Part shown: positions 1-64,000 of the stretch, piece by piece
Position numbering within the stretch: the stretch's first letter is position 1
How the letters are laid out: each line of letters begins with the position of its first letter
NCBI RefSeq assembly: GCF_947623445.1
Contig: NC_135247.1
Span: 1,614,501 to 1,678,500, forward strand
Reading direction: 5' to 3'
DNA: 64,000 nt
Source: Clavelina lepadiformis
Lineage: Eukaryota; Chordata; Ascidiacea; Aplousobranchia; Clavelinidae
Translations under genes and position numbers: made by a program
Notes under the pieces: generated by a model
Databases searched by the model: none
Seen by the model: the letters and a program-made list of their open reading frames with translations, nothing else
What the model was told of the DNA's origin: nothing

Positions 1-3000
1 TGGAATGTTTCTATCATGCAACATCTAATTTCCTCAGGCCCACCACACAACTTTCTTGGTTGAATCAGTGACACAGCATCTCAATACAAGTTCCTGATAT
101 GACGAAAGCTATCCACCACAGCACATCTTGCCAAAGAGCAAATTTTCTGCCCGAATTCAACCTCAACAAAATAGACCGATAACAAGTACAATAAACTGCT
201 AATAAACCGTTGTTGTTTTGTGATTCATACTAGTAAGTTCCAAGACACATTACAACGCCCTGATAGGCCTTCCATAGCAAAAAGGTTCCCAATGCTTATT
301 TAAAATTTTTATTCATTTATTGGCCATTTGCGGTACATGCGTAAAAAATGCAAACCTATCGCACTAATACAATTGAAAAGAAAAAAGTAGAAAAAAAGGG
401 GTATAAAAGAGGCCATGGATAAAAACAGGCCAATAAAATCTAAGCAACCCATGGCTGAGACAGATTATATCAGTAATTTTTTACTGTGGAGTTGAAAATG
501 AAATTACTTAGATTCTTCACTTGTCAGAATGGGAAATGTGTTTACCAAAATCTCGATCTGGCAATGACAATAATTACCTCTGGTTGCGCTACTTCCGAAA
601 CACTTAATCCATCTTCGTCTTCATTTTTCTATAAAAAAAAAAACACAAACAGGGTAAAATTAAATCAGACATAAGATCCGAACAAAAAGCATAAATGTGC
701 AAATGAAAAGAAACTTTTGCTAAACTCCTGTACCAGAGTCTGGAATTGAAATAAAAGGAACATGTTGGCCAGACATGTCAAACCAAAATGCTGTTACAGA
801 CCAAAAATGATTTTCGGACCGCACTTTGAAAACCTTATGATACTTGATTTGGTTTAAAACAAAGTATACGTGAAAAAATACCACTTTAATTAAAGCAATC
901 TTAAATAACTTGTGCAATATTTCAGCACGATTTTGAAGCAACTCGCTTGCTACTATATTTCTGAAAAGTGTCACAAACACAGAGCCGATCAGCAATATAG
1001 GCTGTAGTATTTCAAAGCTCTTAAAACCTATAATAGTGTGAGTCCCAACTGTCTAACTGCCCCAACTGCAATGTATGGCATATGATACCAAGATCCCAGG
1101 GGTGCAGAAGCAAAATATTGGTGTGCAAGTGTGCAACAAGCCAAACCGGTCCAGGGTGCATTCCACGTGAGTTACACCGAAGCAGCATAAACTCAGTTTG
1201 ATCTCGGCATGACACGGAGCCAAATCACGCCTTGGTGCAACCATGGCAACTTTGCTCTTCCGTATTTGTATTGTTTAGATGAAAAAGAGGACAGTTATAA
1301 TTATATCCCTTTTTCAGAAATTGCCCGTTGGCATTATGTCTTTGGCATATAATCCTTCAACTGGGCCCACTGGCCGCAGGTTCCAGGTTGGACATGGCTT
1401 ATCTAAGCCTATTAGCTAACACAAAAGTATGATACGATATGATAATCTGGTTACCTTTGGACTGAAGAAAGTCTTTGAACGACTTAAACCCGGCAATGAT
1501 TTCGCATCTCTCAATTCCTTGTATGGAAAGTTTGTATGCTCACATGGCCAAAGAGCAAATACTGAAATATTATTACGTCACTGGTGTAAATGTTAGCTCC
1601 ACCCTTTCTGACACGGGTTCACAAAATGTTACAAAAACATTCATAAAAAGGTTGCAAGTGCAGTAAAATTCCCTTTACTTTCATTTTTGAAAGTTGTAAC
1701 TTGACATTGGCACGGACAAGCACTGAAGCAAAGTCAATGGCTTTTGATTCGGCTCCATTTATTGAAATAAGGATTAATTGTGGCAGAAAGTAATAATTAG
1801 AGTTTTATTTTTAATACTGGCTTGGCATAAAACATCGACCCTAATTATTTTGGCATAAATCTTTTGGTGTTAAAATACCAGCTTTCCGTATAGGCTCGAG
1901 CGTGGAGCAAGGCTTTATGCAAGTTCTGATTTTGTCACACATCTTTTTGGTATTATGATATTTTAAAGCATATTGCTCGAATTCAGAACTGTACACCAGG
2001 TCCACTGAATTGGAGCGTCATTAACGTCTTGCCCTATGGAATTACAATTGTAGCTCCACTGGGTATCGGACACGGAACACGAACGAGCCGCAATGTTGTG
2101 AGCTTGGCGTTCTAGATATAGCCTATAGGCTACTCAGTTATAGTCGACCAAGTCGATAAACTAGATCAACAGTTAATTGTGTTATTTTATCAATTATTTT
2201 TTGCCACTGACTGTGGGAAGTAATAATGAACGGAGCTAAATTTGTCATAGCATGCTAAAACAAGAATGCTACCTCACAAACAGCTATAGCAAACATTAAA
2301 CTACCCTGGGGTAGTTCACACTTTACAAAACTAGTGAAAAGCATCACAACATAATGTAAACTGTGATAACAAAAACATAATACTTGGAGGAGTTTACCTT
2401 AATCTCTGAAGAAAGCTTCCTTTTTTCATAATATCTCCCAGCCATTTTTAAACCTCGTTTACAGTCTGTTCATAAGTTTCTTGAAAACGTGTTTTCTCAC
2501 TTTAGTTGGTCATTATTTAGGGTATTCCCGTGAAAAGATTGCTGCAGCTATAAATATCTTATGTAAACAAATAAATACGAAATGTCTAACAATTAGACTC
2601 TAATTGAATGGATTTTCGCACTTAAACTAGTGAAGTAAACGCGAAATTCCAATTGGAGATGGCAGAAATTTATTTAGACCGAAACCGCATTCAGGCCTAG
2701 CTTTAGTCAGTATGTTTGTATTCGGTGGCCGCAGTGGCGCATTTTTACATTTACATTATTTGTAATTTATATTTCAAAGGCTGATATCAATTTTAGACTT
2801 GTATTGCGCTGATTATGCACCTTTCTGTGCACCAGACTATTGACACATTCGCCTACAAGCCCTACATTATAGTAAAACATATGTTCTTCCAACACAACTC
2901 TTGGGTTGTTTATTTCTCCAGTTATACAACAAATTTTGTAGCCGAAATGAGTAGGCCCACGGAGTTTCAGGTAAATTCTATAGCAATGCAAGTGTAAAAC

Positions 3001-4933
3001 AAGATTGTGTTGACAAAATGTGCACGAATTTATAGACAATTTCCGTGGCAGAAAGAAAGGTAAAATACCTTAACTAATTGCAACATCGCTTATTCTAATA
3101 TTTTCAATGAGTTATTTCTTGACCATAAACAGCTCGCGCTCTTACGTTGATTAAATCATCACGGAAATTGAGAATGGCTAATTGAAGCAGATATTTAAAT
3201 CGTCCATTGTTACTTCAACGGCTTATGTGTGCATTTATTTATGCATGTAAGCTATTTTTGGCTCAGCTTTGCATAACTGGGCATAAAATGAAGTGTCATT
3301 TTTTTAACTGTAGCCAATTTTGCATGCCACATGATGATGCAGTAGCCTCGTTTTTGAAGACTAAAATTTACAGTTAATTAAAAACTTTAAAAGGCAGTCG
3401 AAAACTATGTCCTGCATACCTTTCCACACTATTCGGTATAGACTGGCCGCGACCACTAATTCTGTTAATGGATAAGACGGAAAAGTTAACAAAAACAAAA
3501 AACGGTTTTGTGGTTAATAGCGCAAATTATCGGCCTACTTAAGCTGCATTCATGCACATTACATTACATGCTTTAAGTCTACTCAGCTTATATCTACGGA
3601 AAATCATGTGAAGAATTCTGCTAAAGGAATATGTGTGTTTCTTCACGTTCTGATGTGATTTTGTTTTTATTTCATGCAGGTATCTACAAGAATTGGATTG
3701 CCAAACGAGATCATGAAATATATGGAAAATGGGTAGGCCTATATGGCACCTGAACTTGTGAGGTTGACCCACTTCACTACAATACGTAGCCTACTTGTTG
3801 AAATGTTTATTGCGGGTGATGATATACGAGTCTCATGAGGTCGTTGTCTGCTTTTCTCACCTACAGATTTAATTGTTCGCCTTGATGGCTTATTGTCTGA
3901 TGACTAGCTTCAATTAGCAGTGATCAATATTGTAATGACTTGTTTTCCACTGCTATATTATATCACCAAAGTCTTTGTTACCTTGTGAAGATGACAGTAA
4001 AGTTGTCTATCTTAACACTGAACTTCTTCAAATAGAATTCAACAATGGTTGCATAGGAATGAAAACAGGGTAGGTCTATACTCATTATATTGAATTTTCT
4101 TTAAACAATTACATTTAGACAACACATTGGCACAGTAACAGCATAAAGACGTCCATGTTATAGGGTTGATCTTAGTAGAATGATTGCATTGAACAGCTGT
4201 GCCTAACTCACGCAAGATAGGCAGGCGCGATATTTATGTCCTGATTTACAACGGAAAACAGAATGTTAGCGGTATGCAATGTTATCTGTCATTGATGTAA
4301 TGTTTGGTAAAGCAGACGTCTGAAAATAAGAATTCTATATTGTATTCGATTTGTATACTAAAATATCCCTTTATCATCAAATAAGTTTTTACAAAATTAT
4401 TTACAAACGTAGTTTCCGGAAATTGAAAAAAATTATTTGAATAATGCCTTGTAAGTGGGAATCAATATAGTATTACATAAACGCTTTTAAAGACTGCGCA
4501 ACAAGTTCACATAAAATTGTGTGATTATCATAAAGCACAGAATAACTTATGTCTGCAATGCCGGTAATTTACCACAAGTTATAAATGAAAATAAAATATA
4601 AACATTTTCAAATCAAAATTTCCCCTATTTTACATTTGTAGTTTACAAAGAATAGGCTACATTTGATCAAACGCCAGCATATTTGCAATGACAAAACACA
4701 AGACACACCCAGTTCGAACATTTTTTTCAAGTTATTACATGCAGAACAAGACGAAGACGAATTAGGAAGCATTCAATTTCAAAATTCCTCTGCTCACATT
4801 CCACCATGCAACCATTTCATCCCCAAGAGCTTGGTAATTGCTGCGTTTTATCCATAGTAACTTGCACTGATAAAGGACCACTATTGATTTGGAAAAAAGG
4901 CGAAAAAGCGTTTATGATCCTTTTTTACTTCGA
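1..4933. other. Gene-poor stretch, no supported gene
   Basis: I find no exon chain, RNA gene or intact mobile element here. Open frames are short and AT-rich, with no flanking splice logic or recognisable protein. About 3110-3250 resembles 5775-5915, the upstream flank of the secreted-peptide gene on the minus strand. About 4510-4660 resembles the flanks at 36540-36650 (same orientation) and 39181-39290 (inverted), so the right end of this stretch belongs to a duplicated cassette. Confidence 0.6.
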
Positions 4934-5540
4934 TTAATGCTCATAATTCACTCTGTGTTGCAAAAAACTAAAATATATTGATAAAATCTCACGTTTAGCT
5001 TTTCTGGGACACTTTTTCCGGAAAAGTTTGGCGCCACTTTGTGAAAAGACCTTCAGGCATTTCTCATTGTCTGTGATACGATGAAAGCAAACATATAATT
5101 GATTAAAGTTTTTTAAAATGTTTACTGGATATATGACAAAGTTACAGGCCACCGTAAAGCAGCAGATATAAACTTACTTCTAAGTATGGCTCGTAACACT
5201 TTCCTATATCTTGAGTTACATCGTCGGCGGATTTGTCTTGCTCTTCGCTTGTGCTTGTGACCTGATATCCCTGGAAAAATTTATCATTATGACCTTATTA
5301 GGCGTTTTTTGCATTGTCTTTAGTGGCAATTATTCAGTAGAAGGAGAAACTTGTGATAAACGATGCAGCACTAAACATAAATCCTTGAATAGCTGCCAGG
5401 CGTCTTTGCCAGTTCGAAGGCACCCACATCGTCTTACCTGCAACTCGTATTCAACTCGTCTTACCTGCACACAATGATATTATGACGCAACAAATCAACA
5501 AGAGTAAGATGAGCCGAAAGCAAGTTTTTGAAGAAAACAT
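4934..5540 (-). CDS. Small secreted cationic cysteine peptide, paralogue C (3' end uncertain)
   Basis: Exons on the minus strand: 5540-5465 (76 nt), 5270-5178 (93 nt), 5070-4993 (78 nt), all in matching phase. Exon 1 encodes a signal peptide with a hydrophobic core (LILLLLICCVIISLCA, residues 10-25). The mature part is very basic (HKHKRRARQIRRRC) with Cys43, Cys61 and Cys77, that is C-x17-C-x15-C. Exon sizes, phases and much of the sequence match the gene at 38198-39117. The last exon is unclear: where that paralogue has a pyrimidine-rich acceptor ending in AG, the matching place here (about 4728-4740) lacks the AG. Reading on past the exon-3 donor gives a stop at 4934 without a fourth Cys, and I end the model there. 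I do not recognise the family. A secreted effector or antimicrobial peptide is only an inference from charge and cysteines. Confidence 0.6.
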
Positions 5541-5648
5541 GTTTTATAGATTTCTTCGAATTTCAGGAAAGTTTTTCGTCTTCAGATTTTTGAATGCTTC
5601 TGGTCGACCAAATTCTATCACTCTGATGTTAACTGAATATCATTAGAG

Positions 5649-5656
5649 TTTATATA
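5649..5656 (-). promoter_or_regulatory. TATA box of secreted-peptide paralogue C
   Basis: TATATAAA on the minus strand, about 110 bp upstream of the ATG at 5540. The same element, in similar flanking sequence and at the same distance, lies upstream of the ATG at 38198, which supports a real core promoter shared by the two paralogues. Confidence 0.55.
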
Positions 5657-6596
5657 ACCGCAACTTGGTCTTTTATATCGTCGTGTGGATACACAAAAGC
5701 TCTTTTTTGAGTTATAACTCTTTCCTGCCATACAATCTCTAATGAATTTTTACCTCGCATATTCAAATTCTTCCAATGACTTATTTACAAACCAAAAATA
5801 GCTCACATTCTTACACAAAATCTTCGCGGAAGTTTGCAAGGGTTAAGTGAAGCTTTAAGTCGTCCATTGTATGTTGAAGTAAGGTTTTTATTCGTGCATT
5901 TATTTTTATATGTGTCGACAGTAACTTATGTCAATTGCGTGCGTTTTAACTCCATCGTTACTTCCTATACTTTCAGAATAAAGTGTTCGGTGCAATATTT
6001 GCCCGTTAAAGAAAGCAAATCAATTCATGAAAATTTTACTGGATTCAGACAAATTAAGCTTTAAACTGTTTTACATGAAATAATAATCGAAATTGACATC
6101 GAAAGCATTTTGTATAAGTTAGTTAATATGATTGCCTCATAAGTTTTTCAAACAATGCACGAACGAAAAGTCACAAAGTCATAGATTTAATGAATCGAGT
6201 CAGAGACTGGACTCGAGTCAGTTCTTTTTTATCACGTTTCAACTTTAACGTAAAACGAATCTTTATTTTTTGGTCGGAATACAATTAAGTGTAACTTAAA
6301 ACGATTTTATTTGTTTACGAATGCGTACGTTACAGCCAAATGAAGCAAATTTTGTAACAACCCTAAGCGTTTGTAGTTTATAGAAATAGCATTTTTGCAT
6401 TTTGTTTGGCTTGGTTTCGAATATTAATCGACTTAACTTGACTAGAGTCTCGAAAGGTAAATGACCTTCAAGTCGAGGTCGGTGACTTATTGTTACGACT
6501 GACACAAAGTCATTGCATATCATCATTGTAGGCCTAAGTTCAATACAAGCATGCAGCTGTTTCTGCAAGATGCATTCTTTTTATTGGCTCTTTCAG

Positions 6597-6712
6597 CATT
6601 GCTGGGTTTTTTTCGTGAAGATGAATTGTTTCCGCTTGATGCTGGCGATTGCAAAGCTGCAGCAAAATGTTTGTTGAAAGATCATAGTTACGGCAACGTC
6701 GAAATGCTGTAA
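6597..6712 (+). other. Orphan terminal-exon candidate
   Basis: A pyrimidine-rich acceptor (ctctttcag) is followed by 38 codons to a TAA, reading LLGFFREDELFPLDAGDCKA and onward to NVEML. The reading looks protein-like (mixed composition, two Cys), but no upstream exon of matching phase was found and I recognise no family. It lies between the two divergent secreted-peptide genes. Confidence 0.2.
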
Positions 6713-7845
6713 TTGTTAGAATCTATGAACTCATGCGCAGAAGATGTGACACTTCTCTGTTTATCATTGTATTATTTATTTTATTTTCGCCATTAACTGT
6801 GCGGAGCGAAAAATCATCTTCTAAGAAAGCATTTGAGTTTGTCTTAAAGTTGCAATTCAATTCGTTCTAATTTTCAGGTTTGCAGATGTGACGGCGAATT
6901 GAGGCATGGAACCTCAATACGCAGGAACCCCTCAAAACATATAATTAGGCTTGCACGGTGTCGATTGTATCCGGTATAAGCCGTACAAGAATATTCCCAA
7001 CAAATTGGAGACCAGGGACGGCTTGAATATTCATGACTGAATCAATCGAAAGTTGAACGATCCCGAATCCATCAACACGTCCAAGTTGGTTCCTGTTACG
7101 GTAGGAAGGGTTAAAGCGAGCTAGCAACACAAGAGGAAGCTACGTAACGTATTTCACACATGCTGGAATGTTAAAGTGTAAACGTGCAGATGTTTCGTCA
7201 TGCATGAGTAATAATTAAGTTGTTGTTTATGAAAAGGTTACCGAAGGACACTGAACTTCTGCGTTTTACGCGTGGTCATGTGACTTTTAATTGCACAACC
7301 TTTCGTCTTATCTATCTTGACCACTCGTCTCAACTGCGACCACAACCCGTGACCTCTCTCGACGTTTAACGTAGGTACTAGAAATGCAAGTTTCACAACC
7401 TGCAATCGAAATCTGGATTTTTAATACGTCAATCAATTGAAAAGCAAAAGTTGAGCAGGGACCAGCAGAAAAATAACACCTGACGGTGATATGTCGACCA
7501 AAAATAAGGAGAAAAGAGTCGTCAATTGAGCCCATATAAGCCTCGTTTCGATGAGATTGCCATTTTTATGACACTATTACTTCCTTTGTAGATTGTTTGA
7601 CGTGTGCCGAGAGAAAAAATACCCAGGAAAAGTTTTTAGGTTTCTTTTTTCTAAGCACAGGTTTGGAGAATACAATCGAAACGTTGCTTTCGTAAAAAAG
7701 TACATCAATTGAAAACCAAAAGGTTCGCGATGTAAAAGTTGGCCTATTAGAGCATCAACTCATCAGTTTCGCCAATCACTTGAAGCAAGCGCAGCAATAC
7801 GACTTGCAAGGAAATTGTAAAGATTTGAAGAAACTGTCAAAAAAG

Positions 7846-9131
7846 ATGACGAAAAGCAAGATTTTTTCATCAAAATCCAGCGTCGAATTAATCCTCGTGT
7901 TGGTCACTTTCTGCTGCTTCTACGTCATCCTATGCGAAGGTAAAGTCGAGAGATAAAGCGAATGTAAACAATGAACGTTATGTTCGACGCAGTTTTTGAA
8001 TCGTCGTTGTAGGATACTGTAACCATGATTCTCATTGCTTGCACTGCTTTGTAGGTGCTCCTAGACAAGGGGTTAGGATTCCGCACAGAGGCCGGTGGAA
8101 CCCTAGAACCCAAGTACGACGCAGACGCTGTACATCGACATTTCGAAGCATTCAGCGTGGAATTGGCCAAGGTATTTACATAAAACAGCTGATTATGCGT
8201 GACGAAAAATAACTGAACAAGTACCGGTATACCAGTATGTCAGTAGCTAACACATAAATGATGTTTTACTCAAAAGTATTTGATACGTCTTTACTTGCTT
8301 ACGTCGTAGATCCAACAAAGTGCTTCCAGCTAGTCACAAGTGACGGTTACGAAAGATTCAATCGAAATTGCCGATACTTGTCACGATGTAAGTTCTCAAA
8401 AATCAATCAACAAGTTATTGGCGTTTATAAGTAAACTCGACTCCTTATTCGTGCTATTGTGACGGCTACGTCACGAGTCATGGGTTGTTTTGTAAATGCT
8501 GGCATTTTTGTTTTGAATCTTGTAATTTAGTTGTTGACCAAATTTAAATTCTCCTTAATGACGTTCAGATAAATCACCTTGCTTGAACTGATGTGCCACA
8601 TATAAACACTGTTGCAATGTCTGCAACCTTTCCTTCACCCTTCTCTTTCATTTGTTACCGCAAGCGAAATGTAACATTCAGTAGGCTTTGTCCAAAGGCA
8701 AAAGCTTTTGTGTCTGATAAATAATTAATTAATGAATAAAAATAGGAACTTTATCATGTAATAATATGCATAGACAGAAATTAAGCAACTAACAGCATAG
8801 TCACGCTGTTTGAGGAATGAGAACTCATACCATCGAAGCATAAGCAAAAATAAGTTATCAATCATCAATCGTCCTCGCTCATATTGTAACAATAACCGCC
8901 AATGTACGAGGTCTTTATGGCGATTATGTTTGTCATATATTACTTCACACAAGTAATATAGCAGCGAACAAATATTTGTTTTACTATCATCGCGATATAT
9001 GCGCGAAGCACTTTCTCTGATTCCCAGGTAACGCATAAAACTCATAACCTAAGCATTGACTTGCAGTGACCACCGTGAAGTGCCAAGGAATCGTGCGACG
9101 CATTTCACTTGGGAAGATGCAGCTGGGATGA
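7846..9131 (+). CDS. Small secreted cationic four-cysteine peptide, paralogue A
   Basis: Four exons: 7846-7939, 8055-8171, 8310-8387 and 9067-9131, joined in phase (every junction is phase 1), give 117 residues. Residues 1-31 form a signal peptide (core VELILVLVTFCCFYVILC). The mature part is arginine-rich (RRRRC at 53-57) with Cys57, Cys75, Cys91 and Cys102: spacing C-x17-C-x15-C-x10-C. Spacing, intron phases and the 78-nt third exon are shared with the genes at 5540-4934 (minus) and 38198-39117 (plus), although overall identity is low, so this is an older paralogue. The start was chosen because it begins the signal peptide just after a leader (ttgaagaaa) also present upstream of the other two ATGs. 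No family name is recognised. Secretion is strongly indicated; function is unknown. Confidence 0.65.
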
Positions 9132-10037
9132 CCTACACGACGAGCATTTGGATGGATTTGCATAAACCCTCTGATAATGACAAAGTTCTTTTATTACATT
9201 TTTTCACACTATATGTCTATCGTATCAGCATTTTTTTACAAAGAGTTTCACGTTTTAATGTGTTAAATCTAAATCATCCGCTTAGTATTGCAATCTTTAA
9301 GCTATACATTATAAGATGTTCGTGTCCTTATTAGTTGAAGAAAGTGTACAGGAAGTGTTGAGTTTGGTGTATATTTATTTATATTTTTTTGTGTATTATT
9401 TGCCTGTATTTGGGTTCGGTGGTTGTGCTACTGACTCTTTGCATTTGTCCCAAGCTCATTTGTTATGATGTAATTTTCGCCCACGAGACCTACCACATTT
9501 TCCTGCCATAGTTGAGATGTATTATTATCACTGCTGCTAATTCGCCATTCAGGGTCAGCATAAGTTTTGGTGCCGCACAGTAATGGCGAAAAATAAAATG
9601 AATGAATAAATAAAGTGTTTGATGTGTAACACCTCTTTTGTAATCTTCTGTATCGCAATATTGTTTGCAAAGTGAAAGTCACGCTCTAAATTGAAAATCG
9701 TCCCAACAAACAAGAACAACAACACAGACTGCGACAGAGGCAGTCATTTTTTAAAGATTAGACTTTGGCGACCACTAAAAATTTCAAGAAACTTCCTCCT
9801 TTAAATGCTAACTGTTAATTTTCTGCTGTGGTTGCAGAGGTATAATTTTTGTGAGACCTTGGGGTAAATTTGAAACCGGTTCGCTTCTCAAAAACATTTA
9901 AAACAAAAAAACAGATGACTGAAAAAAGTGCAAATTTAATTCATCCAATTGATTGCACTCGTCTTAAAAAGAAAAAAAAACAGAACGTAGGTAATGCTAA
10001 GCATGATTAGAGATTTACGTCATTACAACGGAAATAT
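9132..10037. other. Intergenic stretch, no gene seen
   Basis: Lies between the secreted-peptide gene ending at 9131 and the 3' end of the minus-strand coiled-coil gene. It is AT-rich. An AATAAA-containing run near 9600-9612 could serve as a polyadenylation signal for the upstream gene, but it is about 480 bp past the stop. Nothing else is supported. Confidence 0.5.
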
Positions 10038-13000
10038 TCAATGTATGACGTCAGGAGAATCGGGTCTTTCTGGTTGCGGAAGTTCCGTTTCCTGACTTAC
10101 GGGAATTTCATTTTTCCCTGAAAAAGATGCTGTGGCAGTGAGAGGTGAGTTCAGTTCCTCTCGGTCTTGAGAGCTCAGAGGCTGGGAGTTGAAATACATC
10201 GGGTGTCGGGTCGTGGGTGCGGTTGAAACCCTGGAAAAAAATGAAAACTACTCCGTCAGATTCGGTGACCCATCTTTTAATATATCGCTACCACTGTCAA
10301 GATTGGCCAATTAATTGAACAACAAGAACCGCAGGCCAAGTCAGAAAAATTAAGTTTATCTTATCCTGCGGTTTCAAACCTGGGGTGTGTGAGTTAAACT
10401 TCAATTCCTCAGAAATAGCCTAAGTTATATCAATTTTACAGTTGGGTGTTTGTGCGAAACAATTATTGCAGTTAGGGGTCGGCAAGTAGACAACGCTTGG
10501 GAGCCACTGATTTACTTTGTAACTGGGATTGAGGAGTTGTAAAAAACGCTTCATTCGGAACCACAGCCACTCATATATAATTGCCTTCATGTGAAATTTA
10601 CATATGTACTCATTTGGTAAGCTACTGATTTTGACAACTAATTATATTATCAGCCTTATAACATGGAATTTGGACTTGTACCTACACTTTCCCTGTAATT
10701 GTACCGGCACGAAATTTACTTACTTGCTCTCTTAATAAGCCTTTTTTAGATAACAAATCAAAATCAGCTTTATTTGACAATATTTACAACTAAACCAGTC
10801 AAAAAGAACGGCTTCACCACATGCCTGTGGGTGCAATGTCGTGTTTACTAAAGAAAACAGCTTCTAGTTCACTTCAAATTATGTCAGTAAAGATTCCGAC
10901 GTATTTTCGAAAGCTACAACACAATAAAAAACTAGATTCCACTCACCGCGTTCGTTTTTGGGAGCTTGTGACATCCTGTCTGCTTCCTCCTTCTATTTCT
11001 CCATTCTCCTCGGTCGAATCTTCCTCTTCCTTTGACGTTACTTCCGATGTGATTTCCTGTTTAGCACCTGACGTCGTTGTCAGTTGTACGGTTCGAGAAG
11101 CTTGATTAACCCCACTGGCTTTTTCTATCTTGGTCTTTAAAAATTACAAAAAAAGTTTCGTGAAGTCAAAGTATATATAGCTGTTGGGAAGGAAGCAATC
11201 TTGGAAGCCAGTTTTAAACAACTAAAACTAAACTACTTTTAATACCGCCTGTAATTGCTATATTAATAAAAAAAACATGCACATTGTCTGGAACTTAGAA
11301 ATAAATTCCTATTATACAAAAATGATGAAAAAATCCAGTTTTGGAATAAGTGCATTTTCAAGCACTTACTTCTAAGTGTTTTACAGCCGCCTCCTTCCAT
11401 GCTTTTTCAAGTATCTCTCTCGAAATTCTTTCGCTGTGTAAAGCTTCGAATGATCTAGTTAGCTGTAGTTTGATGTCAGATCTCTCAAGTTTGAGCGAAT
11501 CGATCATTGAACGATGTGATTCTTCCACCGCAGCCACCTTCTCGTCGAACTGAAGTTCCAGATTCCGCAATCTCATTCTCTGAGAATAACATTAAGATGT
11601 CTGGGCTTGACAAAAAAGAGCTGCACACATACACTAGAAAAATCCCACCACACAGATAGTATAAAAAAAGTTAACAATAATTCCAATATTTCAGATAATA
11701 TTGGCATGAGTTTGACTAATAGTATTGAGTAAAATTGGACGATTTGCCAAACATTTTTAGATAGCATTATTCCGGTGTTGGAGTTTAGAAAGTTCTAGGG
11801 ACCCACCGAAAATAAGACATCATATGACAATCAATAACTTTATTCAGCTTATACCGATCAGTATCTCTTGTAAATGCGTACAGAATACATGTTTTGAGAT
11901 TGAAATTGACAAAAATCTGAAATTTTGCTGCTTCGATTTACGTCCCTCATAACTACACGATCATTTATATTTATATTTCACAAATTAGCAGTTATTGGAG
12001 TTCTACCACATAATCGTATCTGAACAAATTCAAGCGGTTACAGATAGCAGCTTTTACCGTATCTTCCAGGTCAGTGCTGATGCGACGACTTCGCACTTTC
12101 TCTTCCGTCAGTCGCTCTTTAACCTGTTCAAGTTCGGCCAAAACGTCATCAAGTTGATTCGATCTCTTTTTTAGTTCCTCGATGTTGAGGGATCCATCGG
12201 TGAATTTACTCCACATCGTCTCCAACTCCTCTCTGTGATCTCTGTCATGACGAAAGTCGGTAAACGGCTGGTGCATATAATGGCCAGATCAAGCACATAC
12301 CTGATAATTTCATCGACATTGCTCCGAAATTCTTTTCTCATTTCGTCACGCTCTGCTGAAAACTTCTCTTCCAAGCTCCTTCTGTTGTCATCGATTGCGT
12401 TTTCCACCGCTCTTCGTCGTTCCCAATCCATGTCTTCTTTCTGCAAAGAGCAAAATCATCAGTTTCCTTTTTCTATTTCACTGCATCCGACATTTCTTAG
12501 AATAACAAGGAGAAAAACTTAATGCGTTGACAAATTTATCAAAAAGTTGATCAGCCGTAGAAATACATATGTTGTCTATTAAACATCATCAGTTTTTTTT
12601 TCAAATAGTGAAATCCTTGCCTTTAACCTCCATTGTTCTTGCATCTCCTCTTGCACGGAACCACGGTAGTTTTTAAACGAAGCTTGCAACATCCGGAACT
12701 CACCCTGTAACTTTTCATATCTCTTGTTAAGCTGTGCCTCCAGTTCTTTCGAATTTCTGTCATTTTTCGACATAATTTCCAACTTCTCAGTTTCGTGTCG
12801 CTGTCAAAACACACTCAGTTATGACCACGATAATGTTATTGCTAAATTAACGTCATCTTAACAAACAGCACAAAAATCTTTGAATGATGTACACACACAA
12901 AAAAATCGTATTTTGTATACAGTGAATAAACCTACAGTATTCATCGTGTCATAACAACAACAAGATGAATCTGAGCATTGGCAGACTGATTTCTCAATTG

Positions 13001-15307
13001 CTAAATCACAACTGATATAAGGTAGGGTGAAAAGAATTTGCGAATTATATTTTGCAATTCTAACTTCGTTCAAATTTGACCAATGCTCTGAAGAAGGATG
13101 ATTCAAATATTATTGGAAACTGGTCAGTAATTATGGAAACACAATATGCTTTAACTGCGATTGGCTAGTGCCAGTGCTACCTGCCAGGGGTATTTCAAAC
13201 CTAAACTAAGCAATTGTATCTCTTATATGTGCTGTGACTTTCTTATGTATGTGTTTTATATTAATTTGTATATTTCCTTCTTCGATGAAATGATACCTGT
13301 CGAATGTTGTCAATCTCGTTGCAATGTTTGTCGTGTAATCTCTTCTCCAGTTGATCAAGATCGACGCAGGCTCTCTTTTTGGTTCCTCCATGTCGCAGCC
13401 GCTCTTCTTCCAGATAAGTTGATAGGCAGGACACTTGCTCCTTCAAATCCGCGATAAGTGATTCCCTGATAACAAACACTTCATGTTGATCGGCGGATTT
13501 TTTCGGAACAAAAGACTTCACTGACGTGGACTAAAGTACAGTGATTGCACTTTTTGGACTTAAAACTGGTCAATTTGCACAGATGAAAAATTCTTTAACA
13601 TCCGCGTTAAACTATGAACTTTTTTATTAATTTGTTTTGCAGAGACTGCAATTATTCAAAGCTTTCACGAGATGAAATGTTATATTGAATATATATACCA
13701 TTTGATATTATACTATAAAAGGCGGATATGAGATAACTCAAACAGGCTGTAATTTTTATGTGTGTTATGTTGCAGTTATGGATCACAAGCTTTAAAAATC
13801 ATTAGCTTCTCACTCGTAATTTGATATGGTTACATTAAAAGAATGTTTAAATTGTAACAATATTTCTCTGCTTTCATTCTAGCTATTGTTTTAGGTTGTT
13901 ACACACAAAATAAAACAAATAATGAAGTGGTTTTACTGTACTTACATTTCTGCACTGCTTAACTTTCTGAAAAACAAAAAGAATTAAATCCTTTCAACAA
14001 TTGCACTGACTACTAAAGTTACGCTACTTCACTGGAAGTGCTTAGCACATTCACAGCTTATAAGAACACTTTTCTCAACAAAGAAGCACACACAACTATT
14101 TAGTGTGCCAACAAGTCGGTCACATAAGAATGTTTTCACAAGATACACCAAACAAAAGACTCAATAGCTTTGGATTTCAATGTAAAGTCTTTAAGAATTT
14201 GAAGTAGTTCATTGTAAAAGATTTCAAAAAATATTTAAGTGTTTTCTTCAATATATATATAAATAAGAAGGGTTTAAATCAACACAAATGTAAATTAAAG
14301 CAATCCATCTATTATTGCAATAAGTAACAGTGGGCTTATTATACAATACTCAAGGAGTCTTTACGCTGGCACATACCTTGGCTGAGAAACAGGTTTTGGG
14401 GTGATTTCTTTGTTTGTGTTTATGGAAACATAAATTTTTCCCGCTGATTTGGACAAACAATAAGCAGGATTCAAGTTGAAGGTTTCAACATTCTACCACA
14501 GATGATCAATGAAAATTAATAACCGACACATAAACATGTCAACTTAATGCATTATTATGAAAATAGCAACTAAAAATTATTTTACATTGGAATATTTTCC
14601 TTCTCTATGACATCATAATGCACTTTGTGAAGACAAAAAGTTGCAAACAAGTAAAAACTTAATTTAAGAATGTACATAACAAGTCAATGTAGAGGTTATA
14701 CAGACTGCTTAAAATGCAATACATATACTATATATATATAGAATTTTCAGCAGTGAAGATTTGTATTTCCATACATTTTGAAGTTCAATTCCTTAAAATT
14801 ACCACAAACAGTTGAGCTTCATCGTCTTACCGAGTAATCTCTAGGATGCTGCAAAGCAACATTTGCTGTTCGAGACCTTCTTTTGTTTAGTCGATTTTGA
14901 AATGCGTATTCAGTCTGGAAATTGTCCCAAGTAAAAGTCTGCCATGTTGATCAAAAATTAATAATAAGTTTATTCATATTTACTATACACTATCAGCCAC
15001 TATAAGCAATATTTACTCCAAGAGTCGAGTCAACGGAATTTTTTAATCAAGTATTTAAGTTTCACTAAGGATGCTTAACACACACCAAAATTAGGTTCAG
15101 TGCAGTAATGCAGATAAAGATCACAATTTCACAGCGAAAAAATTACCATTTGTACCAAATCAGTCTGCAATTGCACACTCCTACACTAGGTGTATAGTGC
15201 CACAAAATTAACACAGTAACAGTTTTCTTATTTCCCACCGAATTTAGTCTTTTTCCTTCTTTCGACGTGTGAGGTCGCCTTAATCTTGGGGTTGGGATTA
15301 CTTCCAT
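10038..15307 (-). CDS. Coiled-coil protein, ten exons (possibly FLACC1-like)
   Basis: Minus-strand exons: 15307-15239, 14914-14831, 14492-14377, 13465-13297, 12800-12621, 12440-12301, 12241-12058, 11579-11370, 11134-10947, 10230-10038. All join in frame to about 510 residues. The N-terminus is basic and low in structure (RLRRPHTSKEGKR). From about residue 90 to 380 it is almost continuous charged heptad-like sequence (for example YEKLQGEFRMLQASFKNYRG), predicting a long coiled coil. The tail is acidic then Ser/Thr/Pro-rich. The exon 5/6 junction needs a GC donor (AAAG|gcaagg), since the alternative GT two codons earlier breaks the frame. The first exon is the least certain. The middle recalls the flagellum-associated coiled-coil FLACC1 family, but I cannot confirm that, so no symbol is given. 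It is head-to-head with GMPPA, 1.4 kb apart. Confidence 0.65.
13946..13966 (-). other. Possible alternative 21-nt microexon in the coiled-coil gene
   Basis: AAAGTTAAGCAGTGCAGAAAT is bounded by a good acceptor (ctttttgtttttcag) and donor (gtaagt). It joins in phase 0 to an extended version of the next exon starting at 13530 after ttttag-type sequence. It does not fit the phase of the exon at 14492-14377, so it could only serve a separate alternative 5' form. Confidence 0.25.
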
Positions 15308-15620
15308 TCTTCACTGCAGTTGTGTGCTGGAGTTGTTTGGAAAAAATCATCAACCAAAATACAACTTCATGTATGTTGGATTGAGTCTTCTTCAATTCAA
15401 CACGACAAGATATACAGAAAAAACTTATTTCCAAGAATCTAAAATAACCTTAGAGCAACCTGGACTATAAAATGTCCAAAAACGTTGTTTACTTATAAAA
15501 TTTGCCCAAGTGATAGCTCTGGTTGATGAAAAAATACTTTAACTGAGGTCACAAAACCTTCATCAATTATTTGGCCTGACGTCGATGCTTCTAACAAGCC
15601 AATGACAACAGCTCTAACAA

Positions 15621-15738
15621 CAAATTTGGGGTCTAGTGCAGAAGAGCACAACCAAAATATACATTTCTATACTAGACCCCATTTACTCAAATTGTGACGT
15701 CATTTGGTTGTGCACTTCAGCAATAGACCCCAAATTTG
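15621..15738. mobile_element. Hairpin MITE-like inverted repeat
   Basis: 36-bp arms 15621-15656 and 15703-15738 are reverse complements at about 33 of 36 positions (ends CAAATTTGGGGTCTA). They surround a 46-bp centre. No clear target-site duplication is visible, so the superfamily is not assigned. Confidence 0.5.
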
Positions 15739-16715
15739 TATCAATTAGTTTAAATTGTTATTGCAATTGGCTTTCAACTGTCATAGATGGTGGGAAGCAA
15801 AAACATTAAGTGCTTTGTGAACTTAAAACTTGCAACGTTTTAACCAGCCCAGGTATGTCCAACCCGCAACCGACATGCGGCTAGCCTATAAGCCCTAACT
15901 GTTGTGCTGTTAATATGAAAGGTCTGAAGATTATCATAGCAAACAACTTACAAGCTACCGGTATGACTTATTCCTATAACCTCACTCTAAGCTCAGCTCA
16001 TAGCGCCTCCAGTCCGCCACATTATAGGCAACGACATATACCAACAGGCATCGACATAGGCCGCTCATATCCTCAGCTCAGAATTTGCTTGTTTTAACTA
16101 AACTAAAAACTGTTGGAAAATAGCCTAAAGTTTTTAGAAAAAACACACTTTGTGCTCACGCTAACCTACCATTCTCAGTATTAATGCCACCAATGCACTT
16201 CCCATGTCATAGTGACATAGTCATTCCCCCAACGCGTCCAACTCAAACGACAAAACAAACGCAATAGCATTGAGTTGTGGCTTAGCTGCTAGGGCGACAA
16301 AATACGCCATATTTTGTTTGTTTTTGTCTCATTTAGTGGTTTTACAATAATTTTAATGTTGTCACTAAGTGTCGCGCTTTAACTACGACTTTTGGTAAAT
16401 TTGCTTATTTACGCTGTGTAAAAAAAATAATAACATTTAATTATTAATGCGATGGTAAATTTTCATTTATTACATTAAAAGATTTGAAAAAGTTTTTGTT
16501 TAGGGTTTAACTTTGGGCGTATAAGCTGTTAATGTTTAAGCTAAAAGCAAGTAGTATCAGTAAAAAAAGTTACGCGCCTGGCTGAACCGGTTTTACATCT
16601 AACACTGGAAGTGAACTGTAGCTGTAGCTCAGCTCAAGTTAGTTCAACTTGAAGAAACCTGCAAAAAGCAGTCTGGTCATCAGCTGACCAGTAAAAGTTG
16701 GTTACAATCATCAAG
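15739..16715. other. Intergenic region between divergent genes
   Basis: Lies between the first exon of the minus-strand coiled-coil gene and the ATG of GMPPA. Both genes start outward from this region, so it should hold both promoters. No clear TATA box or conserved motif stands out. Confidence 0.4.
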
Positions 16716-19700
16716 ATGAATTTAAAAGCGGTTATCTTAGTTGGTGGTCCACAAAAAGGTTAGTTATAACAATCCTAGTTTGGAAAATCATTACAAACCT
16801 AGTTTGGAAAATTATTAGCTTACAACAAAGAATAAAAGTGAATTAATGCACTAAGACAAGCTTTCATAGTACTTGGTTTGCATGTAGGCCTAATAATTTG
16901 CTACTGTTCGTTCCCCGTTACAGAATACTAAGGTATTGAAATAAATGTGTTGAAAAAGTTTGCACACTAAAGCATTTCACAATTGACAAAATGTAGAACG
17001 GTATAGCTTAGAAACTATTAGCGCTTACTTGGATGATAATTGTAAATAGTAATTATTCTAATATGTTTTAATAAACTACTTGTTTTGGTAAACTCTGGGA
17101 AGTTAGAATTACTTTTAAGGTTCATATTTAAATTGGCCTAGGCATAAGTTGTTAAACTTAGTTCGCAGACTTTTTCTAGTGCGTGGCATTTGTTACGCTT
17201 TAAATAAAAGTTCATTGCCTCAGGCTAAATAACTTACATCTCGACGGTTTATAAACTATACCTTAATAAAAGCTGATTTTGGTGATAACTTGTGATTCAT
17301 GTCGCAGTTAGTTAACATTTGTTTTGTTACAACTTTAAATTTAACCAGACTAAATGTAAAGTTTATAAAACGATTGTTCATGAACTCATGCAAGTTAAAA
17401 TATTACAAAACTGTAGGCGGTCGTCGTTGGAAATACGATCCTGCAACTGGTTCAAAAGAAGCTTTCTTTACCTTACAATGAGCAGTTTAAAACTATGCGT
17501 TATCAAAAAGTTTTGCGAATCATTATCATTTAATGCAAGTTGTATTACTAATCGTGCATTATTTAGGAGTTGTTTACTCTAATTTTTGATAAATTTTCAG
17601 GTACGCGATTTCGTCCACTGAGTCTGGATCTTCCAAAACCATTATTCCCAATTGCGGGATTTCCCCTTGTGCATCATCATATTGAAGCATGTTGCAGGGT
17701 AGGGTAACCTTGGGTAATTTACGCTTTAGTAGTTGAGTATGACAGTTTAGTTATACATTTTAACGGTATCTCAGCTTAAAGAAGTCACCGAAATCTTACT
17801 GATCGGATTTTTCCAACCCAATGACGCCCTCCGACGGTTTATTCAAAGGGAAAGGCAAGAATTTGGAAAGTCGATCATGTAAGTGGTTTGGTATATCAAT
17901 TATTAAGATCTTAATACGTTTATAAAAATGATTTACAATTTTTGTTAAATTCCTTTATATTCAGATACCTGCAGGAGTACACCATGTTGGGAACTGCGGG
18001 TTGCATATACCACTTTCGTGATGTCATAACCAACGGCAGTCCAGACGCGTTCTTTCTCATGTTTAGCGACGCGTTTTGTGACTTTCCACTCCAAGAAATG
18101 ATCCAGTTCAAAGAGAAGTTTATGCCTTACCTTATAATGACTGTAGAGGTAAATTGCCGATTTTCACGCTTTGTGAGTTTAGACACTAACTCTAAAGAGA
18201 TGTAAAACTTTGTGTAGGCTAGATTGTAGGAAAACACGCACAAAGTCTGAAAATTGAAGTAAAATATATTAATAGAAATAACTTAACAAGAAACTATTCA
18301 TGCAAACAATAATGCTGTAGCAAGGTTCTTCTGTGAACGCAGAATTTCTGCAGCGAAAAAGTAGGCTAACTTTGCATTTGCGTTTGCTACTGGCAACCAC
18401 AGTAATTGTAATGTAGTATTTGGCCTTTGTAAGGCAAGCCAATATTTCTTCGAGTTATTAGGCACAACTTTGTATTTGCGATTGCTACTGTCAACCACAG
18501 TAATTGTAATGCAGTATTTGGCCTTTGTAAGGCAAGCCAATATTTCTTCGAGTTATTAGGCTAGTTGTATTACTGTATTCAATTCTCTGTGTCTTTGCTC
18601 AGGTTCCAAAAGAACAGTCGCTCCATTATGGATGCGCCGGTATCAACCTGACCACAAGCGAGGTCGTCCATTACACGGAGAAGCCTGACACTTTTGTCAG
18701 CTGTGACATCAATGCCGGCATCTATCTCCTCAACATAGACATCTTTGAGAATATTGGCGTGCTTTTTCAGAATAAGCACAGGCCGAGTTTAAGTGACACC
18801 TCCATGTAATGAGTCTTATGTGTAAAATGCTTGAAATAATCTGATCCTTTTGTGTAAATTATCACTAAGTCTCCAAACACAACACGATTTTGGGAGAAAT
18901 GCTTTGTTTGTATCTCTTAGGGAAGAAGTCATGCTCCATGTAAGCCATCAGAATGTTTACAAACCTGAAAGTACTATGGGAAGAATTTCTTTGGAAAGTG
19001 AAGTACTTCCGCGTCTAGCCGGAAGTGGGAAGCTTTTTGCTTTTCGAATGGATCGCTTTTGGCTCAATATCAAGTCAGCAGGATCGGCATTATACGCGAA
19101 TCAAGCTATTCTGGAACTTTACAAATCCTCTCATCCGGAAAGACTGAGTGACTTACCCGGATGTAAAGGAAACGTTTATATTCATCCGACAGCGGAAGTA
19201 GATGATTCAGCTGTGGTGAGAAATATTTCAAAACTTGATTAAACATTTTGATATTTGTTGGTATCAAAATCATTTCTTCTGGATTTTCAGTAACTGCAGT
19301 AAATAAATGTCTGATTAACTTAGAGGTAGATTTTAAGTTGTTTGAGCTAAAATTTTCCAGCTGGGTCCAAACGTGACAGTGGGGGCAGGGGTGGTGATCG
19401 GACAAGGGGCGCGGGTCAAGAACTCGATGATTTTAGACGGAGCACTGGTAAAGGTGGGGGCTTAACAGGATTGTGACAAAACAATTAAGATTTATCTCGA
19501 TTATAAACCAGCGTTAATGTTTTGCATCAAACGAAGCAGTTTCCAAGAAACTAAAAAGAAACTATGTACAGTATTTCATAAATCCACAAAAACATTTTAC
19601 TTTCCAGGCTCACAGCTGCATACTGAACAGCATAATAGGCTGGCATTGCGTGGTGGGGGAATGGACGAGGGTGGAAGGAACCCCGACGGAAATCGACCCC

Positions 19701-20663
19701 AACGCGCCTCACGCCACGACTGATAACTTCTACTTGTTCGACGAGCAAGGAAGGCTACGACCATCCATCACCATATTAGGTAATCATTAATAAAGCTACC
19801 GACTGACGACCATTGGATAAAACCAGAAAATAAGCAGAAGGAATATCTATTTGAAAGAGGCAGTAAAGTTACACAACAGGACATACATCAATTTCACCAT
19901 CGTGATCATCAATATGGTCGTTAGATGTAAAATACTGTGTGGTGTCCAGAAAGGCTTTCCGCTTAGGTTCTCTTAGAACAGGGGTGTCAAACTCAATCGC
20001 ACCAGGGGCCAAAACTCAAAAGTTTACTAACGCCGCGGGCCGATAAGGATAAAACTTGAATGAACGTTTCCTGACATGAATTGGAACAGGCAGCGAAACA
20101 ACACCAAATTTTTGATGATTTTTGACTGGGCTATTTTTGATTATTCTTCTCTTATATAATTATGTTTCATTCATTTCCTTGCAAAAGCATTAAAGAATTA
20201 ACAAACAACAAAGAGAAAAGCAGCCCAATTACAAGCGTTAGAATAAATCGATTTATTCCATCGTATGATGGGGCAACTGCTGTGCTGCTGTATTGTGCGA
20301 TTTGTTATAATCTTGTTGCTTGCTTAAAAAAAGTAAGTTATACTGTACAATGATCTCGTGGGCCGGAAATAGTTCAATGTATGAAATAACTACGCGGGTC
20401 AAGTTTTATTGTAAAGCGGGCCGGATGTGGCCCGCGGGCCAGGAGTTTGACACGTATGTCTTAGAAGGTCAAGCTCACTGTTCCAGAAAACTTTGCTTAC
20501 AACATTAAGGTTTTCTCGGCGCATCTGCAAGCGACCGAGTTTATGCAATTGTTATTTTTCAGGACGTGACGTCACCATTCCAGCGGAAGTGGTCATCAGG
20601 AATTCGATAATAATGCCAAGCAAAGAATTGGGACGTGGGTTCAAGAATCAGATCTTGTTGTGA
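16716..20663 (+). CDS. GMPPA: GMPPA, mannose-1-phosphate guanylyltransferase regulatory subunit alpha
   Basis: Nine exons: 16716-16758, 17601-17698, 17775-17878, 17965-18148, 18603-18805, 18921-19215, 19361-19447, 19608-19779, 20563-20663. All introns are GT-AG and all phases agree, giving 428 residues (human GMPPA about 420). The N-terminus has the nucleotidyltransferase loop in its GMPPA form ([14 protein letters not shown]), followed by [30 protein letters not shown] and the [10 protein letters not shown] stretch are typical of the family. From about residue 300 a left-handed beta-helix shows hexapeptide repeats ([19 protein letters not shown]), then [13 protein letters not shown], ending in FKNQILL. 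GMPPA is the GDP-mannose-sensing partner that restrains GMPPB in the cytosol, controlling GDP-mannose for glycosylation. Intron 8 carries a hAT-type MITE and intron 4 a 98-bp tandem duplication. Confidence 0.95.
18363..18558. repeat. 98-bp tandem duplication in GMPPA intron 4
   Basis: Two adjacent copies of about 98 bp (18363-18460 and 18461-18558) differ at only a few positions. Both contain the same run around CCACAGTAATTGTAATG and end in TCTTCGAGTTATTA. It lies wholly within the intron. Confidence 0.85.
19979..20458. mobile_element. hAT-type MITE in GMPPA intron 8
   Basis: Starts CAGGGGTGTCAAACTC and ends GAGTTTGACACGTATG, imperfect terminal inverted repeats of about 16 bp. It is flanked on both sides by the perfect 8-bp duplication TCTTAGAA (19971-19978 and 20459-20466), the hallmark of hAT transposition. 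Length is 480 bp with no transposase frame, so it is non-autonomous. Internal ends carry the GC-rich gggccg/cgggcc motifs common in this kind of element. Confidence 0.85.
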
Positions 20664-21014
20664 AGCGCCCGTACAATCGACATCATATTAAGCTGCTGAT
20701 AAAGATGACAGAGTTGTGCCAACTCTTGACTTTTACAAACTATTCACAAATTGTAAACCTGACATTATGCTCGTTTGAGTTTTACTTTATTTTTGCGTCG
20801 TCTTTGACGACAAATTCGTGTAAAAACTGACAGAAATAGCTAAAACGGCCTAAAATGATTGAGTACGAGTAGGTCATAGTCAGATCAGTGATAGACAGGA
20901 CTCAACTTGACCGGTACGCGAGGTTGTCACCCGGTTCTGGTGGCGTGCCGTCTACGCCACGGCTTGCAATTCGCTGTTGGTTTCTTAGATTCTACAAGAT
21001 GCTGCTTGATGACA
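20664..21014. other. Convergent intergenic region (GMPPA / AKAP17A)
   Basis: The two stop codons face each other 351 bp apart, so both 3' UTRs must lie here, possibly overlapping. No canonical AATAAA is obvious for GMPPA. Confidence 0.5.
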
Positions 21015-24000
21015 TCATCTTGGAGTGACGTCAGGCGAACGGACAACGACAGCGGAAGAGAGGTTAGGTTTCCCCGAATGAAGTTTCTTGATCGCGTTTT
21101 TCCTCCGCTTCTCACCGCGTTTGTAATCTTCCTCGAGTTTTCGTTTAAGAAGCCGCGACTTCATCTCCATCTCTTTCTTCCTCATCTTCTCCTGGATAGA
21201 AGAAAAATAAAATCATAATTTTGTCGTCACAAAGCGTTTTGTTTTATAAAAACAGCAATTAGTTAAAATTGAGGGTGACAAATGCAAACTAAGTTTGCCA
21301 AATATTAACAAATGAAATGGTTCCAAGATTTTTCAGTGGTTTGGTAATTATGGCCGAGAACGTGTCGCAAATATGAGTCCGGCACTCGGCCAAGTCTAGT
21401 ACATCATGCAAGCGACTTGTCGTCACGTACTTTGGTTTACTCCTATAACGTCACAATATCCGCCAAACGTGTCACAATGGACTCAAACTTGCGACAAGTT
21501 TTCAGCGATAATTACCAAACCACTGAACTTTTGTTCAAAGTTTTTGACCAGTTTGTTTGGTTAATTGCGTTCCTCGAAATCAGACAAACTTGGTTTCGCA
21601 CAAACAACACTCACTCTTTTTCTCTCTTCTTTTTCTTTTTTCTTCTTCAATTCCTCTTCCTTCTTTTTTCTCTCCGCTTCCACTTTTTCGGCCACTTCTC
21701 GCTCCAGCTTCTCGACCTCGGTCTGTTGAGCATCAGCCTAAGAAGAGAAAAAGTTCACAACCGTCCATGGCAAGCACAACCATAACTTATGCGCTCTTTA
21801 GAAATCAGTGCAACTTTGATAAAGTGTTGTCAACACCTAGTTGCTAAGGTATTGTCTCAAACAAGCATGAAATGAGGAGAATGTCCACAAGCACGTCCAC
21901 ACACCGACTCAGTGGCTTCATCGTGGTGTATTGAAATAAACTAACAACTTACTTTAACGCGGTCTAGCAAATCACTGATCAGGCGTATCGACTCCAACTT
22001 CCTTTGAGCCAGAAGGAGCTTTCTCTCCTCCTTCGCTATCCGATGAGCCAACCGTTGCTCTTGCTCTAGCTCCCGTTTCTCTCTTCTTTTTTTCCTCCTC
22101 TTCTCCTCTCTCTTCTTCCTCCTTTCATCTTGCTCATGAGCAATTTCCTCCTCTCGACGTCTTCAACAACAAGATTTGCATCAAAACCAAGCATTGGCAG
22201 ATTGTAGGAAGTATTTTAAGCACAACAAAAATATAAGAACGAGGCACTGTGCAATAAACTTAGCTTCTAACGGATGTTGTATTTTTGTATAATTTATCTA
22301 GAATATTACTTTGAAACTATTATTATAAAATTACTTATTATTGAAAATAATCAAAATCACGGTAACTCAATAAAAACTTGTAAATTTAATCACTTTTCTT
22401 CATCTATTTTCCTCTGAGCTGCTTCCCTCTCCTTCCTCTTCTCATTCTCCCGAGCTTCCTGGAGTTTCTCGATCTTCTGCTTCTCAAGAGCACGATGCTG
22501 GATTGATTGTTGAGATAAATGCTTCGTTTTGTCGAAGTCGACCTGGAAGGAGGCAAGTCGCAAAACAATTAATCACAATCAGAATGAAAGTAACAAAACT
22601 GGTCTCGGAAAAACTCGTGATGAAAATTTGTTTAAAACAAAACCCGAAGCAGACTTGAACATGAACACAGAACTGTACGATAATCTTCTACTCTGAAGTT
22701 TTTCATTCCTACTAACTGGATAAAATAGTTCATGATACGTATAAATTATTACTCAGTATCAGTTTTCCTCATATAACTTTTAACCGCCTATTGCTTGGTA
22801 AGGATCATGTTTTCTCACAGAGCCGTCAATGGGTTTCAGCCGTTTGACAAGTTTGGAAACACAAATAACTCAATAAATCTACTGATCTGTTCAATACTAA
22901 TTCAGTGTCACCTTGATGGTGGCCGCTAGCGCTTTTCCATCCGACTCCTTCATGACTATTTTCCTTCCCTTCAACGCGTCCATGCATTTTGCGAAGCCGA
23001 TGTACTCTTTGTACTGCACGAACAGCTCAAAGTTTAGTCGGGATCCGAAGGAAAATGTCTGAAAATTTCCGGCTCCACTAACCTGGTGAACAACAGAAAA
23101 AACGGGATTAAAAAGTAAAATGAAAACAGTACCTGAATTTTTAAAACATACAAATGACACGTTTACTTTAGCATTAATATAACTTACTATTCCATTCATT
23201 ACTTATTATTCGCTATAACTACCCTAACACCTCACTTCACATTGAAAATAGTTTTTACGTAAACACACAAGACACCCACTTCTGCTCTGTATGGGTCCAG
23301 CATAGGGATATCGATATTGAGGATCTCACCGAACGATAAGAACGCGTATCTCACCAAATCCTCACTCACATTTTCTTTTGTCTGTAATACAATTTATAAA
23401 TCCGGCAATAAAATGATATTCTTAAAAAAGAACAGGGTTCTGTATATTACAGACACAAGAGTGCTGGACACCGTGCAATGTGTGCTTGCCATAAGCCATA
23501 ATGCAACTCTGTGTATGAATGATTTCAAACATTGAAATGTCAACGGCAAGAATTGACACAATAAAGAGCCAAGTTCTACAGATTCTACGTACCCTCTCTG
23601 TGAAAAATTTACATGGAACGTTCTTCAAATGCACGGTGTCTGGTCTCTCACCAGCCTGGGTTTCATCAAAGTCCTTTGAATCTCGAAAGAAAGCATCCCA
23701 GTCATGCCGTGTTGGGAACGGTACCTTGCACTCACCACACGATACCTGTCAAATAACACATAGAATGACCGATACTTTTTGCAATTGATAAGCTTTTGAT
23801 TCACTTTTAAATGGTATCGGCAAATTACTTTTAAAGAAAAATATCCTGGTATTAATGTGTTGAAATCAAGCAATCACTCTATGTATAGCTGTCTACTATG
23901 AAATGCAATTGTACTGAAGAAACCGACCTTTAACAAAGCAGGAAATCCGGAGAGTTTGATGTGTTTTCCGTCAAGCATTGAGATAAAAGTGGAAACGAGA

Positions 24001-24645
24001 GATTTGTTTTCTAGCTCTCCTTCAAACCTAACAAAAAATGACAACACTGACCCACTACACGCACTAACTATCTATGACAACACCGAACCTGAAGTAGTGT
24101 TTGCTTTGACTGTGATTGTAAGACTATTTATGAATTTAAAAGCTACGAATAATTCAAGAACCACAGCTTCTTTAACAATAAAACCCATAAAATTGTCTTT
24201 GGTGAGATAAGAACTTCTGCAATTATTGTTTAAGACCAACAATAGGCAGGAAATAACATAGTTAAAAAGAGGTCGATTACATATGATTTACAATTTACTG
24301 TAGTTGTCAAGGCTGGACCATATACCTGACAAATTCCAGTGTACTTTTGCTAACTCGAAGCAGAGTGAACTGATAAGGTGTGCACATTCCTTTCACTTTC
24401 TCCATTACCTCCCAATTTGAAATGGTTTGACCCGCTACCTACAACATACTAATCATCAAAGAAGATATTTTAAACAAGAGCCAACCAAGCTGTGTGATAT
24501 ATCAAATGAAAAATATAAAGAGTCTTACTTTCAGTTTGGGCAAAGCAACACTGATGTTGACTTTTGCAATCGGTTTAAGGTAAAGATGCAATTTTTCACA
24601 GAGTGGAACTGCATCAGACAGATCACTGATTATCGACGTATTCAT
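21015..24645 (-). CDS. AKAP17A: AKAP17A (XE7/SFRS17A-like) A-kinase anchor and splicing factor
   Basis: Ten minus-strand exons: 24645-24529, 24438-24326, 24027-23928, 23745-23593, 23381-23280, 23082-22912, 22542-22394, 22160-21953, 21737-21615, 21191-21015. All phases agree; the product is about 470 residues, shorter than the human protein because the long C-terminal repeat tail is absent. The start gives LYLKPIAKVNISVALPKLK as in AKAP17A, followed by the conserved ISNWEVM, FPTRHDWDAFFRD, GERPDTVHLKNVPCKFF and the RRM-like IDIPMLDPYR and FSFGSRLNFELFVQY. A long Glu/Lys/Arg helix follows, containing KLLLAQRKLESIRLISDLL, the region matching the amphipathic PKA-binding helix in the vertebrate protein. 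The family is a nuclear speckle protein that anchors PKA regulatory subunits and affects alternative splicing. Gene is convergent with GMPPA. Confidence 0.93.
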
Positions 24646-25280
24646 TTTAACTTACAGTGTCTTTTTTTTACAATGGCCTATGATTCTATCTGCAAAGAAA
24701 GTGTTCATTGGAAACGAAAGCTTCATTGAAAACGAAAATAAACATAGAAAATAAACAGCCAGAATGCACACCATAACAAGGTCAGATAACAGAGCCATCA
24801 GTCCCGAGTCAGCAACACAAGCAAACAATGAGCAAACAGTACCGACGTGTAACAAATTTCTTTAAAGGCAGCTATTGGCAGATGACGAACAAAACAAAAA
24901 TTTCTTGAAGGTAAACTTAAACTTTAAGTTATGCTAAACCGAGAATGGCAAAAATGGCAAGAACTTACAAGTGAAGATATCTACAAAATTGTGAAAACAC
25001 TACAGTGTAGGCAGATGAATGAGCACCAGCAAACAACATGTGAAAGCGAAAGAACACTGAGCTAAAACAAACCAGTAGGAAAATGAATTTGGCAAGACAA
25101 CCACAAGGAATGTATAAAGGACATATACAGCACCATAATACAACACATACAGCGAATGGAAGAAAAAATCTACTACTGCGGTTCTATGGCACAATGTGAG
25201 GTTTTGTTACAGCAGGCTTGTAAGATAATAAACACTTCACACACTTACAATCACATTATGACATACAAATGAAAATAAAT
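24646..25280. other. Intergenic region between TDRD7 and AKAP17A
   Basis: 635 bp separate the TDRD7-like stop from the AKAP17A start, on the same strand. It must hold the TDRD7 3' UTR and the AKAP17A promoter or 5' UTR. No TTTATT (minus-strand AATAAA) is obvious close to the TDRD7 stop. The spacing is larger than typical tunicate operons, so co-transcription is not claimed. Confidence 0.4.
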
Positions 25281-28200
25281 TTACATGTAATTAGCACAAC
25301 GCCATTTATCAACAAGCAAATCATTGATCCAAACTTCAGGTGTTGCTCGCGTATTGCAAAGGCAGACGTGGTAGATGTAACGTCCATGCAGAGACTTTTC
25401 ACCTGTAACTTTAAGCACATGAGCGACAAAGCACTTGCCTTTGATGAGACTTGATAAACGTTTTGAAACCGAGTCGGGCCACGCCAAGTTATTTTTATCC
25501 AACGGCATAATTCCTGCAAGCTTGGCGGTTACTGCGAGTCCAGGAATGGTAGAAAAAGGGGTGACAAGCTTACATAGACGTACTTTTTTCAAATCAAACA
25601 CACTCTGAACACATGCCCCAAAATCGATGAAGTACACACTGATGGTGTTGCCCAATTTGCCTCGGATCTGGACTCTATGCCAGAATTGCTTTGCAAAGGA
25701 GAGAGCATAATTCTCGCCTACATCTATCATGGATGACGGAAGGTTTTTGTGTGGATTCTGCTCGTAAAAGCTGATCAGTGTTCTTGATAAGATGTTCCTG
25801 GATTCAATATTTTTCATTGCAATGAGTTGCATGTGACAGGGGTTGATAACTTCTTCTACGACCACAGGAAATAAAGTGTCGCTGAATTTGGTAGAGGGAT
25901 GGAACAAGGCACTCGTCATAGGAAGTGGCACGGGAGAAGGGGAAGTAATGCTGCTTAGGTCATCAATATCAGCTTCGGTGAAATTGTTTTCACTTTTGTT
26001 GCTGTTTTGGCATTGCGCCATAACTATCATTTCATCTGTTGCAGTTTTCTTCGATTTCCCATTGCTATTGTTGACATCTTGTTGCAATGAGTCACTTCTG
26101 AAAACTGCAAGGGGTAAAGATGTTTCAGGTAAATCATTGCCGGGGGCACCACTGCTCATTAGGCTGGGGTTTGGCGGGGCCTGTTTTGAGACAACGACTG
26201 TTTGTTTTGTTTCATCCGTCCACATAGAAATCAAATGAGGCTGGTCAGAATCTGAAAGTTTGTCAAGTCGAACAAGAACAGTGGATTTTATATCCAGTGT
26301 CACATCCATGAGTAAGACAGAGGTGGAAGAGGCTGATGTATTCCCGGATAACCTGCAGCATACAGCTTGCGGTGGAATGTAGAACAGGGTTTCCATCTTG
26401 ATTTTGAACAATCTTCCTCTTGTCACTCGCTCTTGCTTTCCAATATCAATAAAAAAGACAGTGATTCCACATGGCTTGCCATCTGCGATCTCAATGATGC
26501 GAACGCGGTGAAAAGAGCCACCAGCCTGCACCAGGCAGTGTTTTCCTGGATAGAGATTCCTTGCACACTGGGATGGCAGCATCTTCTGACCCTGGAGTTG
26601 TTTCTCCACTTCAGCACAACACTGGTTCAACGTTTGCATCCCTTCTCCAGCTGTTCTTATGAAGACCTTTTCCGAGTCAGGATCAATGTGACTTATTGAT
26701 ACGAGACTCTCTGATCCAACATCCGGCAGCGTTGGGAGAAGGTCATCATCGTAAACCATATTCAAGCAGATATCATTGATGTTAAGATAAGCTGGGCCGG
26801 CAGTGTCAATCAACTCAACAATGTAAGTTGGTCTGGCAGAGTCAACCAGAAATCTGGCAACGACGTGAGCGGTGCAGCTTTTATAGACAACGACATCATT
26901 TAACTTCTGCAAAACGTCGGAGTGCGTGGATAGGATGGGATGGTCGAGACCTGCCAGAGATACAGTGACAACCTGCATTGGGAAAGCAGCAAATTCCCTG
27001 GTCAGCGGACGCAGGTCACTCAGATTGACTGTTTCTAACTCACCATTGTCGACAAAATAAACATTTGCTTGGTCCCCGTCGATAGAAATTAACTTTCCTC
27101 TGATGCAAGTGTCTTCGGAAAGAACTGCATAAACACAATCAAGCGGTGGTGGATTGGAAAGAATCCAGTTTTGGTTGGTCTTGGAGTAAAATGACTGCAT
27201 TTTTGTTTCCAATTCTACCAGCTCGTCTGAGTAGCCCTCTCCGATGATGCACGCTTCAATTTCAGTCGTGCACGATGCGTTGAAAACATAGAGATCACAG
27301 TATTCTTCACTTGGAAGTTTGACGCAGCCTGGTGGTTGAAACTCAAACGGATTGTAAGAATTGGCTTTGTTCTTCAAAATCTGCTCTTCTTCTTCACTGA
27401 AAAGCCTAAAATTGATGTTGAAACTGTTATGATAGAAAAACACCGAATGTTTGTGTTCTGGTGAGTGCATATTGACAGAGTGCGTGGTCGATATTGCAAT
27501 GGTTTTCATCATCAAATTAGCATGTGCATAGGAATCGTAAAACTTAACAGCAGTGGCATCGAACCATTTTCCATTTGGATCGTTTGAGCGGTGCATGGAG
27601 CATCTGATGAGAAACTCGGGATTTTTCGCCAGAGAAGCAGGCATAAGTTGCAAGTCGGAGATCACAACCCAAAACGTATCCCCAAAGTCGATGTCGAAAA
27701 TTTCAGCGTGCTCTGAAGTGACACTCTTGACTTTAGCCCGTGCACCTACTCTGATGCTGAGCTTTGATATTACGTAACTTCCAGGCTTGATGAGATTAAA
27801 ATGACAAGGCCAAGGCTTCTTCAACTGCTGTTTAAGTTCTTTGTGCATGGCAGCCATCTTTTGCTCTTCGGCCACAAGTATGACATAAATTTCATCACAA
27901 GATACAACACTTTGAACTTTGACCTTGTGTTCTTCACCCAACGCCAGGAGAGTATGAGTCGCGACTGTCACATCAGTAGGAGGCTTTTCAGTAGCCCTTG
28001 GAGTGGGAAATTTAGCTGTAAGTTCCTTCTTGGCCTTGCCTTCATCAATGGGGAAGAGAATGTATTTAAAACCTGAACCGACAGCGATTTTATCAACCTG
28101 AGCAAAACCAGACACATTTTTACTGATGATTTTTTCGACTAAAATAGCAGGGAACTCCTCAGAGAATATTTCTTTGTACAAAGCACAGACATTAGTGGAG

Positions 28201-31200
28201 TGCAAGCCATTGGGATTGACTTCAAGGAGCTTGTGCAGATTTATCTTCAATCTTTTCTCAGATATGGGAGAAGCAGACTTGTCATTTGGAGAAGGAAGAG
28301 TGTTTTCTGAAGAACTTGATCGAACACTGTCACCAGCTGCACTTGTTGTTTCACTCACAACCGCAATTGCTGAACCAAGGGGATTTTTGAATTTATCAAC
28401 GGATGAAGATTCAGCCTGTTTCTTGTACAGTTTTTCAAATCTTGGAGCGATGGCCACTTGATGGGAATGGTCATTCCGACTTCCGTTAGGTCTGGCGTCA
28501 CCCCCGGCTATCCAGTTTGGAATAAATTTATGAGGAGAAGTGCGACTGTACATGATCTTCCTCGTCGAAGATCCGGAGCCAGAGCCAAATGAGTTGATCT
28601 TCACGGAGAGGTTGTGATATCTCATCGGAGAATGCACAAACGGAGCCTTGTGGTGGCTCCTGGTCGCTTTGTTACGGTGATAACTCGATCGAGACACCTT
28701 TTTCTGGGAAGTTTTCTTTCCTCGTTGCTTTGCAACCATGGCCTGGATGTGCTGAGTTGAGAGATCAGCGATTGCGTAATACGTCAATTCACCAGTCCTG
28801 CTGTAGCCAAGGCGGACAACATCCTTTAATGTCGATAGAAACTCATCAAGGGAGTGGAATCCAAACTTGGAATGAGGGATATAACTGCCAGCAAGCTCTC
28901 TGTATTCTCCCTGCAACGAAATACAAAATTCCTCTAAATAGAACATCAGGTAATGATTGTAACGTGTCGTAATTGTAACGATGATTGTAAATAATAATCA
29001 TTACATGTCACGCCATTGGACATAAGTTTGGAAACTGTAACTGATTAATGGTCACTTTGGGGCTGTTAGTATAGCTCATTGCAAGAAAAATGTTGATATT
29101 ACGGCAGTTATGTATTACCAGAAAGCATGTCACAAAGAATAAACACTTCAGGCAATTTAGAAGGGCTTTATTGAAGTGAAGAAACCTATTAACTCAACGG
29201 GCAAGGTCTTGTTTACTGAGTTGACTTTCATTGGGAATTTTTTCCACTCTTGTGTTAAAAAAACATTAATTCGAGGCTATAGTATTATGAAGTTATGATG
29301 TATGTGAATATGTTATTACTGTATGATGACATCTTGACATGCGATGGTGATATCTCAAAATCTACTGACCAGTGACCACTGTGGGGAATGTGCTCCATTC
29401 CTGCATGGAACTCATTAGCATACACATAGAGCTTTTTTATATTCGTGTTTACCGTTTTGAAAAGACAAAAAAGCAAGGCAAACTTAGTTGTTTGCTGCAC
29501 TTCAAACACCGATAGAAAATAAAAGTTAGTAAAAATTTAAGCATTTGTGCTTGTTGTCACGTCAAAGCCTGTAAGCTTAGTGGCTTAATGTCACAAAAAC
29601 TTTAATACTTCTACTATACGTTAAAGCCAATCTTAAAGAAAGCATAAATAGGCTATAGTTTGGTTGTGTTTGATGTTCATGTGTGTAATATATTGTTTGT
29701 TCAAAATGTGCAGATATGTTTGCAACCTGCAACTAACTTTCCTGTTCAGCTTTACACAACCAGGAAGTAAACGATTACAAGTTTACAACCAAAATATATG
29801 AGTATGCTTGCAAAAGGTCGTGTAGGAGAACTCAAAATAATAATAATACCATAATATCTGAGTTTTTAGGAAATTAAGCTATTCGCTTTTTTAGTCCACA
29901 AAGCAGTAATGGAAAGAAGTAATACAGTCGAAATCGGTTAATCGCATTGTCAATTTGCCAAGCTTTTTTATGCGACTAACCGATCTATGCGTTTCCTACA
30001 TTTTCTCCGCTATTCTCTTTTAAACACCGACGCACGCATTCTTGCTCCTCCGCCGATTTTTGGAATGACACAATGCATTATGACGCAACAAGTGAGCTTC
30101 CTTCTTTTCGATTTCGACACAAAAAAAACACGAAACAAAAACGGAAATCAATTTTTATTAAAATAACTCTCAATTGTAGTTTGTTTAATATTTTCCGATT
30201 TTCCTGGCATTTTATATCGTATACCAGGGGTGGGCAAATTTGTTCAATGAAAGAGTCACTTGCGGAAAAATACAAACACCAGCGAGCCGCAAAATCAGTA
30301 ATGATTGTCAATTTGGTTATTATACTATGAGTAGTCATTTTGGGATATTACTTTTTAACTAAAAGACCCATAAAAACATGTTGGTGAGGTGCATTTTGAC
30401 AACCTTTGCCATAGAGTATAGAATCTATACCTGAAAACAATGTCGGAATCGATGTCTAGTGTTACGTCATAAACGAAATCCTGGCCTAAATAAAGAAAAA
30501 CTACACAGAAACTTTCATAAACGGTACTCTTGGTAGCCTTTACATTTTTTGGAATTTTACGATTCGACTAGAAGAGCCACAAAAAACATGCCGGAGAGCC
30601 GCATGTGGCTCGCGAGCCGCAGTTTGCCCACATCTGTCGTATACGTAGGCTACAGTACAGTACAGGTATTCTATGTTTCTGCAGTGGTTTGCGCTTTGCG
30701 ACGTAACAATCCTTAAATAAAAATTAGTCTTGTTGTTCTATTGCGATGTAACGATACGTAACAAACCTTAAATGAAACGTAGTTTTGTGGTTCATAATCA
30801 CTGTAGAGAAGGCCTTTTTTCGTGAAGTTTTACTTTATTGTTCAAATCATTTACGTGCTACTGTCTCTATAGCCTTCAGCCTTGCGGTGAATTTAATCAC
30901 AGAGTTCTGTCTTTAATTCAAAAATGCTGTCTTCAGTGTCTTGTCGTGTATTTAATTGCTGCGGGTTATGGGAGATCTTGCGATGATTTTTGTTTATTGG
31001 TGAGGATAATCTTCAGCAACTTAACACTTCATCAAAGGAAATATGCAGTTAAGTGATACAAGTCTACAAATCAATCAAGAATTCCTATTCGATTAACCGA
31101 TTTATACGTATAACCCTTATGCGATTGACCGTTGAATTTTCTTCACAAGTGAATGGGAATGGTTTGGGATTATGCAATGCTATGCTATAAAGCGATTTAT

Positions 31201-31729
31201 GCCTTTAACCGATATGTGATTAACCGATTTCGACTGTAATGGTCGTTACTGCTGACAGTAAAAGCACAGGCTTAAGTAAAATCGAGTTAATTTAATTACA
31301 TTTTCAAGTCAAGCCAAGTCGAGTTAGTAACCTTTGAAAGTTCATGGAAGAGAATTAAAAACAAAAGTTAACCCCATAGAGTGCCACCTTATATTCTGTT
31401 ATTATATTTTAGCCAAAATATACATAGAATATAGACAGAATAGCATGTAGAGCAAAGTCAAAACCGAGTCATTAAACTCGAGTTGCAAAACAAGTTGAGT
31501 CATTTATCTCCTAAACTTTAAGACAAATCTTTGAAGAAACTGAATCGAGTCATAAAAAATCTGATTTAGAAATAATATCATTACACATAAATTACCGTCT
31601 ACAAATAAGAACTTTTTTACTTTTATGATTTAAAAAACTGACCTGAAGCTTGGTAGCTCTGACCCCATCCTTGGATGAAATCAACACAGACCTTAAATTC
31701 TTCTTCACAGAGTCAATAGTTTCAGGCAT
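25281..31729 (-). CDS. TDRD7: TDRD7-like LOTUS/Tudor germ-granule protein
   Basis: Two coding exons on the minus strand: 31729-31643 (29 codons, ending ATKLQ before a gtcagt donor) and 28910-25281 (3,630 nt, after tttcgttgcag). They join in phase 0 inside the first LOTUS domain to give KLQGEYRELAGSYIPHSKFG, for 1,238 residues (human TDRD7 about 1,100). LOTUS 1 spans about 5-90 and LOTUS 2 about 247-320. Four Tudor units have cores at about 400-455 (FDIDFGD), 620-667 (YFVDNGE), 812-865 (FFIDIGK) and 1089-1142 (YFIDFGA). I see no third LOTUS, which vertebrate TDRD7 has. TDRD7 proteins work in germ granules/chromatoid bodies in mRNA control and transposon silencing, Tudor domains binding methyl-arginines and LOTUS domains binding RNA or Vasa-type helicases. 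Intron 1 (2.7 kb) holds two transposon relics. Confidence 0.92.
29925..31236. mobile_element. TA-flanked Tc1/mariner-pogo-like non-autonomous transposon
   Basis: Ends are inverted repeats: left CAGTCGAAATCGGTTAATC, and the right end reads the exact reverse complement over 19 bp. Each is flanked by TA, as expected for Tc1/mariner/pogo superfamily insertion. Further inside are repeated copies of a TTAACCGAT-type motif on both sides. The 1,312-bp body has no transposase frame, and a hAT-type MITE is nested at 30225-30636. It lies in intron 1 of the TDRD7-like gene. Confidence 0.75.
30225..30636. mobile_element. hAT-type MITE nested in a Tc1/pogo-like element
   Basis: Begins CAGGGGTGGGCAAAT and ends GTTTGCCCACATCTG. 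A perfect 8-bp duplication TCGTATAC flanks it at 30217-30224 and 30637-30644. It is 412 bp with no coding capacity. Its GAGCCGC and ggctcgcgagccgc motifs recall the element at 19979-20458, but terminal bases differ, so it is probably a related family. Confidence 0.85.
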
Positions 31730-34700
31730 TTTTCAATACACAAGCTCATCTACCAGCTATATATTGATCAATTCAAGATAGCACTATAGAAATTACAGCG
31801 CACATAAAAAAATCCCAAACTTTAGACTACTCCTCAACCTATGGAATAATATATGCACTTGCAATTTAAGTCAAATGTAATTAAAATGATAAATAATCAC
31901 ATGCAAACACAATAGGCCTACACAAGCAAGATACCACCCAAACACTTTAAGATATAATGCATATTTAGTTTACAAGTACAGGTCAAGTGGTAAACCAGGT
32001 TTAGTGAAAAACTGGGTAACTGCATTGCGTATATCAGTGATTCCCAAACTGTGTGCTGCGGATCTTTTCTTCTATGGTAAGTGTGCTGCGAGCATTTTAT
32101 AATTTTTCTAGTGTGCCGCAAGCTGAAAAAGTTTGGGAACGACTGGCGTATATGCTTATCTGGAAAGTATGGCAGTTTTCGACAAAAAAATTGTTAGTGC
32201 CAAGACACAGACTTCAGTGTGATAATGTTTACAATGAAACCTTAATTCTTTGTTTGTTTATTTATTACAAATGGGCATTCAAGCAACCAACTCTGTCAGG
32301 TTTGTTTACTATTTATTTTCAGCTTGATTATTGTACGATGAGTTTAACGGCCACTTTAGGCAAAACATTAACCACGCTTGCTCTTGTTCATGAGGTCTGT
32401 GGGTTTATATTCAAGGGTGGTTTATAAACAAGGGCAGCTGATGTTATTTTTATCATCTTACAACATAGTCCACACTTCAGAAAATTACTTTAAAAATTAT
32501 GCAAACATGTCTTTCAATCTGGCTTTACCCATGCTTGATTTGTACTGCCCACCTATCTGCACATCACTGCCAGATAAAGCGTGGTGAAATTTCGGTGAAA
32601 AACAAGTTTCTTCAGGTGTTGCTTTATGTATAAAGTAATCATTATCTTGATGCAGCGATTTTCAAGGGCTCCAAGTATTTTTTCGGTTATGTGTGATTGG
32701 AACCAGGACAAAAAAAAGATGCTGAATAAACTATACGCAATAAGCCTTGTTGACATTAGGCTAAGTGTATTGCAAAGCACGAAACCAGTGCACAATATGT
32801 TGAACAAACGCATAGGCTACAACACAACATGCATTGTGGTAGGCCTACAAATAAAGTTAGTCTAACAAATTAAGAGGTCACAATGCTGCAGTTGTGTGTT
32901 AGCCTATCTTAAACCGTTTTTTTTTTTAGTTCGATACTTGCACGTTAGCATTGTCTTTATGGTGCTCTAACACCGATTTGCAACATAAAAATTCCCATTC
33001 ACCAAAACTAGCCTACTGGCTGACTGACAAAAAACGAAGATTAATTTATTCCAAGAGTACAAAAAAGTTTGGCAGCATGCATAGGCTCGGCCAAAATCTA
33101 AATCTGTTGATAAAATCCCTCAGGTTCAGAAGTTCAGTTCTATAAGGCTATAACTAGGTTCCAAAATATAGGTCTGTAGATGAACATAGCCTAAACCAGG
33201 TGCAAAAGTCTAGGCTAGCAAACTAGACACGACACGTTGCAAATCCAAATAGTTTAAAAGTCTAACCAAAATTTTGCGGGTAACCGTGCAATTACGATCA
33301 TAAGCTTCTGCAGATAATTCACCTTTTGCGACCTTGTTGCCACATCCGCCAGCTTTGCACTTACGCCTTTCTTCATCCTACATATAATTATAGGCTTATA
33401 GGTTATAGGTTCAAATAGAATATTTCCAGCTTGATTTCAAAACAAAGACTGAAAACCGATCGTTTATTTATACCGACAAGGTTTTCGCAATGTGTTTCGA
33501 AAACTTGCATTCACAATGCAATACATGTTTGTCGTCACTGTTTTCAAAACGCACCGTCAATCACGTTTTCTAAATATATTGCATTCACATACGGCTCGAT
33601 TTTAGCAAAGCTTCGGAATAGCTTACCGTACTGGCTTCACGCGTGTAGCCTATACCTCTGATTTTCATACAGTTACTGACGCTGATGAGGCAATAACCAT
33701 TCGAACTCTAGCCTAGCAAAGCTTCCACTACATGACTACAACCTACTTATTTACTTCTACAGTACGTGACAGACACAAAGAAAAGAACCATGACGTTTTA
33801 ACGTAATAAAATCAACACAGCTGGGTAAGTCATTAAGACGGCTGGGAAAAATAATAATCAAACAATACTGTAATGTAGGAATTGAAGAATCTATTATTAT
33901 CGACTCTCCAGCCGTTTCCGTCCTATTACTTTTATAAAACATCATGATCACAGCGGGCGCCCATTACGTTAATGGTGTCAGGAAATTCCAACTGGAATGA
34001 TTTCGAAACGCAGATAACCTAAAATTCTAAAAATTATCAACGAGCACAGATTGCAAAATTAATCATTTTATATTTCGTCTTCAGTGTCGGTGATGAAAAA
34101 TTGTGCTGAAGCAGGTGATTGCAAACATAGTATTAGCAATCCTGATAATAATTTTCACAAATTTGGCGGGCAAATGTGGCAAGGCCTCGTGGGCAAAAAC
34201 GCGCATTACGGGGTAATATGAAAACGTAAAAAGTAAGCAACGTCAGGGCGGCCACCAAACTTATACATATTTGCAAAAATTGTCTGAAAACGCAAAAATT
34301 CTGCTGACACAAGGATATAGGCCTACAATAGGCTTATACCAGTAGGTTATACGGATTATGACGTATAGAGTAGGCCTATAACCCAGCCTAATTTGGACCT
34401 TCATCAGTTTAGTACTGAAACTTGCGCATGGTATGATGTTCTAGTCTTTTGTAGAATTGGAATGTAGGCTACTGAGATGCCAATAAAAAGAACATTTATA
34501 TGAACAAACTTTGTCGAGTGGAATGCAAGTTTAATAATATCAGAATTCCGGCTGAAGAAGATTTCACGACCGATAGATAGGAGACACATTGAACATAACC
34601 AGGACGACTAAAGTTATAACCACGTAACCATGAACTATAAGTGTTACTCAACACCAACCGAAGCACTCCAAAAGGCTCCAACGTTTGGTCACAATAACCT

Positions 34701-35078
34701 ACAACATTTGGACTTGGTTATAGGATTATGGAAATTGTGTATGACGACAACAACTGTAACATAACAATAACAGACATCATATTCATATTTTATATTATTT
34801 TCAGCGTTGTGATGATTCGAGCAATTTGTCTTGACTTTAAAATCACATTTTGCAATAACTTGAGTCGACTCAAGTCCGCTGTCCGAAATCTTAATTTGTT
34901 TGATGCTTTGATGATTACTAAATCCAGTAATTAAACTTGTTAAGTATATTTTTTAATTAAGTCTGCACAGAAACAAAGCAATAGTTAAATTCTATGACGT
35001 ATTGCTGACATAGCCTGTTCTTCAATTTTTTTCTTAAGTGACAAATTTATTAATGAGTCCGAAATTTCCTTATTACTG
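31730..35078. other. Upstream/intergenic region of TDRD7, no gene supported
   Basis: Contains the short MITE at 32035-32145. Two short exon-like pieces, minus 33378-33306 (a Cys-containing reading between weak splice signals) and plus 34090-34220 (a short frame after a ttcag), cannot be linked to any gene. The first part should hold the TDRD7 promoter. The rest is AT-rich with no readable feature. Confidence 0.45.
32035..32145. mobile_element. Short hAT-type MITE
   Basis: 111 bp with inverted ends CAGTGATTCCCAAACT and AGTTTGGGAACGACTG. A perfect 8-bp flanking duplication GCGTATAT lies at 32027-32034 and 32146-32153. The internal GTGTGCTGCG and GTGTGCCGC motifs are also inverted-repeat-like. 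It is non-coding. Confidence 0.85.
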
Positions 35079-36660
35079 AAGTCATGAAATTTACTCTATT
35101 CGACACCTTCCAATTAGCTTGAATTGAAGTTTTTGTGTTGCATCGATCTAAACTTATCACTTTTCCGATTGCTCTATAAACTAAACCTTTAATCAATAGC
35201 AATCAAGGTAAGCTTTTTGTTGGTAGCTTTTCTGATAATAGGATACACCTCGCCTCCATATTCATTCTTGCAGTGAAACGATTCGATTTTAAACGAATCA
35301 TAGATGATTGGGTAAAACCAATATTAAATTTGATCAATGAAAGTTATGATTCATGTCAAAACAATCAAAACATATTGATTACCAGCTTTGATACAAGCTT
35401 CGAACTTATCTGCATCACTCTAAGAAAATTCAATATTTTACTTCCCTGCTGTTTTCAAAAGGTTAAAATGTTTAAACTTAGCTGCTGAATTTTGAATTTG
35501 ATTAAACTGTTAAAATTAAAGAACATCAGCTATGGTAACAATGATATAGGCTACGTGCAGAGCTTATTTTATCTTATGTTAACTTAATTTACCTGTTGAA
35601 TTATCTGACTCTATTGTTGCGTGCGGTTAGAATACTCTAACCTCTTGTCAGCCGAAAGGTTTTAATATTACAACAGAAATAGTTTACAAGAAAAGGTTTT
35701 TATTGTAGGTGCTGTACACTTTCTCAATATTACGCATAACCAAGAACATAGTAATACCACTGCTTATAAGATGTCTATTGAGTTACAAACTAGCGTAGAC
35801 ATTTCTCTATCTGGCTTTCTCTGTCACTGTCTGTGTCTGTGTCAGCTCGCTGGTGGAAGTGCGAGCTTATAAAACGTGAAGCGATGGGAGTCAAAATGTG
35901 CGACAAGAAAAAAGGCAGCATTTCAGAACATGTGCAGCGAGGAAAAACAATGTGTTGGCAATGGGAGTTATATGTAATTAAAGCTGATACTTAGATAAAT
36001 TATTATCAGTATAAAGTTAAGAAGCGGGCATTTGCAAAGATTTCTTATCAGCACAGGTGCTGGAAACGACCTGGGAACGTACTAAAGGGAGTGTTCACAC
36101 GAAGTTATTCAGAGCAAGTTTCCAAATATCAAACCACAGTAGAAGTGTTATCAAAAAACAAGTTCATAAACTTCAATCAATAACTGGAAAACACTTTTCC
36201 AAGAAATGATGCAATGGTATTAAAAATGCCACCCAGGCCGCTACATACGGTACATAATGTGGCGAAAAGAACATGCGAAGCTAAACTCAACTCGAAAAAG
36301 AAATGAAATGTACCAACAGATATGCTTTATAAAATAACATGCGCACAGAAGCTCTCCCTGTTAATATATAACCGGTACTTGGCTGATTTGCTGAGAGGTT
36401 GACATTTTTCTTCTGCTTCTTGGTGCCGTCAAAGTACATTAAACTAATATTTGACTAACTTACGTGAAAGAAGCTTTAGCACTCTGCCTAACATGCTCAC
36501 ACAGGAGTTGAGTGAAGGTCGCACAGCAAAGTATAATAAATCACCTCTAAAATGCCAATAAATAACCACAAGATAAAAATGAAATTGAAACACAAATATT
36601 TTCAAAGTAGAGATTTTTCGTATTTTACATTTGCAATTTACAAAGAATACGTTTGTATTT
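35079..36660. repeat. Left arm of large inverted duplication
   Basis: Reverse complement of 39181-40095 in blocks: 35079-35190 with 39990-40095, 35191-35490 with about 39700-39990, about 36290-36430 with about 39530-39650, and 36430-36660 with 39181-39400. About 750 bp (35500-36290) has no partner and is an insertion here or a deletion in the other arm. Arms are clearly diverged (many substitutions and indels), so the duplication is not recent. Confidence 0.8.
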
Positions 36661-36949
36661 TTATATAATAATCGAAAAGTTGGTCCCTTGCAGACTGCCT
36701 CTTTGACAGTACGGGTCGATATTTTGAAACCGTTGTCCAGTGTTCCAATGATTGTCGCTTGGGATAGAGGAGCGTTCAGTTTACAAAAAACGTGAGACTT
36801 TTACGGAATATTTCGTTAAAACGCAATTTAAATTGGATGGTAAACCGTGATGATTATTTATTTTGAAAAACTGACTTTTCAAGTCACCAACTTCCTGCTG
36901 TGTTACAGATTTTATGATTTTAAATGTATACTTTTGTTCGTTGTCACAG

Positions 36950-37074
36950 ATTCACTGTCAGTGAAAGCCAACCTGAGGTCAATGGATTTAGCTGTTAAGG
37001 TCACACGTACAGACACGGATTCTGGTTGGAATCAAAACCCAGTGCTACGCTACATAGTCGATGGTGGTAACTAA
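36950..37074 (+). other. Orphan terminal-exon candidate
   Basis: After the acceptor ttgttcgttgtcacag, 41 codons run to TAA, reading from SLSVKANLRSMDLAVKV to RTDTDSGWNQNPVLRYIVDG. The reading is convincingly protein-like and begins in the same phase (G|AT) as exon 3 of the nearby secreted-peptide genes. No upstream exon could be identified and I do not recognise the domain. Confidence 0.3.
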
Positions 37075-38087
37075 TTGTGGAAGTTGATACGACCTGACGA
37101 CTTAATCAACTAAACTGTCTATTTAAGCGAATGTGTATTACAATTAAGAAATATCATTGCGTTTTGACCCTCCTCGTACTATTCGGAATTCTGTTAATTC
37201 TTTAATAAACTGAAGCAATGGTAAGATTTTTTGTGTGAATGTACACAAACTGTTTTGAAGTTATGTAGTGTTTTCAGTTATGTAGATTTTTAAGCACCAG
37301 GACAGTGTATAGGTAATTGTTGACACATATCCAGGCAAGACAAGACAATTTGCGCACACAATCTCACGACATCCGTTTAGATTTTGTTTAGAAATATAGC
37401 CTTTGTTGACGAGCGCTTATTTACCGAGTGTAAAAGGCAATCATAATTGCGCTTTGTCGCTACCAATAAAACTTTGTCTAAAACCTAGATATGTAAACTC
37501 CCCAGTCCTCAGTGTCAGCTTTGTAGAGCAAGTGATCACTAGATCGGCTAAATCGCACTGACAAGAGTGGAATCAAATATATAATGAAGTACCAGACTAC
37601 ATGAAATTGCTTTTCAGGTATTCAGGTGTCACGACAAGCCGAAGTTGCAACAGTGTGGGAAGACATTGAAAACAACATTCTTGATCAAAAACTCATATAC
37701 AGCAGTATCAGTTTTCAATCTGGCTTCTTTCGAAAAATCGAAACTGTCAAAGTTAATCAACAATCTCACAAAATTAGTTTCGATTCCTAAACGAGCAGAA
37801 ATATTACTTTACATCGCCACACGGATCATACGTAAAAGTAATTATAGCGACAAGCGAACCAAGCTATACAATAGACTGTTTAAATATCTGCTGCCGTCAG
37901 CTATTCTTAACAATTCGATTCGACGGTTTGGTCGAGTAAGAGTGAGTGCGTTTAAGGTTTGAAAATAAATCTTGCGACAACGAAACTAGAATATGCGAAG
38001 TAACAATTGGTGTGAGATTGTGTAGTGGTGAGTTTTGAAACCGAAAACTAATTTTGCTTTTTACATCACTTCCATGAAAGCTGAGGT

Positions 38088-38095
38088 TATATAAA
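38088..38095 (+). promoter_or_regulatory. TATA box of secreted-peptide paralogue B
   Basis: TATATAAA about 110 bp upstream of the ATG at 38198, in a block (GGTTATATAAAC ... GAAGACGAAAAACTTT) also found in front of the paralogue at 5540 on the minus strand. Confidence 0.55.
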
Positions 38096-38197
38096 CCGTG
38101 ATAATACGCAGTAGAAATCAGAATTTGGTCAGAAGCAAAAGCAATCAGAAACCTGAAGACGAAAAACTTTTCTGAAGTTTGAAGAAATCTACGAAAG

Positions 38198-39117
38198 ATG
38201 TTTTGCTCAAAAACTTGCTTCCGACTCATCTTTCTCTTGTTGCTTTGTTGCGTCTTAGTATCATTGTGTGCAGGTGAGACGATTTGCATGAATGATTATA
38301 TTAAAGACAATGAGTAATGCAGATATTGTAGCTTTTGCGCTTGTCAATGTTATTTCTGATCTCGAGCTGGTAAAAGCGCGGGAAAACTAGTCAAGCGTAA
38401 CATTTTACACCGAAACGAAATTCCAGTGCTAGTTGTTGTATTATGTGCGATGGGCACTAAATGCTTTATCGTTTATCATAAGTTTTGCGTTTTATCGAGT
38501 GTTTGCGCCCAAAGACACTGCAACAAGAACCTTATATGTACGTTACAATATTCCATTGTCAGGGAAATCTCATCACAGACGAAAGGCGATAGCAAAACAT
38601 ATCCGCCGACTATGTAAATCAAGATACAACAAAGTATTACGAGCCATAGTTAAAAGTAAGTTCATATCTGCTGCTTTACGGTCGCCTATAACTTTATTAA
38701 ATATCCAGTAAACATTTCAAAATAACCTTTATTCAATTCTATGTTTGTCTTCATCGTATCACAGACCATGAGAAATGCCTGAAGGTTTTTTCACAAGGTG
38801 GCGCCAAATTTTTCCGGAAAAAGTGTCCCAGGAAAGCTAAACGTGAGTTTAAGAAAATATAATTTAGTTGGTTGGTAATACAGAGTGAACTATGAGCTTC
38901 AATCGAAGTACAAACGATCATAAACGCTTTTATATTTTTTCTTCAATCCTAAAGTGGTGCACCTCAAATGCAAGCAAATGGAAAACATTGAAAGCAATGG
39001 TAATTCTTCTTTCTAAATCACAAAGTGGCAGAATATGGGCAGAGGAATTGTCAAAGCGGATGTTTTCTAATCTGTTTCTATTTTTTTCCAGTTGTAATAA
39101 CTTGTATTATTGTTTAA
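38198..39117 (+). CDS. Small secreted cationic four-cysteine peptide, paralogue B
   Basis: Four exons: 38198-38273 (76 nt), 38563-38655 (93 nt), 38765-38842 (78 nt), 39092-39117 (26 nt). All introns are GT-AG and phase 1, giving 90 residues. Residues 1-25 are a signal peptide (FRLIFLLLLCCVLVSLCA). The mature peptide is very basic (HHRRKAIAKHIRRLC, KFFRKKCPRKAK) with Cys43, Cys61, Cys77 and Cys87, spacing C-x17-C-x15-C-x9-C. The first three exon lengths equal those of paralogue C, and the proteins are nearly the same over NEKCLKVFSQ to RKKCPRKAK. Paralogue A (7846-9131) keeps the cysteine spacing only. It sits between the arms of the inverted duplication. Function is unknown; four cysteines suggest two disulphides, and the charge would fit a host-defence or signalling peptide (inference). 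Confidence 0.65.
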
Positions 39118-39180
39118 TCGGTTGTGTCTTATGCTTTGTCATTGCGCATATGCTGACGTTTAATTCAAAATTTTCTTTGT

Positions 39181-40095
39181 AAATCGCGAATGTAAAATAC
39201 GAAAAACCTCTACTTTGAAAATATTTGTGTTTCAATATCATTTTTATCTTGTGGTGACTCATTGGCATTTTAAAGGTGATTTATTATACTTTGCTGTGCG
39301 ACCTTCACTCAACTCCTGTGTGAGCATGTAAGGCAGAGTGCGAAAGCTTCTTTGAAATAAGTTAGTTAAAATATTAGTTTCGTTTTGCAAAGTATTATTT
39401 AAATAAAATTTTTCAGATCCTTGAAAAATAAACTTGAATAGATGTCATTTTTACGTCATTAACACTTTTTATTATATCACTGCAACAAGTATGACGTCAG
39501 CATGTAGTTGAAACGCGTCAGTACGCTGGCGGTACGAAGAAGCAGAAGAAAAACGTCAACATCTCAGCAAATCAGCTAAGTACCGGTTATATATTAAAAC
39601 GAAGACCTTCTGTGCGCAAGTTACTTTACAAAGCATATCTGTTTCAGTTCCTTTTTGACAGTGAAATCAGATTCTAATTTTAACAATTTCAAATTGAAAA
39701 AAATTCAATCTTTTAAAGACAGCAGGGAGGAAAAATATTAAATTTTCTTAGAGTGATGCAGATAAGTTCGATCAAGCTTGTATCGAAGGTTGTAATCAAA
39801 AGTTAGTGATTGTTTTGACATGAATCATAACTTCCACTGTTAAAATCTAACTTCATTGTTTCATCAATTTTTTTCATTGTAGCTATGCATCAATCTCAGT
39901 ACCATATCAGTTTCACCATAGCTTTATATCAGAAAGGCTACCAGCAGAATTAAGCAAACTTTGCATTTTATTGATTGGATACTATAGGGTTTGGTTTATA
40001 GAGCAATCGGAAAAGTGATAAGTTTAGATCGATGCAACACAAAAACTTAAATTTAAGCTAATTGGAAGGTGTCGAAGAGAGTAAATTTCATGACT
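39181..40095. repeat. Right arm of large inverted duplication
   Basis: Inverted partner of 35079-36660. Its first 110 bp also match 4510-4660 downstream of paralogue C, showing this is the 3' flank of the secreted-peptide cassette. Homology ends at about 40095, exactly where the first macrosatellite unit begins. Confidence 0.8.
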
Positions 40096-40650
40096 TAAGG
40101 GGTCACTTCCCAATAAAACGACAAATTTGTGCCGGCAACACAGTGATTGTGACCGTGTCGCACTCAATGCGTCATATTAAAAAAAGTAAAAATTTTCCGG
40201 TCCAATGCGCATGTGACGTCGATGTGGAGTATTTCGTCGTTGCTTTGACGACAGCTGGTTCCAGGTCTAGGCTAAGTTGTAAATTTTGTGTGGGTTTGAA
40301 TTTTTGTTTTTTTGGAGTATTTGTCATAAAATGTTAAGCTAAAAACTTGTTGTAAAGTTTAGGCAATTGTTATAGAAAACTGAGTACATGGATTTTGTCC
40401 AAATTAAGACTGTAGACAGACATAACCTAGGTCTTGTTGCAAGCCAAAATTCAGGGTAGGTTTATGATGTAGTTTTGCGTTGGTAGCTTCTTGATTTAAT
40501 GTACTTTGCATTGAAAAGCCTATCTCTTTGAATTGGGACATGAACCCTTAAGCAAATAACAGAAGTTTACTTTAGTACTTAAAATTTAGTTGAAACTAGC
40601 TTATAGTTAATACACTACAGAGACGTAGGCGTAGCTAGGTCTCGAAATCA

Positions 40651-41133
40651 GCTTGATTTTCATCTAGACTACGCTAGCTTGATTTTCATCTAGACTACGC
40701 TAGCTTGATTTTCATCTAGACTACGCTAGGTTGATTTTCATCTAGACTACGCTAGCTTGATTTTCATCTAGACTACGCTAGCTTGATTTTCATCTAGACT
40801 ACGCTAGCTAGATTTTCATCTAGACTACGCTAGCTTGATTTTCATCTAGACTACGCTAGCTTGATTTTCATCTAGACTACGCTAGCTTGATTTTCATCTA
40901 GATTACGCTAGCTTGATTTTCATCTAGACTACGCTAGCTTGATTTTCATCTAGACTACGCTAGCTTGATTTTCATCTAGACTATGCTAGCTTGATTTTCA
41001 TCTAGACTACCCTAGCTAGATTTTCATCTAGACTACGCTAGCTTGATTTTCATCTAGACTACACTAGCTTGATTTTCATCTAGACTACGCTAGCTTGATT
41101 TTCATCTAGACTACGCTAGCTACATTTTCATCT
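40651..41133. repeat. 26-bp minisatellite in unit 1
   Basis: About 18.5 copies of GCTTGATTTTCATCTAGACTACGCTA-type 26-mers (written here only as a length-26 period; core CTAGACTACGCTAGC). Variant copies (GGTTG, GCTAG, GATTACG, CTATG, TACCC, TACAC) occur in the same order in every unit, so the whole block was copied with the unit. Equivalent blocks start at 42809, 44967, 47125, 49274, 51460, 53618, 55776, 57934, 60092 and 62250. Confidence 0.95.
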
Positions 41134-41243
41134 TGTCAGATTTGAAAGTCAGGAGAAGATTCCGGAAACACCGACATGGTGGAATCTATCTAGTGATTCG
41201 AGAAAAGTGCGATTTTATCTATTTGCATTGCACATTAAGCACA

Positions 41244-41325
41244 GTTGTCGTGGCCGAGTGGTTAAGGCGACAGACTCGAAATCAGTTAGGCTATGCCCGC
41301 GTAGGTTCGAATCCCGCCGACAACG
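41244..41325 (+). tRNA. tRNA-Ser(CGA), class a, unit 1
   Basis: 82 nt with a 7-bp acceptor stem (GTTGTCG with CGACAAC), discriminator G, D stem GCC/GGC, anticodon loop CTCGAAA (anticodon CGA, reads UCG) and a long serine-type variable arm. A box TGGCCGAGTGG and B box GGTTCGAATCC are both intact, and TTTT at 41336-41339 could end Pol III transcription. Lesions: an A-A mismatch in the anticodon stem (ACAGA/TCAGT), an A-C mismatch in the T stem (GTAGG/CCCGC) and a weakened variable arm. Confidence 0.6.
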
Positions 41326-41402
41326 CCGATATTACTTTTGCAATTTCATATGGATATTCGGAAAAGTGCGATTTTATCTATTTCATCTATGCATTAAGCA
41401 CA

Positions 41403-41484
41403 GTTGTCGTGGCCGAGTGGTTAAGGCGACAGACTCGAAATCTGTTGGGCCCTGCCCGCGTAGGTTCGAATCCCGCTGACAACG
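41403..41484 (+). tRNA. tRNA-Ser(CGA), class b (most intact), unit 1
   Basis: Same backbone with a perfect anticodon stem (ACAGA/TCTGT), perfect D stem, variable arm GGGC-CCT-GCCC, and intact A and B boxes. Only an A-C mismatch in the T stem and a G-T wobble at the base of the acceptor stem depart from ideal. It is followed by TTTT. This class is the best candidate for a working gene. Confidence 0.75.
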
Positions 41485-41561
41485 CCAATATTACTTTTGC
41501 AATTTCATATGGATATTCGGAAAAGTGCGATTTTATCTATTTCATCTATGCATTAAGCACA

Positions 41562-41643
41562 GTTGTCGTGGCCGAGTGGTTAAGGCGACAGACTCGAAAT
41601 CTGTTGGGCCCTGCCCGCGTAGGTTCAAAGCCCGCCGACAACG
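41562..41643 (+). tRNA. tRNA-Ser(CGA), class c (T-loop damaged), unit 1
   Basis: Acceptor, D and anticodon stems are perfect. The T loop is TTCAAAG instead of TTCGAAT, which breaks the B box (GGTTCAAAGCC), and the T stem has an A-C mismatch. Probably poorly transcribed and mis-folded, so likely a pseudogene. Confidence 0.5.
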
Positions 41644-41720
41644 CCGATATTACTTTTGCAATTTCATATGGATATTCAGAAATGTACCATTTTAACAATT
41701 TCATCTATGCATTAAGCACA

Positions 41721-41802
41721 GTTGTCGTGGCCGAGTGGTTAAAGTGACAGACTCGAAATATGTTGGGCCCAGCCCGCGTAGGTTCGAATCCTGCCGACAA
41801 CG
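41721..41802 (+). tRNA. tRNA-Ser(CGA), class d (D and anticodon stems damaged), unit 1
   Basis: Acceptor stem, T arm (GTAGG/CCTGC, all paired) and B box are intact. The D stem is broken (GCC/AGT) and the anticodon stem has a G-A mismatch (ACAGA/TATGT). Likely a transcribable pseudogene. Confidence 0.5.
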
Positions 41803-41881
41803 CCGATATTACTTTTGCAATTTCATATGGATATTGCATATGCATATTCATATGGATATGAAAGCAGAGGGTGGGTGGAGG

Positions 41882-41950
41882 GAACTCATGGCGCAGTGGA
41901 AAAATCGGAGAACGTCGATCGACAAGCTGCAGGTTCAAACCAGCGAGCCG
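41882..41950 (+). other. Decayed tRNA-like element (possible SINE head), unit 1
   Basis: A perfect A box TGGCGCAGTGG (41889-41899) and a near B box GGTTCAAACCA (41932-41942) lie 43 bp apart, as in a tRNA gene. Stems do not pair, so it is not a working tRNA but resembles the Pol III head of a tRNA-derived SINE. The same element recurs at the matching place in every unit. Confidence 0.45.
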
Positions 41951-41992
41951 CAGAGCGACGAGCCAACAACCGTTTGATGACCATTTGTCCGT

Positions 41993-42076
41993 CTACACCA
42001 CCAGCTGGCTAGACTCACGTCTACACCACCAGCTGGCTAGACTCACGTCTACACCACCAGCTGGCTAGACTCACGT
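41993..42076. repeat. Three 28-bp tandem repeats, unit 1
   Basis: Three copies of a 28-mer (CTACACCACCAGCTGGCTAG then ACTCACGT). Every unit has three copies except unit 5, which has four; unit 8 has one C-to-T change at 57174. Confidence 0.95.
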
Positions 42077-42187
42077 AAATTCTGAGTATTTAGGAAGCTG
42101 CCGGAAGCTGTAAAAAAAGTTGCAAAAGTTGCAAAAACTTGCCCTCCTAATCACCTAATCCTAATCCTAATCACTTACCTTATATAA

Positions 42188-42209
42188 TATATATAGATAT
42201 CTATATATA
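42188..42209. repeat. 22-bp perfect AT palindrome, unit 1
   Basis: TATATATAGA|TATCTATATATA-type perfect palindrome centred on GATATC, able to form a cruciform. It occurs once per unit. Confidence 0.9.
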
Positions 42210-43401
42210 GATATAGTCATAAGTAAAACTATAATTTATGAATTTCTTCACGTTTAAGGGGTCACTTCCCAATAAAACGACAAATTTGTGCCGGCAACAC
42301 AGTGATTGTGACCGTGTCGCACTCAATGCGTCATATTAAAAAAAGTAAAATTTTCCGGTCCAATGCGCATGTGACTTCGATGTGGAGTATTTCGTCGTTG
42401 CTTTGACGACAGCTGGTTCCAGGTCTAGGCTAAGTTTTAAATTTTGTGTGGGTTTGAATTTTTGTTTTTTTGGAGTATTTGTCATAAAATGTTAAGCTAA
42501 AAACTTGTTGTAAAGTTTAGGCAATTGTTATAGAAAACTGAGTACATGGATTTTGTCCAAATTAAGACTGTAGACAGACATAACCTAGGTCTTGTTGCAA
42601 GCCAAAATTCAGGGTAGGTTTATGATGTAGTTTTGCGTTGGTAGCTTCTTGATTTAATGTACTTTGCATTGAAAAGCCTATCTCTTTGAATTGGGACATG
42701 AACCCTTAAGCAAATAACAGAAGTTTACTTTAGTACTTAAAATTTAGTTGAAACTAGCTTATAGTTAATACACTACAGAGACGTAGGCGTAGCTAGGTCT
42801 CGAAATCAGCTTGATTTTCATCTAGACTACGCTAGCTTGATTTTCATCTAGACTACGCTAGCTTGATTTTCATCTAGACTACGCTAGGTTGATTTTCATC
42901 TAGACTACGCTAGCTTGATTTTCATCTAGACTACGCTAGCTTGATTTTCATCTAGACTACGCTAGCTAGATTTTCATCTAGACTACGCTAGCTTGATTTT
43001 CATCTAGACTACGCTAGCTTGATTTTCATCTAGACTACGCTAGCTTGATTTTCATCTAGATTACGCTAGCTTGATTTTCATCTAGACTACGCTAGCTTGA
43101 TTTTCATCTAGACTACGCTAGCTTGATTTTCATCTAGACTATGCTAGCTTGATTTTCATCTAGACTACCCTAGCTAGATTTTCATCTAGACTACGCTAGC
43201 TTGATTTTCATCTAGACTACACTAGCTTGATTTTCATCTAGACTACGCTAGCTTGATTTTCATCTAGACTACGCTAGCTACATTTTCATCTTGTCAGATT
43301 TGAAAGTCAGGAGAAGATTCCGGAAACACCGACATGGTGGAATCTATCTAGTGATTCGAGAAAAGTGCGATTTTATCTATTTGCATTGCACATTAAGCAC
43401 A

Positions 43402-43483
43402 GTTGTCGTGGCCGAGTGGTTAAGGCGACAGACTCGAAATCAGTTAGGCTATGCCCGCGTAGGTTCGAATCCCGCCGACAACG
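43402..43483 (+). tRNA. tRNA-Ser(CGA), class a, unit 2
   Basis: Same sequence and lesions as 41244-41325. Confidence 0.6.
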
Positions 43484-43560
43484 CCGATATTACTTTTGCA
43501 ATTTCATATGGATATTCGGAAAAGTGCGATTTTATCTATTTCATCTATGCATTAAGCACA

Positions 43561-43642
43561 GTTGTCGTGGCCGAGTGGTTAAGGCGACAGACTCGAAATC
43601 TGTTGGGCCCTGCCCGCGTAGGTTCGAATCCCGCTGACAACG
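43561..43642 (+). tRNA. tRNA-Ser(CGA), class b, unit 2
   Basis: Same as the near-intact copy at 41403-41484. Confidence 0.75.
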
Positions 43643-43719
43643 CCAATATTACTTTTGCAATTTCATATGGATATTCGGAAAAGTGCGATTTTATCTATTT
43701 CATCTATGCATTAAGCACA

Positions 43720-43801
43720 GTTGTCGTGGCCGAGTGGTTAAGGCGACAGACTCGAAATCTGTTGGGCCCTGCCCGCGTAGGTTCAAAGCCCGCCGACAAC
43801 G
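43720..43801 (+). tRNA. tRNA-Ser(CGA), class c, unit 2
   Basis: Same T-loop damage as 41562-41643. Confidence 0.5.
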
Positions 43802-43878
43802 CCGATATTACTTTTGCAATTTCATATGGATATTCAGAAATGTACCATTTTAACAATTTCATCTATGCATTAAGCACA

Positions 43879-43960
43879 GTTGTCGTGGCCGAGTGGTTAA
43901 AGTGACAGACTCGAAATATGTTGGGCCCAGCCCGCGTAGGTTCGAATCCTGCCGACAACG
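43879..43960 (+). tRNA. tRNA-Ser(CGA), class d, unit 2
   Basis: Same D-stem and anticodon-stem damage as 41721-41802. Confidence 0.5.
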
Positions 43961-45559
43961 CCGATATTACTTTTGCAATTTCATATGGATATTGCATATG
44001 CATATTCATATGGATATGAAAGCAGAGGGTGGGTGGAGGGAACTCATGGCGCAGTGGAAAAATCGGAGAACGTCGATCGACAAGCTGCAGGTTCAAACCA
44101 GCGAGCCGCAGAGCGACGAGCCAACAACCGTTTGATGACCATTTGTCCGTCTACACCACCAGCTGGCTAGACTCACGTCTACACCACCAGCTGGCTAGAC
44201 TCACGTCTACACCACCAGCTGGCTAGACTCACGTAAATTCTGAGTATTTAGGAAGCTGCCGGAAGCTGTAAAAAAAGTTGCAAAAGTTGCAAAAACTTGC
44301 CCTCCTAATCACCTAATCCTAATCCTAATCACTTACCTTATATAATATATATAGATATCTATATATAGATATAGTCATAAGTAAAACTATAATTTATGAA
44401 TTTCTTCACGTTTAAGGGGTCACTTCCCAATAAAACGACAAATTTGTGCCGGCAACACAGTGATTGTGACCGTGTCGCACTCAATGCGTCATATTAAAAA
44501 AAGTAAAATTTTCCGGTCCAATGCGCATGTGACTTCGATGTGGAGTATTTCGTCGTTGCTTTGACGACAGCTGGTTCCAGGTCTAGGCTAAGTTTTAAAT
44601 TTTGTGTGGGTTTGAATTTTTGTTTTTTTGGAGTATTTGTCATAAAATGTTAAGCTAAAAACTTGTTGTAAAGTTTAGGCAATTGTTATAGAAAACTGAG
44701 TACATGGATTTTGTCCAAATTAAGACTGTAGACAGACATAACCTAGGTCTTGTTGCAAGCCAAAATTCAGGGTAGGTTTATGATGTAGTTTTGCGTTGGT
44801 AGCTTCTTGATTTAATGTACTTTGCATTGAAAAGCCTATCTCTTTGAATTGGGACATGAACCCTTAAGCAAATAACAGAAGTTTACTTTAGTACTTAAAA
44901 TTTAGTTGAAACTAGCTTATAGTTAATACACTACAGAGACGTAGGCGTAGCTAGGTCTCGAAATCAGCTTGATTTTCATCTAGACTACGCTAGCTTGATT
45001 TTCATCTAGACTACGCTAGCTTGATTTTCATCTAGACTACGCTAGGTTGATTTTCATCTAGACTACGCTAGCTTGATTTTCATCTAGACTACGCTAGCTT
45101 GATTTTCATCTAGACTACGCTAGCTAGATTTTCATCTAGACTACGCTAGCTTGATTTTCATCTAGACTACGCTAGCTTGATTTTCATCTAGACTACGCTA
45201 GCTTGATTTTCATCTAGATTACGCTAGCTTGATTTTCATCTAGACTACGCTAGCTTGATTTTCATCTAGACTACGCTAGCTTGATTTTCATCTAGACTAT
45301 GCTAGCTTGATTTTCATCTAGACTACCCTAGCTAGATTTTCATCTAGACTACGCTAGCTTGATTTTCATCTAGACTACACTAGCTTGATTTTCATCTAGA
45401 CTACGCTAGCTTGATTTTCATCTAGACTACGCTAGCTACATTTTCATCTTGTCAGATTTGAAAGTCAGGAGAAGATTCCGGAAACACCGACATGGTGGAA
45501 TCTATCTAGTGATTCGAGAAAAGTGCGATTTTATCTATTTGCATTGCACATTAAGCACA

Positions 45560-45641
45560 GTTGTCGTGGCCGAGTGGTTAAGGCGACAGACTCGAAATCA
45601 GTTAGGCTATGCCCGCGTAGGTTCGAATCCCGCCGACAACG
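45560..45641 (+). tRNA. tRNA-Ser(CGA), class a, unit 3
   Basis: Same sequence and lesions as 41244-41325. Confidence 0.6.
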
Positions 45642-45718
45642 CCGATATTACTTTTGCAATTTCATATGGATATTCGGAAAAGTGCGATTTTATCTATTTC
45701 ATCTATGCATTAAGCACA

Positions 45719-45800
45719 GTTGTCGTGGCCGAGTGGTTAAGGCGACAGACTCGAAATCTGTTGGGCCCTGCCCGCGTAGGTTCGAATCCCGCTGACAACG
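45719..45800 (+). tRNA. tRNA-Ser(CGA), class b, unit 3
   Basis: Same as the near-intact copy at 41403-41484. Confidence 0.75.
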
Positions 45801-45877
45801 CCAATATTACTTTTGCAATTTCATATGGATATTCGGAAAAGTGCGATTTTATCTATTTCATCTATGCATTAAGCACA

Positions 45878-45959
45878 GTTGTCGTGGCCGAGTGGTTAAG
45901 GCGACAGACTCGAAATCTGTTGGGCCCTGCCCGCGTAGGTTCAAAGCCCGCCGACAACG
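45878..45959 (+). tRNA. tRNA-Ser(CGA), class c, unit 3
   Basis: Same T-loop damage as 41562-41643. Confidence 0.5.
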
Positions 45960-46036
45960 CCGATATTACTTTTGCAATTTCATATGGATATTCAGAAATG
46001 TACCATTTTAACAATTTCATCTATGCATTAAGCACA

Positions 46037-46118
46037 GTTGTCGTGGCCGAGTGGTTAAAGTGACAGACTCGAAATATGTTGGGCCCAGCCCGCGTAGGTT
46101 CGAATCCTGCCGACAACG
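46037..46118 (+). tRNA. tRNA-Ser(CGA), class d, unit 3
   Basis: Same D-stem and anticodon-stem damage as 41721-41802. Confidence 0.5.
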
Positions 46119-47717
46119 CCGATATTACTTTTGCAATTTCATATGGATATTGCATATGCATATTCATATGGATATGAAAGCAGAGGGTGGGTGGAGGGAA
46201 CTCATGGCGCAGTGGAAAAATCGGAGAACGTCGATCGACAAGCTGCAGGTTCAAACCAGCGAGCCGCAGAGCGACGAGCCAACAACCGTTTGATGACCAT
46301 TTGTCCGTCTACACCACCAGCTGGCTAGACTCACGTCTACACCACCAGCTGGCTAGACTCACGTCTACACCACCAGCTGGCTAGACTCACGTAAATTCTG
46401 AGTATTTAGGAAGCTGCCGGAAGCTGTAAAAAAAGTTGCAAAAGTTGCAAAAACTTGCCCTCCTAATCACCTAATCCTAATCCTAATCACTTACCTTATA
46501 TAATATATATAGATATCTATATATAGATATAGTCATAAGTAAAACTATAATTTATGAATTTCTTCACGTTTAAGGGGTCACTTCCCAATAAAACGACAAA
46601 TTTGTGCCGGCAACACAGTGATTGTGACCGTATCGCACTCAATGCGTCATATTAAAAAAAGTAAAATTTTCCGGTCCAATGCGCATGTGACTTCGATGTG
46701 GAGTATTTCGTCGTTGCTTTGACGACAGCTGGTTCCAGGTCTAGGCTAAGTTTTAAATTTTGTGTGGGTTTGAATTTTTGTTTTTTTGGAGTATTTGTCA
46801 TAAAATGTTAAGCTAAAAACTTGTTGTAAAGTTTAGGCAATTGTTATAGAAAACTGAGTACATGGATTTTGTCCAAATTAAGACTGTAGACAGACATAAC
46901 CTAGGTCTTGTTGCAAGCCAAAATTCAGGGTAGGTTTATGATGTAGTTTTGCGTTGGTAGCTTCTTGATTTAATGTACTTTGCATTGAAAAGCCTATCTC
47001 TTTGAATTGGGACATGAACCCTTAAGCAAATAACAGAAGTTTACTTTAGTACTTAAAATTTAGTTGAAACTAGCTTATAGTTAATACACTACAGAGACGT
47101 AGGCGTAGCTAGGTCTCGAAATCAGCTTGATTTTCATCTAGACTACGCTAGCTTGATTTTCATCTAGACTACGCTAGCTTGATTTTCATCTAGACTACGC
47201 TAGGTTGATTTTCATCTAGACTACGCTAGCTTGATTTTCATCTAGACTACGCTAGCTTGATTTTCATCTAGACTACGCTAGCTAGATTTTCATCTAGACT
47301 ACGCTAGCTTGATTTTCATCTAGACTACGCTAGCTTGATTTTCATCTAGACTACGCTAGCTTGATTTTCATCTAGATTACGCTAGCTTGATTTTCATCTA
47401 GACTACGCTAGCTTGATTTTCATCTAGACTACGCTAGCTTGATTTTCATCTAGACTATGCTAGCTTGATTTTCATCTAGACTACCCTAGCTAGATTTTCA
47501 TCTAGACTACGCTAGCTTGATTTTCATCTAGACTACACTAGCTTGATTTTCATCTAGACTACGCTAGCTTGATTTTCATCTAGACTACGCTAGCTACATT
47601 TTCATCTTGTCAGATTTGAAAGTCAGGAGAAGATTCCGGAAACACCGACATGGTGGAATCTATCTAGTGATTCGAGAAAAGTGCGATTTTATCTATTTGC
47701 ATTGCACATTAAGCACA

Positions 47718-47799
47718 GTTGTCGTGGCCGAGTGGTTAAGGCGACAGACTCGAAATCAGTTAGGCTATGCCCGCGTAGGTTCGAATCCCGCCGACAACG
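47718..47799 (+). tRNA. tRNA-Ser(CGA), class a, unit 4
   Basis: Same sequence and lesions as 41244-41325. Confidence 0.6.
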
Positions 47800-47876
47800 C
47801 CGATATTACTTTTGCAATTTCATATGGATATTCGGAAAAGTGCGATTTTATCTATTTCATCTATGCATTAAGCACA

Positions 47877-47958
47877 GTTGTCGTGGCCGAGTGGTTAAGG
47901 CGACAGACTCGAAATCTGTTGGGCCCTGCCCGCGTAGGTTCGAATCCCGCTGACAACG
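47877..47958 (+). tRNA. tRNA-Ser(CGA), class b, unit 4
   Basis: Same as the near-intact copy at 41403-41484. Confidence 0.75.
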
Positions 47959-48035
47959 CCAATATTACTTTTGCAATTTCATATGGATATTCGGAAAAGT
48001 GCGATTTTATCTATTTCATCTATGCATTAAGCACA

Positions 48036-48117
48036 GTTGTCGTGGCCGAGTGGTTAAGGCGACAGACTCGAAATCTGTTGGGCCCTGCCCGCGTAGGTTC
48101 AAAGCCCGCCGACAACG
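48036..48117 (+). tRNA. tRNA-Ser(CGA), class c, unit 4
   Basis: Same T-loop damage as 41562-41643. Confidence 0.5.
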
Positions 48118-48194
48118 CCGATATTACTTTTGCAATTTCATATGGATATTCAGAAATGTACCATTTTAACAATTTCATCTATGCATTAAGCACA

Positions 48195-48276
48195 GTTGTC
48201 GTGGCCGAGTGGTTAAAGTGACAGACTCGAAATATGTTGGGCCCAGCCCGCGTAGGTTCGAATCCTGCCGACAACG
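48195..48276 (+). tRNA. tRNA-Ser(CGA), class d, unit 4
   Basis: Same D-stem and anticodon-stem damage as 41721-41802. Confidence 0.5.
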
Positions 48277-49866
48277 CCGATATTACTTTTGCAATTTCAT
48301 ATGGATATTGCATATGCATATTCATATGGATATGAAAGCAGAGGGTGGGTGGAGGGAACTCATGGCGCAGTGGAAAAATCGGAGAACGTCGATCGACAAG
48401 CTGCAGGTTCAAACCAGCGAGCCGCAGAGCGACGAGCCAACAACCGTTTGATGACCATTTGTCCGTCTACACCACCAGCTGGCTAGACTCACGTCTACAC
48501 CACCAGCTGGCTAGACTCACGTCTACACCACCAGCTGGCTAGACTCACGTAAATTCTGAGTATTTAGGAAGCTGCCGGAAGCTGTAAAAAAAGTTGCAAA
48601 AACTTGCCCTCCTAATCACCTAATCCTAATCCTAATCACTTACCTTATATAATATATATAGATATCTATATATAGATATAGTCATAAGTAAAACTATAAT
48701 TTATGAATTTCTTCACGTTTAAGGGGTCACTTCCCAATAAAACGACAAATTTGTGCCGGCAACACAGTGATTGTGACCGTGTCGCACTCAATGCGTCATA
48801 TTAAAAAAAGTAAAATTTTCCGGTCCAATGCGCATGTGACTTCGATGTGGAGTATTTCGTCGTTGCTTTGACGACAGCTGGTTCCAGGTCTAGGCTAAGT
48901 TTTAAATTTTGTGTGGGTTTGAATTTTTGTTTTTTTGGAGTATTTGTCATAAAATGTTAAGCTAAAAACTTGTTGTAAAGTTTAGGCAATTGTTATAGAA
49001 AACTGAGTACATGGATTTTGTCCAAATTAAGACTGTAGACAGACATAACCTAGGTCTTGTTGCAAGCCAAAATTCAGGGTAGGTTTATGATGTAGTTTTG
49101 CGTTGGTAGCTTCTTGATTTAATGTACTTTGCATTGAAAAGCCTATCTCTTTGAATTGGGACATGAACCCTTAAGCAAATAACAGAAGTTTACTTTAGTA
49201 CTTAAAATTTAGTTGAAACTAGCTTATAGTTAATACACTACAGAGACGTAGGCGTAGCTAGGTCTCGAAATCAGCTTGATTTTCATCTAGACTACGCTAG
49301 CTTGATTTTCATCTAGACTACGCTAGCTTGATTTTCATCTAGACTACGCTAGGTTGATTTTCATCTAGACTACGCTAGCTTGATTTTCATCTAGACTACG
49401 CTAGCTTGATTTTCATCTAGACTACGCTAGCTAGATTTTCATCTAGACTACGCTAGCTTGATTTTCATCTAGACTACGCTAGCTTGATTTTCATCTAGAC
49501 TACGCTAGCTTGATTTTCATCTAGATTACGCTAGCTTGATTTTCATCTAGACTACGCTAGCTTGATTTTCATCTAGACTACGCTAGCTTGATTTTCATCT
49601 AGACTATGCTAGCTTGATTTTCATCTAGACTACCCTAGCTAGATTTTCATCTAGACTACGCTAGCTTGATTTTCATCTAGACTACACTAGCTTGATTTTC
49701 ATCTAGACTACGCTAGCTTGATTTTCATCTAGACTACGCTAGCTACATTTTCATCTTGTCAGATTTGAAAGTCAGGAGAAGATTCCGGAAACACCGACAT
49801 GGTGGAATCTATCTAGTGATTCGAGAAAAGTGCGATTTTATCTATTTGCATTGCACATTAAGCACA

Positions 49867-49948
49867 GTTGTCGTGGCCGAGTGGTTAAGGCGACAGACTC
49901 GAAATCAGTTAGGCTATGCCCGCGTAGGTTCGAATCCCGCCGACAACG
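49867..49948 (+). tRNA. tRNA-Ser(CGA), class a, unit 5
   Basis: Same sequence and lesions as 41244-41325. Confidence 0.6.
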
Positions 49949-50025
49949 CCGATATTACTTTTGCAATTTCATATGGATATTCGGAAAAGTGCGATTTTAT
50001 CTATTTCATCTATGCATTAAGCACA

Positions 50026-50107
50026 GTTGTCGTGGCCGAGTGGTTAAGGCGACAGACTCGAAATCTGTTGGGCCCTGCCCGCGTAGGTTCGAATCCCGCT
50101 GACAACG
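50026..50107 (+). tRNA. tRNA-Ser(CGA), class b, unit 5
   Basis: Same as the near-intact copy at 41403-41484. Confidence 0.75.
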
Positions 50108-50184
50108 CCAATATTACTTTTGCAATTTCATATGGATATTCGGAAAAGTGCGATTTTATCTATTTCATCTATGCATTAAGCACA

Positions 50185-50266
50185 GTTGTCGTGGCCGAGT
50201 GGTTAAGGCGACAGACTCGAAATCTGTTGGGCCCTGCCCGCGTAGGTTCAAAGCCCGCCGACAACG
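50185..50266 (+). tRNA. tRNA-Ser(CGA), class c, unit 5
   Basis: Same T-loop damage as 41562-41643. Confidence 0.5.
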
Positions 50267-50343
50267 CCGATATTACTTTTGCAATTTCATATGGATATTC
50301 AGAAATGTACCATTTTAACAATTTCATCTATGCATTAAGCACA

Positions 50344-50425
50344 GTTGTCGTGGCCGAGTGGTTAAAGTGACAGACTCGAAATATGTTGGGCCCAGCCCGC
50401 GTAGGTTCGAATCCTGCCGACAACG
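50344..50425 (+). tRNA. tRNA-Ser(CGA), class d, unit 5
   Basis: Same D-stem and anticodon-stem damage as 41721-41802. Confidence 0.5.
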
Positions 50426-52052
50426 CCGATATTACTTTTGCAATTTCATATGGATATTGCATATGCATATTCATATGGATATGAAAGCAGAGGGTGGGTG
50501 GAGGGAACTCATGGCGCAGTGGAAAAATCGGAGAACGTCGATCGACAAGCTGCAGGTTCAAACCAGCGAGCCGCAGAGCGACGAGCCAACAACCGTTTGA
50601 TGACCATTTGTCCGTCTACACCACCAGCTGGCTAGACTCACGTCTACACCACCAGCTGGCTAGACTCACGTCTACACCACCAGCTGGCTAGACTCACGTC
50701 TACACCACCAGCTGGCTAGACTCACGTAAATTCTGAGTATTTAGGAAGCTGCCGGAAGCTGTAAAAAAAGTTGCAAAAGTTGCAAAAACTTGCCCTCCTA
50801 ATCACCTAATCCTAATCCTAATCACTTACCTTATATAATATATATAGATATCTATATATAGATATAGTCATAAGTAAAACTATAATTTATGAATTTCTTC
50901 ACGTTTAAGGGGTCACTTCCCAATAAAACGACAAATTTGTGCCGGCAACACAGTGATTGTGACCGTATCGCACTCAATGCGTCATATTAAAAAAAGTAAA
51001 ATTTTCCGGTCCAATGCGCATGTGACTTCGATGTGGAGTATTTCGTCGTTGCTTTGACGACAGCTGGTTCCAGGTCTAGGCTAAGTTTTAAATTTTGTGT
51101 GGGTTTGAATTTTTGTTTTTTTGGAGTATTTGTCATAAAATGTTAAGCTAAAAACTTGTTGTAAAGTTTAGGCAATTGTTATAGAAAACTGAGTACATGG
51201 ATTTTGTCCAAATTAAGACTGTAGACAGACATAACCTAGGTCTTGTTGCAAGCCAAAATTCAGGGTAGGTTTATGATGTAGTTTTGCGTTGGTAGCTTCT
51301 TGATTTAATGTACTTTGCATTGAAAAGCCTATCTCTTTGAATTGGGACATGAACCCTTAAGCAAATAACAGAAGTTTACTTTAGTACTTAAAATTTAGTT
51401 GAAACTAGCTTATAGTTAATACACTACAGAGACGTAGGCGTAGCTAGGTCTCGAAATCAGCTTGATTTTCATCTAGACTACGCTAGCTTGATTTTCATCT
51501 AGACTACGCTAGCTTGATTTTCATCTAGACTACGCTAGGTTGATTTTCATCTAGACTACGCTAGCTTGATTTTCATCTAGACTACGCTAGCTTGATTTTC
51601 ATCTAGACTACGCTAGCTAGATTTTCATCTAGACTACGCTAGCTTGATTTTCATCTAGACTACGCTAGCTTGATTTTCATCTAGACTACGCTAGCTTGAT
51701 TTTCATCTAGATTACGCTAGCTTGATTTTCATCTAGACTACGCTAGCTTGATTTTCATCTAGACTACGCTAGCTTGATTTTCATCTAGACTATGCTAGCT
51801 TGATTTTCATCTAGACTACCCTAGCTAGATTTTCATCTAGACTACGCTAGCTTGATTTTCATCTAGACTACACTAGCTTGATTTTCATCTAGACTACGCT
51901 AGCTTGATTTTCATCTAGACTACGCTAGCTACATTTTCATCTTGTCAGATTTGAAAGTCAGGAGAAGATTCCGGAAACACCGACATGGTGGAATCTATCT
52001 AGTGATTCGAGAAAAGTGCGATTTTATCTATTTGCATTGCACATTAAGCACA

Positions 52053-52134
52053 GTTGTCGTGGCCGAGTGGTTAAGGCGACAGACTCGAAATCAGTTAGGC
52101 TATGCCCGCGTAGGTTCGAATCCCGCCGACAACG
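52053..52134 (+). tRNA. tRNA-Ser(CGA), class a, unit 6
   Basis: Same sequence and lesions as 41244-41325. Confidence 0.6.
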
Positions 52135-52211
52135 CCGATATTACTTTTGCAATTTCATATGGATATTCGGAAAAGTGCGATTTTATCTATTTCATCTATG
52201 CATTAAGCACA

Positions 52212-52293
52212 GTTGTCGTGGCCGAGTGGTTAAGGCGACAGACTCGAAATCTGTTGGGCCCTGCCCGCGTAGGTTCGAATCCCGCTGACAACG
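52212..52293 (+). tRNA. tRNA-Ser(CGA), class b, unit 6
   Basis: Same as the near-intact copy at 41403-41484. Confidence 0.75.
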
Positions 52294-52370
52294 CCAATAT
52301 TACTTTTGCAATTTCATATGGATATTCGGAAAAGTGCGATTTTATCTATTTCATCTATGCATTAAGCACA

Positions 52371-52452
52371 GTTGTCGTGGCCGAGTGGTTAAGGCGACAG
52401 ACTCGAAATCTGTTGGGCCCTGCCCGCGTAGGTTCAAAGCCCGCCGACAACG
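52371..52452 (+). tRNA. tRNA-Ser(CGA), class c, unit 6
   Basis: Same T-loop damage as 41562-41643. Confidence 0.5.
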
Positions 52453-52529
52453 CCGATATTACTTTTGCAATTTCATATGGATATTCAGAAATGTACCATT
52501 TTAACAATTTCATCTATGCATTAAGCACA

Positions 52530-52611
52530 GTTGTCGTGGCCGAGTGGTTAAAGTGACAGACTCGAAATATGTTGGGCCCAGCCCGCGTAGGTTCGAATCC
52601 TGCCGACAACG
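52530..52611 (+). tRNA. tRNA-Ser(CGA), class d, unit 6
   Basis: Same D-stem and anticodon-stem damage as 41721-41802. Confidence 0.5.
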
Positions 52612-54210
52612 CCGATATTACTTTTGCAATTTCATATGGATATTGCATATGCATATTCATATGGATATGAAAGCAGAGGGTGGGTGGAGGGAACTCATGG
52701 CGCAGTGGAAAAATCGGAGAACGTCGATCGACAAGCTGCAGGTTCAAACCAGCGAGCCGCAGAGCGACGAGCCAACAACCGTTTGATGACCATTTGTCCG
52801 TCTACACCACCAGCTGGCTAGACTCACGTCTACACCACCAGCTGGCTAGACTCACGTCTACACCACCAGCTGGCTAGACTCACGTAAATTCTGAGTATTT
52901 AGGAAGCTGCCGGAAGCTGTAAAAAAAGTTGCAAAAGTTGCAAAAACTTGCCCTCCTAATCACCTAATCCTAATCCTAATCACTTACCTTATATAATATA
53001 TATAGATATCTATATATAGATATAGTCATAAGTAAAACTATAATTTATGAATTTCTTCACGTTTAAGGGGTCACTTCCCAATAAAACGACAAATTTGTGC
53101 CGGCAACACAGTGATTGTGACCGTGTCGCACTCAATGCGTCATATTAAAAAAAGTAAAATTTTCCGGTCCAATGCGCATGTGACTTCGATGTGGAGTATT
53201 TCGTCGTTGCTTTGACGACAGCTGGTTCCAGGTCTAGGCTAAGTTTTAAATTTTGTGTGGGTTTGAATTTTTGTTTTTTTGGAGTATTTGTCATAAAATG
53301 TTAAGCTAAAAACTTGTTGTAAAGTTTAGGCAATTGTTATAGAAAACTGAGTACATGGATTTTGTCCAAATTAAGACTGTAGACAGACATAACCTAGGTC
53401 TTGTTGCAAGCCAAAATTCAGGGTAGGTTTATGATGTAGTTTTGCGTTGGTAGCTTCTTGATTTAATGTACTTTGCATTGAAAAGCCTATCTCTTTGAAT
53501 TGGGACATGAACCCTTAAGCAAATAACAGAAGTTTACTTTAGTACTTAAAATTTAGTTGAAACTAGCTTATAGTTAATACACTACAGAGACGTAGGCGTA
53601 GCTAGGTCTCGAAATCAGCTTGATTTTCATCTAGACTACGCTAGCTTGATTTTCATCTAGACTACGCTAGCTTGATTTTCATCTAGACTACGCTAGGTTG
53701 ATTTTCATCTAGACTACGCTAGCTTGATTTTCATCTAGACTACGCTAGCTTGATTTTCATCTAGACTACGCTAGCTAGATTTTCATCTAGACTACGCTAG
53801 CTTGATTTTCATCTAGACTACGCTAGCTTGATTTTCATCTAGACTACGCTAGCTTGATTTTCATCTAGATTACGCTAGCTTGATTTTCATCTAGACTACG
53901 CTAGCTTGATTTTCATCTAGACTACGCTAGCTTGATTTTCATCTAGACTATGCTAGCTTGATTTTCATCTAGACTACCCTAGCTAGATTTTCATCTAGAC
54001 TACGCTAGCTTGATTTTCATCTAGACTACACTAGCTTGATTTTCATCTAGACTACGCTAGCTTGATTTTCATCTAGACTACGCTAGCTACATTTTCATCT
54101 TGTCAGATTTGAAAGTCAGGAGAAGATTCCGGAAACACCGACATGGTGGAATCTATCTAGTGATTCGAGAAAAGTGCGATTTTATCTATTTGCATTGCAC
54201 ATTAAGCACA

Positions 54211-54292
54211 GTTGTCGTGGCCGAGTGGTTAAGGCGACAGACTCGAAATCAGTTAGGCTATGCCCGCGTAGGTTCGAATCCCGCCGACAACG
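54211..54292 (+). tRNA. tRNA-Ser(CGA), class a, unit 7
   Basis: Same sequence and lesions as 41244-41325. Confidence 0.6.
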
Positions 54293-54369
54293 CCGATATT
54301 ACTTTTGCAATTTCATATGGATATTCGGAAAAGTGCGATTTTATCTATTTCATCTATGCATTAAGCACA

Positions 54370-54451
54370 GTTGTCGTGGCCGAGTGGTTAAGGCGACAGA
54401 CTCGAAATCTGTTGGGCCCTGCCCGCGTAGGTTCGAATCCCGCTGACAACG
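54370..54451 (+). tRNA. tRNA-Ser(CGA), class b, unit 7
   Basis: Same as the near-intact copy at 41403-41484. Confidence 0.75.
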
Positions 54452-54528
54452 CCAATATTACTTTTGCAATTTCATATGGATATTCGGAAAAGTGCGATTT
54501 TATCTATTTCATCTATGCATTAAGCACA

Positions 54529-54610
54529 GTTGTCGTGGCCGAGTGGTTAAGGCGACAGACTCGAAATCTGTTGGGCCCTGCCCGCGTAGGTTCAAAGCCC
54601 GCCGACAACG
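54529..54610 (+). tRNA. tRNA-Ser(CGA), class c, unit 7
   Basis: Same T-loop damage as 41562-41643. Confidence 0.5.
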
Positions 54611-54687
54611 CCGATATTACTTTTGCAATTTCATATGGATATTCAGAAATGTACCATTTTAACAATTTCATCTATGCATTAAGCACA

Positions 54688-54769
54688 GTTGTCGTGGCCG
54701 AGTGGTTAAAGTGACAGACTCGAAATATGTTGGGCCCAGCCCGCGTAGGTTCGAATCCTGCCGACAACG
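54688..54769 (+). tRNA. tRNA-Ser(CGA), class d, unit 7
   Basis: Same D-stem and anticodon-stem damage as 41721-41802. Confidence 0.5.
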
Positions 54770-56368
54770 CCGATATTACTTTTGCAATTTCATATGGATA
54801 TTGCATATGCATATTCATATGGATATGAAAGCAGAGGGTGGGTGGAGGGAACTCATGGCGCAGTGGAAAAATCGGAGAACGTCGATCGACAAGCTGCAGG
54901 TTCAAACCAGCGAGCCGCAGAGCGACGAGCCAACAACCGTTTGATGACCATTTGTCCGTCTACACCACCAGCTGGCTAGACTCACGTCTACACCACCAGC
55001 TGGCTAGACTCACGTCTACACCACCAGCTGGCTAGACTCACGTAAATTCTGAGTATTTAGGAAGCTGCCGGAAGCTGTAAAAAAAGTTGCAAAAGTTGCA
55101 AAAACTTGCCCTCCTAATCACCTAATCCTAATCCTAATCACTTACCTTATATAATATATATAGATATCTATATATAGATATAGTCATAAGTAAAACTATA
55201 ATTTATGAATTTCTTCACGTTTAAGGGGTCACTTCCCAATAAAACGACAAATTTGTGCCGGCAACACAGTGATTGTGACCGTGTCGCACTCAATGCGTCA
55301 TATTAAAAAAAGTAAAATTTTCCGGTCCAATGCGCATGTGACTTCGATGTGGAGTATTTCGTCGTTGCTTTGACGACAGCTGGTTCCAGGTCTAGGCTAA
55401 GTTTTAAATTTTGTGTGGGTTTGAATTTTTGTTTTTTTGGAGTATTTGTCATAAAATGTTAAGCTAAAAACTTGTTGTAAAGTTTAGGCAATTGTTATAG
55501 AAAACTGAGTACATGGATTTTGTCCAAATTAAGACTGTAGACAGACATAACCTAGGTCTTGTTGCAAGCCAAAATTCAGGGTAGGTTTATGATGTAGTTT
55601 TGCGTTGGTAGCTTCTTGATTTAATGTACTTTGCATTGAAAAGCCTATCTCTTTGAATTGGGACATGAACCCTTAAGCAAATAACAGAAGTTTACTTTAG
55701 TACTTAAAATTTAGTTGAAACTAGCTTATAGTTAATACACTACAGAGACGTAGGCGTAGCTAGGTCTCGAAATCAGCTTGATTTTCATCTAGACTACGCT
55801 AGCTTGATTTTCATCTAGACTACGCTAGCTTGATTTTCATCTAGACTACGCTAGGTTGATTTTCATCTAGACTACGCTAGCTTGATTTTCATCTAGACTA
55901 CGCTAGCTTGATTTTCATCTAGACTACGCTAGCTAGATTTTCATCTAGACTACGCTAGCTTGATTTTCATCTAGACTACGCTAGCTTGATTTTCATCTAG
56001 ACTACGCTAGCTTGATTTTCATCTAGATTACGCTAGCTTGATTTTCATCTAGACTACGCTAGCTTGATTTTCATCTAGACTACGCTAGCTTGATTTTCAT
56101 CTAGACTATGCTAGCTTGATTTTCATCTAGACTACCCTAGCTAGATTTTCATCTAGACTACGCTAGCTTGATTTTCATCTAGACTACACTAGCTTGATTT
56201 TCATCTAGACTACGCTAGCTTGATTTTCATCTAGACTACGCTAGCTACATTTTCATCTTGTCAGATTTGAAAGTCAGGAGAAGATTCCGGAAACACCGAC
56301 ATGGTGGAATCTATCTAGTGATTCGAGAAAAGTGCGATTTTATCTATTTGCATTGCACATTAAGCACA

Positions 56369-56450
56369 GTTGTCGTGGCCGAGTGGTTAAGGCGACAGAC
56401 TCGAAATCAGTTAGGCTATGCCCGCGTAGGTTCGAATCCCGCCGACAACG
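56369..56450 (+). tRNA. tRNA-Ser(CGA), class a, unit 8
   Basis: Same sequence and lesions as 41244-41325. Confidence 0.6.
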
Positions 56451-56527
56451 CCGATATTACTTTTGCAATTTCATATGGATATTCGGAAAAGTGCGATTTT
56501 ATCTATTTCATCTATGCATTAAGCACA

Positions 56528-56609
56528 GTTGTCGTGGCCGAGTGGTTAAGGCGACAGACTCGAAATCTGTTGGGCCCTGCCCGCGTAGGTTCGAATCCCG
56601 CTGACAACG
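56528..56609 (+). tRNA. tRNA-Ser(CGA), class b, unit 8
   Basis: Same as the near-intact copy at 41403-41484. Confidence 0.75.
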
Positions 56610-56686
56610 CCAATATTACTTTTGCAATTTCATATGGATATTCGGAAAAGTGCGATTTTATCTATTTCATCTATGCATTAAGCACA

Positions 56687-56768
56687 GTTGTCGTGGCCGA
56701 GTGGTTAAGGCGACAGACTCGAAATCTGTTGGGCCCTGCCCGCGTAGGTTCAAAGCCCGCCGACAACG
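56687..56768 (+). tRNA. tRNA-Ser(CGA), class c, unit 8
   Basis: Same T-loop damage as 41562-41643. Confidence 0.5.
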
Positions 56769-56845
56769 CCGATATTACTTTTGCAATTTCATATGGATAT
56801 TCAGAAATGTACCATTTTAACAATTTCATCTATGCATTAAGCACA

Positions 56846-56927
56846 GTTGTCGTGGCCGAGTGGTTAAAGTGACAGACTCGAAATATGTTGGGCCCAGCCC
56901 GCGTAGGTTCGAATCCTGCCGACAACG
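56846..56927 (+). tRNA. tRNA-Ser(CGA), class d, unit 8
   Basis: Same D-stem and anticodon-stem damage as 41721-41802. Confidence 0.5.
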
Positions 56928-58526
56928 CCGATATTACTTTTGCAATTTCATATGGATATTGCATATGCATATTCATATGGATATGAAAGCAGAGGGTGGG
57001 TGGAGGGAACTCATGGCGCAGTGGAAAAATCGGAGAACGTCGATCGACAAGCTGCAGGTTCAAACCAGCGAGCCGCAGAGCGACGAGCCAACAACCGTTT
57101 GATGACCATTTGTCCGTCTACACCACCAGCTGGCTAGACTCACGTCTACACCACCAGCTGGCTAGACTCACGTTTACACCACCAGCTGGCTAGACTCACG
57201 TAAATTCTGAGTATTTAGGAAGCTGCCGGAAGCTGTAAAAAAAGTTGCAAAAGTTGCAAAAACTTGCCCTCCTAATCACCTAATCCTAATCCTAATCACT
57301 TACCTTATATAATATATATAGATATCTATATATAGATATAGTCATAAGTAAAACTATAATTTATGAATTTCTTCACGTTTAAGGGGTCACTTCCCAATAA
57401 AACGACAAATTTGTGCCGGCAACACAGTGATTGTGACCGTGTCGCACTCAATGCGTCATATTAAAAAAAGTAAAATTTTCCGGTCCAATGCGCATGTGAC
57501 TTCGATGTGGAGTATTTCGTCGTTGCTTTGACGACAGCTGGTTCCAGGTCTAGGCTAAGTTTTAAATTTTGTGTGGGTTTGAATTTTTGTTTTTTTGGAG
57601 TATTTGTCATAAAATGTTAAGCTAAAAACTTGTTGTAAAGTTTAGGCAATTGTTATAGAAAACTGAGTACATGGATTTTGTCCAAATTAAGACTGTAGAC
57701 AGACATAACCTAGGTCTTGTTGCAAGCCAAAATTCAGGGTAGGTTTATGATGTAGTTTTGCGTTGGTAGCTTCTTGATTTAATGTACTTTGCATTGAAAA
57801 GCCTATCTCTTTGAATTGGGACATGAACCCTTAAGCAAATAACAGAAGTTTACTTTAGTACTTAAAATTTAGTTGAAACTAGCTTATAGTTAATACACTA
57901 CAGAGACGTAGGCGTAGCTAGGTCTCGAAATCAGCTTGATTTTCATCTAGACTACGCTAGCTTGATTTTCATCTAGACTACGCTAGCTTGATTTTCATCT
58001 AGACTACGCTAGGTTGATTTTCATCTAGACTACGCTAGCTTGATTTTCATCTAGACTACGCTAGCTTGATTTTCATCTAGACTACGCTAGCTAGATTTTC
58101 ATCTAGACTACGCTAGCTTGATTTTCATCTAGACTACGCTAGCTTGATTTTCATCTAGACTACGCTAGCTTGATTTTCATCTAGATTACGCTAGCTTGAT
58201 TTTCATCTAGACTACGCTAGCTTGATTTTCATCTAGACTACGCTAGCTTGATTTTCATCTAGACTATGCTAGCTTGATTTTCATCTAGACTACCCTAGCT
58301 AGATTTTCATCTAGACTACGCTAGCTTGATTTTCATCTAGACTACACTAGCTTGATTTTCATCTAGACTACGCTAGCTTGATTTTCATCTAGACTACGCT
58401 AGCTACATTTTCATCTTGTCAGATTTGAAAGTCAGGAGAAGATTCCGGAAACACCGACATGGTGGAATCTATCTAGTGATTCGAGAAAAGTGCGATTTTA
58501 TCTATTTGCATTGCACATTAAGCACA

Positions 58527-58608
58527 GTTGTCGTGGCCGAGTGGTTAAGGCGACAGACTCGAAATCAGTTAGGCTATGCCCGCGTAGGTTCGAATCCCGC
58601 CGACAACG
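58527..58608 (+). tRNA. tRNA-Ser(CGA), class a, unit 9
   Basis: Same sequence and lesions as 41244-41325. Confidence 0.6.
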
Positions 58609-58685
58609 CCGATATTACTTTTGCAATTTCATATGGATATTCGGAAAAGTGCGATTTTATCTATTTCATCTATGCATTAAGCACA

Positions 58686-58767
58686 GTTGTCGTGGCCGAG
58701 TGGTTAAGGCGACAGACTCGAAATCTGTTGGGCCCTGCCCGCGTAGGTTCGAATCCCGCTGACAACG
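58686..58767 (+). tRNA. tRNA-Ser(CGA), class b, unit 9
   Basis: Same as the near-intact copy at 41403-41484. Confidence 0.75.
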
Positions 58768-58844
58768 CCAATATTACTTTTGCAATTTCATATGGATATT
58801 CGGAAAAGTGCGATTTTATCTATTTCATCTATGCATTAAGCACA

Positions 58845-58926
58845 GTTGTCGTGGCCGAGTGGTTAAGGCGACAGACTCGAAATCTGTTGGGCCCTGCCCG
58901 CGTAGGTTCAAAGCCCGCCGACAACG
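58845..58926 (+). tRNA. tRNA-Ser(CGA), class c, unit 9
   Basis: Same T-loop damage as 41562-41643. Confidence 0.5.
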
Positions 58927-59003
58927 CCGATATTACTTTTGCAATTTCATATGGATATTCAGAAATGTACCATTTTAACAATTTCATCTATGCATTAAGC
59001 ACA

Positions 59004-59085
59004 GTTGTCGTGGCCGAGTGGTTAAAGTGACAGACTCGAAATATGTTGGGCCCAGCCCGCGTAGGTTCGAATCCTGCCGACAACG
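59004..59085 (+). tRNA. tRNA-Ser(CGA), class d, unit 9
   Basis: Same D-stem and anticodon-stem damage as 41721-41802. Confidence 0.5.
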
Positions 59086-60684
59086 CCGATATTACTTTTG
59101 CAATTTCATATGGATATTGCATATGCATATTCATATGGATATGAAAGCAGAGGGTGGGTGGAGGGAACTCATGGCGCAGTGGAAAAATCGGAGAACGTCG
59201 ATCGACAAGCTGCAGGTTCAAACCAGCGAGCCGCAGAGCGACGAGCCAACAACCGTTTGATGACCATTTGTCCGTCTACACCACCAGCTGGCTAGACTCA
59301 CGTCTACACCACCAGCTGGCTAGACTCACGTCTACACCACCAGCTGGCTAGACTCACGTAAATTCTGAGTATTTAGGAAGCTGCCGGAAGCTGTAAAAAA
59401 AGTTGCAAAAGTTGCAAAAACTTGCCCTCCTAATCACCTAATCCTAATCCTAATCACTTACCTTATATAATATATATAGATATCTATATATAGATATAGT
59501 CATAAGTAAAACTATAATTTATGAATTTCTTCACGTTTAAGGGGTCACTTCCCAATAAAACGACAAATTTGTGCCGGCAACACAGTGATTGTGACCGTGT
59601 CGCACTCAATGCGTCATATTAAAAAAAGTAAAATTTTCCGGTCCAATGCGCATGTGACTTCGATGTGGAGTATTTCGTCGTTGCTTTGACGACAGCTGGT
59701 TCCAGGTCTAGGCTAAGTTTTAAATTTTGTGTGGGTTTGAATTTTTGTTTTTTTGGAGTATTTGTCATAAAATGTTAAGCTAAAAACTTGTTGTAAAGTT
59801 TAGGCAATTGTTATAGAAAACTGAGTACATGGATTTTGTCCAAATTAAGACTGTAGACAGACATAACCTAGGTCTTGTTGCAAGCCAAAATTCAGGGTAG
59901 GTTTATGATGTAGTTTTGCGTTGGTAGCTTCTTGATTTAATGTACTTTGCATTGAAAAGCCTATCTCTTTGAATTGGGACATGAACCCTTAAGCAAATAA
60001 CAGAAGTTTACTTTAGTACTTAAAATTTAGTTGAAACTAGCTTATAGTTAATACACTACAGAGACGTAGGCGTAGCTAGGTCTCGAAATCAGCTTGATTT
60101 TCATCTAGACTACGCTAGCTTGATTTTCATCTAGACTACGCTAGCTTGATTTTCATCTAGACTACGCTAGGTTGATTTTCATCTAGACTACGCTAGCTTG
60201 ATTTTCATCTAGACTACGCTAGCTTGATTTTCATCTAGACTACGCTAGCTAGATTTTCATCTAGACTACGCTAGCTTGATTTTCATCTAGACTACGCTAG
60301 CTTGATTTTCATCTAGACTACGCTAGCTTGATTTTCATCTAGATTACGCTAGCTTGATTTTCATCTAGACTACGCTAGCTTGATTTTCATCTAGACTACG
60401 CTAGCTTGATTTTCATCTAGACTATGCTAGCTTGATTTTCATCTAGACTACCCTAGCTAGATTTTCATCTAGACTACGCTAGCTTGATTTTCATCTAGAC
60501 TACACTAGCTTGATTTTCATCTAGACTACGCTAGCTTGATTTTCATCTAGACTACGCTAGCTACATTTTCATCTTGTCAGATTTGAAAGTCAGGAGAAGA
60601 TTCCGGAAACACCGACATGGTGGAATCTATCTAGTGATTCGAGAAAAGTGCGATTTTATCTATTTGCATTGCACATTAAGCACA

Positions 60685-60766
60685 GTTGTCGTGGCCGAGT
60701 GGTTAAGGCGACAGACTCGAAATCAGTTAGGCTATGCCCGCGTAGGTTCGAATCCCGCCGACAACG
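60685..60766 (+). tRNA. tRNA-Ser(CGA), class a, unit 10
   Basis: Same sequence and lesions as 41244-41325. Confidence 0.6.
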
Positions 60767-60843
60767 CCGATATTACTTTTGCAATTTCATATGGATATTC
60801 GGAAAAGTGCGATTTTATCTATTTCATCTATGCATTAAGCACA

Positions 60844-60925
60844 GTTGTCGTGGCCGAGTGGTTAAGGCGACAGACTCGAAATCTGTTGGGCCCTGCCCGC
60901 GTAGGTTCGAATCCCGCTGACAACG
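60844..60925 (+). tRNA. tRNA-Ser(CGA), class b, unit 10
   Basis: Same as the near-intact copy at 41403-41484. Confidence 0.75.
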
Positions 60926-61002
60926 CCAATATTACTTTTGCAATTTCATATGGATATTCGGAAAAGTGCGATTTTATCTATTTCATCTATGCATTAAGCA
61001 CA

Positions 61003-61084
61003 GTTGTCGTGGCCGAGTGGTTAAGGCGACAGACTCGAAATCTGTTGGGCCCTGCCCGCGTAGGTTCAAAGCCCGCCGACAACG
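61003..61084 (+). tRNA. tRNA-Ser(CGA), class c, unit 10
   Basis: Same T-loop damage as 41562-41643. Confidence 0.5.
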
Positions 61085-61161
61085 CCGATATTACTTTTGC
61101 AATTTCATATGGATATTCAGAAATGTACCATTTTAACAATTTCATCTATGCATTAAGCACA

Positions 61162-61243
61162 GTTGTCGTGGCCGAGTGGTTAAAGTGACAGACTCGAAAT
61201 ATGTTGGGCCCAGCCCGCGTAGGTTCGAATCCTGCCGACAACG
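61162..61243 (+). tRNA. tRNA-Ser(CGA), class d, unit 10
   Basis: Same D-stem and anticodon-stem damage as 41721-41802. Confidence 0.5.
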
Positions 61244-62842
61244 CCGATATTACTTTTGCAATTTCATATGGATATTGCATATGCATATTCATATGGATAT
61301 GAAAGCAGAGGGTGGGTGGAGGGAACTCATGGCGCAGTGGAAAAATCGGAGAACGTCGATCGACAAGCTGCAGGTTCAAACCAGCGAGCCGCAGAGCGAC
61401 GAGCCAACAACCGTTTGATGACCATTTGTCCGTCTACACCACCAGCTGGCTAGACTCACGTCTACACCACCAGCTGGCTAGACTCACGTCTACACCACCA
61501 GCTGGCTAGACTCACGTAAATTCTGAGTATTTAGGAAGCTGCCGGAAGCTGTAAAAAAAGTTGCAAAAGTTGCAAAAACTTGCCCTCCTAATCACCTAAT
61601 CCTAATCCTAATCACTTACCTTATATAATATATATAGATATCTATATATAGATATAGTCATAAGTAAAACTATAATTTATGAATTTCTTCACGTTTAAGG
61701 GGTCACTTCCCAATAAAACGACAAATTTGTGCCGGCAACACAGTGATTGTGACCGTGTCGCACTCAATGCGTCATATTAAAAAAAGTAAAATTTTCCGGT
61801 CCAATGCGCATGTGACTTCGATGTGGAGTATTTCGTCGTTGCTTTGACGACAGCTGGTTCCAGGTCTAGGCTAAGTTTTAAATTTTGTGTGGGTTTGAAT
61901 TTTTGTTTTTTTGGAGTATTTGTCATAAAATGTTAAGCTAAAAACTTGTTGTAAAGTTTAGGCAATTGTTATAGAAAACTGAGTACATGGATTTTGTCCA
62001 AATTAAGACTGTAGACAGACATAACCTAGGTCTTGTTGCAAGCCAAAATTCAGGGTAGGTTTATGATGTAGTTTTGCGTTGGTAGCTTCTTGATTTAATG
62101 TACTTTGCATTGAAAAGCCTATCTCTTTGAATTGGGACATGAACCCTTAAGCAAATAACAGAAGTTTACTTTAGTACTTAAAATTTAGTTGAAACTAGCT
62201 TATAGTTAATACACTACAGAGACGTAGGCGTAGCTAGGTCTCGAAATCAGCTTGATTTTCATCTAGACTACGCTAGCTTGATTTTCATCTAGACTACGCT
62301 AGCTTGATTTTCATCTAGACTACGCTAGGTTGATTTTCATCTAGACTACGCTAGCTTGATTTTCATCTAGACTACGCTAGCTTGATTTTCATCTAGACTA
62401 CGCTAGCTAGATTTTCATCTAGACTACGCTAGCTTGATTTTCATCTAGACTACGCTAGCTTGATTTTCATCTAGACTACGCTAGCTTGATTTTCATCTAG
62501 ATTACGCTAGCTTGATTTTCATCTAGACTACGCTAGCTTGATTTTCATCTAGACTACGCTAGCTTGATTTTCATCTAGACTATGCTAGCTTGATTTTCAT
62601 CTAGACTACCCTAGCTAGATTTTCATCTAGACTACGCTAGCTTGATTTTCATCTAGACTACACTAGCTTGATTTTCATCTAGACTACGCTAGCTTGATTT
62701 TCATCTAGACTACGCTAGCTACATTTTCATCTTGTCAGATTTGAAAGTCAGGAGAAGATTCCGGAAACACCGACATGGTGGAATCTATCTAGTGATTCGA
62801 GAAAAGTGCGATTTTATCTATTTGCATTGCACATTAAGCACA

Positions 62843-62924
62843 GTTGTCGTGGCCGAGTGGTTAAGGCGACAGACTCGAAATCAGTTAGGCTATGCCCGCG
62901 TAGGTTCGAATCCCGCCGACAACG
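62843..62924 (+). tRNA. tRNA-Ser(CGA), class a, unit 11
   Basis: Same sequence and lesions as 41244-41325. Confidence 0.6.
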
Positions 62925-63001
62925 CCGATATTACTTTTGCAATTTCATATGGATATTCGGAAAAGTGCGATTTTATCTATTTCATCTATGCATTAAGCAC
63001 A

Positions 63002-63083
63002 GTTGTCGTGGCCGAGTGGTTAAGGCGACAGACTCGAAATCTGTTGGGCCCTGCCCGCGTAGGTTCGAATCCCGCTGACAACG
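63002..63083 (+). tRNA. tRNA-Ser(CGA), class b, unit 11
   Basis: Same as the near-intact copy at 41403-41484. Confidence 0.75.
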
Positions 63084-63160
63084 CCAATATTACTTTTGCA
63101 ATTTCATATGGATATTCGGAAAAGTGCGATTTTATCTATTTCATCTATGCATTAAGCACA

Positions 63161-63242
63161 GTTGTCGTGGCCGAGTGGTTAAGGCGACAGACTCGAAATC
63201 TGTTGGGCCCTGCCCGCGTAGGTTCAAAGCCCGCCGACAACG
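63161..63242 (+). tRNA. tRNA-Ser(CGA), class c, unit 11
   Basis: Same T-loop damage as 41562-41643. Confidence 0.5.
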
Positions 63243-63319
63243 CCGATATTACTTTTGCAATTTCATATGGATATTCAGAAATGTACCATTTTAACAATTT
63301 CATCTATGCATTAAGCACA

Positions 63320-63401
63320 GTTGTCGTGGCCGAGTGGTTAAAGTGACAGACTCGAAATATGTTGGGCCCAGCCCGCGTAGGTTCGAATCCTGCCGACAAC
63401 G
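63320..63401 (+). tRNA. tRNA-Ser(CGA), class d, unit 11
   Basis: Same D-stem and anticodon-stem damage as 41721-41802. Confidence 0.5.
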
Positions 63402-63852
63402 CCGATATTACTTTTGCAATTTCATATGGATATTGCATATGCATATTCATATGGATATGAAAGCAGAGGGTGGGTGGAGGGAACTCATGGCGCAGTGGAA
63501 AAATCGGAGAACGTCGATCGACAAGCTGCAGGTTCAAACCAGCGAGCCGCAGAGCGACGAGCCAACAACCGTTTGATGACCATTTGTCCGTCTACACCAC
63601 CAGCTGGCTAGACTCACGTCTACACCACCAGCTGGCTAGACTCACGTCTACACCACCAGCTGGCTAGACTCACGTAAATTCTGAGTATTTAGGAAGCTGC
63701 CGGAAGCTGTAAAAAAAGTTGCAAAAGTTGCAAAAACTTGCCCTCCTAATCACCTAATCCTAATCCTAATCACTTACCTTATATAATATATATAGATATC
63801 TATATATAGATATAGTCATAAGTAAAACTATAATTTATGAATTTCTTCACGT

Positions 63853-64000
63853 TTAAGGGGTCACTTCCCAATAAAACGACAAATTTGTGCCGGCAACACA
63901 GTGATTGTGACCGTGTCGCACTCAATGCGTCATATTAAAAAAAGTAAAATTTTCCGGTCCAATGCGCATGTGACTTCGATGTGGAGTATTTCGTCGTTGC
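63853..64000. repeat. Macrosatellite unit 12 (first 148 bp only)
   Basis: Begins TTAAGGGGTCACTTCCC like the others and is cut by the window edge, so the array continues to the right. Confidence 0.95.

Follow-up and report, generated by a model that had tools for sequence, protein, structure and literature searches.

Organization of the tRNA array on chromosome 8

The window analysed here, a 64,000-nucleotide stretch of chromosome 8 (C8) of the ascidian Clavelina lepadiformis (light-bulb sea squirt), contains a tandem array of tRNA-bearing units, which occupies positions 40095..64000 (+) and continues beyond the window end, as far as C8:1,696,306. Over its full length (approximately 42 kb) the array comprises 19 units, 20 copies of a boundary element and 76 tRNA-like loci. 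The units are near-identical, arranged head-to-tail and all placed on one strand, which is the layout of a tandem tRNA gene array and agrees with the macrosatellite with a tRNA-derived component that was recognized in the original prediction. The count of 11 full units given there, with a length of about 2,158 bp and an array running off the window, was borne out when the unit starts were mapped (40095, 42254, 44412, 46570, 48719, 50905, 53063, 55221, 57379, 59537, 61695 and 63853, the last opening a single partial unit); the modal unit length is 2,158 bp, with a range of 2,149-2,186.

Each unit (2.16 kb, ~40% GC) is composed of: (i) four degenerate Ser(CGA) copies, (ii) one MITE, which is the boundary element, and (iii) two minisatellites. 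The 26-bp minisatellite (40650..41133, +; 18.6 copies) forms a block present in all units, while the 28-bp minisatellite (41990..42075, +) has 3 copies here and 2-5 in other units. A possible tRNA-derived SINE fragment (41865..41985, +) was distinguished by eye from an A-box-like TGGCGCAGTGG and a B-box-like GGTTCAAACC; this tract had no match in Rfam up to E=1.

According to the consulted part of its description, the C. lepadiformis assembly was built from HiFi reads at 117-fold coverage, with DNA sheared to 12-20 kb (PMC10884593). No such read spans 42 kb and the exact number of units is therefore uncertain, which could be taken to favor an assembly artefact or a collapsed or expanded repeat. 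This explanation is scarcely credible given the 117-fold coverage, the unique flanks on both sides, the related arrays on other chromosomes, and the variants and length changes that distinguish individual units.

Condition of the tRNA-Ser(CGA)-like loci

ARAGORN identified 44 tRNA-Ser(CGA) loci in the window, every one on the + strand and spanning 41244-63403, and Rfam model RF00005 (cut-off of 29 bits) returned the identical 44 loci, divided into four classes. The two programs thus agree with the four loci per unit on one strand that had been read from the sequence. In the first unit, class 1 (41244..41327, +; 51.1 bits) has A-A and A-C mismatches in the anticodon and T stems, respectively; class 2 (41403..41487, +; 54.3 bits) has a T-stem A-C mismatch and an acceptor-stem G-U pair; class 3 (41562..41645, +; 52.3 bits) has a T-stem A-C mismatch and a T loop altered to TTCAAAG; and class 4 (41721..41804, +; 45.5 bits) has mismatches in the D and anticodon stems. 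The D-arm/anticodon string of class 4 is confined to the chromosome-8 array, which holds 19 of its 19 genomic matches.

Selection might keep these loci because they supply Ser-tRNA or tRNA fragments, or because Pol III/TFIIIC binding makes them a boundary element. All 44 loci of the window exceed the Rfam cut-off, and with class scores of 45.5-54.3 bits the objection that they might lie far below threshold falls away. In units inspected by eye, the A box is present, the B box is largely retained, and a TTTT stretch begins about 11 nt past each locus, close to the 10 bp first noted. A parallel is offered by the human 1q23.3 tRNA repeats, which bind CTCF and are proposed, in the consulted text, to act as a boundary element (PMC4041453). 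Against such selection, at least one non-canonical stem pair occurs in all four array classes, compared with none in three of the four tRNAs of a related unit on chromosome 7. The three intact chromosome-7 copies score 62.9-64.3 bits, and every array class is 9-17 bits lower than its best-matching intact copy. The tRNA parts also diverge from the chromosome-7 unit at no less than the spacer rate, although the sample is small: 11/328 positions are changed, vs. 6/308 in the adjacent spacer (Fisher p 0.33) and 23/1248 in all other compared parts (p 0.13). The direction of this difference is opposite to constraint and not significant; the comparison gives no sign of purifying selection on the tRNA parts, although weak constraint may have escaped a sample of this size. 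Because of the stem mismatches and the score deficit in all four classes, the array tRNAs look like decaying passengers more than a dedicated tRNA source, and a functional array appears improbable.

A genome census revealed 749 exact tRNA-Ser(NGA) cores, 359 of them CGA, and the chromosome-8 array is a member of this large tRNA-Ser family. That one minor anticodon should have 44 loci is correct as a local view; genome-wide, the same anticodon is far from confined to the window. One fully paired Ser(CGA) 82-mer has 19 copies in the genome and none in the chromosome-8 array. On the stem checks and the census, the idea that the array is a special source of tRNA-Ser(CGA) was not supported and was set aside as the main reading.

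Identity of the boundary element

The boundary element, present once per unit, is a 456/457-bp inverted-repeat (TIR) element of the form TTAA-GGGG...CCCC-TTAA. The outermost left copy (40095..40551, +) measures 457 bp from TTAA to TTAA and is preceded by the flank AAATTTCATGAC; the first internal copy (42254..42709, +; 456 bp) has TTCTTCACGT before its left TTAA and GCAAATAACAG after its right TTAA. The next internal copies in the window begin at 44412, 46570, 48719, 50905, 53063, 55221, 57379, 59537, 61695 and 63853 (+). The element did not feature in the original prediction, and it best explains where the array starts and stops.

LTR retroelements have TG...CA ends. An LTR-like identity of the 457-bp repeat was dropped because the element has genuine inverted repeats, with GGGG...CCCC ends. 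The terminal inverted repeats (GGGGTCACTTCCCAAT / GGGGTCATGTCCCAAT) are equal at 14 of 16 bases and have the purine-purine ends by which Kolobok-type (T2) MITEs are recognized in the consulted part of the Xenopus study (PMC6004289). The genome contains 67 exact MITE 5' ends, and among the 49 flanks read, 37 are unit flanks and 12 are unique DNA; TTAA, the expected target duplication, is found at all 37 unit-internal 5' flanks. Judged by target and ends, the element is probably a Kolobok-like non-autonomous MITE. A piggyBac MITE, for which the consulted text gives the terminal motif CC[C/T]T (PMC2872659), was rejected, as the element starts with GGGG.

Array edges and related loci

The edges of the chromosome-8 array are the exact termini of its outermost MITEs: on the left, the flank is followed by TTAA and the MITE, and on the right, the MITE is followed by TTAA and the flank, with unrelated DNA beyond. 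The left flank of the outermost left MITE resembles neither the unit nor any other flank compared, and an all-against-all comparison of sixteen MITE flanks (62-407 bp) detected no mutual or unit similarity at E<=0.001.

The chromosome-7 tRNA-Ser array (C7:19.02 Mb) has the same plan, with TTCA at both outer sides and TTAA at the internal MITE flanks read. Two further loci are known here by their unit flanks and MITEs alone: a MITE-unit-MITE locus of ~3.2 kb (C8:17.761-17.764) and a MITE-bounded array holding 12 or more MITE copies (C8:15.98-16.007), both with TTAA on either outer side. A solo MITE at C6:5.198 Mb is flanked by TTCA on both sides. Wherever both outer ends were read, the outer 4-mers therefore match, which holds for five of five loci (the solo MITE and four arrays or units); besides the TTAA and TTCA pairs, one-sided outer variants TTGA, TAAA, TTTA and TCAA occur. 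Some Ser arrays, e.g., C1:25.86, have no exact MITE end nearby, so the MITE is unnecessary for amplification as such.

Several candidate loci were rejected. The copy at C7:10.787 Mb has a 3' end with a unique flank, but its 5' end is absent where expected, and the T142 copy (MITE position numbering) at C6:1.706 Mb likewise lacks a MITE 5' end at the expected position; neither could serve as a solo MITE. A MITE-less unit piece in a chromosome-2 array is not an empty site or a clean MITE-free copy, because the adjoining AT-rich tract is also missing. In the chromosome-9 Lys/Leu array, one of 30 loci has a single 71-bp stretch of 86% identity to the unit and nothing more. The search turned up neither an empty allele nor a circle, nor a donor array whose tRNA classes are identical (class 4 is private to the chromosome-8 array), which counts against the origin preferred below.

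At other loci (C7, with one base changed, C8:15.99, C2:2.68 and C7:17.38), the unit edges TTCTTCACGT and GCAAATAACAG lie on either side of a single MITE insertion. The inserted segment is therefore circularly permuted, with its break at the MITE, which is what a crossover with a circle or an array predicts. Two independent MITE insertions around a resident tRNA cluster, with a crossover between them, could equally account for the differences between outer and internal MITEs described below. Such an in-place origin is nevertheless highly improbable: it is largely refuted by the shared edges, as the two insertions would have to match the permuted unit at the same base.

Proposed origin of the array

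The reading we prefer, with a probability of about 0.6, is that homologous recombination between two MITE copies placed a tRNA-Ser unit inside a solo MITE already resident at the site, and that unequal exchange then multiplied the unit. The tRNA-Ser(NGA) genes would already have been in tandem when one of their units received a MITE insertion, and C8:1.654 Mb would have carried this MITE as a solo copy. A unit, supplied either by an excised circle or by part of another array, would then have crossed over with the solo MITE to give flank-TTAA-MITE-unit-MITE-TTAA-flank, and unequal exchange between direct MITE repeats and between units would have produced 19 homogenised units. The tRNA copies would since have been neutral passengers, keeping the A boxes and most B boxes and losing stem pairing, and may occasionally be transcribed by Pol III.

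The outer MITE copies of the array look chimeric. The outer-left MITE differs from the internal copies at three sites only, all in its left half, and the outer-right MITE differs solely near its right end, where it has an intact TGACCCC terminus in place of the GAACCC of the 19 other copies. The first and last units also rank, with unit 17, as the most divergent of the array. The T142 variant occurs in 20/20 array copies and at only three other places in the genome, two of which are left-outer MITEs with unique flanks; the solo MITE at C6:5.198, the only solo read at both ends, carries G142, which counts against the preferred model. The A34 variant is found in 20/20 copies of the array and nowhere else. 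Because T142 and A34 are present in all array copies, the internal MITEs do not represent an unmixed donor type, and the model needs an additional step of gene conversion or early crossover.

The main rival is composite transposition, in which a transposase working on the outermost inverted repeats would mobilise two MITEs together with the tRNA unit between them; every insertion would generate its own 4-bp duplication, and amplification in place would follow. It would explain why outer 4-mers match at the five both-end loci and differ between loci, as well as the intact end of the outermost right MITE, and the C8:17.76 locus is small enough to transpose. At that locus, however, the outer MITEs disagree at the diagnostic site (T142 on the left, G142 on the right). 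A lone 457-bp MITE should, as a general expectation, also move more readily than a composite. We regard composite transposition as unlikely and retain recombination with a resident solo MITE as the favored origin.

Relation to known systems and significance

The following comparisons refer to the consulted parts of the cited papers. Entamoeba tandem tRNA arrays resemble the Clavelina array in their head-to-tail multi-tRNA units, short tandem repeats between genes and mostly uniform copies; in E. histolytica, however, almost all tRNA genes are in arrays, and the consulted text mentions no transposon at array ends, whereas in Clavelina each unit bears a MITE and the outer limits of the array are MITE termini (PMC2652664). 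The human 1q23.3 tRNA VNTR is likewise a tRNA-unit macrosatellite of near-identical copies (9-43 units per allele), but its 7.3-kb unit is GC-rich, contains five tRNA genes of several kinds and binds CTCF (PMC4041453). The Xenopus Kolobok-type (T2) MITEs Xmix and Xstir share the TTAA target, purine-purine ends (AGGRR; GGGG in Clavelina) and an associated tandem repeat, which in Xstir is an amplified internal MITE segment and in Clavelina a tRNA unit between whole MITEs (PMC6004289). Reviews describe satellites that arise when transposon copies or LTRs recombine, again as tandem repeats sharing an element copy; there, the elements' own sequence is multiplied, whereas in Clavelina the multiplied cargo consists of tRNA genes and a MITE serves as the element (PMC12628747, PMC9659126). 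Coral piggyBac-like CMITEs are TTAA-flanked and in tandem, but have the CC[C/T]T ends of piggyBac rather than GGGG (PMC2872659). Tandem tRNA arrays and transposon-recombination satellites are thus already known, and the main new result is the coincidence of array ends with MITE ends. A literature search covering titles and abstract openings found no description of nuclear tRNA arrays in Clavelina or of MITE-bounded tRNA arrays.

For annotation, the array is a warning that a genome may owe many of its covariance-model-positive tRNA calls to satellite passengers. The numbers and positions of tRNA genes shift quickly between animals, and to our knowledge the movement of whole tRNA clusters is poorly understood. 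An array that ends at transposon ends, with at least one other such array in the same genome, suggests that transposon copies let blocks of tRNA genes move between chromosomes. The route of dispersal is seemingly recorded in the array edges, the target-site duplications and the chimeric transposon copies, so that MITE-mediated dispersal of tRNA arrays is open to a direct test across haplotypes and among related ascidians. Somewhat short of even odds, we place the broader proposal that a MITE inside a tRNA-gene unit makes it a portable cassette: array circles or segments would leave one chromosome, re-enter at solo MITEs and expand by unequal exchange, and MITEs may thereby serve as dispersed landing sites that seed new arrays in a chordate genome.

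Extent and genomic context of the tRNA-Ser array

The array is located on ascidian nuclear chromosome 8 (C8:1,654,595-1,696,306; C1, C2, etc. denote chromosomes, and decimal positions are in Mb) of the C. lepadiformis assembly (209.06 Mb, 95 contigs), in which the window occupies C8:1614501-1678500. The 44 tRNA-Ser(CGA) loci of the original prediction were confirmed for the window by concordant ARAGORN and Rfam calls, and the complete array, which continues beyond the window edge, comprises 19 units and 76 tRNA loci. The tRNA positions are invariant in all 19 aligned units, which differ mainly in the copy number of the 26-bp and 28-bp minisatellites; the most divergent units of this alignment are the first, 17th and last. 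This combination of homogenised tRNAs, minisatellite copy-number changes and divergent first, 17th and last units fits unequal exchange. Elsewhere in the window, a reading frame of 1,238 codons runs without interruption on the minus strand (25281-28997); it matches a LOTUS (OST-HTH) domain once and Tudor domains four times, which we take to be TDRD5/7-like, and it is possibly an intronless retrocopy; a direct duplication of 98 bp (95% matches) is present at 18368-18561.

The array is not isolated, but is one member of a large family of tRNA-Ser arrays. When a single tRNA with its spacer (121 bp) was used as the query, the genome gave at least 337 matches; the approximately 160 listed include matches on chromosomes 2, 3, 6, 7 and 8. 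Exact matches to the Ser(NGA) core pattern number 749 (486 + 263), and those to its CGA form 359 (225 + 134), with zero hits for the control in both cases (for the former, the reversed pattern); places were listed for the first 100 cores of each. On chromosome 6, tRNA-Ser monomers are spaced at 159 bp in both orientations and are dense at C6:18,374,877-18,420,485, which suggests a large inverted-repeat layout. The chromosome-7 array has a period of 2,309 bp, and the unit read (within locus L072, C7:19027501-19031500) carries Ser TGA-CGA-CGA-AGA, i.e., three anticodons on near-identical serine tRNA bodies. At C3:22.43 Mb (L041:1686-1769), a serine-type body has the anticodon CAA, and ARAGORN classifies it as Leu. 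Were this tRNA expressed, UUG could be misread as serine, but it is more likely a decayed copy. A separate tRNA macro-array (C9:4,936,555-5,170,352, loci L042-L071) is built of Lys(TTT)-Leu(TAG)-Leu(AAG) units, spaced at about 1,180 bp in the loci examined, with Lys genes scoring at most 75.9 Rfam bits.

State of the tRNA copies

All checked stem pairs are intact in three of the four tRNAs of the chromosome-7 unit (the exception being the AGA copy, 51.5 Rfam bits), versus none of the four in the window unit. Window classes 1, 2, 3 and 4 score 51.1, 54.3, 52.3 and 45.5 bits, while their best-matching chromosome-7 copies (1, 2, 2 and 3) score 64.3, 62.9, 62.9 and 62.9. One fully paired Ser(CGA) 82-mer has 19 occurrences in the whole genome (two on chromosome 2, seven on chromosome 6, nine on chromosome 7 and one at C8:3.06 Mb), none of them in the window array. 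When the two units were compared, each window tRNA against its best-matching copy, changes were found at 11/328 sites of the four tRNAs, 6/308 of the adjacent spacers, 6/456 of the MITE and 11/484 of four other compared parts. The tRNA parts are thus not more conserved than the rest of the unit, and their excess of changes is not significant (Fisher p 0.33 versus adjacent spacers, 0.13 versus all other compared parts). Passing a covariance threshold therefore does not by itself show function for these loci.

A MITE at the array boundaries

Each unit contains an element of 456/457 bp with inverted ends GGGGTCACTTCCCAAT and GGGGTCATGTCCCAAT and TTAA on its flanks. Its purine-purine ends and TTAA fit a Kolobok-type MITE, as characterized in PMC6004289. 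The CC[C/T]T ends given for piggyBac in PMC2872659 are absent, and that identity was rejected. The left and right ends of the window array coincide with the target sites of its outermost left and right MITEs, respectively, and the DNA outside both ends is unrelated to the array.

Other loci are bounded likewise: (i) the chromosome-7 array, with TTCA at both outer sides, whereas those internal MITE flanks that were read have TTAA; (ii) C8:15.98-16.007, with TTAA on both sides and 12 exact MITE 5' ends (flanks read for three); and (iii) C8:17.761-17.764, where two MITEs about 2.35 kb apart bound the locus, with TTAA on both sides. The last two are known here from MITE ends and flanks, not from tRNA content. 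A solo MITE with unrelated flanks and TTCA on both sides is present at C6:5.198 Mb. One-sided unique edges were found at C1:26.045 (TTGA), C2:24.626 (TAAA), C3:22.415 (TTTA, with inverted unit sequence opposite), C8:16.97 Mb (locus L081; TCAA, half a MITE fused to tRNA-Ser), C1:25.027 (TTAA, truncated), and C6:19.72 and C2:2.689 (both TTAA), the latter two probably a single duplicated site because their flanks are nearly identical. At C8:16.97 Mb and C9:14.53 Mb (L082), MITE 5' pieces abut tRNA-Ser with the intervening unit mostly or wholly missing; these joins are probably older rearranged forms of the association.

Flanks were read at 49 of the 67 exact MITE 5' ends (counting perfect 22-mer matches only); 12 of these flanks are unique and 37 are unit flank. 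For the 3' ends (114 found, 100 listed), 14 flanks were read: four are unique (C8:15.98, C8:17.764, C3:4.899 and C7:10.787), six are standard unit flank, three are the C1:26.05 array's own flank (identical behind all three copies) and one is inverted unit sequence. The C7:10.787 copy has no 5' end at the expected place and is therefore truncated or rearranged. At C1:26.05 and C2:24.64, array sequence, not unique DNA, lies beyond the last of the listed 3' ends.

Proposed recombination into a resident MITE

The MITE interrupts one and the same unit position, between TTCTTCACGT and GCAAATAACAG with TTAA on either side, at C7 (with a one-base change), C8:15.99, C2:2.68 and C7:17.38, and therefore the segment inserted at the window array corresponds to the unit cut open at this MITE. 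Such a segment would naturally be supplied by a circle or by another tandem array. Composite transposition, the main rival explanation for MITE-bounded arrays, also accounts for the outer target-site duplications. Homologous recombination between a resident solo MITE and the MITE of an incoming tRNA unit, followed by unequal exchange, would predict outer copies that differ from internal ones by halves. As expected from this, the differences of the outer-left MITE (three sites, its flank aside) are confined to the left half, and those of the outer-right MITE lie only near its right end. Nineteen of the 20 window-array MITEs carry the right-end variant GAACCC. So does each of the five copies listed for the C2:24.63 tRNA array, and among the 100 listed places the variant is otherwise absent, which points to the C2:24.63 lineage as the putative donor side.

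Outside the window array, the left-half variant T142 was found at only three places, C8:17.761, C3:22.415 (both left-outer copies with unique flanks) and C6:1.706 (5' end absent from the expected place); the right-outer MITE at C8:17.76 is G142. Two observations count against the simplest crossover model. In the window array, every one of the 20 MITE copies carries both T142 and A34, which requires that the resident left half was spread inward by conversion or by an early crossover; moreover, the only solo MITE read at both ends is G142, not T142.

Tandem tRNA arrays are already known from Entamoeba (PMC2652664) and human 1q23.3 (PMC4041453), and the origin of satellites by transposon recombination is treated in two reviews (PMC12628747; PMC9659126). 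As far as our searches of the literature show, a tRNA macrosatellite both ends of which coincide with the ends of a MITE and its duplication, occurring alongside solo, short and long MITE-bounded forms within one genome, is new.
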